Below the pieces are notes generated by a model that worked only from the letters and a program-made list of their open reading frames with translations, was not told the origin of the DNA and searched no databases. Positions 1-64,000 of a stretch of 64,000 nt of DNA are shown in pieces. The DNA comes from Megaustenia siamemsis. Taxonomy: Eukaryota > Mollusca > Gastropoda > Stylommatophora > Ariophantidae. Location of the stretch: NCBI GenBank assembly GCA_032433765.1, contig JAVIAB010000101.1, forward strand, positions 57,945,592 to 58,009,591, in the 5' to 3' direction. A program made the position numbers and the translations under genes. Position 1 is the first letter of the stretch. Every line of letters starts with the position of its first letter.

Positions 1-167
1 TCTAGTAGGCTGTTGTGTCTTTTAACATGGCACAAAAATCACATTTGTCTTGTTTGAATTGTGTTTAGTAGTTCTCTTTTCATTTTTAGTTGTTTTAAGA
101 CTTCATCGTTTGTTTTCTTTTCCTTCCATCCAATTCTACCTATTCTTCTATATATCCACATCTCTAA
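1..167 (-). mobile_element. LINE family A, reverse-transcriptase 3' coding fragment
   Basis: The reverse complement matches the end of the same LINE at 8650-8830 (-) and 39950-40060 (+) almost base for base. In the better copies this stretch encodes the conserved tail after the reverse transcriptase (EQ.IK.FEMWIYRRI..IGWKENK). It is truncated by the window edge and stops abruptly at a TA microsatellite. It is a dead fragment, not a gene. Confidence 0.75.
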
Positions 168-168
168 A

Positions 169-169
<1 letters not shown>

Positions 170-209
<40 letters not shown>
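170..209. repeat. (TA)n microsatellite
   Basis: About 20 uninterrupted TA dinucleotides directly abut the LINE A fragment. Confidence 0.95.
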
Positions 210-214
<5 letters not shown>

Positions 215-321
215 TAAGAACAATTAATGCGTGGCTTCTGCGCGGCGTATTACTTTTACGTGATCTCTTAAGTAGTGAGATCCTATGTCTAATCCTGTTC
301 AGATAGCGTTAATAAACAGAA

Positions 322-510
322 GGTCTCGTGTGCACGATGAGCACGTTAAAGAACTTTTGGCAGTTAAAAAATCAAATGAGTAGGCCATAAATGTTACTAC
401 AGCTCCGGGGAAAAGTCTCAGCAAACACCTCCCCAGACCGTGGATCCTAAGCCGTGCTATGGAGTTCGTGCACGTCGGGTAGGGTTCTCCTAGGAATTTA
501 TAGAGATTCT
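322..510 (+). repeat. Dispersed repeat E2 (unclassified)
   Basis: About 190 bp that recurs in reverse orientation at 10640-10845. Shared landmarks, in order, are TCGTGTGCAC, GCACGTTAAAGA, GAGTAGGCC and GGAGTTCGTGCACGT. Neither copy has a convincing ORF or target duplication, so it is probably an untranslated part of a retroelement. Confidence 0.6.
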
Positions 511-534
511 TGAAGGTGGTTTTGGAGCAATGGA

Positions 535-626
535 AGGTATGGTTCTAGGACGACGCATAGGGGGCAGACCAAGAAGAAGGTGTTTCAAGACATCAAGGAG
601 ACCATGAATATACCAACATAAAAAGT
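535..626 (+). mobile_element. LINE family C, C-terminal coding fragment
   Basis: Reads as the familiar post-RT tail GGRPRRR..QDIKETM, with one frame slip. It runs directly into the 61-bp array, whose unit is the continuation of the same coding sequence (VGDLARDRDSFRRAV). A single-copy, non-amplified relative lies at 17620-17760 on the minus strand. Confidence 0.7.
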
Positions 627-1069
627 GGGAGATCTGGCTGGAGACAGAGATTCTTTCAGACGGGCTGTGGTGAATGCAACGTTCTATGGGAGATCTGGCT
701 GAAGACAGAGATTCTTTCAGACGGGCTGTGGTGAATGCAACGTTCTATGGGAGATCTGACTAGAGACAGAGATTCTTTCAGACGGGCTGTAGTGAATGCA
801 ACGTTCTATGGGAGATCTGACTAGAGACAGAGATTCTTTCAGACGGGCTGTGGTGAATGTAACGTTCTGTGGGAGATCTGGCTAGAGACAGAGAGATTCT
901 TTCAGACGGGCTGTGGTGAATGCAACGTTCTGTGGGAGATCTGGCTAGAGACAGAGATTCTTTCATACGGGCTGTGGTGAATGTAATGTTCTATGGGAGA
1001 TCTGGCTAGAGACAGAGAGATTCTTTCAGACGGGCTGTGATAAATGCAACGTTCTGTGGGAGATCTGAC
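627..1069 (+). repeat. 61-bp minisatellite made of LINE C coding sequence
   Basis: Units start at 627, 688, 749, 810, 871, 934 and 995, with a partial unit at 1058. Periods are 61 bp except for two 63-bp units with an extra GA. One unit encodes the LINE motif VGDLARDRDSFRRAV plus the residues after it. 61 is not a multiple of 3, so the array destroys the frame. The left flank continues the same LINE upstream. Confidence 0.9.
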
Positions 1070-1092
1070 GTGAGATTCTTTTTTTTTTAAAG

Positions 1093-1328
1093 GCTAAGGA
1101 AAGCAAACCTGAAAAAATGCTGGCTGAAATCGGATGCACTGGGCCACTGGCGCAGAACACAGTGCAACGTATTAACGGGTGTTCAGTCAGAGTGGATCTG
1201 ACAGACTCTAATTGTGATGTTCTGTCTGTGGGGGCGATCAACACACTTAGCCTGACAGCTGACTTCATATGAGAGTGTGGAATCCTTACTCTGATTGAGT
1301 CCTGAACGCAGAGAGAGAGAGAGAGAGA
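1093..1328 (+). repeat. Dispersed repeat E1 with (GA)n end
   Basis: About 220 bp repeated in reverse orientation at 19302-19523. Both copies end in a GA/CT microsatellite (GA here, CT at 19247-19305). That suggests a retroelement whose 3' end is a short simple repeat. No ORF is credible; the apparent ORFs on the minus strand are not conserved between copies. Confidence 0.65.
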
Positions 1329-1372
1329 TTCTTTTAAACGGACTTGGATAGATGCAACATTCTGCACGCAGC

Positions 1373-2076
1373 ATGCAACCTGATGATGGTAGACAAATAG
1401 CTGCAGTGTGAAATCGTGCAATTAAAAGTGAAGCTTGACAACACATCCCCAACAGAATTTAGTTTGGTAGCATCGCCAATGAAGAACTTGCCTTGACACT
1501 TTCAGCCTTCACCTTGGAATTGATATTTTGGTCAAATAAAAATGTCACGACACCACGATAAAAGACAAAACTGTAAAGGTGACTGAATACAAACCAGCAT
1601 CGTCTATAGAAGTAAGCCCAAGGGTTGAAAATGAAACCTCAGAAAACCCCAACTAGCGTGACATTTTCATCTTTGCGAGCAGGGGCGGTTGTGGTAAATT
1701 AACGCCTGCTGTCTGTAGTGCCTATAGTTACCTCACGCCAGGAAGGGTGTTTTCGGGTTTCCAATTCAGCCCTCAGGCCTACTTCTCTAGACGACAATTG
1801 ATCAACCAACCATGTCCTCTCATATTCCAACCAACGTTTGATAACCGCGCCACGCTGCAGTATCTCACATCTATTCCAATAAAATCGCAATCAATTATTG
1901 AAACAGATCACAAGCAGCCCGTGACATGCAACACGCTGCAACTAAACCATGGATCCACAGAATGGCATGACCAGCGACACAGTTCTGTTCACGTTGCACA
2001 TCACTTTGATCTGATATCTCCCGTGATTTGTGTGTATACATGTTTACATAAACAATACCGGAACGCGTTCGGTAAA
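1373..2076. other. No recognisable feature
   Basis: About 700 bp without a supportable gene, repeat or RNA. ORFs here are short and lack family motifs. Confidence 0.5.
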
Positions 2077-2395
2077 CTGTTACTATTTTTTTTTCGTTCG
2101 CCAGCTTTGACCTCTGACGAAGTCCCTGGAGACTAAGAACTGAATTTTGCGTGTTAATCCGTTTTTACCTGGCAGCCGTGTGTACAGGTGTCCCTCACCG
2201 CACAGGCAGATAACTCCGTCTTCAGAGGTGCTCATATTTTTCCTTCCATGAGTAATAGACGTTTCAAGCCGGGCCTCACTGTTTAGACCAGGGATGGTTA
2301 CCGTAGAGAGAAATCATAAATAAAAATCCCAACTGGTGCAGCCGGTATTTGAACCAACAACCTCGAGGCAACCAACCAGTCCCCTGTTACTATTT
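2077..2395 (-). mobile_element. SINE3, tRNA-derived, with 12-bp target duplication
   Basis: On the minus strand the element opens with a tRNA-like head (A box TGGTTGGTTGCC, B box GGTTCAAATACC) and ends in an A run, seen as T's at 2089-2094. It is flanked by perfect direct repeats CTGTTACTATTT at 2077-2088 and 2384-2395, the expected mark of LINE-mediated insertion. The same family occurs in plus orientation at 11310-11660. The B box carries a substitution, so pol III activity is uncertain. Confidence 0.85.
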
Positions 2396-2814
2396 GAACG
2401 TTCTCGGGGCATATATTTTAAAAGTATGCTTCCAGAGTTGTGGGCCTGCCTGCGTTCACCTGATGACACACCTCTTCGTATTCCGCCGTTAAAATGACGT
2501 TAACTGGGCGTGTTTACGTTGTGTTGTTCTTTGCAGTAGAACGGTTATATTTGAGACTTGCGGCCCAACACATCCGACTTCAGCATGAAATTTTTGAGTA
2601 CCGGGTTACACTCCCTCTTCGATCCCTACTCGCTTGGCCAGACTAGGCTGGTTAATCTGTTTCTAGAAGCACCGGGAAGAGGTGGAGTTGGGTCTGGATG
2701 GTTCTGGTTCACCGATCCTAGCGCAAGCCATCAGCTACGGCTCGATTACAGCCTCCAGCTCTGTGATACGCCATCACCCGTTCTTTAACTTATATGATCA
2801 AACAATATATGACC
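2396..2814. other. No gene; short dispersed repeat at 2534-2590
   Basis: Only a ~55-bp stretch (2534-2590) is recognisable. It recurs in reverse at 25425-25482, sharing ACACATCCGACTTCAGCA. Confidence 0.5.
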
Positions 2815-3270
2815 CTTTTCGTCTTGTCTGACGGTCTAGTAGAGGCTATTGTGTATTTTTTTAGGTTTTGTTTTTGTCGAACAGCTTCTCTCGTGGTTAA
2901 TTCTACCAATATTTGACAAAAACACACGGCCACAGAATGAACAAGTCAGGCCCACTGGTCCACAGGGTTTTCCATCCTTTCTTCATAAGTCATTTCTCTT
3001 CTAAGTTTTGCCTAAGCACAGTCTCAAATGATGTTATACCGTTCCTTATACATGCTCTCCATGATGTGCGATCACTTGCCAGATGTTCACAGTCATATTG
3101 ACATATGGAGAAGTCATTCAGAGATGATTTACAGATATCTCTATATCGTAGTTTAGGTCTGCCGGTTAGTCTTTTTCCGTGTGTTAGTTCACCATGTAGT
3201 ATTTGCCTGGGGATGCGTTTTTCTTCCATTCGATGGACATGCCCAGCCATCTTACCAACTACAAACAACT
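2815..3270 (-). mobile_element. LINE family B, 3' end with C-terminal zinc knuckle
   Basis: The minus strand encodes the conserved LINE tail G.VHRMEE.RIP.QILHGELTHGKR.TGRPKLRYRD.CK, then CEHLASDR..WR. After a frame slip comes a C-x2-C-x12-H-x3-C knuckle (CSFCGRVF...INHERSC). The 3' terminus near 2815 matches 39460-39535 and passes into AT-rich sequence. It is 5'-truncated with frameshifts, so not functional. Confidence 0.8.
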
Positions 3271-3809
3271 AAAGTTGTAGTTACCAATTTTTATTTGCAT
3301 CAAATTTGTAATAAAGGCAAGTTACCGTGCGTAGATATCGACACTCCCTAGATGCCGACCATGAATATAAAGCGACAGCAAGATTTCCATTTATTTTTTA
3401 AAAAGAGCTTGGGTTGTTTCAGTAAGGGTTAAATGACGTAATCGAGGTGATGAGTACAATTTGTAGACTCTTATTAAAAGTACATTTTATTTCATTTTTT
3501 TGTCCTTTAGTTGTGTTTCATGAGTCAAATCTTTGGACTTTATAACTGACTTACTGATTGCTTATTATGTTTAACTCTATCAATAGAATGCAACGTGATA
3601 TATAAAATATCCATTCGACAAATATAAGTCCAAGGCACAATACGACTTTCTTTCTCTTTTTTTTAATTGGATAGGTTGATAGCATTTCGATAATCTTTAA
3701 AAGATGCGTGTGCGTGCGTGTGCGTGCTTGTGTGTGCGTGCGTGTGTACATAATTAGACTTCAGGATATATACGATTTTGTTTAATAATTTAATATTAAT
3801 TGCTTTTAA
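3271..3809. other. No gene; short GT tract
   Basis: AT-rich sequence with a degenerate (GT)n tract at about 3703-3748. Nothing else is recognised. Confidence 0.6.
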
Positions 3810-4200
3810 GCGACCGTGCGCTGCCGGGGTCCCAAAGGGGAGTAAAGAATAATGGCGCTGTACCCTACCAGGCATGATCGTAAGAGGCGAGAAAGGAGGG
3901 TTGGGCATGGGACTGGCTATCCCATACTGTACAAAAATAAGCCGAAAACACTTCACAAACATGGACAAGATGGTGCTGGGTAGGACACACACTGCGGAAG
4001 CCAACTGAGAGTATTACACAACAGGCCCTTTTTTTGAATCCCCAGGGGAAAAGACAAAGAGGAAGACCAAGAAATTCTTGAAGAAGACAGACAGAAGCAG
4101 AGATGAAGATGATGGGGAAATAATGGAATGATCTTAAAAGAAAAGAATGACAAGAAACAGAACGACTTGGAAAGTGTTTGTTGAAGACCTATGCTCCACA
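3810..4200 (+). mobile_element. LINE family E, 3' coding fragment
   Basis: Encodes, with slips, the tail [15 protein letters not shown]...EMKMMGK.WNDLKR..RNRTTWKVFVEDLCST. Its close relative lies on the minus strand at 41925-42115, inside the acetyltransferase intron. A ~70-bp piece of the upstream part is at 26655-26730 (-). It is disrupted by indels. Confidence 0.75.
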
Positions 4201-4698
4201 TAAGAGGGTCTTAAGCAACAAATCTATGCCAATAAAAATGAGAAAGAGAGTTCATCGGTGCTATATAGAACCAATTCTGACCTATGGAAGCGAATCATGG
4301 ACAGTAGACAAACAAATGAAAAGACGGTTAGAGGCCACAGAGATGGGATTTCTCAGAAGAATGTTGAAAGTTCCTGGACAGATACAAAGACCAATGAGGA
4401 AGTTCTCAAAGAGGCCAACACAAAAAGGGAGCTCTTAAAAAACATCAGAAAGAAGCAATCAACATTTTTCGGGCACATCATGAGAAGAGGGGGAGTTGGA
4501 ATGCTTGGTTACAACTGGCAAAATAAAAGGAAAGAGAGATCGCGGACGACAAAGAGAGAAAATACTGGATAGCTTAGTGTCATGGCATGGAAAACAGTCA
4601 ACAACAGAACTGATACGATGCACTGTAGATAGAAGATTGTGGAGGGGCATGATCGCCTACGCCAACCGGAAGGGTACATGATGATGATGATGCTCCAC
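4201..4698 (+). mobile_element. LINE family D, 3' end with (ATG)n tail
   Basis: Encodes the RT C-terminal region LSNKSMP.KMRKRVHRCYIEPILTYGSESWT, then FLRRMLKVP and TTGKIKGKRDRGRQREKILD, across several frames. It ends with RLWRGMIAYANR and an (ATGATG)n tail at 4678-4692. Minus-strand relatives are at 18065-18540 and 24191-24545. The trinucleotide tail marks the 3' end used for target-primed reverse transcription. Non-functional through frameshifts. Confidence 0.85.
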
Positions 4699-5004
4699 AG
4701 GGAGCTGAAAGGTAAAATAAGAAGAATTACTTGTTGGCAATGTATATGATAGTATATGATTTAAATGTATAGACAACGTTTGTTAGCAAAAAAATAAGTC
4801 GATATTTCTTTAGGCATAAGAAGTAGTGAGGAATCCGTTCAAACACATGGTACCCATTTTCAACCTCTTATATGTGAAATTTTTTTTTTTTAAATACATT
4901 CACAGTGAGTAATTAGTTTGTTGTTATGGAAGGAATATACGCCCAGAATGTTATGTCCAAGGTTTTGGGCTGAGGGTCGCCGAGTAAATCACCCCAAGGT
5001 GTTG
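4699..5004. other. No recognisable feature
   Basis: AT-rich sequence between the LINE tail and the TG-rich microsatellite; nothing supportable. Confidence 0.5.
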
Positions 5005-5402
5005 TGTGATATGTGTGCATGTGTGTGTATGTGTGTGTGCATATATATGTATGTATGTGTGCATGTATGTGTGCATGTATGTGTGTATGTATGTGTGTAT
5101 ATAAGTATATGTGTGCATGTATATGTATGTATGTGTGTATTTGCCTGTGTATTTGTATATATATGTATATGTGTGTGTATGTGTGTGCATGTATATGTTT
5201 GTATATGTATATGTGTGTGTATGTGTGCATGTATATGTGTATGTGTGTGTATGTGCGCATGTATGTGTGTGTGTATGTGTGCATGTGTATGTGTGTATAT
5301 GTGTGTATGTGTGCGTGTATATGTATGTATGTGTGTATATGTGCTTATATCTGTATGTGTGCATATATCTGTGTGTATGTATGTGTGTGTGTGTGTGTGC
5401 GG
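5005..5402. repeat. Compound (TG)n/(TGTA)n/(TGCA)n microsatellite
   Basis: About 400 bp of alternating purine-pyrimidine TG, TGTA and TGCA repeats, open in several frames on both strands. The resulting ORFs of up to 191 aa are low-complexity artefacts. Such a tract could adopt Z-DNA. Confidence 0.95.
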
Positions 5403-6088
5403 TTACCCACACTTCGTTGCGTTTGCACAATCTGTTGTGACAAAACACTCGACGCTGTACAGACCAGAGGTGAGATATCAACAAAGCGCCTGATAACGCC
5501 CTTAACAAGACCAATTTTAGAGTGAACTTACAAAGGTTAGAAATGACATGGCACAGCCAGCTGGTAGCTGATAACGTTATCTCTTTGTACTCTGGTCTCT
5601 ATCTCTCTGTTTATGTATCAGTCTTCAGTAAATATACTGCACAAGTATTTGAATTCTCTCACTTGTTTAATGTGAGTGGCATGTATGTATATTAATGTTT
5701 CAGCTTGTCAAATCATTGGACAGCTATCACTACTATTGTCCAACAGGAAAATAACTCTAGAAGCAAAACGGGAACTAAAATATAATCTTCATCCCAACGT
5801 TATGTTATCTATGCAAAACCTGGACCCTAGTTGCAAGAACAACAAGAATAATAACCTCTGCTGGGATTAAATGTGTTAGACGATTAAAAGGAACACCATG
5901 AGAGACAAGATCAGAAATGAAGAACTTATTTTTTTAAAAAAGCTAGGAATAACCCCCGCCATAGAATATGTTTTTTTTTTATCCCGCATGTATTTATCGT
6001 TGCTACTTTATGTTTATCTATATCCATCTTCTCTGTATTTCTCTGAGCATAAAACATTTTAAAAACTTTATTTATATGTGGTTGTGGT
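5403..6088. other. No recognisable feature
   Basis: About 690 bp of AT-rich sequence with no supportable gene or repeat. Confidence 0.5.
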
Positions 6089-6545
6089 AAAACACAAAAC
6101 AACGAGCCTTCAACAAACGTTGTGAGAACACCAGACCCAAGGGTCGACCACGAAAAAGATGGGTCGATGGAATATTAGAAGCACTAGGAAACATAACAGC
6201 ATCAGAGGCGAACAGAAGAGCAAAAGACCGCAAATTATATCTCCCCTCGACGCTGAAAGGCTGATGAGGAAGGAAAGAGGAAGAAGATAGAATATATAAA
6301 GAAATAAGAGATAAAATGGTTTGACCACGTGGCAAGGCAGAAAAAAAATCAAAACACAAAACAACAAGCCTTCAATAAGCGTTAGGAGAACACCAGATTC
6401 AAGGGCCGACCACGTAAAAGATGGTTTGACGGAATATTAGAAGTACTACTAAACATAACAGCAGCAGAGGCGAACAAAAGAGCAAAAGACCGCAAATTAT
6501 ATCTCCCCTCGACGCTAAAAGGCTAATGAGGAAAGAAAGAAGAAG
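6089..6545 (+). mobile_element. LINE family F 3' fragment, duplicated in tandem
   Basis: Two copies of one ~262-bp segment start at 6089 and 6351. Each encodes RPRKRW.DGILE.L.NITA.EAN.RAKDRKLYLPSTLKG then a stop. The joining part supplies the upstream IKWFDHVARQ motif. The minus-strand copy at 38920-39320 shares RPRKRWAGQILETLGNIAAEANR. This is a two-unit tandem duplication of a LINE end, possibly an early stage of the array formation seen elsewhere. Confidence 0.8.
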
Positions 6546-6639
6546 AAGTATGTTTAAGTACTATATTTTCTTATTTAATTTCATTGTTTCTGTTTTGGTT
6601 TTATGTTGTAAACGTTGCAGACATTATTCGTTATCATTG

Positions 6640-7318
6640 TCAACTTTTCTCATCTTCATATATTAAGCAATGATCAACTTTTCTCATCTTCATATATTAA
6701 GCAATTATCAACTTTTCTAATCTTCATATATTAAGCAATGATCAATTTTTTTCATCATATATTAAGCAATGATCAACTTTTCTCATCTTCATATATTAAG
6801 CAATTATCAATTTTTTTCATCTTCATATATTAAGCAATGATCAACTTTTCTCATCTTCATATATTAAGCAATTATCAACTTTTCTCATCTTCATATATTA
6901 AGCAATGATCAACTTTTCTCATCTTCATGTATTAAGCAATGATCAACTTTTCTCATCTTCATATATTAAGCAATGATCGACTTTTCTCATCTTCATATAT
7001 TAAGCAATTATCAACTTTTCTCATCTTCATATATTAAGCAATTATCAACTTTTCTCATCTTCATATATTAAGCAATGATCAACTTTTCTCATCTTCATAT
7101 ATTAAGCAATTATCAACTTTTCTCATCTTCATATATTAAACAATGATCAACTTTTCTCATCTTCATATATTAAGCAATGATCGACTTTTCTCATCTTCAT
7201 ATATTAAGCAATGATCGACTTTTCTCATCTTCATATATTAAGCAATGATCAACTTTTCCCATCTTCGTATATTAAGCAATGATCAACTTTTCTCATCTTC
7301 ATATATTAAGCAATGATC
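6640..7318. repeat. 34-bp minisatellite, ~20 units
   Basis: AT-rich unit (ATCAACTTTTCTCATC plus TTCATATATTAAGCAATG), with alternating AATG and AATT variants. Very homogeneous. The origin is not apparent from the flanks. Confidence 0.95.
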
Positions 7319-8462
7319 GACAACAAAAGCTAACTCAGTGATGCTCATCAAAACTTTGTCCTGGTTGATTAATTGTGTCTCTCTAGCAATCTAATCAATG
7401 TCCATTATCAACAACGCAAGGTCGCAGCCTTGCCTCACTCCAGACGTGATTTGGACACAATCTGACATTCCTTCTGATATTTAAACTGTACTTTAACTCT
7501 GTACTTACGTGTCAACGCACCATGCGCCATGCTAATTTCGGTCGCGTACGTTGCGCCGTACAGCGCGTCACTCTCAATTTGATTAGTGTAAACAGGTCAT
7601 CAGACCATATTCTTTGTATATGTCTTGTATCATCTTGGTATTGGTGAAATCTAATTCCTTGTTTCATTATCTAAACATTCATATATGATACTGTATGTAA
7701 AGTGTTACATAAATATAAATATGTTCATTTGATATTTTTAAAAACCTGAAAAAATGTATCTCTGAAGTTTCTACCGCTAAATTGATAAAAACACTCCGTG
7801 CTGAAAGAGTTAACTATTCATGTTTAGAGCTATTATGTTTGATACAGGAAGTGACCAGTGGAAAATGCAAATATTATAAGCTAACCAAGCTTGGCAAGAC
7901 TTGCTATATAAGAAGGCCGTGACATGTTTCCTTTGAAACTATAGTATCGATCACTTATGATATAAAGTTGTATAGTTTATAGACAGCGAGAACATGTATT
8001 TCTGTGTAGTGTGATACTTTAACTACAAGAAAGATAATTCATCAGCTTGTGAAGCGTAACTAGAGAGCTGTGTTTGTAAACGCGTGTAACATAATCAAGA
8101 CTGCGTCTTCGAGTTATGACATGAAGTGTCGATGACAAATGTTGTCGTGACATTGACATTGAAGTTTTTTTTTTCGTCATTCACTTCACTTTGTATTCGT
8201 CACTACCTAAAAAAAACATTCACGTCTGTATAAGTTCTATAAATGAAGATGCACAACAACCAGTCACAAAATGTAGACGACTGTAAACAAATTTAAGTAA
8301 ATTAGATCCATCATTACCGATAATCTATCACTAGATGTAGAACTACAAAGAACTAGCATGACTTCAACAACTCTTTGCAGCTTGTGGAATGGCAACATGA
8401 TGACAACCATCACCAAGGTCGCGGTATATTTAAAATATGCAGACCGATTAGTTGATCAAGCG
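7319..8462. other. Unique sequence, no gene recognised
   Basis: About 1.1 kb without repeat or coding signature. A TATA-like CTATATAAG lies at about 7904, but no ORF, splice signal or conserved motif follows, so I do not call a promoter. Confidence 0.5.
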
Positions 8463-9035
8463 CCCATCATCATCATCATCGAGTGCCATCTCCGCATCGA
8501 AGGTTGGCTACCACGGAGCGCCATTCCACTCTGTCTCTTGCTCTGATGGTGCAGGTTGTCATTGGTTGATTTCTCCATCTTTTGATGTTACTCGTCCATG
8601 TTAGTCTTGGTCTGCCTCTGTCTCTATTATCTTGTATTTTCCTTTCCAAGATTTCTTTTAGTAGGCTCCGTGTCTTTTAACAAACCTAAAAAATCACATT
8701 TGTCTTCTTTGAATTGTGTTTAGTAGTTCTCTTTTCATTTTTAGTTGTTTTAAAACTTCATCGTTTGTTTTATTTTCTTTCCATCCAATTCTACTTATTC
8801 TTCTATATATCCACATTTCAAAGGCTTTAATTCTCTGTTCTGTTTTCTGGTCTAATGTCCATATTTCTGCACCATACTTGAATGTTGAAAAGATATAATA
8901 CTTTGCTATTCTTAGTTTTAGCCCTGGTTTTATCTGTTTTGATGTTAGTATATTTTTCATGGCATTAAAATTACTTTTTGCTATTCCTAGTCTTCTGTTT
9001 ATTTCAGTTGTACATTTTCCGTCACTGGTCACAAG
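8463..9035 (-). mobile_element. LINE family A, 3' half with (ATG)n tail
   Basis: The minus strand reads MTSDGKCTTEINRRLGIAKS, then LKLRIAKYYIFSTFKYGAEIWTLDQKTEQRIKAFEMWIYRRIS and the trailing tail. The 3' terminus is a (GATGAT)n run at 8465-8482. Related copies are at 39605-40312 (+) and 1-167 (-). The 5' end is truncated within the RT C-terminal region and the tail frame is broken. Confidence 0.85.
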
Positions 9036-9290
9036 TGCTACAGCTTTTACACAGCTTTGTCTATGTTCTAATTAATAGTCAATGTTTGTCAAGTCATGGG
9101 GACAACATTCGTGTCGCGTGGGTAGGATGAAACAAATTAGCAATCATTGGTCTATTAGATGAAACGTCAAAGCTTGTCACAACAGAGATGCAGATACTGT
9201 GCAAGTATCTCTGACAGTTGAAAGTTTGTCAGATACAATCATTTATAATTTCTGCTATATGTACCGTCTTCAGCTCTAAATGATAGACAG

Positions 9291-9389
9291 ACAAACCTAC
9301 CGACAGACCGATCGATAGACCGACAGAAAGACAGACCGACAGACCGATCGAGCGACAGACCGACCGACCGACCGACCGACCGACCGACC

Positions 9390-9424
<35 letters not shown>

Positions 9425-9450
9425 CAGACCAGACAGACAGACAGACAGAC
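9291..9450. repeat. (GACC)n/(GACA)n tetranucleotide microsatellite
   Basis: A run of ACCG then GACA tetranucleotides with a small interruption near 9420. Confidence 0.95.
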
Positions 9451-9829
9451 ATCGTGTCGAATAACACGTACATGTACGATCCTCTATGAATAACGTCTAA
9501 TATGACTTGACAATTTGACTGTACACAAGTTAGAGATACCATATATCATCCCACACGGACAAAAAAATACCAGTCTTTGCTAATAGAAGCAAAGGGAGGC
9601 TACTTTCTTTCTCACAGATGTATGTCAACTTGACATGAGAGCGGTAGAGTTATCCGGGAGATACTTGTCTTAATAGTAAACACAGATAAACAATTTATTT
9701 CCCAGTTGTGTTCGTAATCCTATGCTATGTCATGAGAGTACACATGCGTGACGTTGCCAATGATAGCTATTTCTTTAGATTGCTTAGTTGGCCGTGTGCT
9801 CTAGCGTTTCTTTCTCGTAGCAAGGCCCT
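9451..9829. other. No recognisable feature
   Basis: About 380 bp with nothing supportable. Confidence 0.5.
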
Positions 9830-10010
9830 GTGTCTAGGAGTACGAGTTCTATACTGCTTCTAGCTGTCTATTGTTCGTTGTTTTTTTCTGTTTATTTTTT
9901 TCCGAGTGCTGTAAACATACATTCATCTGAATTGATTCGCTGATCTATCGCCTCGGAAGTTTCCCTCTATAATAATATTCATTTATTATTATTTGTCTCC
10001 AGTCTTTTTG
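9830..10010 (+). mobile_element. Short dispersed element R
   Basis: About 180 bp closely matching 25786-25969, where the same sequence is a clean insertion inside a SINE. Shared landmarks are CCGAGTGCTGTAAACATAC and CGCCTCGGAAGTTTCC. Non-coding, so probably a SINE or other non-autonomous retroelement. The target duplication here is not clear. Confidence 0.65.
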
Positions 10011-10021
10011 AGTTCAAGGCG

Positions 10022-10615
10022 AGAACGCTTAGCTGCTGTTTGGATCATCTTCACAATCAAGAGAACGTTTAGTTGTTGTGTTTGGATCATCTTCACAAGC
10101 AAGAGAACGTTTAGTTGCTATTTGGATCATCTTCACAAACAAGAGAACATTTAGTTGCTATTTGAATCATCTTCACAAACAAGAGAACATTTAGTTGCTA
10201 TTTGGATCATCTTCACAAACAAGAGAACGTTTAGTTGCTATTTGGATCATCTTCACAAACAAGAGAAAATTTAGTTGCTATTTGGATCATCTTCACAAAC
10301 AAGAGAACGCTTAGTTGCTATTTGGATCATCTTCACAAGCAAGAGAACGTTTAGTTGCTATTTGGATCATCTTCACAAACAAGAGAAAATTTAGTTGCTA
10401 TTTGGATCATCTTCACAAACAAGAGAACGCTTGGTTGCTATTTGGATCATCTTCACAAGCAAGAGAAAGTTTAGTTGCTATTTGGATCATCTTCACAAAC
10501 AAGAGAACATTTAGTTGCTATTTGGATCATCTTCACAAACAAGAGAACATTTAGTTGCTATTTGGATCATCTTCACAAGCAAGAGAACATTTAGTTGCTG
10601 TTTGGATCATCTTCA
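10022..10615. repeat. 40-bp minisatellite, ~15 units
   Basis: Unit GAGAACGTTTAGTTGC plus TATTTGGATCATCTTCACAAACAA. The first two units differ in length; later ones are exactly 40 bp. Open frames through it are artefacts. Confidence 0.95.
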
Positions 10616-10639
10616 CCGCACACCGAACGAACCGATAGG

Positions 10640-10845
10640 TACTCCGATATCTCCCTTGAGAATCTCGAGAAAATCCGAAGAGAATCCTGGCCCACGTGCA
10701 CGAACTCCGTAGCACGACCTGGAATCCATGTTGTTGGTAGGTTTTGCTGACAGTTATAGCCGGGCAGGGGCCATACGGCCTACTCATTCTATTTGAACTG
10801 CCTTGGGATCTTTAACGTGCGCGAGTGCACACGAGGTCCCCTTTT
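10640..10845 (-). repeat. Dispersed repeat E2, second copy
   Basis: Reverse-complement match to 322-510, followed by a T run at about 10842-10859. In element orientation the homopolymer is an A run upstream of the shared block. Confidence 0.6.
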
Positions 10846-11033
10846 TTTTTTTTTTTTTTAACGTTATTCGAAATGGCTCGACATCAGATCCAACTACTCG
10901 AGAGAACAGACGAGGGCAACGTCATAACGAAACTACGGGGTAATTTTTCCTATTTTTTTAAAATGCATCACCACTTCCGGTGAGCTTTGAATCCGGGTCT
11001 TTCCATTCCTGATGCTGACGTCATACCTGTAGG

Positions 11034-11150
11034 GAACATGCAAATAATTGCAATGCTGCGGTAAAGCTGGCAGCAAAGAGCCAGTGGTGGGGCGTGCTAA
11101 ACACTCCAAAGTATGATGACAGCTTTACAAGGAAGGAACACATAGACTAC
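11034..11150 (+). repeat. Dispersed repeat P, partial
   Basis: Matches 21590-21700, sharing TGCTGCGGTAAAGCTGG and GAGCCAGTGGTGGGG. That locus is the left arm of the large inverted repeat described at 21650-22130. Confidence 0.6.
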
Positions 11151-11309
11151 CCAGCACCCCCCTCCTGAGAAAGGCAGACCAATAAGACAACGGACTGATT
11201 AAAAGGAAACGACGTCAGCAAGAGAACAGGGGAGGAGATCAGAGCATTTGTCAAAGCACTTCATTTTTTTCTCGACGCTGATAAGCTTCACAAACAGAGG
11301 GGGGGGAGG

Positions 11310-11660
11310 AGGGGGGGGGCTGGATGGTCTCAAGGCAAGACGCCGGCCTCCAGACAGAGAGGTTGTGGGTTCAAATCCCAGCTGCATCATTTTGGGATGT
11401 TTATTTATGATTTCTCTGTGTTGAAACCACACCAGGTCCCAGCAGCGAGGCCCGGCATGAAACGTCAATTATTCATGGACGGGAGAAATATGAGTACCTT
11501 CGAAGACGGAGTTATCTGCATGTGCGACGAGGGACCCCTGTGCACACGGCTACCAGGAAAAAGACGGATTAACACACAGAAAAACTCAGTTCCTAGTCTC
11601 TAGGGACTTCGTCAGAGGTCAAAGCTGGCGAACCAAAAAAAAAAAAAAAAAAGAAAAAAA
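11310..11660 (+). mobile_element. SINE3, tRNA-derived, with poly(A) tail
   Basis: The head is tRNA-like: A-box-like TGGTCTCAAGGC and an almost canonical B box GGGTTCAAATCCC near 11370. The body matches SINE3 at 2077-2395 (reverse), including TCTAGGGACTTCGTCAGAGG, and ends in a long A run at about 11635-11661. The 5' flank is a G-rich low-complexity run that obscures any target duplication. No tRNA cloverleaf is retained, so it is not a tRNA gene. Confidence 0.85.
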
Positions 11661-11947
11661 AACATAGAAAGGTAAAGAGCCATTTTACCTACATGACTGG
11701 CAGTCACATGGGTCTACAGTACAAGCAGATTCCCTCGCTGGACTAAACGGTCGCAGACAATTACATGCAGTCTCGCACGTTCTGGCACGCGCATAATGTC
11801 ACCAAAGACGTGCCGACCAATCGCAAGAGTAGTTTGAATGACGTCACTGTATAGTGGCGCGTGAGCGGGGGAATTATTTAATGACGGTCAGTGGCTGTAA
11901 AATGGCGGGCGGGAGAATTGGCTGTGTACTCAGTGCATTTCTGTTGT

Positions 11948-12750
11948 GTTGTATTCTACGTGGGTGTGTCTTTCTGTGCGGGTGTGTCATGTTGTATCCT
12001 ATTTGGGTGTGTCATGTTGTATTCTATGTGAGTGTTTCATGTTGTATTTTATATGGGTGTGTCATGTTGTATTCTTTGCGGGTATGTCATGTTGTATCCT
12101 ATATGGGTGTGTCATGTTGTATTATATGTGGGTGTGTCATGTTGTATTCTATGTGGGTGTGTCATGTTGTATTCTATGTGGGTGTGTCATGTTGTATTCT
12201 AAGTAGGTGTGTCATGTTGTATTCTAGGTGAGTGTGTCATGTTGTATCCTATGTGGGCGTGACATGTATTCTACGTGGGTGTGTCATGTTGTATTCTATG
12301 TGAGTGTGTCAGGCGTGACACGTTGTATTCTATGTGGGTGTGTCATGTTGTATTCTATGCGGGTATTTCATATTGTATTCTACGTGGGTGTGTCATGTTG
12401 TATTCTATGTTGACGTGTCATGTTACATCCTATGTGGACGTGACATGTTGTATTCTACGTGGGCGTGACATGTTGTATTCTACGTGGGCGTGTCATGTTA
12501 TATTCTACGTGGGCGTGACATGTTGTATTCTACGTGGGTGTGTCATGTTGTATCCTATGTGGGCGTGACATATTGTATTCTACGTGGGCGTGACATGTTG
12601 TATTCTACGTGGGCGTTACATGTTGTATTCTACGTGGGTGTGTCATGTTGTATTCTACGTGGGTGTGTCATGTTGTATTCTACGTGGGCGTGACATGTTG
12701 TATTCTACGTGGGTGTGTCATGTTGTATTCTACGTGGGTATGTCGTTTTG
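11948..12750. repeat. 25-bp minisatellite, ~32 units
   Basis: Unit GTGGGTGTGTCATGTTG plus TATTCTAC, degenerate at the left edge and more uniform to the right. After 12750 it decays into diverged remnants up to about 12935. Overlapping ORFs of up to 125 aa are repeat artefacts. Confidence 0.95.
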
Positions 12751-12935
12751 TACTTCATTTATTGTGTCATACGTGACTGTATATGGTGTGTTCCACGTAG
12801 CTGTATTATACTGTGTTATGCGTGGCTTTATCATGAAATGTTATATGCGGTCTGTATTATGGTGTGATCCACGTCTATCCTGTTGTGATCTATGTGGTTG
12901 GTCATGTTATATTAATGCTGGTGTATCAATATGTG

Positions 12936-13164
12936 GCTCAGAGGACTGATCAAAGCAGCTTAGCGCTCTCCAGTCGATCCACCTGATACAGAAATTGGTA
13001 CCTGACTCACAGAGTTAAGTTAGAAGTAGTGACTTAAAGCGTAGCACTGGCTCCCTCACTTCCAAATGATGTGAATTTCTACGATGGCATTTTATATTTC
13101 ACCCTCGCCACCCCGTCTCCTCTTCTTTCCTTACTTCAAGATACATCAAACGAGACTACTCTTT
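12936..13164. other. No gene recognised
   Basis: Short spacer between two minisatellites. GGTACCTGACTCA near 13000 recurs at about 17570, so this is probably residual transposon sequence. Confidence 0.4.
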
Positions 13165-13670
13165 TATCACGACCTACTCAGTGTAGATCACGACCTTTTC
13201 AGTGTAGATTACGACGTATCCAGTGTAGATCACGCCCTAGCCAGTGTAGATCACGACCTATCCAGTGTAGATCACGACCTATCCAGTGTAGATCACAACC
13301 TCCTCAGTGTAGATCACGACCTACTCAGTGTAGGTCACGACCTATCCAATGTAGATCACAACCTAATCAGTGTATATCACGACCTATCCAGAGTAGATCA
13401 GTGATATCCAGTGTAGCTCACGACCTACCCTATGTAGATCACGACCTACCGAGTGTCGATCACGACCTACCCAGTGTAGATCACGACATATCAACTGTAG
13501 ATCACGACTTATCCAATGTAGATCACGACCTACCCAGTGTAGATCACGACCTATCCACTGTAGATCACGACCTACCTAGTGTAGATCACGACCTACCCAG
13601 TGTAGAACACGACCTACCCAGTGTAGATCACGACGTATCCACTGTAGATCACGACCGTTTGCTTTTATCT
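13165..13670. repeat. 21-bp minisatellite, ~24 units
   Basis: Unit CAGTGTAGATCACGACCTA plus TC. Because 21 is divisible by 3, a 206-aa ORF (SVDHDLP repeats) spans it on the plus strand. No promoter, splice or family support is visible, so I treat it as non-coding. Confidence 0.95.
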
Positions 13671-13883
13671 CAGTGTAGTATTTTTGTATAAAATATACTC
13701 ATGCTGCGTGCGTACGTCATGGAAGAAATCACTCTCCAAATTTCATGTTTATTTGTCCACTAATTTGGTCTGTGTATGCATCAATACCTCTGTGTGTACT
13801 TTTTACAGATAACAGATAGTAGCAAGTTATCCATGTTCATCCGCTTATGACTGGAAATGTGAAATAGTTCCATTCGCTGATTA

Positions 13884-13906
13884 TAGTCCGTTCAGATTCG
13901 TTTGCC
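13884..13906 (+). repeat. Left terminal inverted repeat of the transposon
   Basis: 23 bp starting TAGTCCGTTCAGATTCG. It is the exact reverse complement of the right end; the flanking TA is at 13882-13883. Confidence 0.92.
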
Positions 13907-14164
13907 GAGATGTTATGATTTATAATTCAAAAAGTTCTTGATGATTTCACATGATTTTTGGCATACGGTGTTAAAATGTCCATGTCACGAGAACATATGT
14001 GTTACTCGATGTCTAGCTATAACGGTTTTCTTAAAGCGGCGAATTCCTTTGATCTTTGCCCATGTAACTATTATTTTGACCCTAATCAAAATGTTTTACA
14101 GTAATCTAGTGCAACGATGACCCATAGGCGTGTCCATAAAATTTTACTTGGTGGCAAGTATACA

Positions 14165-14400
14165 AATTTTAAATTATATATAGAACTTTTGTTCGTAGAG
14201 TCAATTTGATATAGTTCCATGCTCTTGGTGTGAGTTTCCCAAATGTTGTCGCTGCCTTTCAAATACGTACATTTAGTTCCTCATCTAAGGAAAGTGTGGC
14301 TGTAATAGTGGATCCAAGATAGCTGAACTTCTGTACTGACTCAAGCAGGCTTCCATTCAAAGTAATGGTTGTTGGTTTGCTTATAACATATTTTTGATTG
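14165..14400 (-). mobile_element. LINE fragment inside the transposon's left arm
   Basis: The minus strand encodes QKFSYLGSTITATLSLDEEL, a hallmark of the segment just after the reverse-transcriptase core, followed by KAATTFGKLTPRAWN. It lies between the transposon's left TIR and its transposase stop, so either a LINE inserted into this copy or the element carried it along. Clear target duplications were not found. Confidence 0.75.
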
Positions 14401-14493
14401 CTTGGGTGGTCTTGAACAATAAACTGTTTAACAAATCAACTAGGAAATTTTGCAAATCAAACTATTTATCTGTAGACTTAATCAGAGTAATGA

Positions 14494-15777
14494 TCATTCA
14501 GAATCAGACGAGTCAAATAGGTCGATTACTGTTTTCGGCTGAACAAACAACAAACCATCCTTTTTCCAATATTCCTCTTCTTGTCGTAACACATGATCCT
14601 CACATTTTACCCAGTAGTCTTTATTTATATTTGATAGAGCCTGATTTGTAAGTGTCTCAACATCGCATAATTTGAAAGTTTTATTTGTATATGCTACGTG
14701 TCCTTTAACTTTTGCCCAAACTAGTTCTATAGGATTTAAGTGTGCATGATATGGAGGTAGTCTCAAACATCTATGGCCATGTTCTTGAATTAACTTGTCT
14801 ATTTTAAATATCTTTGTACGTTGTGTCTGTTTTACAAGGCTAAGCAATTCGGGTTTCAAGTAGCTGTCGTTAACTTGTATGTGTTCTTTTATGAGCCACG
14901 TTTTGATTGCATCTTTTGTACTTGATGATGTTGGGATTCTATCTTCTATGTTAACTACGTTATGGTATGAAGCATTGTCCATTATCAGACAAGAAGGTCG
15001 ATCTAATATTGGAAGGATACTTTTCTCGATCCAGTCTTTAAATATGTGCCCATTCATTTCGGAGTGGTAGTCTCTATTGTCTATGGATTTTGAAATGAAA
15101 ACGAGATGAGCATTCTGCAACAACCCATTATGTCTGCTACCTGCATGTGCAACTATCAAACGTTGCCCTTTACTGCTTGGTACTGATCTTTTAATACTTC
15201 CATCTGCTAACTGCCATTCCTTTTCATTTGTATGATGAGCGTTGATCCAAGTTTCATCTAAATAAACAATATCATAATCATTTTCGCGCATTTCCTTCAC
15301 TTCACGTAAATACTTGCTTCTAAGAGCTACTAGATGTGGCTTCTCACAAATAATGTTTTTTCCACCAGCATACTTTCTAAAGGTGAAGCCTGCACTTCTT
15401 AATATTTTCCATAATGAAGTTTTTGATATTTCAATGTCGTTGTTAGTTTTCAGCCAAAGCTTCAACTTTCTAAGTGTCACTTCTTCGTTTATATCAAACA
15501 TTCGACAGATTTCTCTTTTTACTAGGTCCTTATCAAAACTGTCTAACGTTTCTTTCCTTCCTTGCTTTCTTGCATTTGTTGGCAATAAATATCCGCTTCC
15601 TTTAACTATTCGATCAAATGAACGTTTACACAAACCTAAAATATGCATTGTTCTCTTCTCAGGGTTTGATAAAGAACAATAAAGATGTCCCTTTTTACGC
15701 TCTCTGCAGAAGTATTGACAAATCTTTATAGCAATGTTATGCTCAGTAAAATATTTTGCCTTTATATTCATTCTCAC
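14494..15777 (-). CDS. IS630/Tc1/mariner-group DDE transposase, 427 aa
   Basis: Cut-and-paste transposase acting in the nucleus on the TIRs at 13884 and 16251. Residues ~35-150 are the helix-turn-helix DNA-binding region; 165-360 form the RNase H-fold catalytic domain. Candidate metal ligands are D174 (VYLDETW), D267 (LIMDNASYH) and E351 (LNPIELVW), the last in the PPY..HLNPIE context diagnostic of the DDE_3 family. Spacing from second D to E is 83 residues, far longer than the 34 of Tc1 and close to the DD82E group I recall as Sailor. The ORF is intact; the ATG at 15777 is the only start giving a complete N-terminus. No host promoter is evident. It could be active, or merely young. Confidence 0.93.
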   Translation of the reverse strand: MRMNIKAKYFTEHNIAIKICQYFCRERKKGHLYCSLSNPEKRTMHILGLCKRSFDRIVKGSGYLLPTNARKQGRKETLDSFDKDLVKREICRMFDINEEVTLRKLKLWLKTNNDIEISKTSLWKILRSAGFTFRKYAGGKNIICEKPHLVALRSKYLREVKEMRENDYDIVYLDETWINAHHTNEKEWQLADGSIKRSVPSSKGQRLIVAHAGSRHNGLLQNAHLVFISKSIDNRDYHSEMNGHIFKDWIEKSILPILDRPSCLIMDNASYHNVVNIEDRIPTSSSTKDAIKTWLIKEHIQVNDSYLKPELLSLVKQTQRTKIFKIDKLIQEHGHRCLRLPPYHAHLNPIELVWAKVKGHVAYTNKTFKLCDVETLTNQALSNINKDYWVKCEDHVLRQEEEYWKKDGLLFVQPKTVIDLFDSSDSE

Positions 15778-16250
15778 ATAGACTTGCAGAAGATAATATG
15801 GATAGTGCCGCCTCCTTTCTGTAAATATTGAGATTTGCCTCTGAATTATGACTCGAACTCGAGTCTACGGCCGTGATTTTGACGTCACATAATTTCCGGT
15901 TTCGGCTAAAATGTCATTTTGTGCTAAACGGGAAATTTCATATGTAACATTTCTTTATAAAAATTTATAGTGGAAACATAACTATTTTAGGACGGTGCGC
16001 ATTCAGCCGTGAAGGTCATGCCTATATGTTAAAGAATCAGCTGTGAGATGTAAGCATCTACATAATCCCGCCGGTGTTTATAATATCGATTAACTTTTTT
16101 TTAATATAGGTTAAATAAGGCATCTTTGAAACTGGATCACATTTCTTTGATAAAAAAATATTTTTATAGCGACATTAGTATTCTAAACCTAACTTCAAAA
16201 GATCAATGCAAATGAACAATAAGTTTTTGAAAAAAATAAATTAATGTCTA

Positions 16251-16273
16251 GGCAAACGAATCTGAACGGACTA
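16251..16273 (-). repeat. Right terminal inverted repeat of the transposon
   Basis: Exact reverse complement of the left terminus, followed by TA at 16274-16275. Confidence 0.92.
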
Positions 16274-16306
16274 TAGTAAATAATTATAATGAAAAGATAA
16301 TTGTAT

Positions 16307-16671
16307 TCTTACATTCGTAAAGGTAAAGGTAAAGTACGAGACATGAACCGGCGTCTTAGCACGCGAGTGTATACCCATATGTGCTCGGCCGCCTATTCAG
16401 AAATGTTCGGATATTTCTGTATAGTGTCGTCTCAAGCATCGAAACTCAGATGCGAAGCGACATTCCTCACCTTCCCAGGATAATACCCTGGTACCCATTT
16501 CTGCCAACGGCTGGGTCGACCGTGGGGGTAATTTTTTTTTTTTTTTAAATTTCCAACCACGAGTACAATTCGCACTGCTCCCAGCGGGAATCGAACACGG
16601 GTTGTCCGAACGTCGGTAGTCTAGTCGGGTGGTTTTCCCAACTAGGCTACCGAGGCCCCCTCTTACATTCG
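16307..16671 (-). mobile_element. SINE2, tRNA-derived, with 11-bp target duplication
   Basis: Perfect direct repeats TCTTACATTCG lie at 16307-16317 and 16661-16671. On the minus strand the 343-bp element begins with a tRNA-like head, A box TAGCCTAGTTGG and B box GTTCGATTCCC, and ends in a (TTTACC)n-type tail. A second copy at 25475-26016 carries a nested insertion. It inserted immediately outside the DNA transposon's right end. Confidence 0.92.
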
Positions 16672-16908
16672 TTTGCTCCTTGAATGTAGAATCTCATGGA
16701 GCTGTGAAAGAGGCAAGGGGAGAGGTATACTGGGGAAGAGATGGGGAGGATTAGAAAAAAGACTGAACAGGTCTCGAAATGGCTGTCTCAAAGAATGACT
16801 GAAGATAGATGCATAGAGAATGTTAATGAAGTCCGTCAGTGGTGCTTCGACCCAAAAGTTATCGGATTAAGAAGAAGAGTAGGAGGAAGAAGAGAAAGGT
16901 GAAGAGGA

Positions 16909-16909
<1 letters not shown>

Positions 16910-16939
<30 letters not shown>

Positions 16940-17350
16940 AAAGCAGTAGTCGTAGTAGTAGCAGCAGTAGTAGTAGTAGTAGTTGTTGTTGTAGTAGTAG
17001 CAGCAGTAGTAGTAGCAGTAGTAGTTGTAGTAGTAGCAGTAGTAGCAGTAGTAGTTGTAGTAGTAGTAGTAGTAGCAGTTTTAGTTGTAGTAGTAGTAGT
17101 AGTTGTTGTAGTAGTAGCAGTAGTAGTTTTAGTAGTAGTAGCAGCAGCAGTAGTAGTAGTAGTAGCAGTAGTAGTTGTAGTAGTAGCAGTAGTAGTTTTA
17201 GTTGTAGTAGTAGTAGTAGCAGTAGTAGTAGTAGCAGCAGTAGTAGTAGTAGTAGCAGTAGTAGTTGTAGTAGTAGCAGTAGTAGTTTTAGTTGTAGTAG
17301 TAGTAGTAGTAGCAGTAGTAGTAGTAGCAGCAGCAGTAGTAGTAGTAGAA
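16910..17350. repeat. (AGT)n/(AGC)n trinucleotide tract
   Basis: About 440 bp of AGT with interspersed AGC and TGT triplets. The minus strand is an open poly-leucine frame of 182 aa, which is an artefact of a 3-bp period. Confidence 0.95.
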
Positions 17351-17619
17351 GAAGAAGACTTATTTTAAAAAATATAGTATACAATTTTCACAGTCTTTCT
17401 GTCCAATTAAAAAAGACACTTCTCACTGGATGCACACGCCAATGACACAACAAATAAAACTAGCAAACTTCATGATTCTATGTCCATCGATTTGAGCTGG
17501 CATTTAATCAATACCTCTGTGTTTATATAACTACTGCTCATAAATATTTCGTGAAGGATTTAGAGGTGGTACCTGACTCAATAGGAGCCAATTTCTGGTG
17601 AAATAAAACTTAACATCAT
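17351..17619. other. No gene recognised
   Basis: Spacer between the trinucleotide tract and LINE C. It holds GGTACCTGACTCA, shared with about 13000. Confidence 0.4.
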
Positions 17620-17945
17620 CATCATCAGTGAGCGTGTCCATTGCCGAAACTTTCTCTCACTTCAGCCCGTCTGAAAGAATCCTTGTCTCTAGCCAGATCT
17701 CTCACATCTTCTGTTGTCGTATCTAAGGTCTCATCAATGTCTTGAAGTCTACTTGGTCTACCCCTGATGAGTCACCCAGACTCCACGCTTTCCATTTTTT
17801 TTATCTTTCCAGCCCGCTGTGTCTTATGACGTGGCCATAGTATTTTAATTTCTTCTGTAAAATGGCGTTTATACGCCTTGTCTTTTTAATGCTTAAGTTT
17901 TTTAGCATATGTTCATTGCACTTTTTCATTACCGAAGTGTTTTAA
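17620..17945 (-). mobile_element. LINE family C, unamplified 3' end
   Basis: The minus strand reads GRPSRLQDIDETLDTTTEDV, then RDLARDKDSFRRAEVRESF, a stop and a (TGA)n tail at 17612-17624. It is a useful single-copy reference. The segment around RDLARDKDSFRRA is what is amplified at 627-1069. The neighbouring CAAGACATTGATGAGAC and GACAACAGAAGA blocks resemble the 46-bp unit of the giant array at 47600-60582. Confidence 0.8.
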
Positions 17946-18064
17946 TGAATTTTTTTTTTTACAGAATTTTGTTTCGAAAACTCAGCAACAATGATATTAC
18001 ATAGCAAGAGATCAATTATAAAATAGGCAATATTACCAAATTAAATATTTATTAACTAATGAAT

Positions 18065-18540
18065 GGCATATATCATCATTATCATGTGCCATACCGGTTG
18101 GGGTTGGTGATCATGTTCCTCCACAATCTTCTATCCACCGTGCATTGTTTCAATTCTGTAGTTGATTGTTTACCATGTCAGGACAACAAAGCTATCTAAT
18201 ATCTTTTCTCTTGGTCGCCCGCAATCTCTCTTCCCCTGTATTTTACCAGTTGTAACCAAGTATTCTAACTTTCCTCTTCTCATGATGTGCTTGAAAATTG
18301 TTAATTCTTCTTTTCTGATGTTTTTTATGAGTTCCCTTTTTATGTTGGCCTCTTTGAGAATTTCCTTGTTGGTCTTTTAGCTGTCCAGGGAACTTTTAAC
18401 ATTCCTCTGAGACATCCCATCTCTGTGGCCTCTAATCATCTTTTCATTTGTTTGTCTACTGTCCATGATTCGCTTCCACAGGTCAGAATTGGCTCTATAT
18501 ATCACCGATGAACTCTCTTTCTCACTACTGTTGACATAGA
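18065..18540 (-). mobile_element. LINE family D, 3' end
   Basis: Minus-strand counterpart of 4201-4698: ANSDLWKRIMDSRQTNEKMI, GHRDGMSQRNV and the rest of the tail through several frames. It ends at ATGATAATGATGATAT (18067-18082). 5'-truncated and frameshifted. Confidence 0.8.
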
Positions 18541-18544
18541 TTTC

Positions 18545-18862
18545 AATCGCATATAAAATAAACATAAAATAGTATTAAGCGGCTAAACCTGTAGAGAGAC
18601 GAGATAAACAATAAGGTTACGGCAAAAGCTTTCATCAGTACAAAACAAGAAATACAAAAACAAACACAAGTCTTATCTGGAGAGAACAGCAAGAGAGTGT
18701 AGAGTGACGGAGAGAGATAACAAGGAAAAAAACTCGAGCAGTGTACAAAGGGAGATAAACACAAACATAAAATATCAAATACTATGAGGACGCGAATAGA
18801 ACTACCAGGAATATGTACCAAAAAATATAAAATGGTATAAAACAGTTGAACAAAATCGCATA
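18545..18862. mobile_element. Candidate 300-bp non-autonomous insertion
   Basis: Direct repeats AATCGCATA at 18545-18553 and 18854-18862 bracket 300 bp with no ORF and A-rich blocks. It immediately follows the truncated LINE D. Both ends hold ATAAAATRGTAT-like words. The repeat fits a target duplication, but no second copy in the window confirms a mobile element. Confidence 0.45.
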
Positions 18863-19246
18863 CCGTGATTTTTTTTAAATTTAAATTTAGAATTAGTTTG
18901 TGACAAATTATTTTTGTATTGGATTATTATCGCTTGAGTTATATCAATTCTGCTTCCCTTAATATCCTTTGTCAGAGGATTTTATAATGTAAACTAACAA
19001 TAAAGAACTTCTATAACCTATTTAACATACGGCTTGAAATAAAGACATACGCTACACGTCATTAAGATGAGATTCAAATGAGATGAACATGTTTTTATTT
19101 TTTTTCCGTTTCTCTCACTTGCTTTTAGGTTGTATTGTATATCCGTTAGCGTCTTGACACACGACTGGTAGCAAGCAATCATGATAAGTCAGAAGTTTGG
19201 TAAAATATTTGTGTCTATGCTGGATGAATTTTAATTAAATTTAAAT
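18863..19246. other. No recognisable feature
   Basis: AT-rich sequence with nothing supportable. Confidence 0.5.
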
Positions 19247-19523
19247 CTCTCTCTCTCTCTCTCTCTTTCTCTCTTTCTCTCTCTATCTATCTATCTCTCT
19301 CTCTGCGATCAGGACTCAATCAGAGTAGGATTCCAGACTCTCGCATGAAGTCAGCTGTCAGATTAAGTGTGTTAATCGCCCCCACAGACAGAACATCACA
19401 ATTAGAGTCTGCCAGATCCACTCTGATTGAACACCCGTTAAAACGTTGCACTGTGTTCTGCGCTAGTGGCCCAGTGCATCCGATTTCAGCCAACATTTTA
19501 TTCAGGTTAGCTTTCCTTAGCCA
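19247..19523 (-). repeat. Dispersed repeat E1, second copy, with (CT)n end
   Basis: 19302-19523 matches 1093-1322 in reverse orientation and adjoins a CT tract at 19247-19305, mirroring the GA tract at the first copy. This supports a 3' simple-repeat tail. Confidence 0.7.
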
Positions 19524-19589
19524 TTGATTGTCCCCAATCTTCCTGCAAGGCAGCAGATGATCTTTTCTGTAGGAGGATTCTGCCCTTAG

Positions 19590-20475
19590 ATTGTGAATTT
19601 AAATATCTAGGAACAATGTTAACCTCAGATGGTAGATGTACAACAGAGGTGAGATGGTAGATGCACAACAGAGGTGAGATGGTAGATGTACAACAGAGGT
19701 GAGATGGTAGATGTACAACAGAGGTGAGATGGAAGATGTACAACAGAGGTGAGATGGTAGATGTACAACAGAGGTGAGATGGTAGATGTACAACAGAGGT
19801 GAGATGGTAGATGTACAACAGAGGTGAGATGGTAGATGTACAACAGAGGTGAGATGGTAGATGTACAACAGAGGTGAGATGGTAGATGTACAACAGAGGT
19901 GAGATGGTAGATGTACAACAGAGGTGAGATGGTAGATGTACAACAGAGGTGAGATACAGAATGGCTCAGGCAAAAGCAACTTTCCAAAAAATGAGGAAGG
20001 CACTGTGCAATCTATTTCTGCCAATAGAAACAGGAAAAAAAGTTCTTAAATGTTATGTAGAGCCAGTCTTAACATATGGATGTGAATCATGGATAATAGG
20101 AAACAGACAAGAAGATCACTGGAGACTGTAGAAATGTGGTTTTACAGAAGAATGTTGAGAGTACCATGGACTGCTAAAAGAATAATTAAAATGTTCTGAA
20201 AGAGGTCAAAGCAAAGAGAAAACTAATTTCCAATATTAGGAATAAACAATCATTATTTTTGGCCATGTAATGAGAAGGGGAAAGCTGGAGTATATTGTGA
20301 CAACAGAAAAATACAGAGACGAAGAGATAAAGGGAAGCAAAGAGAAAAAATGTCAGACAGCTTAAGAAATGACTTGGCAGAAGGTCAACAACATAAATGA
20401 TAAATAACTGTCGAGATCGAAAGTTGTGGAGAGACATGATAGCCTACGCCAACAGGCATGGCACTTGATGATGCT
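19590..20475 (+). mobile_element. LINE family D2, 3' half interrupted by a 25-bp array
   Basis: Encodes CEFKYLGTMLTSDGRCTTEV, then the array, then RYRMAQAKATFQKMRKALCN, VLKCYVEPVLTYGCESW and, with frameshifts, FGHVMRRGKLEYIVTT and YANRH. The 3' end is ACTTGATGATG near 20473. It meets a LINE B fragment tail-to-tail there. A minus-strand relative is at 24191-24545. Post-RT region only; not functional. Confidence 0.88.
19628..19952 (+). repeat. 25-bp minisatellite (13 exact units) inside LINE coding sequence
   Basis: 325 bp = 13 x 25, all units near-identical (GATGGTAGATGTACAACAGA plus GGTGA). The unit is the LINE's own DGRCTTEV coding segment. Keeping one unit joins SDGRCTTEV to RYRMAQ in frame. 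The extra 300 bp preserve the overall frame, but rotated units add stops (AGGTGA). Confidence 0.95.
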
Positions 20476-20477
20476 GT

Positions 20478-20725
20478 TGTTTTGTTGAACAGCTTCTCTC
20501 GTGCCTGAATCTGCCAATATTGGATAGACAGATCCGACCACAGAATGATCATGATCCATTTGCGGTGCCTAGCCTCGTCTCCTTTCTCTTTTGCCTTTTG
20601 TCTTCTGAATTTGATCAACACTGCCTCCAATGTTGATGTGGCGTTTTTTTGTTTATTTTTGTTCTCCGTGTGCTACGATCTGATGCAAGACGTTCCGAGT
20701 TTCTTTCACTGCCAGAGACTTCACT
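20478..20725 (-). mobile_element. LINE family B, 3' end
   Basis: The minus strand encodes RLASDRSTRRTK, HQHWRQC and a zinc-knuckle remnant SFCGRICLSNIGRFRHERSC, homologous to the intact knuckle at 2900-2970. The first cysteine codon is lost (TGT to TGA). Abuts LINE D2 tail-to-tail. Confidence 0.75.
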
Positions 20726-20761
20726 CAAGGATACCCTGCAAACATCTTTATGCATTTTATG

Positions 20762-20868
20762 CATTATGCTATTTTTTAGCATTAAATATAAAACAGATAT
20801 AAAATCTGACAAAAATATACAAATATGCATATCATTATGCTATTTTTTAGCATTAAATATAAAACAGA
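20762..20868. repeat. 36-bp direct repeat, two copies 71 bp apart
   Basis: CATTATGCTATTTTTTAGC and the following 17 bases are identical at 20762-20797 and 20833-20868. A young local duplication. Confidence 0.85.
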
Positions 20869-21066
20869 AAGCAACAGATATATTTTATTCTTTTATTATC
20901 TCAATAGGTGCATAGCATACAGTGGATATTATATAACATTACCACCACTGGCCTGTCCTTTGGTCACTCTCCGTCCCTAAGTTCGCCATACAATATTTAT
21001 TTAGTAATATCATTGTTTGTCATTCTTCAGACATGACCCAGCGATATTAGTCTACGACTCCTAAGT

Positions 21067-21150
21067 GTTTCAGGTACGTAGCAACTAACGTGTTTCAGGT
21101 ACGTAGCAACTAACGTGTTTCAGGTACGTAGCAACTAACGTGTTTCAAGC
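21067..21150. repeat. 25-bp repeat, 3 units
   Basis: GTTTCAGGTACGTAGC plus AACTAACGT, three near-perfect copies. Confidence 0.9.
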
Positions 21151-21156
21151 AAAGAC

Positions 21157-21465
21157 AATACATTTAGTAAGTAGTAGTAAGCAAAGAGCCCCCGTCACGC
21201 CAAGTGGCGGCGTATAGGGAATAGAAACAGTTGTTTCCAACATAAATGGTTAGTGACCATATATTTTACAGACCTTCGGCACATGATTTTTGTGGTAATG
21301 TGGTCGGTATTACGCCCGTGCCGCTTTACTTTCCCAGAAAAAAATCCGGCACCCATTTAAGGCTGGGTGAACCGGAAGCCGTCGGTTGGGATCGAACCCT
21401 ACTCCTTGTCCTTTGCAGTCCAGTTCACTAACCACTGAGCTATCGAGACTCCCTAATACACTTAG
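21157..21465 (-). mobile_element. SINE1, tRNA-derived, with 11-bp target duplication
   Basis: On the minus strand the head has an A box TAGCTCAGTGG and a canonical B box GGTTCGATCCC. The body ends in CTACTACTTA. Flanking AATACATTTAG (21157-21167) and AATACACTTAG (21455-21465) match at 10 of 11 positions. The same family in plus orientation is at 47160-47530, itself interrupted by a LINE. Confidence 0.88.
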
Positions 21466-21649
21466 AGTTATCAAATATTTCTATTTTGTATTTGATATAG
21501 TGACCGGACCAGTTAGTACTTAGTCTTCATCAGCTAAGTCTACTCTTTTATAAACGATGGGCTTATGTTAGGCATGTATTTAGAAGACGCCAAGGAAAGG
21601 GCAAATAAATGTAGTGCTGCGGTAAAGCTGGTAGCAAGGAGCCAGTGGT

Positions 21650-21863
21650 GGGGTGTAACGTACACTCCTACAAGGTATGGTGAGAGCGTTACACAAGAGG
21701 AACACAACAAAATACTGACCTTTCGGCCCACATGCCGTTTTCTTCAGAGAACAAGGACAACGATAACAAACGATGAGGCACAGATAAATACTGCTACATC
21801 TAGGATGATAAGGACTGGTAAGTGAAGGAGAGGTGGACAGAAGGATAAGAGATAAGATGGTGA

Positions 21864-21902
<39 letters not shown>

Positions 21903-22130
21903 TGTTACATGTTGGAGTATCACCATCTCATCTCCTATCCCTCTGTTCACTTCTCCTTCAATTATCAGTCCTTATCATCTTAGATGTTGTAGTATTTAAC
22001 TGTGCCTCATCGTTTGTTATCGTTATACTTGTCCTCTGATGAAGGTCGCATGTAGTCCGAAACGTCAATATTTTGTTGTGTTCCTTTTTTGTAAAGTTGT
22101 CATCATATCTTGTAGGAGTGTATGTCACAA
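21650..22130. repeat. Large inverted repeat, ~215-bp arms around a (GA)n spacer
   Basis: 21650-21865 is the reverse complement of about 21910-22125 at roughly 85% by eye. Landmarks include GATAACAAACGATGAGGCAC against its complement, and GGAACACAACAAAATA on both arms. The 45-bp centre is a GA tract (21868-21900). The left arm extends outward as repeat P (also at 11034-11150). It may be a fold-back element or two inserted copies; the RNA would form a long hairpin. Confidence 0.85.
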
Positions 22131-22199
22131 CCGACTACTAGCTCCTTAGAAGAAACTACCAGAGAATTACTAAACAGCTCTTAAATGTGAAACATTAGG

Positions 22200-22298
22200 T
22201 CAAAGTAAAAGAGGGCAGCCTTGAGAAACATTAACAACTCCAAAAGAAGCAATTGTGGCAGACATAGACTCACTTGCTATAACTGAATAGCTCACACA
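22200..22298 (+). mobile_element. LINE family H, C-terminal fragment leading into a 69-bp array
   Basis: Reads KRGQP.ETLTTPKEAIVADI and LTQNRDNWWETL, the pattern of many LINE C-termini (RG.P..T....A.NR..W..LV.AL). The segment from NRDNWWET on becomes the array unit. Confidence 0.65.
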
Positions 22299-23750
22299 GA
22301 ATAGAGACAATTGGTGGGAGACTCTACGAGCCATATATGTCCTGTCTAAAGGCACTAGAAGTATCAAGAATAGAGACAATTGGTGGGAGACTCTACGAGC
22401 CATATATGTCCTGTCTAACGGCACTAGAAGTATCAAGAATAGAGACAATTGGTGGGAGACTCTACGAGCCCTATATGTCCTGTCTAACGGCACTAGAAGT
22501 ATCAAGAATAGAGACAATTGGTGTGAGACTCTACGAGCCATATATGTCCTGTCTAACGGCACTAGAAGTATCAAGAATAGAGACAATTGGTGGGAGACTC
22601 TACGAGCCCTATATGTCCTGTCTAACGGAACTAGAAGTATCAAGAATAGAGACAATTGGTGTGAGACTCTACGAGCCATATATGTCCTGTCTAACGGCAC
22701 TAGAAGTATCAAGAATAGAGACAATTGGTGTGAGACTCTACGAGCCATATATGTCCTGTCTAACGGCACTAGAAGTATCAAGAATAGAGACAATTGGTGG
22801 GAGACTCTACGAGCCATATATGTCCTGTCTAACGGCACTAGAAGTATCAAGAATAGAGACAATTGGTGTGAGACTCTACGAGCCCTATATGTCCTGTCTA
22901 ACGGCACTAGAAGTATCAAGAATAGAGACAATTGGTGTGAGACTCTACGAGCCATATATGTCCTGTCTAACGGCACTAGAAGTATCAAGAATAGAGACAA
23001 TTGGTGGGAGACTCTACGAGCCCTATATGTCCTGTCTAACGGCACTAGAAGTATCAAGAATAGAGACAATTGGTGTGAGACTCTACGAGCCATATATGTC
23101 CTGTCTAACGGCACTAGAAGTATCAAGAATAGAGACAATTGGTGTGAGACTCTACGAGCCATATATGTCCTGTCTAACGGCACTAGAAGTATCAAGAATA
23201 GAGACAATTGGTGGGAGACTCTACCAGCCCTATATGTCCTGTCTAACGGCACAGGAAGTATCAAGAATAGAGACAATTGGTGGGAGACTCTACCAGCCCT
23301 ATTTGACCTGTCTAACGGCACTGGAAGTATCAAGAATAAAGACAATTGTAGGGAGACTCTACCAGCCCTATATGTCCTGTCTAACGGCACAGGAAGTATC
23401 AAGAATAGAGACAATTGGTGGGAGACTCTACCAGCCCTATTTGACCTGTCTAACGGCACTGGAAGTATCAAGAATAGAGACAATTGTAGGAAGACTCTAC
23501 CAGCCCTATATGTCCTGTCTAACGGCACTAGAAGTATCAAGAATAGAGACAATTGGCGGGAGACTCTACGAGCCCTATATGTCCTGTCTAACGGCACTAG
23601 AGTATCAAGAATAGAGACAATTGGCGGGAGACTCTACCAGCCCTATATGTCCTGTCTAACGGCACTGGAAGTATCATGAATAGAGACAATTGGTGGGAGA
23701 CTCTACGAGCCTTATATGTCCTGTCTAACGGCACTGGAAGTATCATGAAT
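22299..23750 (+). repeat. 69-bp minisatellite, ~21 units, LINE-derived
   Basis: Unit starts AGAATAGAGACAATTGGTGG; period 69 bp (23 codons) with one 1-bp deletion near 23600. In the LINE frame a unit reads NRDNWWETLRAIYVLSNG plus TRSIK. Because 69 is divisible by 3, long frames stay open: 425 codons on plus and 465 on minus. Variants (GGG/GTG, ACGAG/ACCAG, CATATA/CCTATT) mark subgroups; ACCAG units cluster at 23220-23520. No evidence the ORFs are translated. Confidence 0.95.
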
Positions 23751-23753
23751 AAG

Positions 23754-23756
<3 letters not shown>

Positions 23757-23812
<56 letters not shown>
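23757..23812. repeat. (TA)n microsatellite at the LINE-derived array's 3' end
   Basis: Follows the last unit after a stop and TAAGTAC, so it may be the 3' simple-repeat tail of LINE H. Confidence 0.9.
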
Positions 23813-23813
<1 letters not shown>

Positions 23814-24065
23814 GATGTGTGATTTTACAGTCACAAAACACATGTTTCTATAACTATCATATACATTTCTTCAATGAGAAAATTAACTCTGTGTGATCTA
23901 TATTCTAATTGTGCTACTTAAACATATCTTTTTTTAAAAAACATCAAGAGTCGGATGTTGTAAGAGTTCTGTTTTGGAGGTTGTAGAGAGGATGAAGCGA
24001 AATACTTCGGGCTGTCATGTGATCGGTATCTTGCCTTGACCTTCATTTTCTTATAGGAGATATCG

Positions 24066-24135
24066 GTAGCCTATTTAGGAACTCCCAGCAGCAACCGCCA
24101 AAAGTCTGTGTTCGATTCCCGCTGGAACAATGTTA
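24066..24135 (+). mobile_element. tRNA-derived SINE head
   Basis: A-box-like TAGCCTATTTAGG and B box GTGTTCGATTCCCG are correctly ordered. It resembles the SINE2 head but lacks the rest of the body, passing into an AACT microsatellite. Confidence 0.55.
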
Positions 24136-24139
24136 ACTA

Positions 24140-24945
24140 ACTGACTACGTAAATAACTAACTAACTAGATAAGTAACTAACTGAATAATTCATCATCATC
24201 AAGTACCGGGCCTGTTGGCGTAGGCTATCATGTCTCTCCACAATTTTCGATCTCGACAGTTATTTATCATTCCTGTTGTTGACTTTCTGCCAAGCCATTT
24301 TCTTAAGCTGTCTGGTATTTTTTTCTCTTTGCTTCCCTCTATCTCTTCGTCCCTCAATTTTCCCAATTGTCACAATATATTCCAGCTGTTCCCTTCTCAT
24401 TACATGGCCAAAAAATGATGATTGTTTCTTCTTAATATTGGAAATTAGCTCTCTTTTTGCTTTGACCTGTCTCAGAACATCTTCATTACTCTTCTTAGCT
24501 GTCCATGGTACTCTCAACATTCTTCTGTAAGACCACATTTCTACAGACCCCAGTGATTAATTTGGCTAATTAAGCAGCTAATAAACTAATAAAGCAAGTA
24601 ACTACGTAACTACCTGACTAATTAAGTCATTAACTAAAAGAATACTCTCTCACTGACTGACTAACTAAATGACTAACTGACTGACTAACTCGGTAACTAA
24701 CTAAAAAACTGATTGACTAAGTAAATGACTAACTGACTAATTAAGTAACTAATTAATTGACTGACTAAAGTAACTGACTAACTAAATGGCTAACTAATTA
24801 ACTCCGACTAAATAACAAACTTACTAACTAACTAACTGACTAACTAATTAACTAACTGACTGAATAACCAGCTAACTAACTAATTAACTGACAGAATAAC
24901 TATCTAACAGACTGACTAACTAGTTAATTAACTAACCGAGTTCCA
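24140..24945. repeat. (AACT)n-type microsatellite split by a LINE
   Basis: Degenerate AACT/GACT tetranucleotides at 24140-24190 resume at 24550-24945. The gap is a 5'-truncated LINE, so it inserted into a pre-existing microsatellite. Confidence 0.9.
24191..24545 (-). mobile_element. LINE family D2, 5'-truncated copy
   Basis: The minus strand reads WSYRRMLRVPWTAKKSNEDV, KRELISNIKKKQSSFFGHVM and EGRRDRGKQREK, ending in a (GATGAT)n tail at 24191-24200. Open for 92 codons with little decay, so relatively young. Confidence 0.88.
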
Positions 24946-25424
24946 TGTTTCGTGTGTTAAGTGAATTATACATGAATGTGTCATGCTAAGCTCTAGATTC
25001 TGTGTTCATACTGACCTATAGCTTTGATGTTATATTTCAACATATTTTCATATCACTCTCTATTTTTGATATCATTGTATGCCAATATTCTTTTGAGATA
25101 CGTGTTTATAAATAACAATCAAATGTAAATAAAAAAAACTAGGTCCAGATCTGTGATAAGCTGCATTCGGAGTCCTTGATAAGAAACATGTCCAACGAGA
25201 CCTTTAAGTTGATAACTTTGTTTATTTTGATGACATCATTGTGTTTATGTACGAGCTAGAGATTAAAGAAAAATATGACAAAGTGTTACAGTTTACGGCG
25301 TCAGAAGGCAAGGTAATGCAAATTCAACATTGCGGCTGAAAAGCCTTCAACGGGGAATCAGTAGAGCAAAAACAAAATATATATAAATAATATATTTTTT
25401 TAATATTTAAGTTTCCACATCGTC
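24946..25424. other. No recognisable feature
   Basis: AT-rich, nothing supportable. The next 58 bp (25425-25482) are the short dispersed repeat also at 2534-2590. Confidence 0.5.
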
Positions 25425-25474
25425 GATTGGTGCTGAAGTCGGATGTGTAGGGCCGAAACACGCAAATATAGCAG

Positions 25475-26016
25475 TTCTACTGCAAGGTAAAGGTAAAGTA
25501 CGAGACTTCATTCGGTGTCTTAGCACGCGAGTTTTCACCCACATGTGCTCGGCCGCCTATCGAGAAATATTCGGAGACTTCTGGATAGTGTCGCTTCAAG
25601 CATCTAAACTCACGATGCGAGGTGGCATTCCCTCACCTTCCCAGATTGCTACCCTGGTACCAATTTCTGCCAGCAGCTGGGTCGACAGCGACTTTTTTTT
25701 CCAACTTTGAGTACAACTCACACTGCTCCCAGCGGGAATCAACACGGGTTGTCCGAACGTCGGTAGCCTAGTCGGGTGGTTTTCCCTGAGTACGGATTCA
25801 ATCCTGCTTCGTACTATATATTGTTCTTTGTTTTTTTCTGTTGTTGATTATTTGTCATTTTTTTTTCCGAGTGCTGTAAACATACCTCTTGTTCTAAATT
25901 GGTTCGCTGGTTATCGCCTCGGAAGTTTCCCTCTATAATAACATTCATTTATTTGATTATTTGTCTCCTGGTTTTTCTAACTAGGCTAATTGGGGGCCTC
26001 CCCCAATTCTACTGCA
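25475..26016 (-). mobile_element. SINE2, second copy, with 10-bp target duplication
   Basis: Perfect direct repeats TTCTACTGCA at 25475-25484 and 26007-26016. The internal sequence matches 16318-16660 except for a 184-bp insertion near the 5' head that separates GGTTTTCC from the A-box half. Confidence 0.9.
25786..25969 (+). mobile_element. Element R nested in SINE2
   Basis: Absent from the SINE2 at 16307-16671, so this is a clean insertion. Flanked by GGTTTTCC (25778-25785) and GGTTTTTC (25970-25977), 7 of 8 identical. The same sequence recurs at 9830-10010. Confidence 0.85.
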
Positions 26017-26139
26017 AACTGCAACAAAACGCACACACGACCACTTAACGCCCTTTTAAGGGCGGATGACGGAGAGGGATATTCCTTTAATCATCGGGTG
26101 AACGCAAACAAGCACACCGTCGATTGTGTCTTATGTTTC

Positions 26140-26200
26140 TTACTTTCTTTCTTTTTTTCTTTCTTTCTTTTTTTCTTTCTTTCTTTCTTCCTTTCAACTC
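26140..26200. repeat. (CTTT)n microsatellite
   Basis: Pyrimidine tract of TTTC units. Confidence 0.9.
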
Positions 26201-26235
26201 TGTGAAGAACATAGTTATTTAACAAACACTTCCCT

Positions 26236-26460
26236 AATGTGCGCGTGGTCGTGCGGCTAAAACCACTGTTCCGCTAGCTGAAAAGCCGGCGTACAGTGTT
26301 CGACGCCCGCGGTAGACAGAAAGGATTTTTTTCTATCCGGGGTGAAATAAAAATCCTGAGTCTCACACGTCGTGGCGACTGCTTGACCAAGCGGCCTTTA
26401 TCCCTCGGGTTCTATCGTTGCCCCCCGACATACACCAGCAATGGTGCTATGTGTCGTCAA
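26236..26460 (+). mobile_element. SINE4, tRNA-derived candidate
   Basis: tRNA-like head with TGGTCGTGCGGCTAAAACC (A-box side) and GTGTTCGACGCCCG (B-box side), then a non-coding body. A single copy in the window, so family status is inferred. Confidence 0.55.
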
Positions 26461-26588
26461 GATAGTTTTTTTTTTTAGTGCCCTAATGTTCTGTTTGGTT
26501 ATTTTCTTTTCAGATCACTCCTTGTCTTTTCCATTTTCTTCATCTCTTTTACCGCTTGCTTTCTTTAAGTATCCCACAAATTGTGTTC

Positions 26589-26591
<3 letters not shown>

Positions 26592-26635
<44 letters not shown>

Positions 26636-26730
26636 ACTCTCTCCCCTCTTTTTCCCAGCGGAATTAACAAAAAAGGGTGGCCTGTCGTGTAACACTCTAG
26701 TCGGCTTCCGCAGTGTGTGTCCGTCACTTT
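26592..26730 (-). mobile_element. (CT)n tract plus LINE E fragment
   Basis: 26592-26645 is a CT tract. 26655-26730 is the reverse complement of 3975-4040, sharing GGCTTCCGCAGTGTGTGTCC. Only about 75 bp of LINE survives. Confidence 0.75.
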
Positions 26731-26960
26731 CTGCGCGGCTTATCCTTCATTTATAGCTCGCAGACTCCAGGCGCCAATTCTGAAGATCTTTCTGGTTAGG
26801 AAAATGGTAAATCAGCGACCCAGACCTATTCCGGCTTTCACAGAGTTACGTCATATATTTCGTAGATAGCGGCCCCTTATCTATCCTGCATGTCGTATTT
26901 ATACTTTCTCCATTTTTGACGTGCTCATGTTTGTGGCTTATTATTTGTTTATAGTGTCCC

Positions 26961-27748
26961 AAATAAACCACACGTTATACAACTAAACCACACATCCTAC
27001 AACTAAACCACACGTTCTACAACAAAACCACACCTTCTACAACTAAACCACACGTTCTACAACTAAATCACACGTTCTACAACTAAACCACACGTTCTAC
27101 AACTAAACCACTTATCCGACAACTAAACCACACATCCTACAACTAAACCACACATCCTACAACTAAACCACACGTCCGACAACTAAACCACACATCCTGC
27201 AACTAAACCACACATCCTACAACTAAACCACACCTTCTACAACTAAACCGCACATCCTACAACTAAACCCCACGTTCTACAACTAAACCACACGTTCTAC
27301 AACTAAACCACACATCCTACAACTAAACCGCACATCCTACAACTAAACCACACGTTATACAACTAAACCGCACATGCTACAACTAAACCACACGTTCTAC
27401 AACTAAACCACACATCCTACAACTAAACCACACGTTCTACAACTAAACCACACATCCTACAACTAAACCGCACATCCTACAACTAAACCACACGTTCTAC
27501 AACTAAACCGCACATCCTACAACTAAACCACACGTTCTACAACTAAACCGCACATCCTACAACTAAACCACACGTTCTATAACTAAACCACACGTTTTAC
27601 AACTAAACCACACGTCCTACAACTAAACCACACGTCCTACAACTAAACCACACGTTCTACAACTAAACCACACGTTCTACAACTAAATCACACGGTCTAC
27701 AACAAAACCACACGTTCTACAACTAAACCACACGTTCTACAACTAAGA
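26961..27748. repeat. 20-bp minisatellite, ~39 units
   Basis: Unit ACAACTAAACCACACGTTCT, with variants CACATCCTAC and CGCACATCC. Related by the CACGTCCTACAAC core to the arrays at 33475, 34840 and 36822. Confidence 0.95.
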
Positions 27749-27880
27749 CAAATACACCATATAAACCACACTTCTGTATTTTTTCTTGGAAATCAATGCG
27801 GAACTGACGTAGTACTAACAACTTTACTACAAACAGTCCCTGGTAAAAAGTAGTCATTGTCAAAACAGTTTGGGAATGTA

Positions 27881-28512
27881 GCAACATTTGTACGGATGTT
27901 AAAACATTTGTACAGAAGTTACAACATTTGTACAGAAGTTACAACATTTGTACAGAAGTTACAACATTTGTACGGATGTTAAAACATGTGTACAGAAGTT
28001 ACAACATTTGTACAGAAGTTACAAAATTTGTACAGAAGTTACAACATTTGTACAGAAGTTACAACATTTGTACAGAAGTTACAACATTTGTACAGAAGTT
28101 ACAACATTAGTACAGAAGTTACAACATTTGTACGGATGTTAAAACATTTGTACAGAAGTTACAACATTTGTACAGACGTTACAACATTTGTACAGAAGTT
28201 ACACCATTTGTACAGAAGTTACAACATTTGTACGGATGTTAAAACATTTGTTCAGAAGTTACAACATGTGTACAGAAGTTACAACATTTGTACAGAAGTT
28301 ACAACATTTGTAGAGAAGTTACAACATTTGTACAGAAGTTACAACATTTGTAGAGAAGTTACAACATTTGTACAGAAGTTAAAACATTTATACAGAAGTT
28401 ACAACGTTTTAACAGAAGTTACAACGTTTTTACAGAAGTTACAACATTTATACAGAAGTTACAACGTTTTTACAGAAGTTACAAGATTTGTACAGAAGTT
28501 ACAACATTCGTT
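27881..28512. repeat. 20-bp minisatellite (array T, left part), ~31 units
   Basis: Unit ACAACATTTGTACAGAAGTT, almost no length variation. The identical unit resumes at 31655, so the two parts look like one array split by the block at 28513-31654. Confidence 0.95.
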
Positions 28513-29705
28513 CCCTTGTTCGTTTCCTTGTATGGCTTGTATGCACGACTTGTAGAAAGCAGGCATGGTTCCGTAATGGTGTGGGCTTGCGTTGTTGATT
28601 TTTGTGTGCCTGATGAGCTTGAGTCCCACGTAGTAATGGAAGGACGGGTAGCTGTGTGGCCGTTGAACGATGCGTCCCACAGGGCCGATTCTGAAGGATT
28701 TTATTTTGGAGTTGATGTCTTTTGTAGAGCGATTCCCCCGCCGTATTTCCTTTGGATCAGTGTTTCGTGTTTTATATTGTGGATGACGTTTCAAAAGATG
28801 AACTTGTTGATGTGCTTGTTAATTTTGTGAGTAATGTGCCGAGGTGGGTCGAGAACTGTGATCGTGTAGAGTAGTTTGGGTATGATGATGATATTGTTGA
28901 CGACGATACTTCTGCCGAAGATAGTTGATGTTTTGTGTTGATATCTCAGCAGGGTGTCGGTGATGTTTTGTGTTGATATCTCAGCAGGGTGTCGGTGATG
29001 TTTTGTGTTGATATCTCAGCAGGGTGTCGGTGATGTTTTGTGTTGATATCTCAGCAGGGTGTCGGTGATGTTTTGTGTTGATATCTCAGCAGGGTGTCGG
29101 TGATGTTTTGTGTTGATATCTCAGCAGGGAGTCGGTGATTTTTGTGGTTAGAGCCTGCCATGTGGGTTTGCTTATCTTGGGGTTGCACTGGAAGGTGATG
29201 CCGTACACCGTCATGACGTCGACGGATGCCAGTCCTAAAGGGAAATCCTTTTTCTTCTGCCACCTGCCGATCCCCATGATGGATGACTTCTTCTCGTTGA
29301 TCTTCACTCCGCTGATGTTACCGAAGTCTGTGTATGTTTGGATGATGTTTGTTATTGAGCGGTCGCTTGTGGGGAAGAAGATGGTGTCGTCGGCGTATGC
29401 GATGAGCTTCCGTTGTCCTACTCCTGGTATAAAGGTGCCTCTGATGGATTCGTCTTTTCTTATATTTTTTTCAAGTAACGGCTCTAAGGCTAGGATGTAG
29501 AGTAGCGGAGATAGAGGGCATCCCTGTCTGACGGACCTGGTTAGTGTGAAGGACTCCGTGAGTGTGTGATTGACGAGGACTTTGCTCTCAGGTCTGGAAT
29601 ACAGGATTTGAATCCATCGTCGGAAGTTGTCTCCTATGTTGCAGTTGTGCAGCGTCTTGTGTAGGTAGGAGTGTGATAGGGAATAATAGAACAAAGAAGT
29701 TGTCC
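28513..29705 (-). pseudogene. L1/Tx1-like LINE reverse transcriptase remnant
   Basis: RNA-directed DNA polymerase of a non-LTR retrotransposon, read leftward from 29694. Visible RT blocks are LSHSYLHKTL, VRQGCPLSPLLYILALEPLL (block 4), LIAYADDTIFF (catalytic YADD) and GVKINEKKSSIMGIG. After the 35-bp array, in another frame, come FGRSIVVNNIIIPKLLYTI, PPRHITHKINK, LIQRKYGGGIAL and SYPSFHYYVGLKL. The thumb/C-terminal order fits L1/Tx1-type LINEs. At least one extra stop and the array make it non-functional. The N-terminal endonuclease was not identified. Confidence 0.88.
28926..29135 (-). repeat. 35-bp minisatellite (6 exact units) inside LINE coding sequence
   Basis: Unit starts at 28926, 28961, 28996, 29031, 29066 and 29101; one mismatch in the last. 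It encodes the RT segment around LLRYQHKTS. Five extra units add 175 bp, shifting the frame by one. With a single unit, TDSLLRYQHKTS continues directly into TIFGRSIVVNN in frame. Confidence 0.95.
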
Positions 29706-29728
29706 TTTATTGGAGTGTATCGAAAGGT

Positions 29729-30846
29729 CTACCGATCATTGGCCAAATTGTCTTTCTTTGCCTCCGCCACTGGGTCTCCAGTGATCTGTTTTACCAGATC
29801 TGTGGCGGTTTTCGTATTGACGTTTGGGGGCATCCATTGAAAGCAGCCCCTAGCCTTTTCTTTTTCTAAGTGTTCAATGGCAATAGTAACTTCAGGGTTC
29901 TCAAAGTGACGGTTTTCTCGTCTAGTCTTTGGTAGTCTCGTAGGTATGCTGCCGTCGACAGGTTCCTCAAAGTGACTGTTTTCCTGTCTAACCTTTTGTA
30001 GTCTCGTAGGTATGCTGCTGTCGACAGGTTCCTCAAAGTGACGGTTTTCTCGTCTAGTCTTTGGTAGTCTCGTAGGTATGCTGCTGTCGACAGGTTCCTC
30101 AAAGTGACTGTTTTCCTGTCTAACCTTTTGTAGTCTCGTAGGTATGCTGCTGTCGACAGGTTCCTCAAAGTGACGGTTTTCTCGTCTAGTCTTTGGTAGT
30201 CTCGTAGGTATGCTGCTGTCGACAGGTTCCTCAAAGTGACTGTTTTCCTGTCTAACCTTTTGTAGTCTCGTAGGTATGCTGCTGTCGACAGGTTCCTCAA
30301 AGTGACGGTTTTCTCGTCTAGTCTTTGGTAGTCTCGTAGGTATGCTGCTGTCGACAGGTTCCTCAAAGTGACGGTTTTCTCGTCTAGTCTTTGGTAGTCT
30401 CGTAGGTATGCTGCTGTCGACAGGTTCCTCAAAGTGACGGTTTTCTCGTCTAGTCTTTGGTAGTCTCGTAGGTATGCTGCTGTCGACAGGTTCCTCAAAG
30501 TGACGGTTTTCTCGTCTAGTCTTTGGTAGTCTCGTAGGTATGCTGCTGTCGACAGAGTGAAATAATATCTGGTGTGGGTAGCAAAGCGGTATATGGTCGC
30601 CACTCCGTTTGGTCCGACCCCGCATGGTTGCATGAGGGCGGCTTTCATGAAGGCGAGGGTTACTTTCTGGGTCTGTCCATGGACTGTTGCCTCACGGAGA
30701 AGTCCCCCTACCAGGGCTGCCTCTGCGTCGTAAGCGAAAGTTGGGATGGTTTGAGCTATTTCACATATACTGGTTCTTTGGTTAAAATGGTTGTAAATAT
30801 AATTTGTCCATTTTACCTTCACGGTGTCTTGTTCTGAAGTTCTCAA
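29729..30846 (-). pseudogene. Transposon-like ORF carrying a 66-bp in-frame array
   Basis: Read leftward, 30846-30560 encodes ~95 non-repetitive residues (KVKWTNYIYNHFNQRTS, EAALVGGLLREATVHGQ) that I cannot assign. Then come ten 22-residue repeats, open in two frames, then about 55 residues ending IEHLEKEKARGCFQW and VKQITGDPVAEAKKD. It lies immediately upstream of the RT remnant in the same orientation, so it may be part of the same LINE (ORF1 or the region before RT). The upstream unique part fits one frame and the downstream part another, so the array probably shifted the frame. Confidence 0.55.
29890..30556 (-). repeat. 66-bp minisatellite, ~10 units in A-B-A-B pattern
   Basis: Unit with CGTAGGTATGCTGCTGTCGA and two variants: A (GACGGTTTTCTCGTCTAG) and B (GACTGTTTTCCTGTCTAA). 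Order on the plus strand is A-B-A-B-A-B-A-A-A-A, a 132-bp dimer spreading next to monomers. 66 bp is 22 codons, so frames stay open. Confidence 0.95.
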
Positions 30847-31654
30847 GTTTTATCCAACGTAATAATAGTGTTGGTTTTGTGTGTTAAAATACAAAGTATA
30901 CAAAGGATCTCAGTGTCTGTTGAGTATCTAATTTTCTCTTAGTCCTTCTTCTGTGTGTTCTGTTCTGTGTCTTCTGTTCTGTGTGTCGTCTAAGTCTTCT
31001 CCGGGTTTTTTTGTGTCCATCTTAGCCACTCCCACCAGGCTAACGATCCTGGGAATATAATCTATACACGGCTTATCCTTCGTCCGCCTCCAGTCACTGT
31101 TTCATTAACTCCGCCTTTTAATTATGTCCATAGTCTCATTGTTTTAGGAGTTCTGTCGACACATGTCAATCTTCCTAAACTTCGTTCCCTCACAACTAAA
31201 GCTCCCGTCTCTGGAATTCAACACGCCTGCCGACACAGGTAGGAACTGCAGACATAAGAATTCCTCCTGATTTCGCTCGACTCGGCTCTTCAAAGGATAT
31301 TTCAGGGCCGACCCTAGTGATAAGCTATCTCGTGTCAATACCTTTTCGACGGGGGTCCATCGTCCAGCGTCGTTGCGTTATGTAACTTCATCGGCCGGAG
31401 TCTGATTTCCATGTTCAGGTTGAGCACCTGTTCGGACTTTCTTGCAGTCTTATAGTTGGTTACGCCACAGCGTCTGGGTTTGGTGGACTAACGTATCCTT
31501 GCTAATCCTTAAATCTTCATTTCATTTGTTTGCCGCCTACAACTATTGTATCTCTTATCATCGTCGTATCGTATCATTCTTTTATTCTTCTATCTATCGT
31601 CATTTTCTTCTACTCTTCCCATTATCCTTCATGGCTGAATCACACTATAACATC
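30847..31654. other. No gene recognised (possible 5' part of the interrupting element)
   Basis: About 800 bp between the ORF above and the resumption of array T. It probably belongs to the same inserted block, but no motif, promoter or target duplication proves it. Confidence 0.4.
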
Positions 31655-33105
31655 AACATTTGTACAGAAGTTACAACATTTATACAGAAGTTACAACATG
31701 TATATAGAAGTTACAACATTTATACAGAAGTTACAACATTTATATAGAAGTTACAACATTTATACAGAAGTTACAACATTTATATAGAAGTTACAACATT
31801 TGTACAGAAGTTACAACATATGTTCAGAAGTTACAACATTTGTACAGAAGTTACAAAATTCGTACATAAGTTAAAAAATGTGTACAGAAGTTACAACATT
31901 TGTACATAAGTTACAACATTCGTACAGAAGTTACAACATTTGATAAAAATTACAACATTTGTACAGAATTTACAACATTTGTACATAAGTTACAACATTC
32001 GTACAGAAGTTACAACTGATAAAAGTTACAACATTTATACAGAAGTTACACAATTTGTACAGAAGTTACAACATCTGTGCAGAAGTTACAACATTCGTAC
32101 AGAAGTTACAACTGATAAAAGTTACAACATTTGTACAGAGGTGACATCATTTGTACAGAAGTTACAATAACTGATAAAAGTTACAACATGTGTACAGAAG
32201 TTACAACATTTGTACAGAAGTTACAACAACTGATAAAATTTACAACATGTGTACAGAAGTTACAACGAATAACAAACGTTACAATATTTGTACAGAAGGC
32301 ACAACGACTGACAGAAGTTAAAATATTTGTACAGAAAACACATGTTTGAATAGCAAAATACAATGTTTGTACAGAAGTACCAATGTTTGTACAGAAGTGC
32401 CAAAGTTTATACAGAAGTACCAATGTTTGTACAGAAATACCAATGTTTGTTACGATGAAGTTACAACGTTGTCTATGAAGTTACAATGTTTGTACTGGAG
32501 TTACAATGTTTCTACGGAAATTGCAATGTTTGTATAAATGTAACAATGTTTGTATAAATGAACCAGTGTTTGTATAATGTAACAATGTTTGTATAAATGT
32601 ACCAATGTTTGTGTAATGTACACATGTTTGTATAAATGTAACAATGTTTGTATAAATGTACCAGTGTTTGTATAAAAGTACCAATGTTTGTATAAATGTA
32701 CCAGTGTTTGTTTAAATGTAACAATGTTTGTATAAATGTACCAATATTTGTATAAATGTACAAATGTTTGTATACATGTAACAATGTTTGCATAAATGTA
32801 CCAATGTTTGTATAAAAGTACCAATGTTTGTATAAATGTAACAATGTTTGTATAAATGTACCAATGTTTGTATAATGTACACATGTTTGTATAAATGTAA
32901 CAATGTTTGTATAAATGTACCAGTGTTTGTATAAAAGTACCAATGTTTGTATAAATGTACCAGTGTTTGTTTAAATGTAACAATGTTTGTATAAATGTAC
33001 AAATGTTTGTATAAATATAACAATGCTTGTACAAATATAACAATGTTTGTATAAATGTAACAATGTTTGTATAAATGTGCCAATGTTATACAACAATATT
33101 TGTAC
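31655..33105. repeat. 20-bp minisatellite (array T, right part), ~72 units
   Basis: Begins with the same unit as 27881-28512, becomes irregular with CTGATAAA spacers (31935-32290), shifts to ACCAATGTTTGTACAGAAGT (32350-32450), then CAATGTTTGTATAAATGTAA (32530-33105). The 20-bp register holds while sequence drifts from left to right. Confidence 0.95.
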
Positions 33106-33154
33106 GGTACATTACTACAGGGGGAAAAAAGTCTTCAAAGGCTCTCACTACATA

Positions 33155-33275
33155 ATCGCTACTGTCACAGTCACACCAGATTGTCAAAACATTACCATTA
33201 CTGTCACAGTCACACCAGATTGTCAAAACATTACCATTACTGTCACACCAAACTGTCAAAACATTATTATCACCC
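33155..33275. repeat. 39-bp repeat, ~3 units
   Basis: GTCACAGTCACACCAGATTG plus TCAAAACATTACCATTACT, the last unit shortened. Confidence 0.9.
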
Positions 33276-33474
33276 CGTTATAAGACCGACCTGAATCACT
33301 AAGTTAAAATATCTTGACGGCTTACAACAGGCACGTGACAGTCACGTGGTCGAACCGCAGTGCGATAAAGGTCATTGTTTTCAGTTCTATTCCTGGATCT
33401 TATCGCTGAACTGTTAGATCGCAATGACTCTAGATAGCAGCGATCAAAGTATACACTTGAAACAGCACGAACTC

Positions 33475-33756
33475 CAATATGTTCTCACCTAAACAGCACG
33501 TCCTCACCTACACAGCACGTCCTCACCTAAAAATCACGTCCTCCAACAAAACAACACGTCCTCACCTAAACAGCACGTCCTCACCTAAACAACACGTCCT
33601 CACCTAAACAGCACGTCCTCACCTACACAGCACGTCCTCACCTAAAAATCACGTCCTCATCTAAACAGCACGTCCTCACCTAAACAACACGTCCTCACCT
33701 AAACAGCACGTCCTCACCTAAACAGCACGTCCTCACCTAAACAGCACGTCCTCGCC
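33475..33756. repeat. 19-bp minisatellite, ~15 units
   Basis: Unit CACGTCCTCACCTAAACAG with occasional CACGTCCTCCAACAAAACAA units. Both unit types reappear right of the LINE at 34840, so this is one array split by that LINE. Confidence 0.92.
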
Positions 33757-34838
33757 TATCTATCTATCTATCTTTCGTTCGCCTGAAGTATTGTCTATAT
33801 CTGCAATGTCGTTTCCTGTATAAATGTTACTGTCTTTTGTAATTCTTGCAGTGGCCCATATAGTTTTGTCTGTAGTGTTGTATCTATGGGTCAATGGATT
33901 TTCCTCAGTTTACTATATTCAGTGCAGTCTTGAAGTATGTGTTCAGCAGTCTGGGGCGCCTGTCCACATGTACAAGTAGTTGAGGTGCCGATCTTGAATT
34001 TTGTATACATGTGACTATGGAGTCGATTGTGTCCTGTTCTGAGGCGTATAATGATAACTTGTTCATATCTATTCATATTATGAAAGGCATCCTGATTTGG
34101 GGCTTGTGGTCCTCTGATTGATTTGATTATCTGTTTCTTATGATGGTATGTAACCGGTGTATCTAGTTGTGTGCCTGTTGAACCTTCCTTTGCCAACTGA
34201 TCTGCTTTCTCATTTCCTGGTATTCCACAGTGAGATGGGATCCACTGCAGGGCAACCCTGTGGTGCTTGCAGAGTTCAGTCAATAAGGTCTGCAGATGTG
34301 GTAATTTTCTGGATTGTAGTGCCTGGAGTACTGATCTTGCATCTGTCAAAAACACTACAGGCTGCGGGCTAAGATTACTGTTCAGCAGTTTTTCTATTGT
34401 CAACTTTATTGCTTGTACTTCTGCATCATAATTGTGACAATATTTCCCTGTTGCTATTTTATTCATATCCCTAGTGTTATTTGGGTACTCTATATATGCA
34501 CCTGCTCCCCCATTCTTTACTGCATTCTGTGCTGATCCATCTGTGTACACACGAATCCATAGGACTTGTGGGTATTCTTCATCCAGGAAACTGAGAGTTA
34601 TTGTTTATCGCTGTAGACTATTCTGTTCTTCTTTGTCAACTATTCCTTGAAGGCCAGCTCCTTGTCGTGGGGATGGGGCTTAACAGTCACCAGGGACTGA
34701 AAACCAAGACTGGCCAGGCCTTCCTACACCCGAGCAAGACCACAGTCTGCTCTAGCAAGTTTAAGTGCTGAAGTCGGAGGCAACCAGCCAAAAGGCGCAC
34801 TACAAAAATCAGGATGCCACGCACTCACGCCAATGGGA
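33757..34838 (-). mobile_element. 5'-truncated LINE with RNase H domain
   Basis: The 3' end is a (GATA)n tail at 33758-33773; the body runs rightward to about 34838. Flanking array units on both sides show that it landed in a minisatellite. The possible target duplication GCACGTCCTCGCCT/GCATGTCCTCACCT cannot be told from array units. RNase H after RT points to I/Nimb- or Jockey-type LINEs. Confidence 0.85.
33891..34620 (-). pseudogene. LINE RNase H domain (partial ORF2)
   Basis: RNase H of a LINE ORF2, which removes RNA from the RNA/cDNA hybrid. Visible catalytic residues are D in VYTDGSA, E in YDAEVQAI, D in FLTDARSVLQAL and D in GNEKADQLAK, the standard set. Before it come LDEEYPQVLWIR; after it LRTGHNRLHSHMYTKF and a terminal knuckle CTCGQAP...EHILQDC. 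The stop at 33891 appears natural, with a short 3' UTR. The ORF is open for over 220 codons with no stop, so the copy is fairly young, but the reverse transcriptase is missing through 5' truncation. Confidence 0.9.
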
Positions 34839-34839
34839 A

Positions 34840-35775
34840 GCATGTCCTCACCTAAATATCACGTCCTCCAACAAAACAACACGTCCTCACCTAAACAGCA
34901 CGTCCTCCAACAAAATAACACGACTGCAACAAAACAACACGTCCTCCATCTAAACAATATGTCCTCCAACAAAATAACAAGACCTGCAACAAACCAACAA
35001 GTCTTCCGACAAAAAAAAAACAAGTCCTGCAACAAAACAAGTCCTCCAACAAAATAACAAGTCCCCCAACAAAACAACACGTCTCCCAACAAAACAACAC
35101 GTACCCCAACAAAACAACCCTTCCTCCAACAAACCAACAAGTCCTTCAACAAAACAACAAGTCCCCCAACAAAATAACCCTTCCTCCAACAAACCAACAA
35201 GTCCCCCAACAAAACAACAAGTCCCCCAACAAAATAACCCTTCCTCCAACAAACCAACAAGTCCCCCAACAAAACAACAAGTCCCCCAACAAAATAACCC
35301 TTCCTCCAACAAACCAACAAGTCCCCCAACAAAACAACACGTCCCCCAACAAAACAACCCTTCCTCCAACAAACCAACAAGTCCTTCAACAAAACAACAA
35401 GTCCCCCAACAAAATAACCCTTCCTCCAACAAACCAACAAGTCCACCAACAAAACAACAAGTCCCCCAACAAAACGACCCTTCCTCCAACAAACCAACAA
35501 GTCCCCAACAAAACAACAAGTCCCCAACAAAAACAACCCTTCCTCCAACAAACCAACAAGTCCCCCAACAAAACAACCCTTCCTCCAACAAACCAACAAG
35601 TCCCCCAACAAAATAACCCTTCCTCCAACAAACCAACAAGTCCCCCAACAAAACAACCCTTCCTATAACAAAACAACAAGTTCCCCAACAAAACAACCCT
35701 TCCTCCAACAAACCAACAAGTCCCCAACAAAACAACCCTTCCTCCAACAAACCAACAAGTCCATCAACAAAACAA
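34840..35775. repeat. 20-bp minisatellite with 60-bp trimer structure, ~46 units
   Basis: Units AACAAAACAACAAGTCCCCC, AACAAAATAACCCTTCCTCC and AACAAACCAACAAGTCCCCC follow each other as a 60-bp trimer from about 35100 to 35500. The trimer then degrades by single-base losses. The left edge (34840-34960) keeps CACGTCCTCACC units shared with 33475-33756. Confidence 0.93.
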
Positions 35776-35891
35776 AGTCATCGGTCTGAGAATGCTCTTG
35801 GGTAAATCACAAGTCATCTCCGCTCGATCTACAGGTTAGTTACAATTCATTCTGGTCAGATGTCTAAAACATTTGACTATTTGTTGTCCTA

Positions 35892-36409
35892 TGTTAACTA
35901 AGGTGGCCATATTTTTGAAACCATAATTCCGGTCGGATTAATTTGACTTAAATTTTCCATCAATAAAATGAAATTTCTTCCGTCTTTTTCCAAGTGAATA
36001 ATACATATATTTTAAAACGAATTAAAACACCTAACAATATAGCCTTACAAAACGTTATCAGGAGATTAAAAATAATGAAAGGTGAAGCAGAGTTGCTGTA
36101 CTTTTATGATTAGTATTTCAGTTTCAGTATACAAGATTTAAAACGCGGAACGCATTTTACAGCTACTGTTTCGCCAAATGAACAGCCAGTTCAACTTTTT
36201 AAACATTTTCTACACAACAACGGAATAATATCTATTTTTAAGTCGAAGAGATGTTTACCATATTGGCAAAATTGGTAAACGTTTGTGTTCCTAATGTATT
36301 TTAACAAATCCCGGACAAAAGCTACAAATTCGGGACAGTAGCAAATCAGGGACAAATGCTGAAAAAAAATACAGTAAAAAATTGGGACGTCTGGTCACAT
36401 AGTGTTAAC
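35892..36409. mobile_element. Candidate hAT-like MITE
   Basis: TGTTAAC occurs at 35892-35898 and 36403-36409, bracketing 504 bp with imperfect inverted ends (TAAGGTGGCCATA against CTATGTGACCAGA). There is no ORF. The GTGACCAGACGTCCC terminus is typical of hAT-like elements as I know them. Imperfect TIRs and a 7-bp rather than 8-bp duplication lower confidence. Confidence 0.5.
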
Positions 36410-36821
36410 AGCTGACTCTATATATCTGCTATAGGCCTGGAACTTGCAATATACGTCACATTACAAACACGGCACGGAAATATAAACAACAAAAACATAT
36501 AGAGAAAGTTGGAACTGACTGACGGACATAAATTATACAAGAACATCGACCTTTTTGAATAACAGCCTGAAATATTTATAAACTGCAATGATAACAGTGC
36601 GACTCATCATGACTATTGCACGGCTGTTTGTTTGAATTTCAAAGTGGTATTTTAGTTCAATTCTTGTGGTGTTTATGGTCGAAGATGTCGAGTCTGCTAC
36701 ATGTCCCTCATTGTTGAAAATGATATTTTATGGAAGTGGTTTCGGTTTGTGACACCGCAAACACAAAAGGTAAAATATTTTAGCTAAAGTTAATGTTTAT
36801 GTATAAATGGTATTTTAGATA
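36410..36821. other. No recognisable feature
   Basis: AT-rich, no supportable gene or repeat. Confidence 0.5.
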
Positions 36822-37512
36822 ACAACACGTCCTCCAACAATACGTCTCCGAAAAACACGTCCTCCAAAAACCCTTCCTTCAACAACACGTCAACCCAACA
36901 ACACGTCCCTCAACAACACGCCCTCCAATAACACGTCCTCCAACAACACGTCTCTCAACAATACGTCTTCCAACAACACGTCCGTCAACAACACGTCCTA
37001 TAACAACACATGTCTCAACAATACGTCCTCCAACAACACGTCCTTCAACAATACGTTTTCCAGCAACACGTCCCTCAACAACACGTCCTCCAACAATACG
37101 TCCTCCAACTACACGTCCCTCAAAAACACGTCCTCTAACAAGTCCTCCAAAAGCACGTCTACCAACAACACGTCCCTCAACAACACGTCCTCCAACAACA
37201 CGCTCCTCAACAATACGGTCTCCAATTACACGTCCCATAACAATACGTCTTCCAACAACACGTCCCTCAACAACACGTCCTCCAACAATACATCCCTCAA
37301 CGGCACGTCCTCCAACAACACGTCCCTCAACAACACGTCATCCAAAAACATGTCTACCAACAACACGTCCCTCAAAACGTCCCTCAACAGCACGTCCTCC
37401 AACAACACGTCCCTCAACAACACGTCCTCCAACAACACGTCCCTCAACAACACGTCCTCCAAAAACACGTCTACCAAACAAAACGCCCTCCAACAATACT
37501 TCCCCCAACAAA
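36822..37512. repeat. 15-bp minisatellite, ~46 units
   Basis: AACACGTCCTCCAAC and AACACGTCCCTCAAC alternate, giving a 30-bp dimer in places. Shares the CACGTCCTCCAAC core with the 19/20-bp arrays. 15 bp is divisible by 3, hence spurious ORFs on both strands. Confidence 0.95.
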
Positions 37513-37764
37513 ACAATAAAGATCATGACATAAAGATCACAGACTGACATATCTGAGAGATTGGGGGCGATACAGAATTCAGGTTTGAAGTACACAAGTG
37601 TGTAAGTGTTAAAATACAGCTTCTCCTAATCACTTTAAATATTTAATGGAAAAAGTTTGTGTATTCGATCTTCTTGTTAAGACACAAGTCAACTAAACCA
37701 GAAGTGACAAACAGCTATTACTAACGTTCTGTGCTGTTTGTTTGCTCTTTTTCAAATTGTGATT

Positions 37765-37885
37765 GCTGTTTGTGGACTATTCCAATTAATTAGTAATCGC
37801 TGTTTGTGGACTCTTCCAAATAGTGATCGCTGTTTGTGGACTCTTCCAAATAGTGATCGCTTTTCGTGGACTCTTCCAAATAGAG
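37765..37885. repeat. 30-bp repeat, 3-4 units
   Basis: ATCGCTGTTTGTGGACTC plus TTCCAAATAGTG. The first unit is diverged. Confidence 0.85.
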
Positions 37886-37929
37886 GTTTGCTGTTCAGAT
37901 ACTATGAATAGATCCCCCCACCCGTTATG

Positions 37930-38140
37930 ACTATGCACACTTTTTGAGTGATATAGTCGGCATCATGCCAGGCCTTTACTTCCCAGGGGAAAATCCTATG
38001 GTACCCATTTTATTGGAAGTGTCAAACCCTGAGTCTTGTCAAAACGAAAAAAAAAAAACACACTGATACTTCTGGGAATCAAAATCAGACCCCTTTAATC
38101 TGGGAGTGAGCACAGTAACCACCAAGCCATTGCATTGTAT
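37930..38140 (-). mobile_element. SINE5, tRNA-derived candidate
   Basis: On the minus strand: A-box-like TGGCTTGGTGG, then B-box-like TTTGATTCCCAG, then a body with CCCAGGGGAAAATCC reminiscent of the SINE1 body. Diverged; no clear target duplication. Confidence 0.5.
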
Positions 38141-38750
38141 TATACCAAGATCTTGCGTGTGATTTATACTTTGCACCAAACAACACAGATGACAACAAAT
38201 ATAACGAAACAGGCAGAAGCATTAAGCACTTTCAACTAGTAATGAAATGCAGTTGGGAACGTATTTTTATTTTTAACCAAACCCTCTTAAATGTTTTGCT
38301 GTCCTATTATTTGGCGTATCTGTCCCCAGAGACCTCTATTGTCACGCTGTGTTGGCTGTCGCTCCTAGATTCTGTGTCAGGCTTTACCCCTAGAAGGTGC
38401 TCGAATATAGACCCCACAACAACAGGCAGGTCACGGTCAGACCAATAACCCAATTGTTTTTATTCTATTATGCTATCTCCCCTCCATAGTGGCGTCTCCC
38501 TGTAAACATCTTGTTATCGTCGTTCCAGTGGCGTCTCCCATTATTATTTGTTTGTTGAGGTCCCAGTGTGGTTTTCCATCAAACACGTTGTGCTAATGTT
38601 CACAACAGCACCTCCCAGCAGACATCTTGTTATTGCAATTTCAGTGGCGTCTCCCATAAATATATTTGATGTAGAGGCCCCAGTGGAGTCTTCCACTGAA
38701 AATCTTGCCATGAACTAGTGTAAACGTTCAGTTATTTGGGTTTAAATTGT
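38141..38750. other. No gene; diverged CAGTGGCGTCTCCC-containing repeats
   Basis: 38485-38700 has three or four diverged copies of a roughly 60-70-bp segment containing CAGTGGCGTCTCCC and AACATCTTGTTAT. The rest is unrecognised. Confidence 0.5.
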
Positions 38751-38919
38751 CGCATCCAAAATATCGTGTTTAATGGGCCGTGATATCTAGGAAATTTGGG
38801 GATAGAGAACAAAGTGGTGAATGTGTGATTTCCTGGACGTTGCTAAAGTTAGATAATAATAGGAAAGGGTGGGGTATGCAAAAATAAACCCCAAACTTAA
38901 TTCATCTTCATCTTCTGCC

Positions 38920-39325
38920 TTTCTCATTTTCCTTTCAGCGGCGAGGTTTTCTCTGACAATTTCTGTTCGCCTCTGCTGCAATGTTTCCTAATGTTTCTAA
39001 TATTTGACCAGCCCATCTTTTTCGTGGTCGGACATTTAGTCCAGTGTTCTCGCAACATTTATCGAAGGTCGTTATGTTGTGTTTTGGTCTATCTGCCTTA
39101 CCACGTGGCCAAATCATTCTATTTGTTGTCTCATTAAGAATTTTATAGTCTGAATTATTTGTAGATGTTTTTCTCAGTTCTTTATTTCTTAACTTTTCTC
39201 TCAGGCTGTTTCCTGCCATTCGTCTAACACATTTCATCTCGGCAGTGGTTATTTTTCTTATTGTTCTTGAGTCTAGAGTCCAGATCAGACATTGGTGGCA
39301 CAACGTTGGGATGAAGATTGTATTG
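38920..39325 (-). mobile_element. LINE family F, C-terminal fragment
   Basis: The minus strand, open for 122 codons, reads MCHQCLIWTLDSRTIRKI, TAEMKCVRRMAGNSLREKLR and RPRKRWAGQILETLGNIAAE. Same family as 6089-6545, with the upstream portion preserved. Post-RT region only. Confidence 0.85.
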
Positions 39326-39420
39326 TAGAGTGCCCGTTTTGCCTTTAAAGTTATTTCCTTGTTGGATAATATTGGTGATAGCTGTCAGATAATTTGACAG
39401 TCTTTAATTGCATCTTACGT

Positions 39421-39423
39421 GTG

Positions 39424-39461
<38 letters not shown>

Positions 39462-39545
39462 CCTTTTCGTCTTGTCAGACGGTCTAGTGGAGGCTATTGC
39501 GTATTTTTTTGAGGTATTGTTTTTGCCGAACAGCATATATATATA
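39421..39545 (-). mobile_element. LINE B 3' terminus flanked by (TA)n
   Basis: 39460-39535 matches the last ~75 bp of LINE B at 2815-2890, sharing CCCTTTTCGTCTTGTC and GGAGGCTATTG. TA tracts lie on both sides (39424-39459, 39535-39545). This looks like an extreme 5'-truncated insertion into a TA microsatellite. Confidence 0.8.
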
Positions 39546-39604
39546 TGCACATATACATGTACAAACATATAAAATATATGGACTAGATATGAAACTGGAC
39601 TAGA

Positions 39605-40312
39605 TGAATATGGACTAGATATGAATATCAAAAAGACTAAAACTATGATCATAAACAAAGAAAATTCTCAAGACCTACAATTAAATATCAAAGTTGAAGG
39701 AATACATCTAGAGACAGTTCAGAACTACAACTACCTGGGACATACTATAACCAGTGATGGAAAATGTAAAATTGAAATAAACAAAAGAATAGGTATGACA
39801 AAAAGTAATTTCAATACCATGAAAAATATACTAACATCAAATCAAATAACACCAGGGCTAAAACTAAGAATAGCAAAATGTTACATCTACTCAATATTCC
39901 TGTATGGTGCAGAAACATGGACATTAGACCAGAAAACAGAGCAGAAAATTGAAGAATTTTTAATGTAGATTTATAGAAGAATAGGTAGAATTGGATGGAA
40001 AGAAAATAAACGAATAAGTTTTAAAACAACTAAAAATAACAAGAGAACTACTTAACACAATTAGAGCAAGACAAGTGAAATTTTTGGGGCATGTTAAAAG
40101 ACACAATAGCCTAATAAAAGTAATATTGGAAGGGAAAATACAAGGTAAAAGAGGCAGAGGCAGACCAAGACTAACATGGACGAGTAACATCAAAAAATGG
40201 ACAAGTCAGCCTATGGCAATCTGCACCATCAAAGCAAGAGACAGAGTAGAATGACGCTCCATGGTAGCCAACATTCGATGCGGAGACGGCACTCAATGAT
40301 GATGATGATGAT
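39605..40312 (+). mobile_element. LINE family A, 3' half with (ATG)n tail
   Basis: Encodes MNIKKTKTMIINKE, NYNYLGHTITSDGKCKIEIN and LKLRIAKCYIYSIFLYGAET, then a stop at 39966 and the remaining tail in shifted frames. The 3' end is a (GATGAT)n run at 40293-40312. Most complete family A copy in the window (see also 8463-9035). Confidence 0.88.
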
Positions 40313-41190
40313 GATAAAATATAAACATATATAGTATAGCATAGCATAGCCCCCACACTAAAGTAGGCTTTGTCATACAACAAAGAATACGAAACCCTTA
40401 ATTGTGCTTATTGTGGCCACGCTAGAGTTTGCCAAGTAACATATAGCAGGAAAAAGAAATAAAGTCACGCATCGAACATGGTGAATAATATACGCATTAC
40501 GCAGGGTCAGCAAACCAGGGCTAGCTGGGAATCTATCCCATCTTCCCTATTATGCCTGGGGACTATCTGGCAAAGTGAATTTGAATGAAATAGGAAAAGC
40601 AAACGTTAACGACAGTTAATGTCATCGTAAAGTAGGAAATGCCGGATCGAAAAACTCAAATATTTAAGCATTGCTGCAAATGCCGGTACGGCGCAAGGAA
40701 AGATTTGTTCATGAAAAATGTCAGAGTGGAACAAGTAACGAAGAGCAAATTAACAATTCTACCATTATTCTCTCGTTCTAAATCCATATATATTTTTTTC
40801 TATTTCCTTCTTGATTTATATTTAACATTAGTTTGTATTTTACGTATCTAACTCAGGGACATATTTCATGTGTCACACTGCAACATGTTATATAAAACTG
40901 ACAAAAGCTTGGAAGGGGAAATAAAAAAAAAAAACCGTTGGTACGCCACTGCAAGGCGGTGGGCGAGTTCACATTTATCGGCTAGGGGTTACAGCCTTAA
41001 CTTTCTTGCACATCTCCTAACATAACAATTCTAAAGTAAATGTCATAGAGCATTCACCTAACACCTCTTTTGCATTTTAGCACCAGTAAATAAACGTAAA
41101 TAAGCAGTTCTTGTTGTAGTGTTCGCTGAAATGAAAGACATCAACAATCCCCTGACCCAGTTAGTGACTCAACCAGGGCCTGGCCACAGA
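40313..41190. other. Unique sequence upstream of the acetyltransferase gene
   Basis: About 880 bp without repeat or coding signature. As the 5' flank of the only host gene it is where distal regulation would lie. Confidence 0.5.
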
Positions 41191-41197
41191 TATAAAG
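41191..41197 (+). promoter_or_regulatory. TATA box of the acetyltransferase gene
   Basis: TATAAAG in GC-rich surroundings (TATAAAGAGGGGCGCCC). Transcription would start near 41220-41225, about 80 bp before a perfect splice donor. Confidence 0.65.
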
Positions 41198-41219
41198 AGG
41201 GGCGCCCACATTGACTCAA

Positions 41220-41304
41220 CAACATTCGTTCTGTCCCGACCTTTGAGCTAACAACTTCACATTCATCTACTTTATTATTCAGGCACTAATCAGCGGCACA
41301 AAAG
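41220..41304 (+). other. Predicted untranslated exon 1
   Basis: From the expected start site to the donor AAAG|GTAAGT (intron begins 41305). No ATG-initiated frame in this segment reaches a usable ORF, so it is 5' UTR. Both boundaries are inference from consensus signals. Confidence 0.6.
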
Positions 41305-41924
41305 GTAAGTCTATATCGTGTTCTTGATAACCAGTTAGAAGTTGTTTACTACTTTATGTCTCAAATTTCCCTGTTGTTTAAGTCATCCCTTTATCATAGT
41401 TTTGGAGGAAGAATGAGAATCCTACAGACATCAGATTCAGATTGAGTTCAATAAGATCAATAACATATATCTTCCGCCGAATACTGTCGTGTTGATAGTG
41501 AGTTACTCAACTAAATTCAGTTTGAAGAAGTTTTTATAATGTTTATTTTCATATAATAAAGGCATGTCTGTCAACATCTAAAAGGTGGACTAAAGATGGA
41601 TTTTTTTCAAGATTTATTTATTTATTTGTATTTCAGGCAATTACGGCAAATGAATGCAATTGTATTTGCCTGTTGCGTCAGCATTAGAGTTAGTTATCTT
41701 TATTTTATTAATACCTTCCTTAAGTTTGTACCATTTTACTCTTCAGACTATATATATCTATTTATTTGTGACTTTGATCTCATCTGATGGTCACGCCACT
41801 TTTCTTCAATTTTCGTTTTGCTGCAACACCAACTTTTCCCAGTCTGGGTTTCTCATTTCAAATGATCTGTTAAATCTTGTAAAATGTTACAGGGGTTGTT
41901 ACAAAATTCCTCTTAGTCTACCTT

Positions 41925-42115
41925 TCACTTTCAGCTCCTTGTGGAGCATAGGTCTTCAACAAACACTTTCCAAGTCGTTCTGTTTCTTGCCATTCTTTTA
42001 AGATCATTCCATGTCTTCCCCATCATCTTCATCTCTGCTTCTATCTGTCTTCTCCAAGAATTCCTTGGTATTCCTCTTTTGTCTTTTCCCCTGCTTACAT
42101 CCACTGAAGACAAGA
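41925..42115 (-). mobile_element. LINE family E fragment in the intron
   Basis: The minus strand reads KRGIPRNSWRRQIEAEMKMM and KRMARNRTTWKVFVEDLCST, then a stop; match to 4030-4200. Open for 60 codons, opposite in sense to the gene. Confidence 0.85.
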
Positions 42116-42129
42116 TTCCTCCTTGATTT

Positions 42130-43030
42130 GTCTTTGATTTTCAATGTTGCTATGACAATATTGATGTTGACTGTCACTTGACTTTCTTTCACCTATCCCA
42201 GTCTATGACAATATTGATGTTGGCTGTCACTTGACTTTCTTTCACCTATCCCAGTCTATGACAATATTGATGTTGGCTGTCACTTGACTTTCTTTCACCT
42301 ATCCCAATCTATGGCAATATTGATGTTGGCTGTCACATGACTATCTTCCACCTATCCCAATCTATGGCAATATTGATGTTGGCTGTCACATGACATTCTT
42401 CCACCTTATCCCAATCTATGACAATATTGATGTTGGCTGTCACTTGACTTTCTTTCACCTATCCCAGTCTATGACAATATTGATGTTGGCTGTCACATGA
42501 CTATCTTCCACCTATCCCAGTATATGACAATGTTGATGTTGGCTATCACTTGACTTTCCTCCACCTATCCCAGTCTATGACAATATTGATATTGGCTGTC
42601 ACTTGACCTTCTTTCACCTATCCCAGTATATGACAATATTGATGTTGGCTATTACTTGACTTTCTTTCACCTATCCCAGTATATGACAATATTGATATTG
42701 GCTGTCACTTGACTTTCTTCCACCTATCTGAATCTATGACAATATTGATGTTGGCTGTCACTTGACTTTCTTCCAGCTATCCCAATCTATGACAATATTG
42801 ATGTTGGCTGTCACTTGACTTTCTTTCACCTATCCCAGTCTATGACAATGTTGCTGTGACAATGTTGATGTTGGCTGTCATTTGACTTTCCTCCACCTAT
42901 CCCAGTCTATGACAATATTGATGTTGGCCATCACTTGACTTTCTTCCACCTATCCCAGTCTATGACAATATTGATGTTGGCCGTCACTTGACTTTCTTCC
43001 ACCTATCCCAGTCTATGATAATGTTGATGT
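42130..43030. repeat. 53-bp minisatellite, ~17 units, in the intron
   Basis: Unit starting TGACAATATTGATGTTGGCT and ending CACCTATCCCAGTCTA. Units vary mildly (TTTCAC/TTCCAC). It begins right where the LINE E match ends and lies 75 bp from the splice acceptor. Confidence 0.95.
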
Positions 43031-43125
43031 TGGTTATCCTTGAATTGTACATGTTTATTATCTTTAGTCAACAATTACATTAAAAATGTTTATTTTTATT
43101 TTCAGCCAAGATTATCATATCCCAG

Positions 43126-43236
43126 TTATCTTCTGCAACTGACCAATCACAGCTAAGTTATCTTCTACAACTGACCAATCACAGCTAAGGCAACTTCTGG
43201 TATTGACCAGTCACAGCTAAGTTATTGTCCACAACT
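43126..43236 (+). repeat. 32-bp repeat with CCAAT motifs in the 5' UTR
   Basis: Three and a half units around ACTGACCAATCACAGCTAAG. Two units keep GACCAATCA (CCAAT); the third has GACCAGTCA. A TATTTATAA follows at about 43243. It could be an internal promoter, but the start site would then fall almost on the ATG. Confidence 0.75.
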
Positions 43237-43274
43237 GACTATTTATAACAAACAGCTGAAAGTGACGGTGGAGA

Positions 43275-43853
43275 ATGCTGCAGAAAGAGTTTAGCAAACT
43301 ATCAGCCTTGGTTGTGCCTTACAGCCTCAGCCTACCTAATGGCCGTCATCTCCTTGTTGATGCCATGACACAAGATCAGGTTCATGAGATGTATCTGCTT
43401 GTGCAGGAGGCTGCACAGTCTGGGCAAGGGTTTGGGGCAGATGAGTACAACAGTGAGGAGGAGTTCCTGCAGGACATTTCTGATGGCTTCCAGTTTGCTG
43501 TCATGGACAAGGACTCCGGTGAGATGGTAGCTGCCTTCATTTTGGCTATCAGCAAGTATTCTCGTGGCTGTCTTGTGGCAGACCCCTTCATCTTAGTCAA
43601 GAAAAGTCAGCGAGGCTGCAGACTGGGCTCCTTATGTCTGAACCTGTGTGTCCAGTTTGCTACAGATTTGGGCTTCTTGGGAATTTACTGTGACACTTTC
43701 AGCAATAACTCCGCCATGATTAAAATTATCGAGGGCATCCCTGGTTTCCAAAAAGTGGGTTGTCTGCCAATGGGTGGTGTCCTAAAAGATGGGTGCCTCG
43801 TCGGTACAGAGATCTACTATAAGGACCTCAGACCATCACCAGTTATGGGCTGA
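43275..43853 (+). CDS. GNAT-family N-acetyltransferase, 192 aa
   Basis: Predicted to transfer acetyl from acetyl-CoA to an amine; substrate unknown. Residues ~25-180 form one GNAT fold: helical N-terminal part (MTQDQVHEMYLLVQEAA, 31-47), an insert with GFGADEYNSEEEFLQDI, strands FAVMDKDSGEMVAAFIL (74-90) and CLVADPFILVKKSQRG (99-114), the acetyl-CoA loop QRGCRLG (112-118), helix LCLNLCVQFATDLGF, strand GIYCDTF, then N145-S-A-M-I-K-I-I and PGFQKVG near the C-terminus. The loop departs from the Q/RxxGxG/A consensus (R116 where G is usual), so cofactor binding may be altered. No signal peptide or membrane segment; probably cytosolic or nuclear. The CDS is intronless. Codon use is more GC-rich than the flanks, supporting real coding. 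Confidence 0.9.
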   Translation: MLQKEFSKLSALVVPYSLSLPNGRHLLVDAMTQDQVHEMYLLVQEAAQSGQGFGADEYNSEEEFLQDISDGFQFAVMDKDSGEMVAAFILAISKYSRGCLVADPFILVKKSQRGCRLGSLCLNLCVQFATDLGFLGIYCDTFSNNSAMIKIIEGIPGFQKVGCLPMGGVLKDGCLVGTEIYYKDLRPSPVMG

Positions 43854-44501
43854 CAACATTGCCAGTATCCAAAGTGACCAACACCCAAAGATGGTCTGCA
43901 TGAAATCCTAAGGTGCCCAGTACTCCAAAGTTACAAGTGACAGCTTCTCTACTGCCAGATTTCTTGAACATTATGCTTCAAGAGCACCAACTCACATAGG
44001 TGAACTTACCTTCAAGGAATGTCTGCTTGCAAAGGGGTGCACCTTCCCAGAGAGTTGCATGTTGGAACGTTGTGTGATCCTGTGGTTACAGCAGTTGATC
44101 GGTCTGTGAAACTATCTGGTGAGCAGATAAGCAATATGAATAATTGACATGACAAACAAATTTGTGTGATTATTAAGTACAAAGATTAGTCTGTGAAATC
44201 GTCTGGTACAGCAGATTGACCTACTCAATGCAAGACAATCTGATAAATCCAAAGTCCACAATGAACCTTAATTCTGTCCAAGAGTGGAATGATCATGAAC
44301 ATTCTGCCACTGTTGTCATCTGTGATTTGCCATTAAAAATATGTGCACAGAGCAGAACAGATTTTTGTTCTTCAAATTGCTACATTTTATTGTTTTGTTA
44401 TATATCAGTGAACAATTCAGAAGTGACTACTATCATTTTATTGTTTTGTTTCTTAACCCTTTTACACAGAAATACAATATTTGAAAACTTCCATACAATG
44501 A

Positions 44502-44507
44502 AATAAA
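44502..44507 (+). terminator. Polyadenylation signal of the acetyltransferase gene
   Basis: AATAAA within GAAATAAATAAAATT, about 650 bp after the stop, followed by AT-rich sequence. Confidence 0.6.
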
Positions 44508-44525
44508 TAAAATTAAAATGAATTT

Positions 44526-44899
44526 TATGTTTCCACAAATACTGTAAACATCAAGTTATTGTGCTTTTTTCTTATTTTAAAAATAGTATATTAGAAATAT
44601 ACAATTATATGGCAAGAATATATTAAAAATTTTTTATAATATATTATAAATATACAAAATATAACAGGTCCAGCAAACAAATTAAAGATTTATAAGAAAC
44701 AGAAGTAATAAAAAAAAAAGCCCAAACAGTCAGGCTAGGGAAGTGAATATATACCATCTGAAACCATCAAAGTTTGACAGGACGGAGTATAGGGGCTAAA
44801 ATGGAAATCTTTATCAGCAAATAAAGACAAGTGCCATTTGGTTCAATAAAAGCTATTGTTGTGTCCATCTAGTAAAACAAGGGCAATAAAAAAGAATAT
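44526..44899. other. No recognisable feature
   Basis: Very AT-rich sequence downstream of the gene. Confidence 0.5.
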
Positions 44900-45640
44900 A
44901 AGAGAAATTAATAGAAACAATATCTATCCCTATGTTGTGCTACCAGTGTCAGACATGGACAGTTTTTGAAAGACGTAAACATAAAACAAGAACATGTGAA
45001 ATGAAACATGTAAGTAAATCCGTAGACAAAAAAATAACAAATATTAGAAATGGGGCTTTGAGAAAAATGGTGGGCATAATGCCAGTTATTGACCATATTA
45101 ACACATTCTGTACCACAAACAGCAAATTGCAGCTCTAGTAACCAGTATGGGACACCCAGGGACAGGGTATTGTGGCTTTTAATTTATTGATGTTTCCAAA
45201 ATTACTTCCCATAAAACCTTGCAGTTTTCTTATTTAACATTTTTTTCTAATTTTGTGAACAAAATGTCAGAACAAACCATTTTAGATCAATTTTAATTTA
45301 TATTCTTGCTGTTATTTCACATTTTTTTTAAACTAAAGAAAAATGGTCTGGCCACAGAGTATTGAGCCCCTTAGGTAGCGAATGTGTTCAACAACAAAGA
45401 ATCAAATGGTTAGGACATCTGACCAGAATGAAATCCAATGAACATATGGATCTCCAGAATACTTCATGAAAATATCCAATGACAGAGCAATCAGAAAGAA
45501 ATAGATAGACGGAATCAAAGAGACAATAGGTAGATTTTACATGACAACAATTCAAACAAAGAAGGTCAGAAAATCACACATTACTCCTCTCTGTGATTCT
45601 ATGAGCACAAGTAGTAGGATAAAAGAGAAAGTAGATTTAC
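44900..45640 (+). mobile_element. LINE family G, 3' coding remnant
   Basis: Encodes CYQCQTWTVFERRKHKTRTC, EMKHVSK and KITNIRNGALRKMVGIMP, then after about 200 bp of unmatched sequence VQQQRIKWLGHLTRMKSNEH. The order is that of LINE post-RT regions (YG..TWT - EM..LR - R..WLGH..RM). Heavily decayed. Confidence 0.7.
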
Positions 45641-46245
45641 AAATACTGCACGTTTCTGTACGTTCACTACAGCCGCACTTGGTTGCAGTTTCCTTTTCGT
45701 TTTGACCTCTGTTTACTCACAGGATACATAATTTTGGTTTTCTTTAACACATTTCGATTGTTTTTGTTTTGGTTTTTTCATTATTAGTTTTGAGTGTGTG
45801 TTTTTTTGTTTGTTCCCACTGAAGGCCTATTGGGCTGAAACGTCGTTTAGTCTGTGTCTTTCACTTATCACGTAAAGCTTCTTACATACCATTTTTTTCT
45901 ATTTTTTAATTTTCCTTAGATTTACAAATGTAGCACTAAAATCAATCAGCATCAACAGAACTTCAGTCTGTATCAGCAGAACTTTTCAACTAAGATTAAC
46001 TTCTCTGATTAGCTTCTCAGCAATAAAAAAAAAAAACACAATTCTGTAAGTAAATCTGATACAACAAGAATTGCTCAGCCAATTACTTTGTAAACAACAC
46101 CTAACATTGCTCTTCTGATCATTTCAATTTCTCTGCTTGAGACTTCTCATGAAATGTTTCAACTGCTTCGCCTGTATAGAGAGACATGACAAAATATGAG
46201 AACCATTGAACCATACATCCCTCTGTGAGAGGACAGCTAATGTGT
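45641..46245. other. No gene recognised
   Basis: CACTGAAGGCCTATTGGGCT followed by GAAACGTCG near 45817 is a small hairpin also present, in variant form, at 22036-22066. Otherwise nothing. Confidence 0.45.
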
Positions 46246-46670
46246 ACACAGTTGACCTTTCAAATTAATGAACTTTAATGTGCATTGACCCATCAAATTA
46301 ATGAACTTTAATGTGCATTGACCTGTCAAATTAATGAACTTTAATGTGCATTGACCTGTCAAATTAATGACTTTAATGTGCATTGACCTGTCAAATTAAT
46401 GAACTTTAATGTGCATTGACCCGTCAAATTAATGAACTTTAATGTGCATTGACCTGTCAAATTAATGAACTTTAATGTGCATTGACCCATCAAATTAATG
46501 AACTTTAATGTGCATTGACCCATCAATTAATGAACTTTAATGTGCATTGACCCATCAAATTAATGAACTTTAATGTGCATTGACCTGTCAAATTAATGAA
46601 CTTTAATGTGCATTGACCTGCCAAATTAATGAACTTTAATGTGCATTGACCTGTCAAATTAATTAACTTG
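46246..46670. repeat. 33-bp minisatellite, ~13 units
   Basis: Unit GTCAAATTAATGAACTTT plus AATGTGCATTGACCT, very uniform, with two units shortened by 1 bp. Confidence 0.95.
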
Positions 46671-47159
46671 ACTGTGTATTGGCCTATTAAGATAAGGCCA
46701 TTAAAAGGTGTCACTGCAAAATTCCAACAAGACGGCAGTTTTGTTTAAATTGTTACGGCAATAATACCCTCCTCATAACCAAAACTCAACATTGTGATGT
46801 CCTTTTAACATTCTTTGAAATAAAAAGTGATGTTTATATCTAAATAGTGAATTGTTTTCTCTATTGCACATTGATTGCATGATGTAGCTCCATATTGTGG
46901 ACAGTCATTAGTTCAGTGTGGTCATTGAATGAGCATGACAGTAGATTACAAGCCAAATCTTTGTCAATGTTAGCATCATGATTGTAGAAGTTAGATTGTA
47001 GTAATATATAAATTGTAACAAAACTGTGATTGTATAAAATAACTTACCCGTGGCATGTCCACCCTGTGATCAACCACATAAACAGTAGAACGTCAACTTT
47101 TTGACCGTCCAAAGCTCATTGACATCAGAGCAACTCTTTTTCCTCAAAACCTGATAAAT
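46671..47159. other. No recognisable feature
   Basis: AT-rich, nothing supportable. Confidence 0.5.
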
Positions 47160-47530
47160 GGAGCTGCGATAGCTCAGTGGTTAGTGAACTGGACTACAAA
47201 AGAGAAGGAGTAGATTCGATCCCAACCGACGCTTCCGGTTCACACAGCCTTAAATGGTACCTGATTTTTTTCTGGGAAAGTAAAGCAGCAGCAGGATTCG
47301 GCTCCCTCAATGAGATTGAGCTGCTTGCACAGAACAGAGACAAGTGGCGAGATTTGATAAAATATCCTTACAAGAAAACTGCTAGAACAAAATTTCAGAT
47401 AGGAGAAGGTGTATCTTGGTCTACGCACGATGGGCCGGCTACGGCTCAAAAGGTCAATAGATAGATAGATAGATAGATAGAAAGCAGCACGGGCGTAATA
47501 CCGACATAATGACATCTTCTGCTCGGCCCA
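47160..47530 (+). mobile_element. SINE1, tRNA-derived, split by a nested LINE
   Basis: Head with A box TAGCTCAGTGG and B-box remnant GATTCGATCCC. The body (TTCCGGTTCACACAGCC, TTTTTTTCTGGGAAAGTAAAG) continues after the insertion with CACGGGCGTAATACCGACA, as in the intact SINE1 at 21157-21465. Confidence 0.9.
47291..47480 (+). mobile_element. LINE 3' end nested in SINE1, 9-bp target duplication
   Basis: AAAGCAGCA at 47282-47290 is repeated at 47481-47489. The 190-bp insert encodes LNEIELLAQNRDKWRDLIKY and GVSWSTHDGPATAQKVNR then a stop and a (GATA)n tail (47459-47480). Textbook 5'-truncated target-primed insertion. Its terminal sequence resembles the 3' end of the insert at 62002-62244. Confidence 0.93.
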
Positions 47531-47599
47531 CCCACGATTTGCCTCTTCTTAGCCTGGCACCTTTCCCTGTGTTGAACACGTGGTGCAAAGGTTTCTTGA

Positions 47600-50500
47600 G
47601 ACCGTCTTCTTCTGTTGTCATGTTCTAGTCTCTCTGATGTCTTGAGACCGTCTTCTTCTCTTGTCATGTTCTAGTCTCTCTGGTGTCTGGACCGTCTTCT
47701 TCTGTTGTCATGTTCTAGTCTCTCTGATGTCTTGAGACCATCTTCTTTTGTTGTCATGTTCTAGTCTCTCTGATGTCTTGAGACCATCTTCTTCTGTTGT
47801 CATGTTCTAGTCTCTCTGATGTCTTGAGACCGTCTTCTTTTGTTGTCATGTTCTAGTCTCTCTGATGTCTTGAGACCATCTTCTTCTGTTGTCATGTTCT
47901 AGTCTCTCTGATGTCTTGAGACCATCTTCTTCTGTTGTCATGTTCTAGTTTCTCTGATGTCTTGAGACCATCTTCTTTTGTTGTCATGTTCTAGTCTCTC
48001 TGATGTCTTGAGACCGTCTTCTTCTGTTGTCATGTTCTAGTCTGTCTGATGTCTTGAGATCGTCTTTTTTTTTGTCATGTTCTAGTCTCTCTGGTGTCTT
48101 GAGACCGTCTTCTTCTGTTGTCATGTTCTAGTCTCTCTGATGTCTTGAGATTGTCTTCTTCTGTTGTCATGTTCTAATTTCTCTGATGTCCTTGAGACCG
48201 TCTTCTTCTGTTGTCATGTTCTAGTTTCTCTGATGTCTTGAGACCGTCTTCTTCTGTTGTCATGTTCTAGTCTCTCTGATGTCTTGAGACCGTCTTCTTC
48301 TCTTGTCATGTTCTAGTCTCTCTGGTGTCTTGAGACCGTCTTCTTCTGTTGTCATGTTCTAGTCTCTCTGATGTCTTGAGACCATCTTCTTTTGTTGTCA
48401 TGTTCTAGTCTCTCTGATGTCTTGAACCATCTTCTTCTGTTGTCATGTTCTAGTCTCTTTGATGTCTTGAGACCGTCTTCTTTTGTTGTCATGTTCTAGT
48501 CTCTCTGATGTCTTGAGACCATCTTCTTCTGTTGTCATGTTCTAGTCTCTCTGATGTCTTGAGACCATCTTCTTCTGTTGTCATGTTCTAGTTTCTCTGA
48601 TGTCTTGAGACCATCTTCTTTTGTTGTCATGTTCTAGTCTCTCTGATGTCTTGAAACCGTCTTCTTCTGTTGTCATGTTCTAGTCTGTCTGATGTCTTGA
48701 GATCGTCTTTTTTTTTGTCATGTTCTTGTCTCTCTGGTGTCTTGAGACCGTCTTCTTCTGTTGTCATGTTCTAGTCTCTCTGATGTCTTGAGATTGTCTT
48801 CTTCTGTTGTCATGTTCTAATTTCTCTGATGTCTTGAGACCGTCTTCTTCTGTTGTCATGTTCTAGTTTCTCTGATGTCTTGAGACCGTCTTCTTCTGTT
48901 GTCATGTTCTAGTCTCTCTGATGTCTTGAGACCGTCTTCTTCTGTTGTCATGTTTCTAGTCTCTCTGATGTCTTGAGATCGTCTTCTTATGTTGTCATGT
49001 TTCTAGTCTCTCTGATGTCTTGAGATCGTCTTCTTCTGTTGTCATGTTCTAGTTTCTCTGATGTCTTGAGACCGTCTTCTTCTGTTGTCATGTTCTAGTC
49101 TCTCTGGTGTTTTGAGACCATCTTCTTCTGTTGTTATGTTCTAGTCTCTCTGATGTCTTGAGACTGCCTTCTTCTGTTGTCATTTTTCTAGTCTCTCTTG
49201 TGTCTTGAGACGTCTTCTTCTGTTGTCATGTTCTAGTCTCTCTGATGTCTTGAGACCATCTTCTTCTGTTGTCATGTTCTAGTCTCTCTGATGTCTTGAG
49301 ACCGTCTTCTTCTGTTGTCATGTTCTAGTCTCTCTGGTGTCTTGAGACCGTCTTCTTCTGTTGTCATGTTCAAGTCTCTCTGATGTCTTGAGACCGTCTT
49401 CTTCTGTTGTCATGTTCTAGTCTCTCAGGTTTGTTGAGATCGTCTTCTTCTGTTGTCATGTTCTAGTCTCTCTGGTGTCTTGAGACCATCTTCTTCTGTT
49501 GTCATGTTCTAGTTTCTTTGATGTCTTGAGACCGTCTTCTTCTGTTGTCATGTTCTAATCTCTCTGATGTCTTGAGACCACCTTCTTCTTTTGTGTTGTT
49601 CTAGTCTCTCAGGTGTCTTGAGACCGACTTCTTGTTGTCATGTTCTAGTCTCTCTGGTGTCTTGAGACCGTCTTCTTCTCTTGTCATGTTCTAGTCTCTC
49701 TGGTGTCTTGAGACCGCCTTCTTCTGTTGTCATGTTCTAGTCTCTCTGGTGTCTTGAGACCGTCTTCTTCTCTTGTCATGTTCTAGTCTCTCAGGTGTCT
49801 TGAGACCGACTTCTTCTCTTGTCATGTTCTAGTCTCTCTGATGTCTTGAGACCGACTTCTTCTGTTGTTATGTTCTAGTCTCTCAGGTGTCTTGAGACCG
49901 ACTTCTTCTCTTGTCATGTTCTAGTCTCTCTGATGTCTTGAGACCGACTTCTTCTGTTGTTATGTTCTAGTCTCTAGGTGTCTTGAGACCGTCTTCTTCT
50001 GTTGTCATGTTCTAGTCCATCTGTTGTCTTGAAGACCACCTTCTTCTGTTGTCATGTTCTAGTCTCTCTGGTGTCTTGAGACCACCTTCTTCTGTTGTCA
50101 TCTTTTAGTCTCTCTGGTGTCTTGAGACCGTCTTCTTCTGTTGTCATGTTCTAGTCTCTCTGGTGTCTTGAGACCGTCTTCTTCTGTTGTCATGTTCTAG
50201 TCTGTCTGATGTCTTGAGATCGTCTTCTTCTGTTGTCATGTTCTAGTCTCTCTGGTGTCTTGAGACCGACTTCTTCTGTTGTCATCTTTTAGTCTCTCTG
50301 GTGTCTTGAGACCGACTTCTTCTGTTGTCATGTTCTAGTCTCTGGTGTCTTGAGACCACCTTCCTCTGTTGTCATGTTCTAGTTTCTCTGATGTCTTGAG
50401 ACCGTCTTCTTCTCTTGTCATGTTCTAGTCTCTCTGGTGTCTTGAGACCACCTTCTTCTGTTGTGTTGTTCTAGTCTATCTGGTGTCTTGAGACCGACTT

Positions 50501-53500
50501 CTTCTGTTATCATGTTCTAGTCTCTCTGGTGTCTTGAGACCGACTTCTTCTGTTATCATGTTCTAGTCTATCTGGTGTCTTGAGACCCTCTTCTTCTGTT
50601 GTGTTGTTCTAATCTATCTGGTGTCTTGAGACCGACTTCTTCTGTTATCATGTTCTAGTCTATCTGGTGTCTTGAGACCGACTTCTTCTGTTGTGTTGTT
50701 CTAGTCTCTCTGGTGTCTTGAGACCGTCTTCTTCTCTTGTCATGTTCTAGTCTCTCTGGTGTCTTGAGACCGCCTTCTTCTGTTGTCATGTTCTAGTCTC
50801 TCTGGTGTCTTGAGACCGTCTTCTTCTGTTGTCATGTTCTAGTCTCTCTGGTGTCTTGAGACCGCCTTCTTCTGTTGTCATGTTCTAGTCTCTCTGATGT
50901 CTTGAGACCGTCTTCTTCTGTTGTCATGTTCTAGTCTGTCTGATGTCTTGAGATCGTCTTTTTTTTTGTCATGTTTAGTCTCTCTGGTGTCTTGAGACCG
51001 TCTTCTTCTGTTGTCATGTTCTAGTCTCTCTGATGTCTTGAGATTGTCTTCTTCTGTTGTCATGTTCTAATTTCTCTGATGTCTTGAGACCGTCTTCTTC
51101 TGTTGTCATGTTCTAGTTTCTCTGATGTCTTGAGACCGTCTTCTTCTGTTGTCATGTTCTAGTCTCTCTGATGTCTTGAGACCGTCTTCTTCTCTTGTCA
51201 TGTTCTAGTCTCTCTGGTGTCTTGAGACCGTCTTCTTCTGTTGTCATGTTCTAGTCTCTCTGATGTCTTGAGACCATCTTCTTTTGTTGTCATGTTCTAG
51301 TCTCTCTGATGTCTTGAGACCATCTTCTTCTGTTGTCATGTTCTAGTCTCTCTGATGTCTTGAGACCGTCTTCTTTTGTTGTCATGTTCTAGTCTCTCTG
51401 ATGTCTTGAGACCATCTTCTTCTGTTGTCATGTTCTAGTCTCTCTGATGTCTTGAGACCATCTTCTTCTGTTGTCATGTTCTAGTTTCTCTGATGTCTTG
51501 AGACCATCTTCTTTTGTTGTCATGTTCTAGTCTCTCTGATGTCTTGAGACCGTCTTCTTCTGTTGTCATGTTCTAGTCTGTCTGATGTCTTGAGATCGTC
51601 TTTTTTTTTGTCATGTTCTAGTCTCTCTGGTGTCTTGAGACCGTCTTCTTCTGTTGTCATGTTCTAGTCTCTCTGATGTCTTGAGATTGTCTTCTTCTGT
51701 TGTCATGTCTAATTTCTCTGATGTCTTGAGACCGTCTTCTTCTGTTGTCATGTTCTAGTTTCTCTGATGTCTTGAGACCGTCTTCTTCTGTTGTCATGTT
51801 CTAGTCTCTCTGATGTCTTGAGACCGTCTTCTTCTCTTGTCATGTTCTAGTCTCTCTGGTGTCTTGAGACCGTCTTCTTCTGTTGTCATGTTCTAGTCTC
51901 TCTGATGTCTTGAGACCATCTTCTTTTGTTGTCATGTTCTAGTCTCTCTGATGTCTTGAGACCATCTTCTTCTGTTGTCATGTTCTAGTCTCTTTGATGT
52001 CTTGAGACCGTCTTCTTTTGTTGTCATGTTCTAGTCTCTCTGATGTCTTGAGACCATCTTCTTCTGTTGTCATGTTCTAGTCTCTCTGATGTCTTGAGAC
52101 CATCTTCTTCTGTTGTCATGTTCTAGTTTCTCTGATGTCTTGAGACCATCTTCTTTTGTTGTCATGTTCTAGTCTCTCTGATGTCTTGAACCGTCTTCTT
52201 CTGTTGTCATGTTCTAGTCTGTCTGATGTCTTGAGATCGTCTTTTTTTTTGTCATGTTCTTGTCTCTCTGGTGTCTTGAGACCGTCTTCTTCTGTTGTCA
52301 TGTTCTAGTCTCTCTGATGTCTTGAGATTGTCTTCTTCTGTTGTCATGTTCTAATTTCTCTGATGTCTTGAGACCGTCTTCTTCTGTTGTCATGTTCTAG
52401 TTTCTCTGATGTCTTGAGACCGTCTTCTTCTGTTGTCATGTTCTAGTCTCTCTGATGTCTTGAGACCGTCTTCTTCTGTTGTCATGTTTCTAGTCTCTCT
52501 GATGTCTTGAGATCGTCTTCTTATGTTGTCATGTTCTAGTCTCTCTGATGTCTTGAGATCGTCTTCTTCTGTTGTCATGTTCTAGTTTCTCTGATGTCTT
52601 GAGACCGTCTTCTTCTGTTGTCATGTTCTAGTCTCTCTGGTGTTTTGAGACCATCTTCTTCTGTTGTTATGTTTCTAGTCTCTCTGATGTCTTGAGACTG
52701 CCTTCTTCTGTTGTCATTTTCTAGTCTCTCTTGTGTCTTGAGACCGTCTTCTTCTGTTGTCATGTTCTAGTCTCTCTGATGTCTTGAGACCATCTCTTCT
52801 GTTGTCATGTTCTAGTCTCTCTGATGTCTTGAGACCGTCTTCTTCTGTTGTCATGTTCTAGTCTCTCTGGTGTCTTGAGACCGTCTTCTTCTGTTGTCAT
52901 GTTCAAGTCTCTCTGATGTCTTGAGACCGTCTTCTTCTGTTGTCATGTTCTAGTCTCTCAGGTTTGTTGAGATCGTCTTCTTCTGTTGTCATGTTCTAGT
53001 CTCTCTGGTGTCTTGAGACCATCTTCTTCTGTTGTCATGTTCTAGTTTCTTTGATGTCTTGAGACCGTCTTCTTCTGTTGTCATGTTCTAATCTCTCTGA
53101 TGTCTTGAGACCACCTTCTTCTTTTGTGTTGTTCTAGTCTCTCAGGTGTCTTGAGACCGACTTCTTGTTGTCATGTTCTAGTCTCTCTGGTGTCTTGAGA
53201 CCGTCTTCTTCTCTTGTCATGTTCTAGTCTCTCTGGTGTCTTGAGACCGCCTTCTTCTGTTGTCATGTTCTAGTCTCTCTGGTGTCTTGAGACCGTCTTC
53301 TTCTCTTGTCATGTTCTAGTCTCTCAGGTGTCTTGAGACCGACTTCTTCTCTTGTCATGTTCTAGTCTCTCTGATGTCTTGAGACCGACTTCTTCTGTTG
53401 TTATGTTCTAGTCTCTCAGGTGTCTTGAGACCGACTTCTTCTCTTGTCATGTTCTAGTCTCTCTGATGTCTTGAGACCGACTTCTTCTGTTGTTATGTTC

Positions 53501-56500
53501 TAGTCTCTAGGTGTCTTGAGACCGTCTTCTTCTGTTGTCATGTTCTAGTCCATCTGTTGTCTTGAAGACCACCTTCTTCTGTTGTCATGTTCTAGTCTCT
53601 CTGGTGTCTTGAGACCACCTTCTTCTGTTGTCATCTTTTAGTCTCTCTGGTGTCTTGAGACCGTCTTCTTCTGTTGTCATGTTCTAGTCTCTCTGGTGTC
53701 TTGAGACCGACTTCTTCTGTTGTCATCTTTAGTCTCTCTGGTGTCTTGAGACCGACTTCTTCTGTTGTCATGTTCAGTCTCTGGTGTCTTGAGACCACCT
53801 TCCTCTGTTGTCATGTTCTAGTTTCTCTGATGTCTTGAGACCGTCTTCTTCTCTTGTCATGTTCTAGTCTCTCTGGTGTCTTGAGACACCTTCTTCTGTT
53901 GTGTTGTTCTAGTCTATCTGGTGTCTTGAGACCGACTTCTTCTGTTATCATGTTCTAGTCTCTCTGGTGTCTTGAGACCGACTTCTTCTGTTATCATGTT
54001 CTAGTCTATCTGGTGTCTTGAGACCCTCTTCTTTCTGTTGTGTTGTTCTAATCTATCTGGTGTCTTGAGACCGACTTCTTCTGTTATCATGTTCTAGTCT
54101 ATCTGGTGTCTTGAGACCGACTTCTTCTGTTGTGTTGTTCTAGTCTCTCTGGTGTCTTGAGACCGTCTTCTTCTCTTGTCATGTTCTAGTCTCTCTGGTG
54201 TCTTGAGACCGCCTCTCTGTTGTCATGTTCTAGTCTCTCTGGTGTCTTGAGACCGTCTTCTTCTGTTGTCATGTTCTAGTCTCTCTGGTGTCTTGAGACC
54301 GCCTTCTTCTGTTGTCATGTTCTAGTCTCTCTGATGTCTTGAGACCGTCTTCTTCTGTTGTCATGTTCTAGTCTGTCTGATGTCTTGAGATCGTCTTTTT
54401 TTTTGTCATGTTCTAGTCTCTCTGGTGTCTTGACCGTCTTCTTCTGTTGTCATGTTCTAGTCTCTCTGATGTCTTGAGATTGTCTTCTTCTGTTGTCATG
54501 TTCTATTTCTCTGATGTCTTGAGACCGTCTTCTTCTGTTGTCATGTTCTAGTTTCTCTGATGTCTTGAGACCGTCTTCTTCTGTTGTCATGTTCTAGTCT
54601 CTCTGATGTCTTGAGACCGTCTTCTTCTCTTGTCATGTTCTAGTCTCTCTGGTGTCTTGAGACCGTCTTCTTCTGTTGTCATGTTCTAGTCTCTCTGATG
54701 TCTTGAGACCATCTTCTTTTGTTGTCATGTTCTAGTCTCTCTGATGTCTTGAGACCATCTTCTTCTGTTGTCATGTTCTAGTCTCTCTGATGTCTTGAGA
54801 CCGTCTTCTTTTGTTGTCATGTTCTAGTCTCTCTGATGTCTTGAGACCATCTTCTTCTGTTGTCATGTTCTAGTCTCTCTGATGTCTTGAGACCATCTCT
54901 TCTGTTGTCATGTTCTAGTTTCTCTGATGTCTTGAGACCATCTTCTTTTGTTGTCATGTTCTAGTCTCTCTGATGTCTTGAAACCGTCTTCTTCTGTTGT
55001 CATGTTCTAGTCTGTCTGATGTCTTGAGATCGTCTTTTTTTTGTCATGTTCTAGTCTCTCTGGTGTCTTGAGACCGTCTTCTTCTGTTGTCATGTTCTAG
55101 TCTCTCTGATGTCTTGAGATTGTCTTCTTCTGTTGTCATGTTCTAATTTCTCTGATGTCTTGAGACCGTCTTCTTCTGTTGTCATGTTCTAGTTTCTCTG
55201 ATGTCTTGAGACCGTCTTCTTCTGTTGTCATGTTCTAGTCTCTCTGATGTCTTGAGACCGTCTTCTTCTGTTGTCATGTTCTAGTCTCTCTGATGTCTTG
55301 AGATCGTCTTCTTATGTTGTCATGTTCTAATTTCTCTGATGTCTTGAGACCGTCTTCTTCTGTTGTCATGTTCTAGTTTCTCTGATGTCTTGAGACCGTC
55401 TTCTTCTGTTGTCATGTTCTAGTCTTTCTGGTGTTTTGAGACCATCTTCTTCTGTTGTTATGTTCTAGTCTCTCTGATGTCTTGAGACTGCCTTCTTCTG
55501 TTGTCATTTTCTAGTCTCTCTTGTGTCTTGAGACCGTCTTCTTCTGTTGTCATGTTCTAGTCTCTCTGATGTCTTGAGACCATCTTCTTCTGTTGTCATG
55601 TTCTAGTCTCTCTGATGTCTTGAGACCGTCTTCTTCTGTTTTCATGTTCTAGTCTCTCTGATGTCTTGAGACCATCTTCTTCTGTTGTCATGTTTCTAGT
55701 TTCTTTGATGTCTTGAGACCGTCTTCTTCTGTTGTCATGTTCTAATCTCTCTGATGTCTTGAGACCACCTTCTTCTTTTGTGTTGTTCTAGTCTCTCAGG
55801 TGTCTTGAGACCGACTTCTTGTTGTCATGTTCTAGTCTCTCTGGTGTCTTGAGACCGTCTTCTTCTCTTGTCATGTTCTAGTCTCTCTGGGTCTTGAGAC
55901 CGCCTTCTTCTGTTGTCATGTTTCTAGTCTCTCTGGTGTCTTGAGACCGTCTTCTTCTCTTGTCATGTTCTAGTCTCTCAGGTGTCTTGAGACCGACTTC
56001 TTCTCTTGTCATGTTCTAGTCTCTCTGATGTCTTGAGACCGACTTCTTCTGTTGTTATGTTCTAGTCTCTCAGGTGTCTTGAGACCGACTTCTTCTCTTG
56101 TCATGTTTCTAGTCTCTCTGATGTCTTGAGACCGACTTCTTCTGTTGTCATCTTTTAGTCTCTCTGGTGTCTTGAGACCGACTTCTTCTGTTGTCATGTT
56201 CTAGTCTCTGGTGTCTTGAGACCACCTTCCTCTGTTGTCATGTTCTAGTTTCTCTGATGTCTTGAGACCGTCTTCTCTCTTGTCATGTTCTAGTCTCTCT
56301 GTGTCTTGAGACCACCTTCTTCTGTTGTGTTGTTCTAGTCTATCTGGTGTCTTGAGACCGACTTCTTCTGTTATCATGTTTCTAGTCTCTCTGGTGTCTT
56401 GAGACCGACTCTTCTTTGTTATCATGTTCTAGTCTATCTGGTGTCTTGAGACCCTCTTCTTCTGTTGTGTTGTTCTAATCTATCTGGTGTCTTGAGACCG

Positions 56501-59500
56501 ACTTCTTCTGTTATCATGTTCTAGTCTATCTGGTGTCTTGAGACCGACCTTCTTCTGTTGTGTTGTTCTAGTCTCTCTGGTGTCTTGAGACCGTCTTCTT
56601 CTCTTGTCATGTTCTAGTCTCTCTGGTGTCTTGAGACCGCCTTCTTCTGTTGTCATGTTCTAGTCTCTCTGGTGTCTTGAGACCGTCTTCTTCTGTTGTC
56701 ATGTTCTAGTCTCTCTGGTGTCTTGAGACCGCCTTCTTCTGTTGTCATGTTCTAGTCTCTCTGATGTCTTGAGACCGTCTTCTTCTGTTGTCATTTTCTA
56801 GTCTGTCTGATGTCTTGAGATCGTCTTTTTTTTTGTCATGTTCTAGTCTCTCTGGTGTCTTGAGACCGTCTTCTTCTGTTGTCATGTTCTAGTCTCTCTG
56901 ATGTCTTGAGATTGTCTTCTTCTGTTGTCATGTTCTAATTTCTCTGATGTCTTGAGACCGTCTTCTTCTGTTGTCATGTTCTAGTTTCTCTGATGTCTTG
57001 AGACCGTCTTCTTCTGTTGTCATGTTCTAGTCTCTCTGATGTCTTGAGACCGTCTTTCTTCTCTTGTCATGTTCTAGTCTCTCTGGTGTCTTGAGACCGT
57101 CTTCTTCTGTTGTCATGTTCTAGTCTCTCTGATGTCTTGAGACCATCTTCTTTTGTTTGTCATGTTCTAGTCTCTCTGATGTCTTGAGACCATCTTCTTC
57201 TGTTGTCATGTTCTAGTCTCTCTGATGTCTTGAGACCGTCTTCTTTTGTTGTCATGTTTCTAGTCTCTCTGATGTCTTGAGACCATCTTCTTCTGTTGTC
57301 ATGTTCTAGTCTCTCTGATGTCTTGAGACCATCTTCTTCTGTTGTCATGTTCTAGTTTCTCTGATGTCTTGAGACCATCTTCTTTTGTTGTCATGTTTCT
57401 AGTCTCTCTGATGTCTTGAAACCGTCTTCTTCTGTTGTCATGTTCTAGTCTGTCTGATGTCTTGAGATCGTCTTTTTTTGTCATGTTCTAGTCTCTCTGG
57501 TGTCTTGAGACCGTCTTCTTCTGTTGTCATGTTCTAGTCTCTCTGATGTCTTGAGATTGTCTTCTTCTGTTGTCATGTTCTAATTTCTCTCTGATGTCTT
57601 GAGACGTCTTCTCTGTTGTCATGTTCTAGTTCTCTGATGTCTTGAGACCGTCTTCTCTGTTGTCATGTTCTAGTCTCTCTGATGTCTTGAGACCGTCTTC
57701 TTCTGTTGTCATGTTCTAGTCTCTCTGATGTCTTGAGATCGTCTTCTTATGTTGTCATGTTCTAATTTCTCTGATGTCTTGAGACCGTCTTCTTCTGTTG
57801 TCATGTTCTAGTTTCTCTGATGTCTTGAGACCGTCTTCTTCTGTTGTCATGTTCTAGTCTTTCTGGTGTTTTGAGACCATCTTCTTCTGTTGTTATGTTC
57901 TAGTCTCTCTGATGTCTTGAGACTGCCTTCTTCTGTTGTCATTTTCTAGTCTCTCTTGTGTCTTGAGACCGTCTTCTTCTGTTGTCATGTTCTAGTCTCT
58001 CTGATGTCTTGAGACCATCTTCTTCTGTTGTCATGTTCTAGTCTCTCTGATGTCTTGAGACCGTCTTCTTCTGTTGTCATGTTCTAGTCTCTCTGGTGTC
58101 TTGAGACCGTCTTCTTCTGTTGTCATGTTCTAGTCTCTCTGATGTCTTGAGACCGTCTTCTTCTGTTGTCATGTTCTAGTCTCTCAGGTTTGTTGAGATC
58201 GTCTTCTTCTGTTGTCATGTTCTAGTCTCTCTGGTGTCTTGAGACCATCTTCTTCTGTTGTCATGTTCTAGTTTCTTTGATGTCTTGAGACCGTCTTCTT
58301 CGTGTTGTCATGTTCTAATCTCTCTGATGTCTTGAGACCACCTTCTTCTTTTGTGTTGTTTCTAGTCTCTCAGGTGTCTTGAGACCGACTTCTTGTTGTC
58401 ATGTTCTAGTCTCTCTGGTGTCTTGAGACCGTCTTCTTCTCTTGTCATGTTCTAGTCTCTCTGGTGTCTTGAGACCGCCTTCTTCTGTTGTCATGTTCTA
58501 GTCTCTCTGGTGTCTTGAGACCGTCTTCTTCTCTTGTCATGTTCTAGTCTCTCAGGTGTCTTGAGACCGACTTCTTCTCTTGTCATGTTCTAGTCTCTCT
58601 GATGTCTTGAGACCGACTTCTTCTGTTGTTATTTCTAGTCTCTCAGGTGTCTTGAGACCGACTTCTTCTGTTGTTATGTTCTAGTCTCTCAGGTGTCTTG
58701 AGACCGACTTCTTCTCTTGTCATGTTCTAGTCTCTCTGATGTCTTGAGACCGACTTCTTCTGTTGTTATGTTCTAGTCTCTAGGTGTCTTGAGACCGTCT
58801 TCTTCTGTTGTCATGTTCTAGTCCATCTGTTGTCTTGAAGACCACCTTCTTCTGTTGTCATTTCTAGTCTCTCTGGTGTCTTGAGACCACCTTCTTCTGT
58901 TGTCATCTTTTAGTCTCTCTGGTGTCTGAGACCGTCTTCTTCTGTTTGTCATGTTCTAGTCTCTCTGGTGTCTTGAGACCGTCTTCTTCTGTTGTCATGT
59001 TCTAGTCTGTCTGATGTCTTGAGATCGTCTTCTTCTGTTGTCATGTTCTAGTCTCTCTGGTGTCTTTGAGACCGACTTCTTCTGTTGTCATCTTTTAGTC
59101 TCTCTGGTGTCTTGAGACCGACTTCTTCTGTTGTCATGTTCTAGTCTCGGTGTCTTGAGACCACCTCCTCTGTTGTCATGTTCTAGTTTCTCTGATGTCT
59201 TGAGACCGTCCTTCTTCTCTTGTCATGTTTCTAGTCTCTCTGTGTCTTGAGACCACCTTCTCGTTGTGTTGTTCTAGTCTATCTGGTGTCTTGAGACCGA
59301 CTTCTTCTGTTTATCATGTTCTAGTCTCTCTGGTGTCTTGAGACCGACTTCTTCTGTTATCATGTTCTAGTCTATCTGGTGTCTTGAGACCCTCTTCTTC
59401 TGTTGTGTTGTTCTAGTCTATCTGGTGTCTTGAGACCGACTTCTTCTGTTATCATGTTCTAGTCTATCTGGTGTCTTGAGACCGACTTCTTTTGTTGTGT

Positions 59501-60582
59501 TGTTCTAGTCTCTCTGGTGTCTTGAGACCGTCTTCTTCTCTTGTCATGTTCTAGTCTCTCTGGTGTCTTGAGACGCCTTCTCTGTTGTCATGTTTCTAGT
59601 CTCTCTGGTGTCTTGAGACCGTCTTCTTCTGTTGTCATGTTCTAGTCTCTCTGGTGTCTTGAGACCGCCTTCTTCTGTTGTCATGTTCTAGTCTCTCTGG
59701 TGTCTTGAGACCGTCTTCTTCTCTTGTCATGTTCTAGTCTCTCTGGTGTCTTGAGACCGTCTTCTCTGTTGTCATGTTCTAGTCTCTCTGGTGTCTTGAG
59801 ACCGTCTTCTTCTGTTGTCATGTTCTAGTCTATCTGGTGTCTTGAGACCGACTTCTTCTGTTATCATGTTCTAGTCTATCTGGTGTCTTGAGACCGACTT
59901 CTTCTGTTGTGTTGTTCTAGTCCTCTCTGTGTCTTGAGACCGTCTTCTTCTCTTGTCATGTTCTAGTCTCTCTGGTGTCTTGAGACCGCCTTCTTCTGTT
60001 GTCATGTTCTAGTCTCTCTGTGTCTTGAGACCGTCTTCTTCTGTTGTCATGTTCTAGTCTCTCTGGTGTCTTGAGACCGCCTTCTTCTGTTGTCCATGTT
60101 CTAGTCTCCCTGGTGTCTTGAGACCGCCTTCTTCTGTTTGTCATGTTCTAGTCTCTCTTGTGTCTTGAACCGTCTTTCTCTCTTGTCATGTTCTAGTCTC
60201 TCTGGTGTCTTGAGACCGCCTTCTTCTGTTGTCATGTTCTAGTCTCTCTGGTGTCTTGAGACCGTCTTCTTCTGTTGTCATGTTCTAGTCTCTCTGGTGT
60301 CTTGAGACCGCCTTCTTTCTGTTGTCATGTTCTAGTCTCTCTGGTGTCCTTGAGACCGCCTTCTTCTGTTGTCATGTTCTAGTCTCTCTTGTGTCTTGAG
60401 ACCGTCTTCTTCTCTTGTCATGTTCTAGTCTCTCTGGTGTCTTGAGACCGTCTTCTTCTCTTGTCATGTTCTAGTCTCTCTGGTGTCTTGAGACCGCCTT
60501 CTTCTGTTGTCATGTTCTAGTCTCTCTGATGTCTTGAGACCGACTTCTTCTGTTGTCATGTTCTAGTCTCTCTGGTGTCTTA
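47600..60582. repeat. Giant 46-bp minisatellite, ~280 units, with higher-order repeats
   Basis: Unit GTCTTCTTCTGTTGTCATG plus TTCTAGTCTCTCTGATGTCTTGAGACC. Variant units recur in the same order. One junction variant (AGACCGACTTCTTGTTG) starts at 49621, 53154, 55808 and 58382, spacings 3533, 2654 and 2574 bp, showing amplification of multi-kb blocks. Short units with a T8 run (GTCTTTTTTTTTGTCATG) recur too. 46 is not a multiple of 3, so no long ORF survives. The unit resembles LINE C at 17700-17760. Confidence 0.97.
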
Positions 60583-61165
60583 ATTTTGACTGTAACTGAC
60601 TGCTGATTGTAGCTTACTGACTGCTTATTTTGACTGTGGTTTGACTGCAACTGTAGCTGACTGACTGCTAATTTTGACTAGCTTACTGACTGCTAATTTT
60701 GACTGTAGCTGACTGCCTGCTAATTTTGACTGTGGTTGACTGCTGACTGCCTGCTAATTTTGACTGTGGTTGACTGCTGACTGACTGCTAATTTTGACTG
60801 TAGCTGACTGACTGCTAATTTTGACTAGCTGACTGACTGCAGTTTTGACTGTAGCTGACTGACTGCTAGTTTTGACTGTAGCTGACTGACTGCTATTTTG
60901 ACTGTATCTGACAGTTAATTATGACTGTATCTGACAGACTATAATTTTGACTGTAGCTGACTGCTGATTGTAGCTTACTGACTGCTAATTTTTGACTGTG
61001 GTTGACTGCTGACTGTAGCTGACTGACTGCAAGTTTTGACTGTAGCTAACTGACTGCTAATTTTGATTGTAGCTGACTGACGGCTAATTTTGACTGTAGC
61101 TGACTGACGGCTAATTTTGACTGTAGCTGACTGACTGCTAATTTTGACTGTAGCTGACTGGCTGA
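60583..61165. repeat. 27-bp minisatellite, ~21 units
   Basis: Unit GACTGTAGCTGACTGACTGC plus TAATTTT, with many length variants. It abuts the 46-bp array with no spacer, at GGTGTCTTAATTTTGAC. Confidence 0.93.
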
Positions 61166-61879
61166 ACTAATTTATTCATCACACTCGTACAGCTCCTATA
61201 ACATATCTCGCCTTTTTGATGTCCCAGAGCAATAACTAGGCAAGCACTCAACCTGGGCAGACTAAGAAACGAGACATACAAGAACAATAACAAATCGGTA
61301 ATTTGTAGAGATAATTTACAACATGTGTCGCATTCGCAGTTAGAGAGGAAAATGAATCAATGAAAATGTAGGTCGGTTCAACGTCCTTACTAAATGTTTG
61401 TCGTGGCCATGGAAATCCCAGCGTACATTGTTGTGCTATGACTCATTTCCTCTGACCTAACCCAAAATTGGCATATGTTACTATATAAAGCTATTTATGT
61501 CTGATGATGTGAGAAGCTTTGTTGCATCATGAAATTTCTGCAGTTTGAGTTGTCGTGTGTCATTAGACTTCACTCCCTTAGTATTTACATTCACATACCT
61601 GCTTTAATTGAAAGTCGTATATCGGTATATTGATGTCTTTTCTTTTTGCAGTATTCAATTTGTAGAATGAAACAATCTGTTATCGTTTGAAATAAAACTG
61701 TTAGCTTCACATTTAGCTTTATTTATGTGCATTTCTTTGTCCTGATCATTTCAATTGTGGGCCTATTTGGTGCTCGTCTTAAGTCTATGTCTTCTATTTT
61801 CTTCACGTGACATGTATTGCCTGATAGTTAATGAATACCTAAATTCGCTGTAAAGTTACTGCTATCAGCACGATATGAA
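61166..61879. other. No recognisable feature
   Basis: About 700 bp of unique-looking AT-rich sequence. Confidence 0.5.
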
Positions 61880-62001
61880 GATAAATGTAGAAAACTGAAA
61901 TCGTGAACATAAGTAGAACACGGAGAAAACATGAAACATCTCAACAGACAATTATAAATTAAAGAAAGTACAAAGAATTCAAATATCTGGGTAGTGTATG
62001 T
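61875..62001 (+). mobile_element. LINE family K, RT C-terminal fragment
   Basis: Reads GMKINVEK (frame slip) and KYKEFKYLGSV, the conserved strand pair at the end of the LINE polymerase core. It continues after a nested insertion into the 63-bp array. Confidence 0.75.
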
Positions 62002-62244
62002 CTATCTATCTATCATTGTCCTTTCGAGCCGACGACGGCACATATGGCAGAACCACAAATCTCAAAACAGAAACCTTGCGTGCCAAAAATGCACATCTTG
62101 CAGAGATCACTGCTCTATAATATATTTGGCGTTGTTTCCATAACAATACTTTTACAATGACAGCTTGTCAAGCCATCGACCAACCTCCTTAGTCGCCTCT
62201 TACGACATACCTGGAAGGTCACAGTGTCACTATTATTATATTAT
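62002..62244 (-). mobile_element. Nested retroelement 3' end, 10-bp target duplication
   Basis: TAGTGTATGT at 61992-62001 is repeated at 62245-62254. On the minus strand the 243-bp insert ends in GTCGGCTCGAAAGGACAATG plus a (GATA)n tail, similar to the terminal sequence at 47440-47480. It interrupts LINE K exactly at the array's first unit. Confidence 0.9.
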
Positions 62245-63035
62245 TAGTGTATGTACTGAGGTGGAAGGCTTAATAGAGAGATTGAAGCAAAAATTAAAAT
62301 ATCTGGGTAGTGTATGTACTGAGGGTGGTAGGTTTAATAGAGAGATTGAAGCAAAAATTAAAATATCTGGGTAGTGTATGTACTGAGGATGGAAGGCTTA
62401 ATAGAGAGATTGAAGCAAACATTAAAATATCTGGGTAGTGTATGTACTGAGGATGGAAGGCTTAATATAGAGATTGAAGCAAAAATTAAAATATCTGGGT
62501 AGTGTATGTACTGAGGGTGGTAGGTTTAATAGAGAGATTGAAGCAAAAATTAAAATATCTGGGTAGTGTATGTACTGAGGATGGAAGACTTAATAGAGAG
62601 ATTGAAGCAAAATTAAATATGTAGGTAGTGTATGTACTGAGGGTGATAGGTTTAATAGAGAGATTGAAGCAAACATTAAAATATCTGGGTAGTGTATGTA
62701 CTGAGGGTGGTAGGTTTAATAGAGAGATTGAAACAAACAATTAAAATATCTGGGTAGTGTATGTACTGAGGGTGGTAGGTTTAATAGAGAGATTGAAGCA
62801 AACATTAAAATATCTGGGTAGTGTATGTACTGAGGGTGGTAGGTTAATAGAGAGATTGAAGCAAACATTAAAATATCTGGGTAGTGTATGTACTGAGGAT
62901 GGAAGGCTTAATAGAGAGATTGAAGCAAACATTAAAATATCTGGGTAGTGTATGTACTGAGGATGGAAGGCTTAATAGAGAGATTGAACAAAATTAAAAT
63001 ATCTGGGTAGTGTATGTACTGAGGGTGGAAGGGCA
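62245..63035 (+). repeat. 63-bp minisatellite made of LINE coding sequence, ~12 units
   Basis: Each unit encodes KYLGSVCTEDGRLNREIEA plus a few residues, the same LINE segment begun at 61980. Units vary at GGTGGTAGG/GATGGAAGG and by small indels. The right end is cut by a hAT element. Confidence 0.95.
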
Positions 63036-64000
63036 GTGGCGTATACTTAATATAAGCAAGGCAAGCATTGCATGCCTTCAAGAGTTGCGAAAATGATAAA
63101 CCAGTCAGTGATCTATCCCCCATCCAAACTTAGCCCTTGCAGCATTGCTCAAAAATATATTTTAAAATGTTTTTCTCACAAATCTGAATTTTTCCAAAAA
63201 TTAGTGCTGGCAACACTGACGTTAAAAGAAAATGTATATGTCCAATCGTTTTTTATGATAGTTGAACTAGCCCGCTCTGAAGCAATTTGAAGTTGCTTTC
63301 GTTAAAATAGTCCCTTTACATATAAGCGCAGTGATATACTGTGTGTGTTTTATTAAATCCGTGTCTCCACAGTAAGCTTGCGATGAAAAAAAAATAAATA
63401 CATTTTATGATTCAATCACTATTATAACAATTTAGCACTGGCAAATAATAAATTGATTGATGAACATTTATTTACTGGTGTGAAACAGTGCAATTTCTAT
63501 GTTCTAGTACTTTTATTTGAATTTTAAACTAATGATAACAATGCAAGCAATTATAATCTTGAATGCCTACACACACACTTGTTTAGTAAACCATTTCTGG
63601 TAATTTTTGGTACACGTCACGTGATTTTACTCAACACACACGCACATTTACACAGCGATGTGGTTTCGATTTCAAACCTTCAGATTCAAAACTTCAAACG
63701 TGATGTTAATCAGCTGATATTTAATATTTTGTGTTTGTACAGAAACATGTTGTATTGCTATTGTTAATTACTAAACTTAGTATATTTGTTTACTGTGGTT
63801 ATTATGGCTGATTCTATTAATGATGTTGTAGATTTATTTGAGCGACCGTTTCAATCGCGAACATTTAATGAAAAATTGGACTTGGTAAAAAAGGGCAGAC
63901 CGATTCCTGCGTTAAGCAGTTTGAAACGAGAAGGAACAAAATGTGTCCGTTCATTTAACAATGATTTATATAAGAAAGTCGTTTGCTTTGTGGTTCGGAA
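63036..64000 (+). mobile_element. hAT transposon, 5' part
   Basis: Begins CAGTGGCGTATAC, the usual terminus of many hAT elements, exactly where the 63-bp array breaks. The preceding 8 bp, TGGAAGGG (63028-63035), are the candidate target duplication. About 770 bp of non-coding leader precede the transposase ATG. The right end lies outside the window. Confidence 0.75.
63804..64000 (+). CDS. hAT transposase N-terminus (partial, ZMYM1-like)
   Basis: Open from the ATG at 63804 to the window end (65 codons): MADSINDVVDLFERPF, RTFNEKLDLVKKGRPIPALS, then KCVRSFNNDLYKKVVCFVV. The RTF.EKL..VK.GRP.P pattern is the start of the TTF-type zinc-finger region of hAT transposases related to ZMYM1/DUF4371 proteins. 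That domain binds the element's ends; the catalytic RNase H fold would lie beyond the window. Whether the ORF is intact cannot be judged. Confidence 0.75.
   Translation, partial: MADSINDVVDLFERPFQSRTFNEKLDLVKKGRPIPALSSLKREGTKCVRSFNNDLYKKVVCFVVR

Follow-up and report, generated by a model that had tools for sequence, protein, structure and literature searches.

Five minisatellite arrays, A1 to A5, lie in the 64-kb window (the whole stretch of DNA analysed), and all five were recovered by TRF at the places given in the first-pass annotation (Table 1). The annotated unit lengths were reproduced for A1 to A4, while the unit of A5 measures 64 bp rather than 63 bp. A two-unit duplication annotated at 6089-6545 likewise proved to be real.

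Table 1. Arrays and associated LINE segments in the 64-kb window.
Feature	Position	Strand	Structure	LINE relationship
A1	626-1069	+	TRF 61 bp x 7.2	LINE ORF2 C-terminus (..VGDLAGDRDSFRRAVVNATF)
A2	19627-19955	+	TRF 25 bp x 13.2	Post-RT YLG/TSDGR motif
A3	22298-23751	+	TRF 69 bp x 21.1	LINE ORF2 C-terminus (..LTQNRDNWWETLRAL)
A4	28926-29146	-	TRF 35 bp x 6.3	Directly after LINE RT core
A5	62245-63032	+	TRF 64 bp x 12.4	Same YLG post-RT motif as A2; other LINE family by reading
LINE left of A2	19594-19626	+	33 bp, ..FKYLGTMLTS	LINE 5' end near 19594
LINE post-RT sequence right of A2	19956-20400	+		87-89% DNA identity to L014, L021, L023
RT ORF of A4 LINE	29086-29706	-	Overlaps A4 array	RVT_1 E 9.7e-17
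Two-copy tandem duplication	6089-6548	+	198 nt, 89% identical, spacing 262	L004-family LINE C-terminus

By sequence similarity, the five units are pieces of LINE ORF2 from three regions downstream of the RT core. Protein, DNA and HMM matches thus bear out, for A1 to A5, the annotated claim that the units encode post-RT segments. When collapsed to one unit, the A2 site matches L021 (72% over 76 aa, E 3e-28). This array-free relative carries an RT ORF (L021:7950-9485, minus strand, RVT_1 E 1.9e-60), which is linked to the A2-like ORF (L021:7373-8017) as its neighbour on that strand, in a different frame. The collapsed A4 protein aligns across the array site, ungapped inside the unit, to four outside RT proteins taken from 37 hits, the best organism-named hit being an RT of the slug Arion vulgaris. 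Scored against an HMM for the YLG motif that follows the RT, the A5 unit reaches 15.8 bits, the maximum among 3,030 shuffled units being 5.9. An HMM of the C-terminal motif gave no score above shuffled units, and the LINE origin of A1 and A3 is therefore drawn from DNA and flank matches: the left flank and unit of A1 match a LINE C-terminus with one unit only (L015:9718-9560) at 83% identity over 162 bp, and L009 at 79% identity over 149 bp, and those of A3 match residues 594-648 of a 648-aa LINE ORF in L010 (E 1.3e-6). Chance resemblance of the five units to LINEs was considered separately and rejected on the protein, HMM and DNA matches.

The rest of the LINE had been described as flanking each array. 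At A2 and A4, LINE sequence was found on either side of the array, the left part at A2 being 33 bp long; at A1 and A3, whose arrays sit where ORF2 ends, it was found on the left side. The LINE test for A5 comprised the unit alone. Different segments are involved, and apparently also different LINE families, as judged by reading the units rather than from a tree. The YLG motif serves as array unit twice in the window (A2 and A5), with a third case in L017; the repeats may themselves be products of RT pausing or slipping in this conserved stretch.

The first-pass annotation took array formation to have recurred independently at this place. Tandem junctions of A1 to A4 were found at 9 to ~1,000 other places, which makes it improbable that the insertions in the window gave rise to these arrays. 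The A1 junction occurs 4,062 + 4,290 times genome-wide (44 loci, window included, among the places listed), and A4 dimers 196 + 127 times (18 loci, window included, among those listed). The A3 junction has 93 matches at 10 loci (window included), with 67-bp spacing at five of the other loci. At these other loci A1, A3 and A4 were counted only, their LINE flanks being assumed. All nine genome-wide matches to the A5 junction fall inside A5, the single case that fits the annotated model of an array born at its own LINE insertion. The one non-LINE control array (n = 1) was private to its locus. When units were compared among 101 arrays, three matched beyond their own locus (A1, A2 and L024:2321). 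Our preferred reading distinguishes two kinds of array: A1 to A4, copies of arrays present at many places, and A5, locally born.

A2 offers the closest view of such copies. Dimers of its unit number 14,356 + 15,225 genome-wide, a reversed-pattern control giving 0, and the array edges fall at one LINE site and phase (796 left, 1,172 right; controls 0). As a single unit, the same site occurs in 23,546 copies (control 0). The exact dimer matches listed represent 22 separate loci, 20 of which were read; selection by exact dimer biases this set towards one unit type and conserved arrays. Unit number ranged from 2 to 66 in the 20 loci read and from 2 to 35 in nine further loci. In 17 of 19 other A2-type arrays the LINE downstream is the same as after the L048 array; L039 and L040 have A2-type arrays without L048-type LINE downstream. 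Wherever the LINE end fell inside the stretch examined, comparison by eye showed differing left flanks.

At L038, L045, L050 and L051 the insertion starts, by eye, inside the A2 unit, and full units follow. Because one truncated unit cannot supply the missing unit head, the array was already tandem at insertion in those at least four cases. Marks of insertion were also sought. A (GAT)n 3' tail was seen by eye clearly at 10 of 21 A2-type loci and partially at 5, and was unseen at 6. Fourteen of the 21 loci entered the target-site-duplication test, and four without a readable 3' end left 10 testable. With ends set by hand, the target-site-duplication signal was weak: direct repeats of at least 7 bp at both insertion ends were found at 2 of 10 loci versus 1 of 90 mismatched pairs; for at least 6 bp the figures were 4 of 10 and 14 of 90 (means 5.6 versus 4.6 bp). 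At L051 a 9-bp candidate duplication was noted by eye, for which the script gave 5 bp.

We consider it likely that a tandem duplication arose in a source LINE and that retrotransposition then spread the array as an internal VNTR, making it a LINE-borne mobile minisatellite. A source copy would have gained the 25-bp duplication by slippage between two AGATG repeats. RNA of the array-bearing LINE would then have been retrotransposed to the ~1,000 places where copies are found, often with 5' truncation in or near the array, and slippage or recombination would have altered unit number after insertion. Because a 25-bp unit does not make whole codons, the A2 array breaks the frame after RT, which makes it probable that array copies were mobilised in trans by array-free relatives. 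The locus counts of A1, A3 and A4 suggest that these may have followed the same course.

We find it unlikely that a recurrent hotspot was at work instead, a 25-bp site with short direct repeats being expanded in many independent LINE copies with the same unit and phase. Array-type units do have AGATG direct repeats (5 bp) at the exact unit spacing of 25 bp, the common single-unit type having AGA only (3 bp); at A2 itself the repeat is AGAT only. Such a process would also suit the tree of the downstream LINE (five of 26 rows removed beforehand, five single-unit copies included), which is almost star-like and in which end branches of array copies are mostly longer (0.041-0.11) than those of single-unit copies (0.020-0.069), with overlapping ranges. 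Against the spread of one array-bearing source, array copies are not gathered in one clade of the tree (3 label changes, a number as low in 21 of 500 shuffles), which is nevertheless compatible with a single origin. What a hotspot leaves unaccounted for is that insertions starting mid-unit still contain complete units. It also sits poorly with the left-flank letters AACAATG common to window A2, L035, L037 and L044 (AACTTTG in single-unit L021), though the array copy at L034 has the other of these two forms and further array copies differ too.

More doubtful still is that RT stutters on the unit at each insertion and then falls off, leaving a new array at the 5' end. The 5' truncation of the A2 family varies among 21 loci. 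In 15 of the 21 array copies the LINE 5' end lies inside the array or at most 35 bp upstream of it, and these copies hold more units (MWU p 0.016 after L048 was reassigned by eye to the long group; the computed split of 16 versus 5 gives p 0.006); in window A2, L034 and L035 the LINE begins 33-35 bp upstream. In the other six copies (five computed, L048 by eye), however, the LINE extends for ~70 bp or more beyond the array on its upstream side and the arrays have 2 to 13 units, and RT drop-off within an array already present in the RNA predicts the same pattern. Other copies of the A2 LINE are also frequently truncated in this region, and no preference for LINE 5' ends appears over the 101 arrays (13 five-prime versus 17 three-prime ends nearby). 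The link between length and truncation could also mean that A2-type arrays arise or lengthen in the course of a truncated insertion or later.

The annotation had further proposed that 5'-truncated LINE insertions rank among the main seeds of this genome's tandem repeats. Minisatellites make up 29% of a 200-kb random sample (20 loci x 10 kb, 75 arrays) of the 2.59-Gb genome; the window adds 26 arrays, for the total of 101. LINE-coding matches cover ~25% of non-array random DNA (library of 158 ORF pieces, some doubtful). With 129 of the 158 pieces kept for comparing arrays and controls, LINE-matching units were found in 3 of the 75 arrays of the random sample, whereas the rate in matched non-array control segments (716 of 3,000) predicts 17.9. 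For the unit alone, at E 0.01, a match was found in 0 of 75 versus 379 of 4,500 controls. In the window the count was 3 of 26 against 6.0 expected, the controls being drawn from random loci, or 6 of 26 including three arrays (A1, A4 and A5) added by follow-up tests that the controls never had. Sensitivity in the window was 3 of 6: A2, A3 and another, small array (39576) were caught by the test, which missed A1, A4 and A5. Doubling the random count of 3 to allow for missed arrays still gives ~6 of 17.9. A flank test (LINE on both sides of 1 of 75 arrays versus ~19 expected at 60 bp) was superseded by the unit test because the array splits the LINE match and lowers detection.

No excess of LINE hits over matched non-array DNA appeared in the 20 random 10-kb loci; hits were fewer than expected by chance. 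With LINE-derived units below chance, LINEs are not supported as a main seed; they are a passive, unenriched source among the very many minisatellites of the genome. This deficit, and the A1 to A4 junctions elsewhere, leave as the least probable explanation that arrays start in situ, one from every 5'-truncated LINE insertion, and that LINEs are a main minisatellite source, although the private, LINE-derived A5 and the 198-nt duplication, with its two copies only, would fit it.

The human genome has TE-derived multi-locus tandem repeats, or mlTRs (Ahmed and Liang 2012, PMC3389668). Of 31,472 minisatellites in that study, 7,276 come from TEs, and single-locus cases account for 5,747 of the 5,932 clusters; 300 arrays are flanked by direct repeats of 5-20 bp, and spread by transposition was proposed for LTR12. 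The present arrays share with these their TE units (A1 to A5), presence at several loci (A1 to A4, not A5) and a unit number that varies between loci, measured here for A2 only. They differ in being LINE ORF2 coding arrays of up to 66 units at up to ~1,000 loci, and in that LINE units are under-represented among the arrays sampled. SVA and LAVA are described as hominoid-specific VNTR composites, for which microhomology-driven expansion at the DNA level was argued (PMC4432496). Here too a retrotransposed element has an internal VNTR of variable unit number, but the VNTR consists of post-RT sequence from the LINE itself and the element is no composite of unrelated parts: in 6 of 21 A2-type loci the LINE found after the array is also found before it, where SVA and LAVA join the VNTR to parts of other elements. 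Moreover, those elements belong to hominoids, whereas our best organism-named RT hit comes from a slug. In Lathyrus, satellites arose from tandem repeats inside LTR retrotransposons (PMC7004042); short arrays within dispersed retrotransposons, sometimes expanding, are common to both cases, the elements being LTR retrotransposons there and LINE ORF2 segments here. Judged by title and start of abstract, no paper on invertebrate LINE ORF2 VNTRs was found in the literature listed.

Tentatively, we suggest that several LINE families may have independently made short ORF2 segments into mostly frame-breaking VNTRs, some becoming mobile minisatellites, which would constitute a self-derived LINE-VNTR class outside primates. 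LINE sequence in array units is uninformative on seeding unless set against the LINE content of the genome. In conclusion, a minisatellite that arose at a LINE's landing site and one arriving with its LINE, look-alikes within one window, can now be told apart, and the hundreds of separate copies of one arriving array make unit gain and loss after insertion directly measurable.

To survey minisatellites, taken as repeats with a period of at least 10 nt and at least 2.5 copies that are not reducible to 1-6 bp, the window (C100:57945592-58009591) was set beside 20 random regions of 10 kb (200 kb; L009-L028) of the same genome (2.59 Gb, 155 contigs). Tandem Repeats Finder (TRF) recovered all five arrays (A1 to A5) at the positions claimed by the first-pass annotation. 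The window holds 26 minisatellites filling 26,487 bp and the random regions hold 75, filling 58,367 bp. The density is extreme, with 29% of the random sequence occupied. Just 3 of the 101 array units have a match at another sampled locus.

Features of the window and of two random loci (coordinates are those of the window unless a locus is named).
Feature	Position	Strand	Remarks
A1	626-1069	+	61-bp unit
Dispersed repeat, two copies	1089-1212; 19401-19525	opposite	93.6% identity; adjoins A1 and A2, respectively; parts match L014, L024, L026, L028
Non-LINE array	10021-10616		
Transposase ORF, 456 aa, open	14494-15864	-	DDE_3, E 3.4e-15; presumably Tc1/mariner type
A2	19627-19955	+	25-bp unit
A3	22298-23751	+	69-bp unit
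A4	28926-29146	-	35-bp unit
RNase H ORF	33891-34604		
Match to unit of L024 array	34705-34760		98%; about 100 bp from RNase H ORF
Small array	39576-39628		unit of 15-17 bp, about 3 copies; on the left edge of a further LINE fragment
195-aa frame, possibly a host gene	43266-43853	+	GNAT acetyltransferase domain, E 3.2e-5
Single 13-kb array	47594-60581		46-bp unit, about 283 copies (TRF)
A5	62245-63032	+	64-bp unit
YLG-motif array	L017:7902-8338		47-bp unit; shortly before LINE sequence
Candidate array from a transposable element	L024:2321-2936		56-bp unit, also matching L009

The proposal that the units are LINE segments was borne out for all five arrays by flank, unit, HMM or protein matches. 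A2 is embedded in LINE post-RT sequence, with 33 bp of LINE on its left and more than 400 bp on its right; when the array is collapsed, the match to locus L021 runs through the site (E 3e-28). A4 lies directly after the RT core (RVT_1 domain) of a LINE that we take to be of L1/Tx1 type. With A4 cut to one unit, the protein aligns across the site with each of the four outside RT proteins compared, out of 37 matches (P0005, P0008, P0010 and P0017). Among matches that name an organism, the best is to an RT from the slug Arion vulgaris. A common motif, YLG...DGR...E[IV], is amplified in A5 and A2, and the L017 array is a third instance of it; HMM scores are 15.8, 8.4 and 10.5 bits, respectively, against a maximum of 5.9 for 3,030 shuffled units. 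A3 and its left flank match the final 55 residues of a 648-aa LINE ORF, and the A1 unit is present once at the LINE C-terminus in L015 and likewise in L009.

For the further suggestion that LINEs are a main seed of tandem repeats, no excess of LINE units was found. Arrays were collapsed to one to two units with 150-bp flanks; the controls were non-array segments of equal length drawn at random, and library members from the locus under test were set aside. LINE-coding matches make up 25% of non-array random DNA and 21% of the window's, and a LINE unit was found in 3 of 75 random arrays (17.9 expected) and 3 of 26 window arrays (6.0 expected). When LINE sequence anywhere in the construct was counted, the random arrays came near the expected number (22 of 75 versus 24.8). 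Adding A1, A4 and A5, identified through other tests, brings the window to 6 of 26, which equals expectation. Since the test misses three of these six, the true count among random arrays may be nearer 6, still below 17.9. One possible reason for the deficit is that LINE copies may be younger than most arrays.

Four of the five LINE-derived arrays are not local to the window, A5 being the exception. With up to three mismatches allowed, the genome contains 29,581 matches to the A2 dimer. Equal-length 50-mers across the A2 site count 23,546 single-unit LINE copies, 796 left array edges and 1,172 right array edges, and their reversed-pattern controls count 0. Among the places listed, and with the window included, the A1 junction (8,352 occurrences) falls in 44 separate loci and the A4 junction (323) in 18; the A3 junction (93) falls in 10 loci, window included, and at five of the others the spacing is 67 bp, with letters varying by locus. 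The remote loci of A1, A3 and A4 are represented by counts alone. All 9 occurrences of the A5 junction lie inside A5 itself; likewise, all 11 matches of the one non-LINE array used for comparison (10021-10616) lie inside that array.

A2-type loci on contig C1 were picked by the exact dimer and 20 of the 22 listed were read. They carry 2 to 66 units; nine more arrays with both edges among the matches listed carry 2 to 35. The LINE that follows the array of locus L048 is also found downstream in 17 of the 19 others, L039 and L040 being without it. Where the LINE end falls in the printed stretch, left flanks are unlike each other by eye. In L038, L045, L050 and L051 the insertion begins inside a unit, and complete units then follow (by eye). 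A copy truncated within a single unit could not regrow the unit's head, so the cDNA or its template already held the sequence in tandem, barring a later loss of the left part. Together with the common right edge and differing surroundings, these in-unit starts point to spread of A2 by retrotransposition of array-bearing RNA. Target-site duplications of at least 7 bp, with ends set by hand, occur in 2 of 10 testable loci versus 1 of 90 mismatched pairs (10 bp in L034, also hand-set), weakly favoring insertion by this route.

Some results weigh against this reading. LINE sequence upstream of the array is 35 bp or less in 15 of 21 array copies, and these carry more units than the six extending further (p 0.016 with L048 placed in the long group by eye; 16 versus 5 and p 0.006 as computed), a pattern that formation of the arrays at insertion would also explain. 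A tree of the downstream sequence, from which 5 of 26 rows missing the full LINE sequence were omitted, was almost unresolved, and the array copies did not form a single clade.

Under retrotransposition of array-bearing RNA, an initial 25-bp duplication may stem from slippage between AGATG repeats: this motif opens the unit of array type and recurs exactly 25 bp on, where the usual LINE sequence resumes. In the common type with a single unit the shared letters are no more than AGA, and at A2 itself they are AGAT. Of the five unit lengths, only 69 bp preserves the reading frame; those of 25, 35, 61 and 64 bp disrupt it, so array copies probably rely on array-free relatives for their mobilization.

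Tandem repeats derived from transposable elements, including multi-locus ones spread through transposition, have been described in human (PMC3389668), VNTR composite retrotransposons are described as hominoid-specific (PMC4432496), and in Lathyrus, tandem repeats of LTR elements are reported to expand into satellites (PMC7004042). The present arrays differ in three respects: their VNTR consists of ORF2 sequence from the LINE itself, more than one LINE family has given rise to arrays, and one array type, A2, is found at about a thousand loci.
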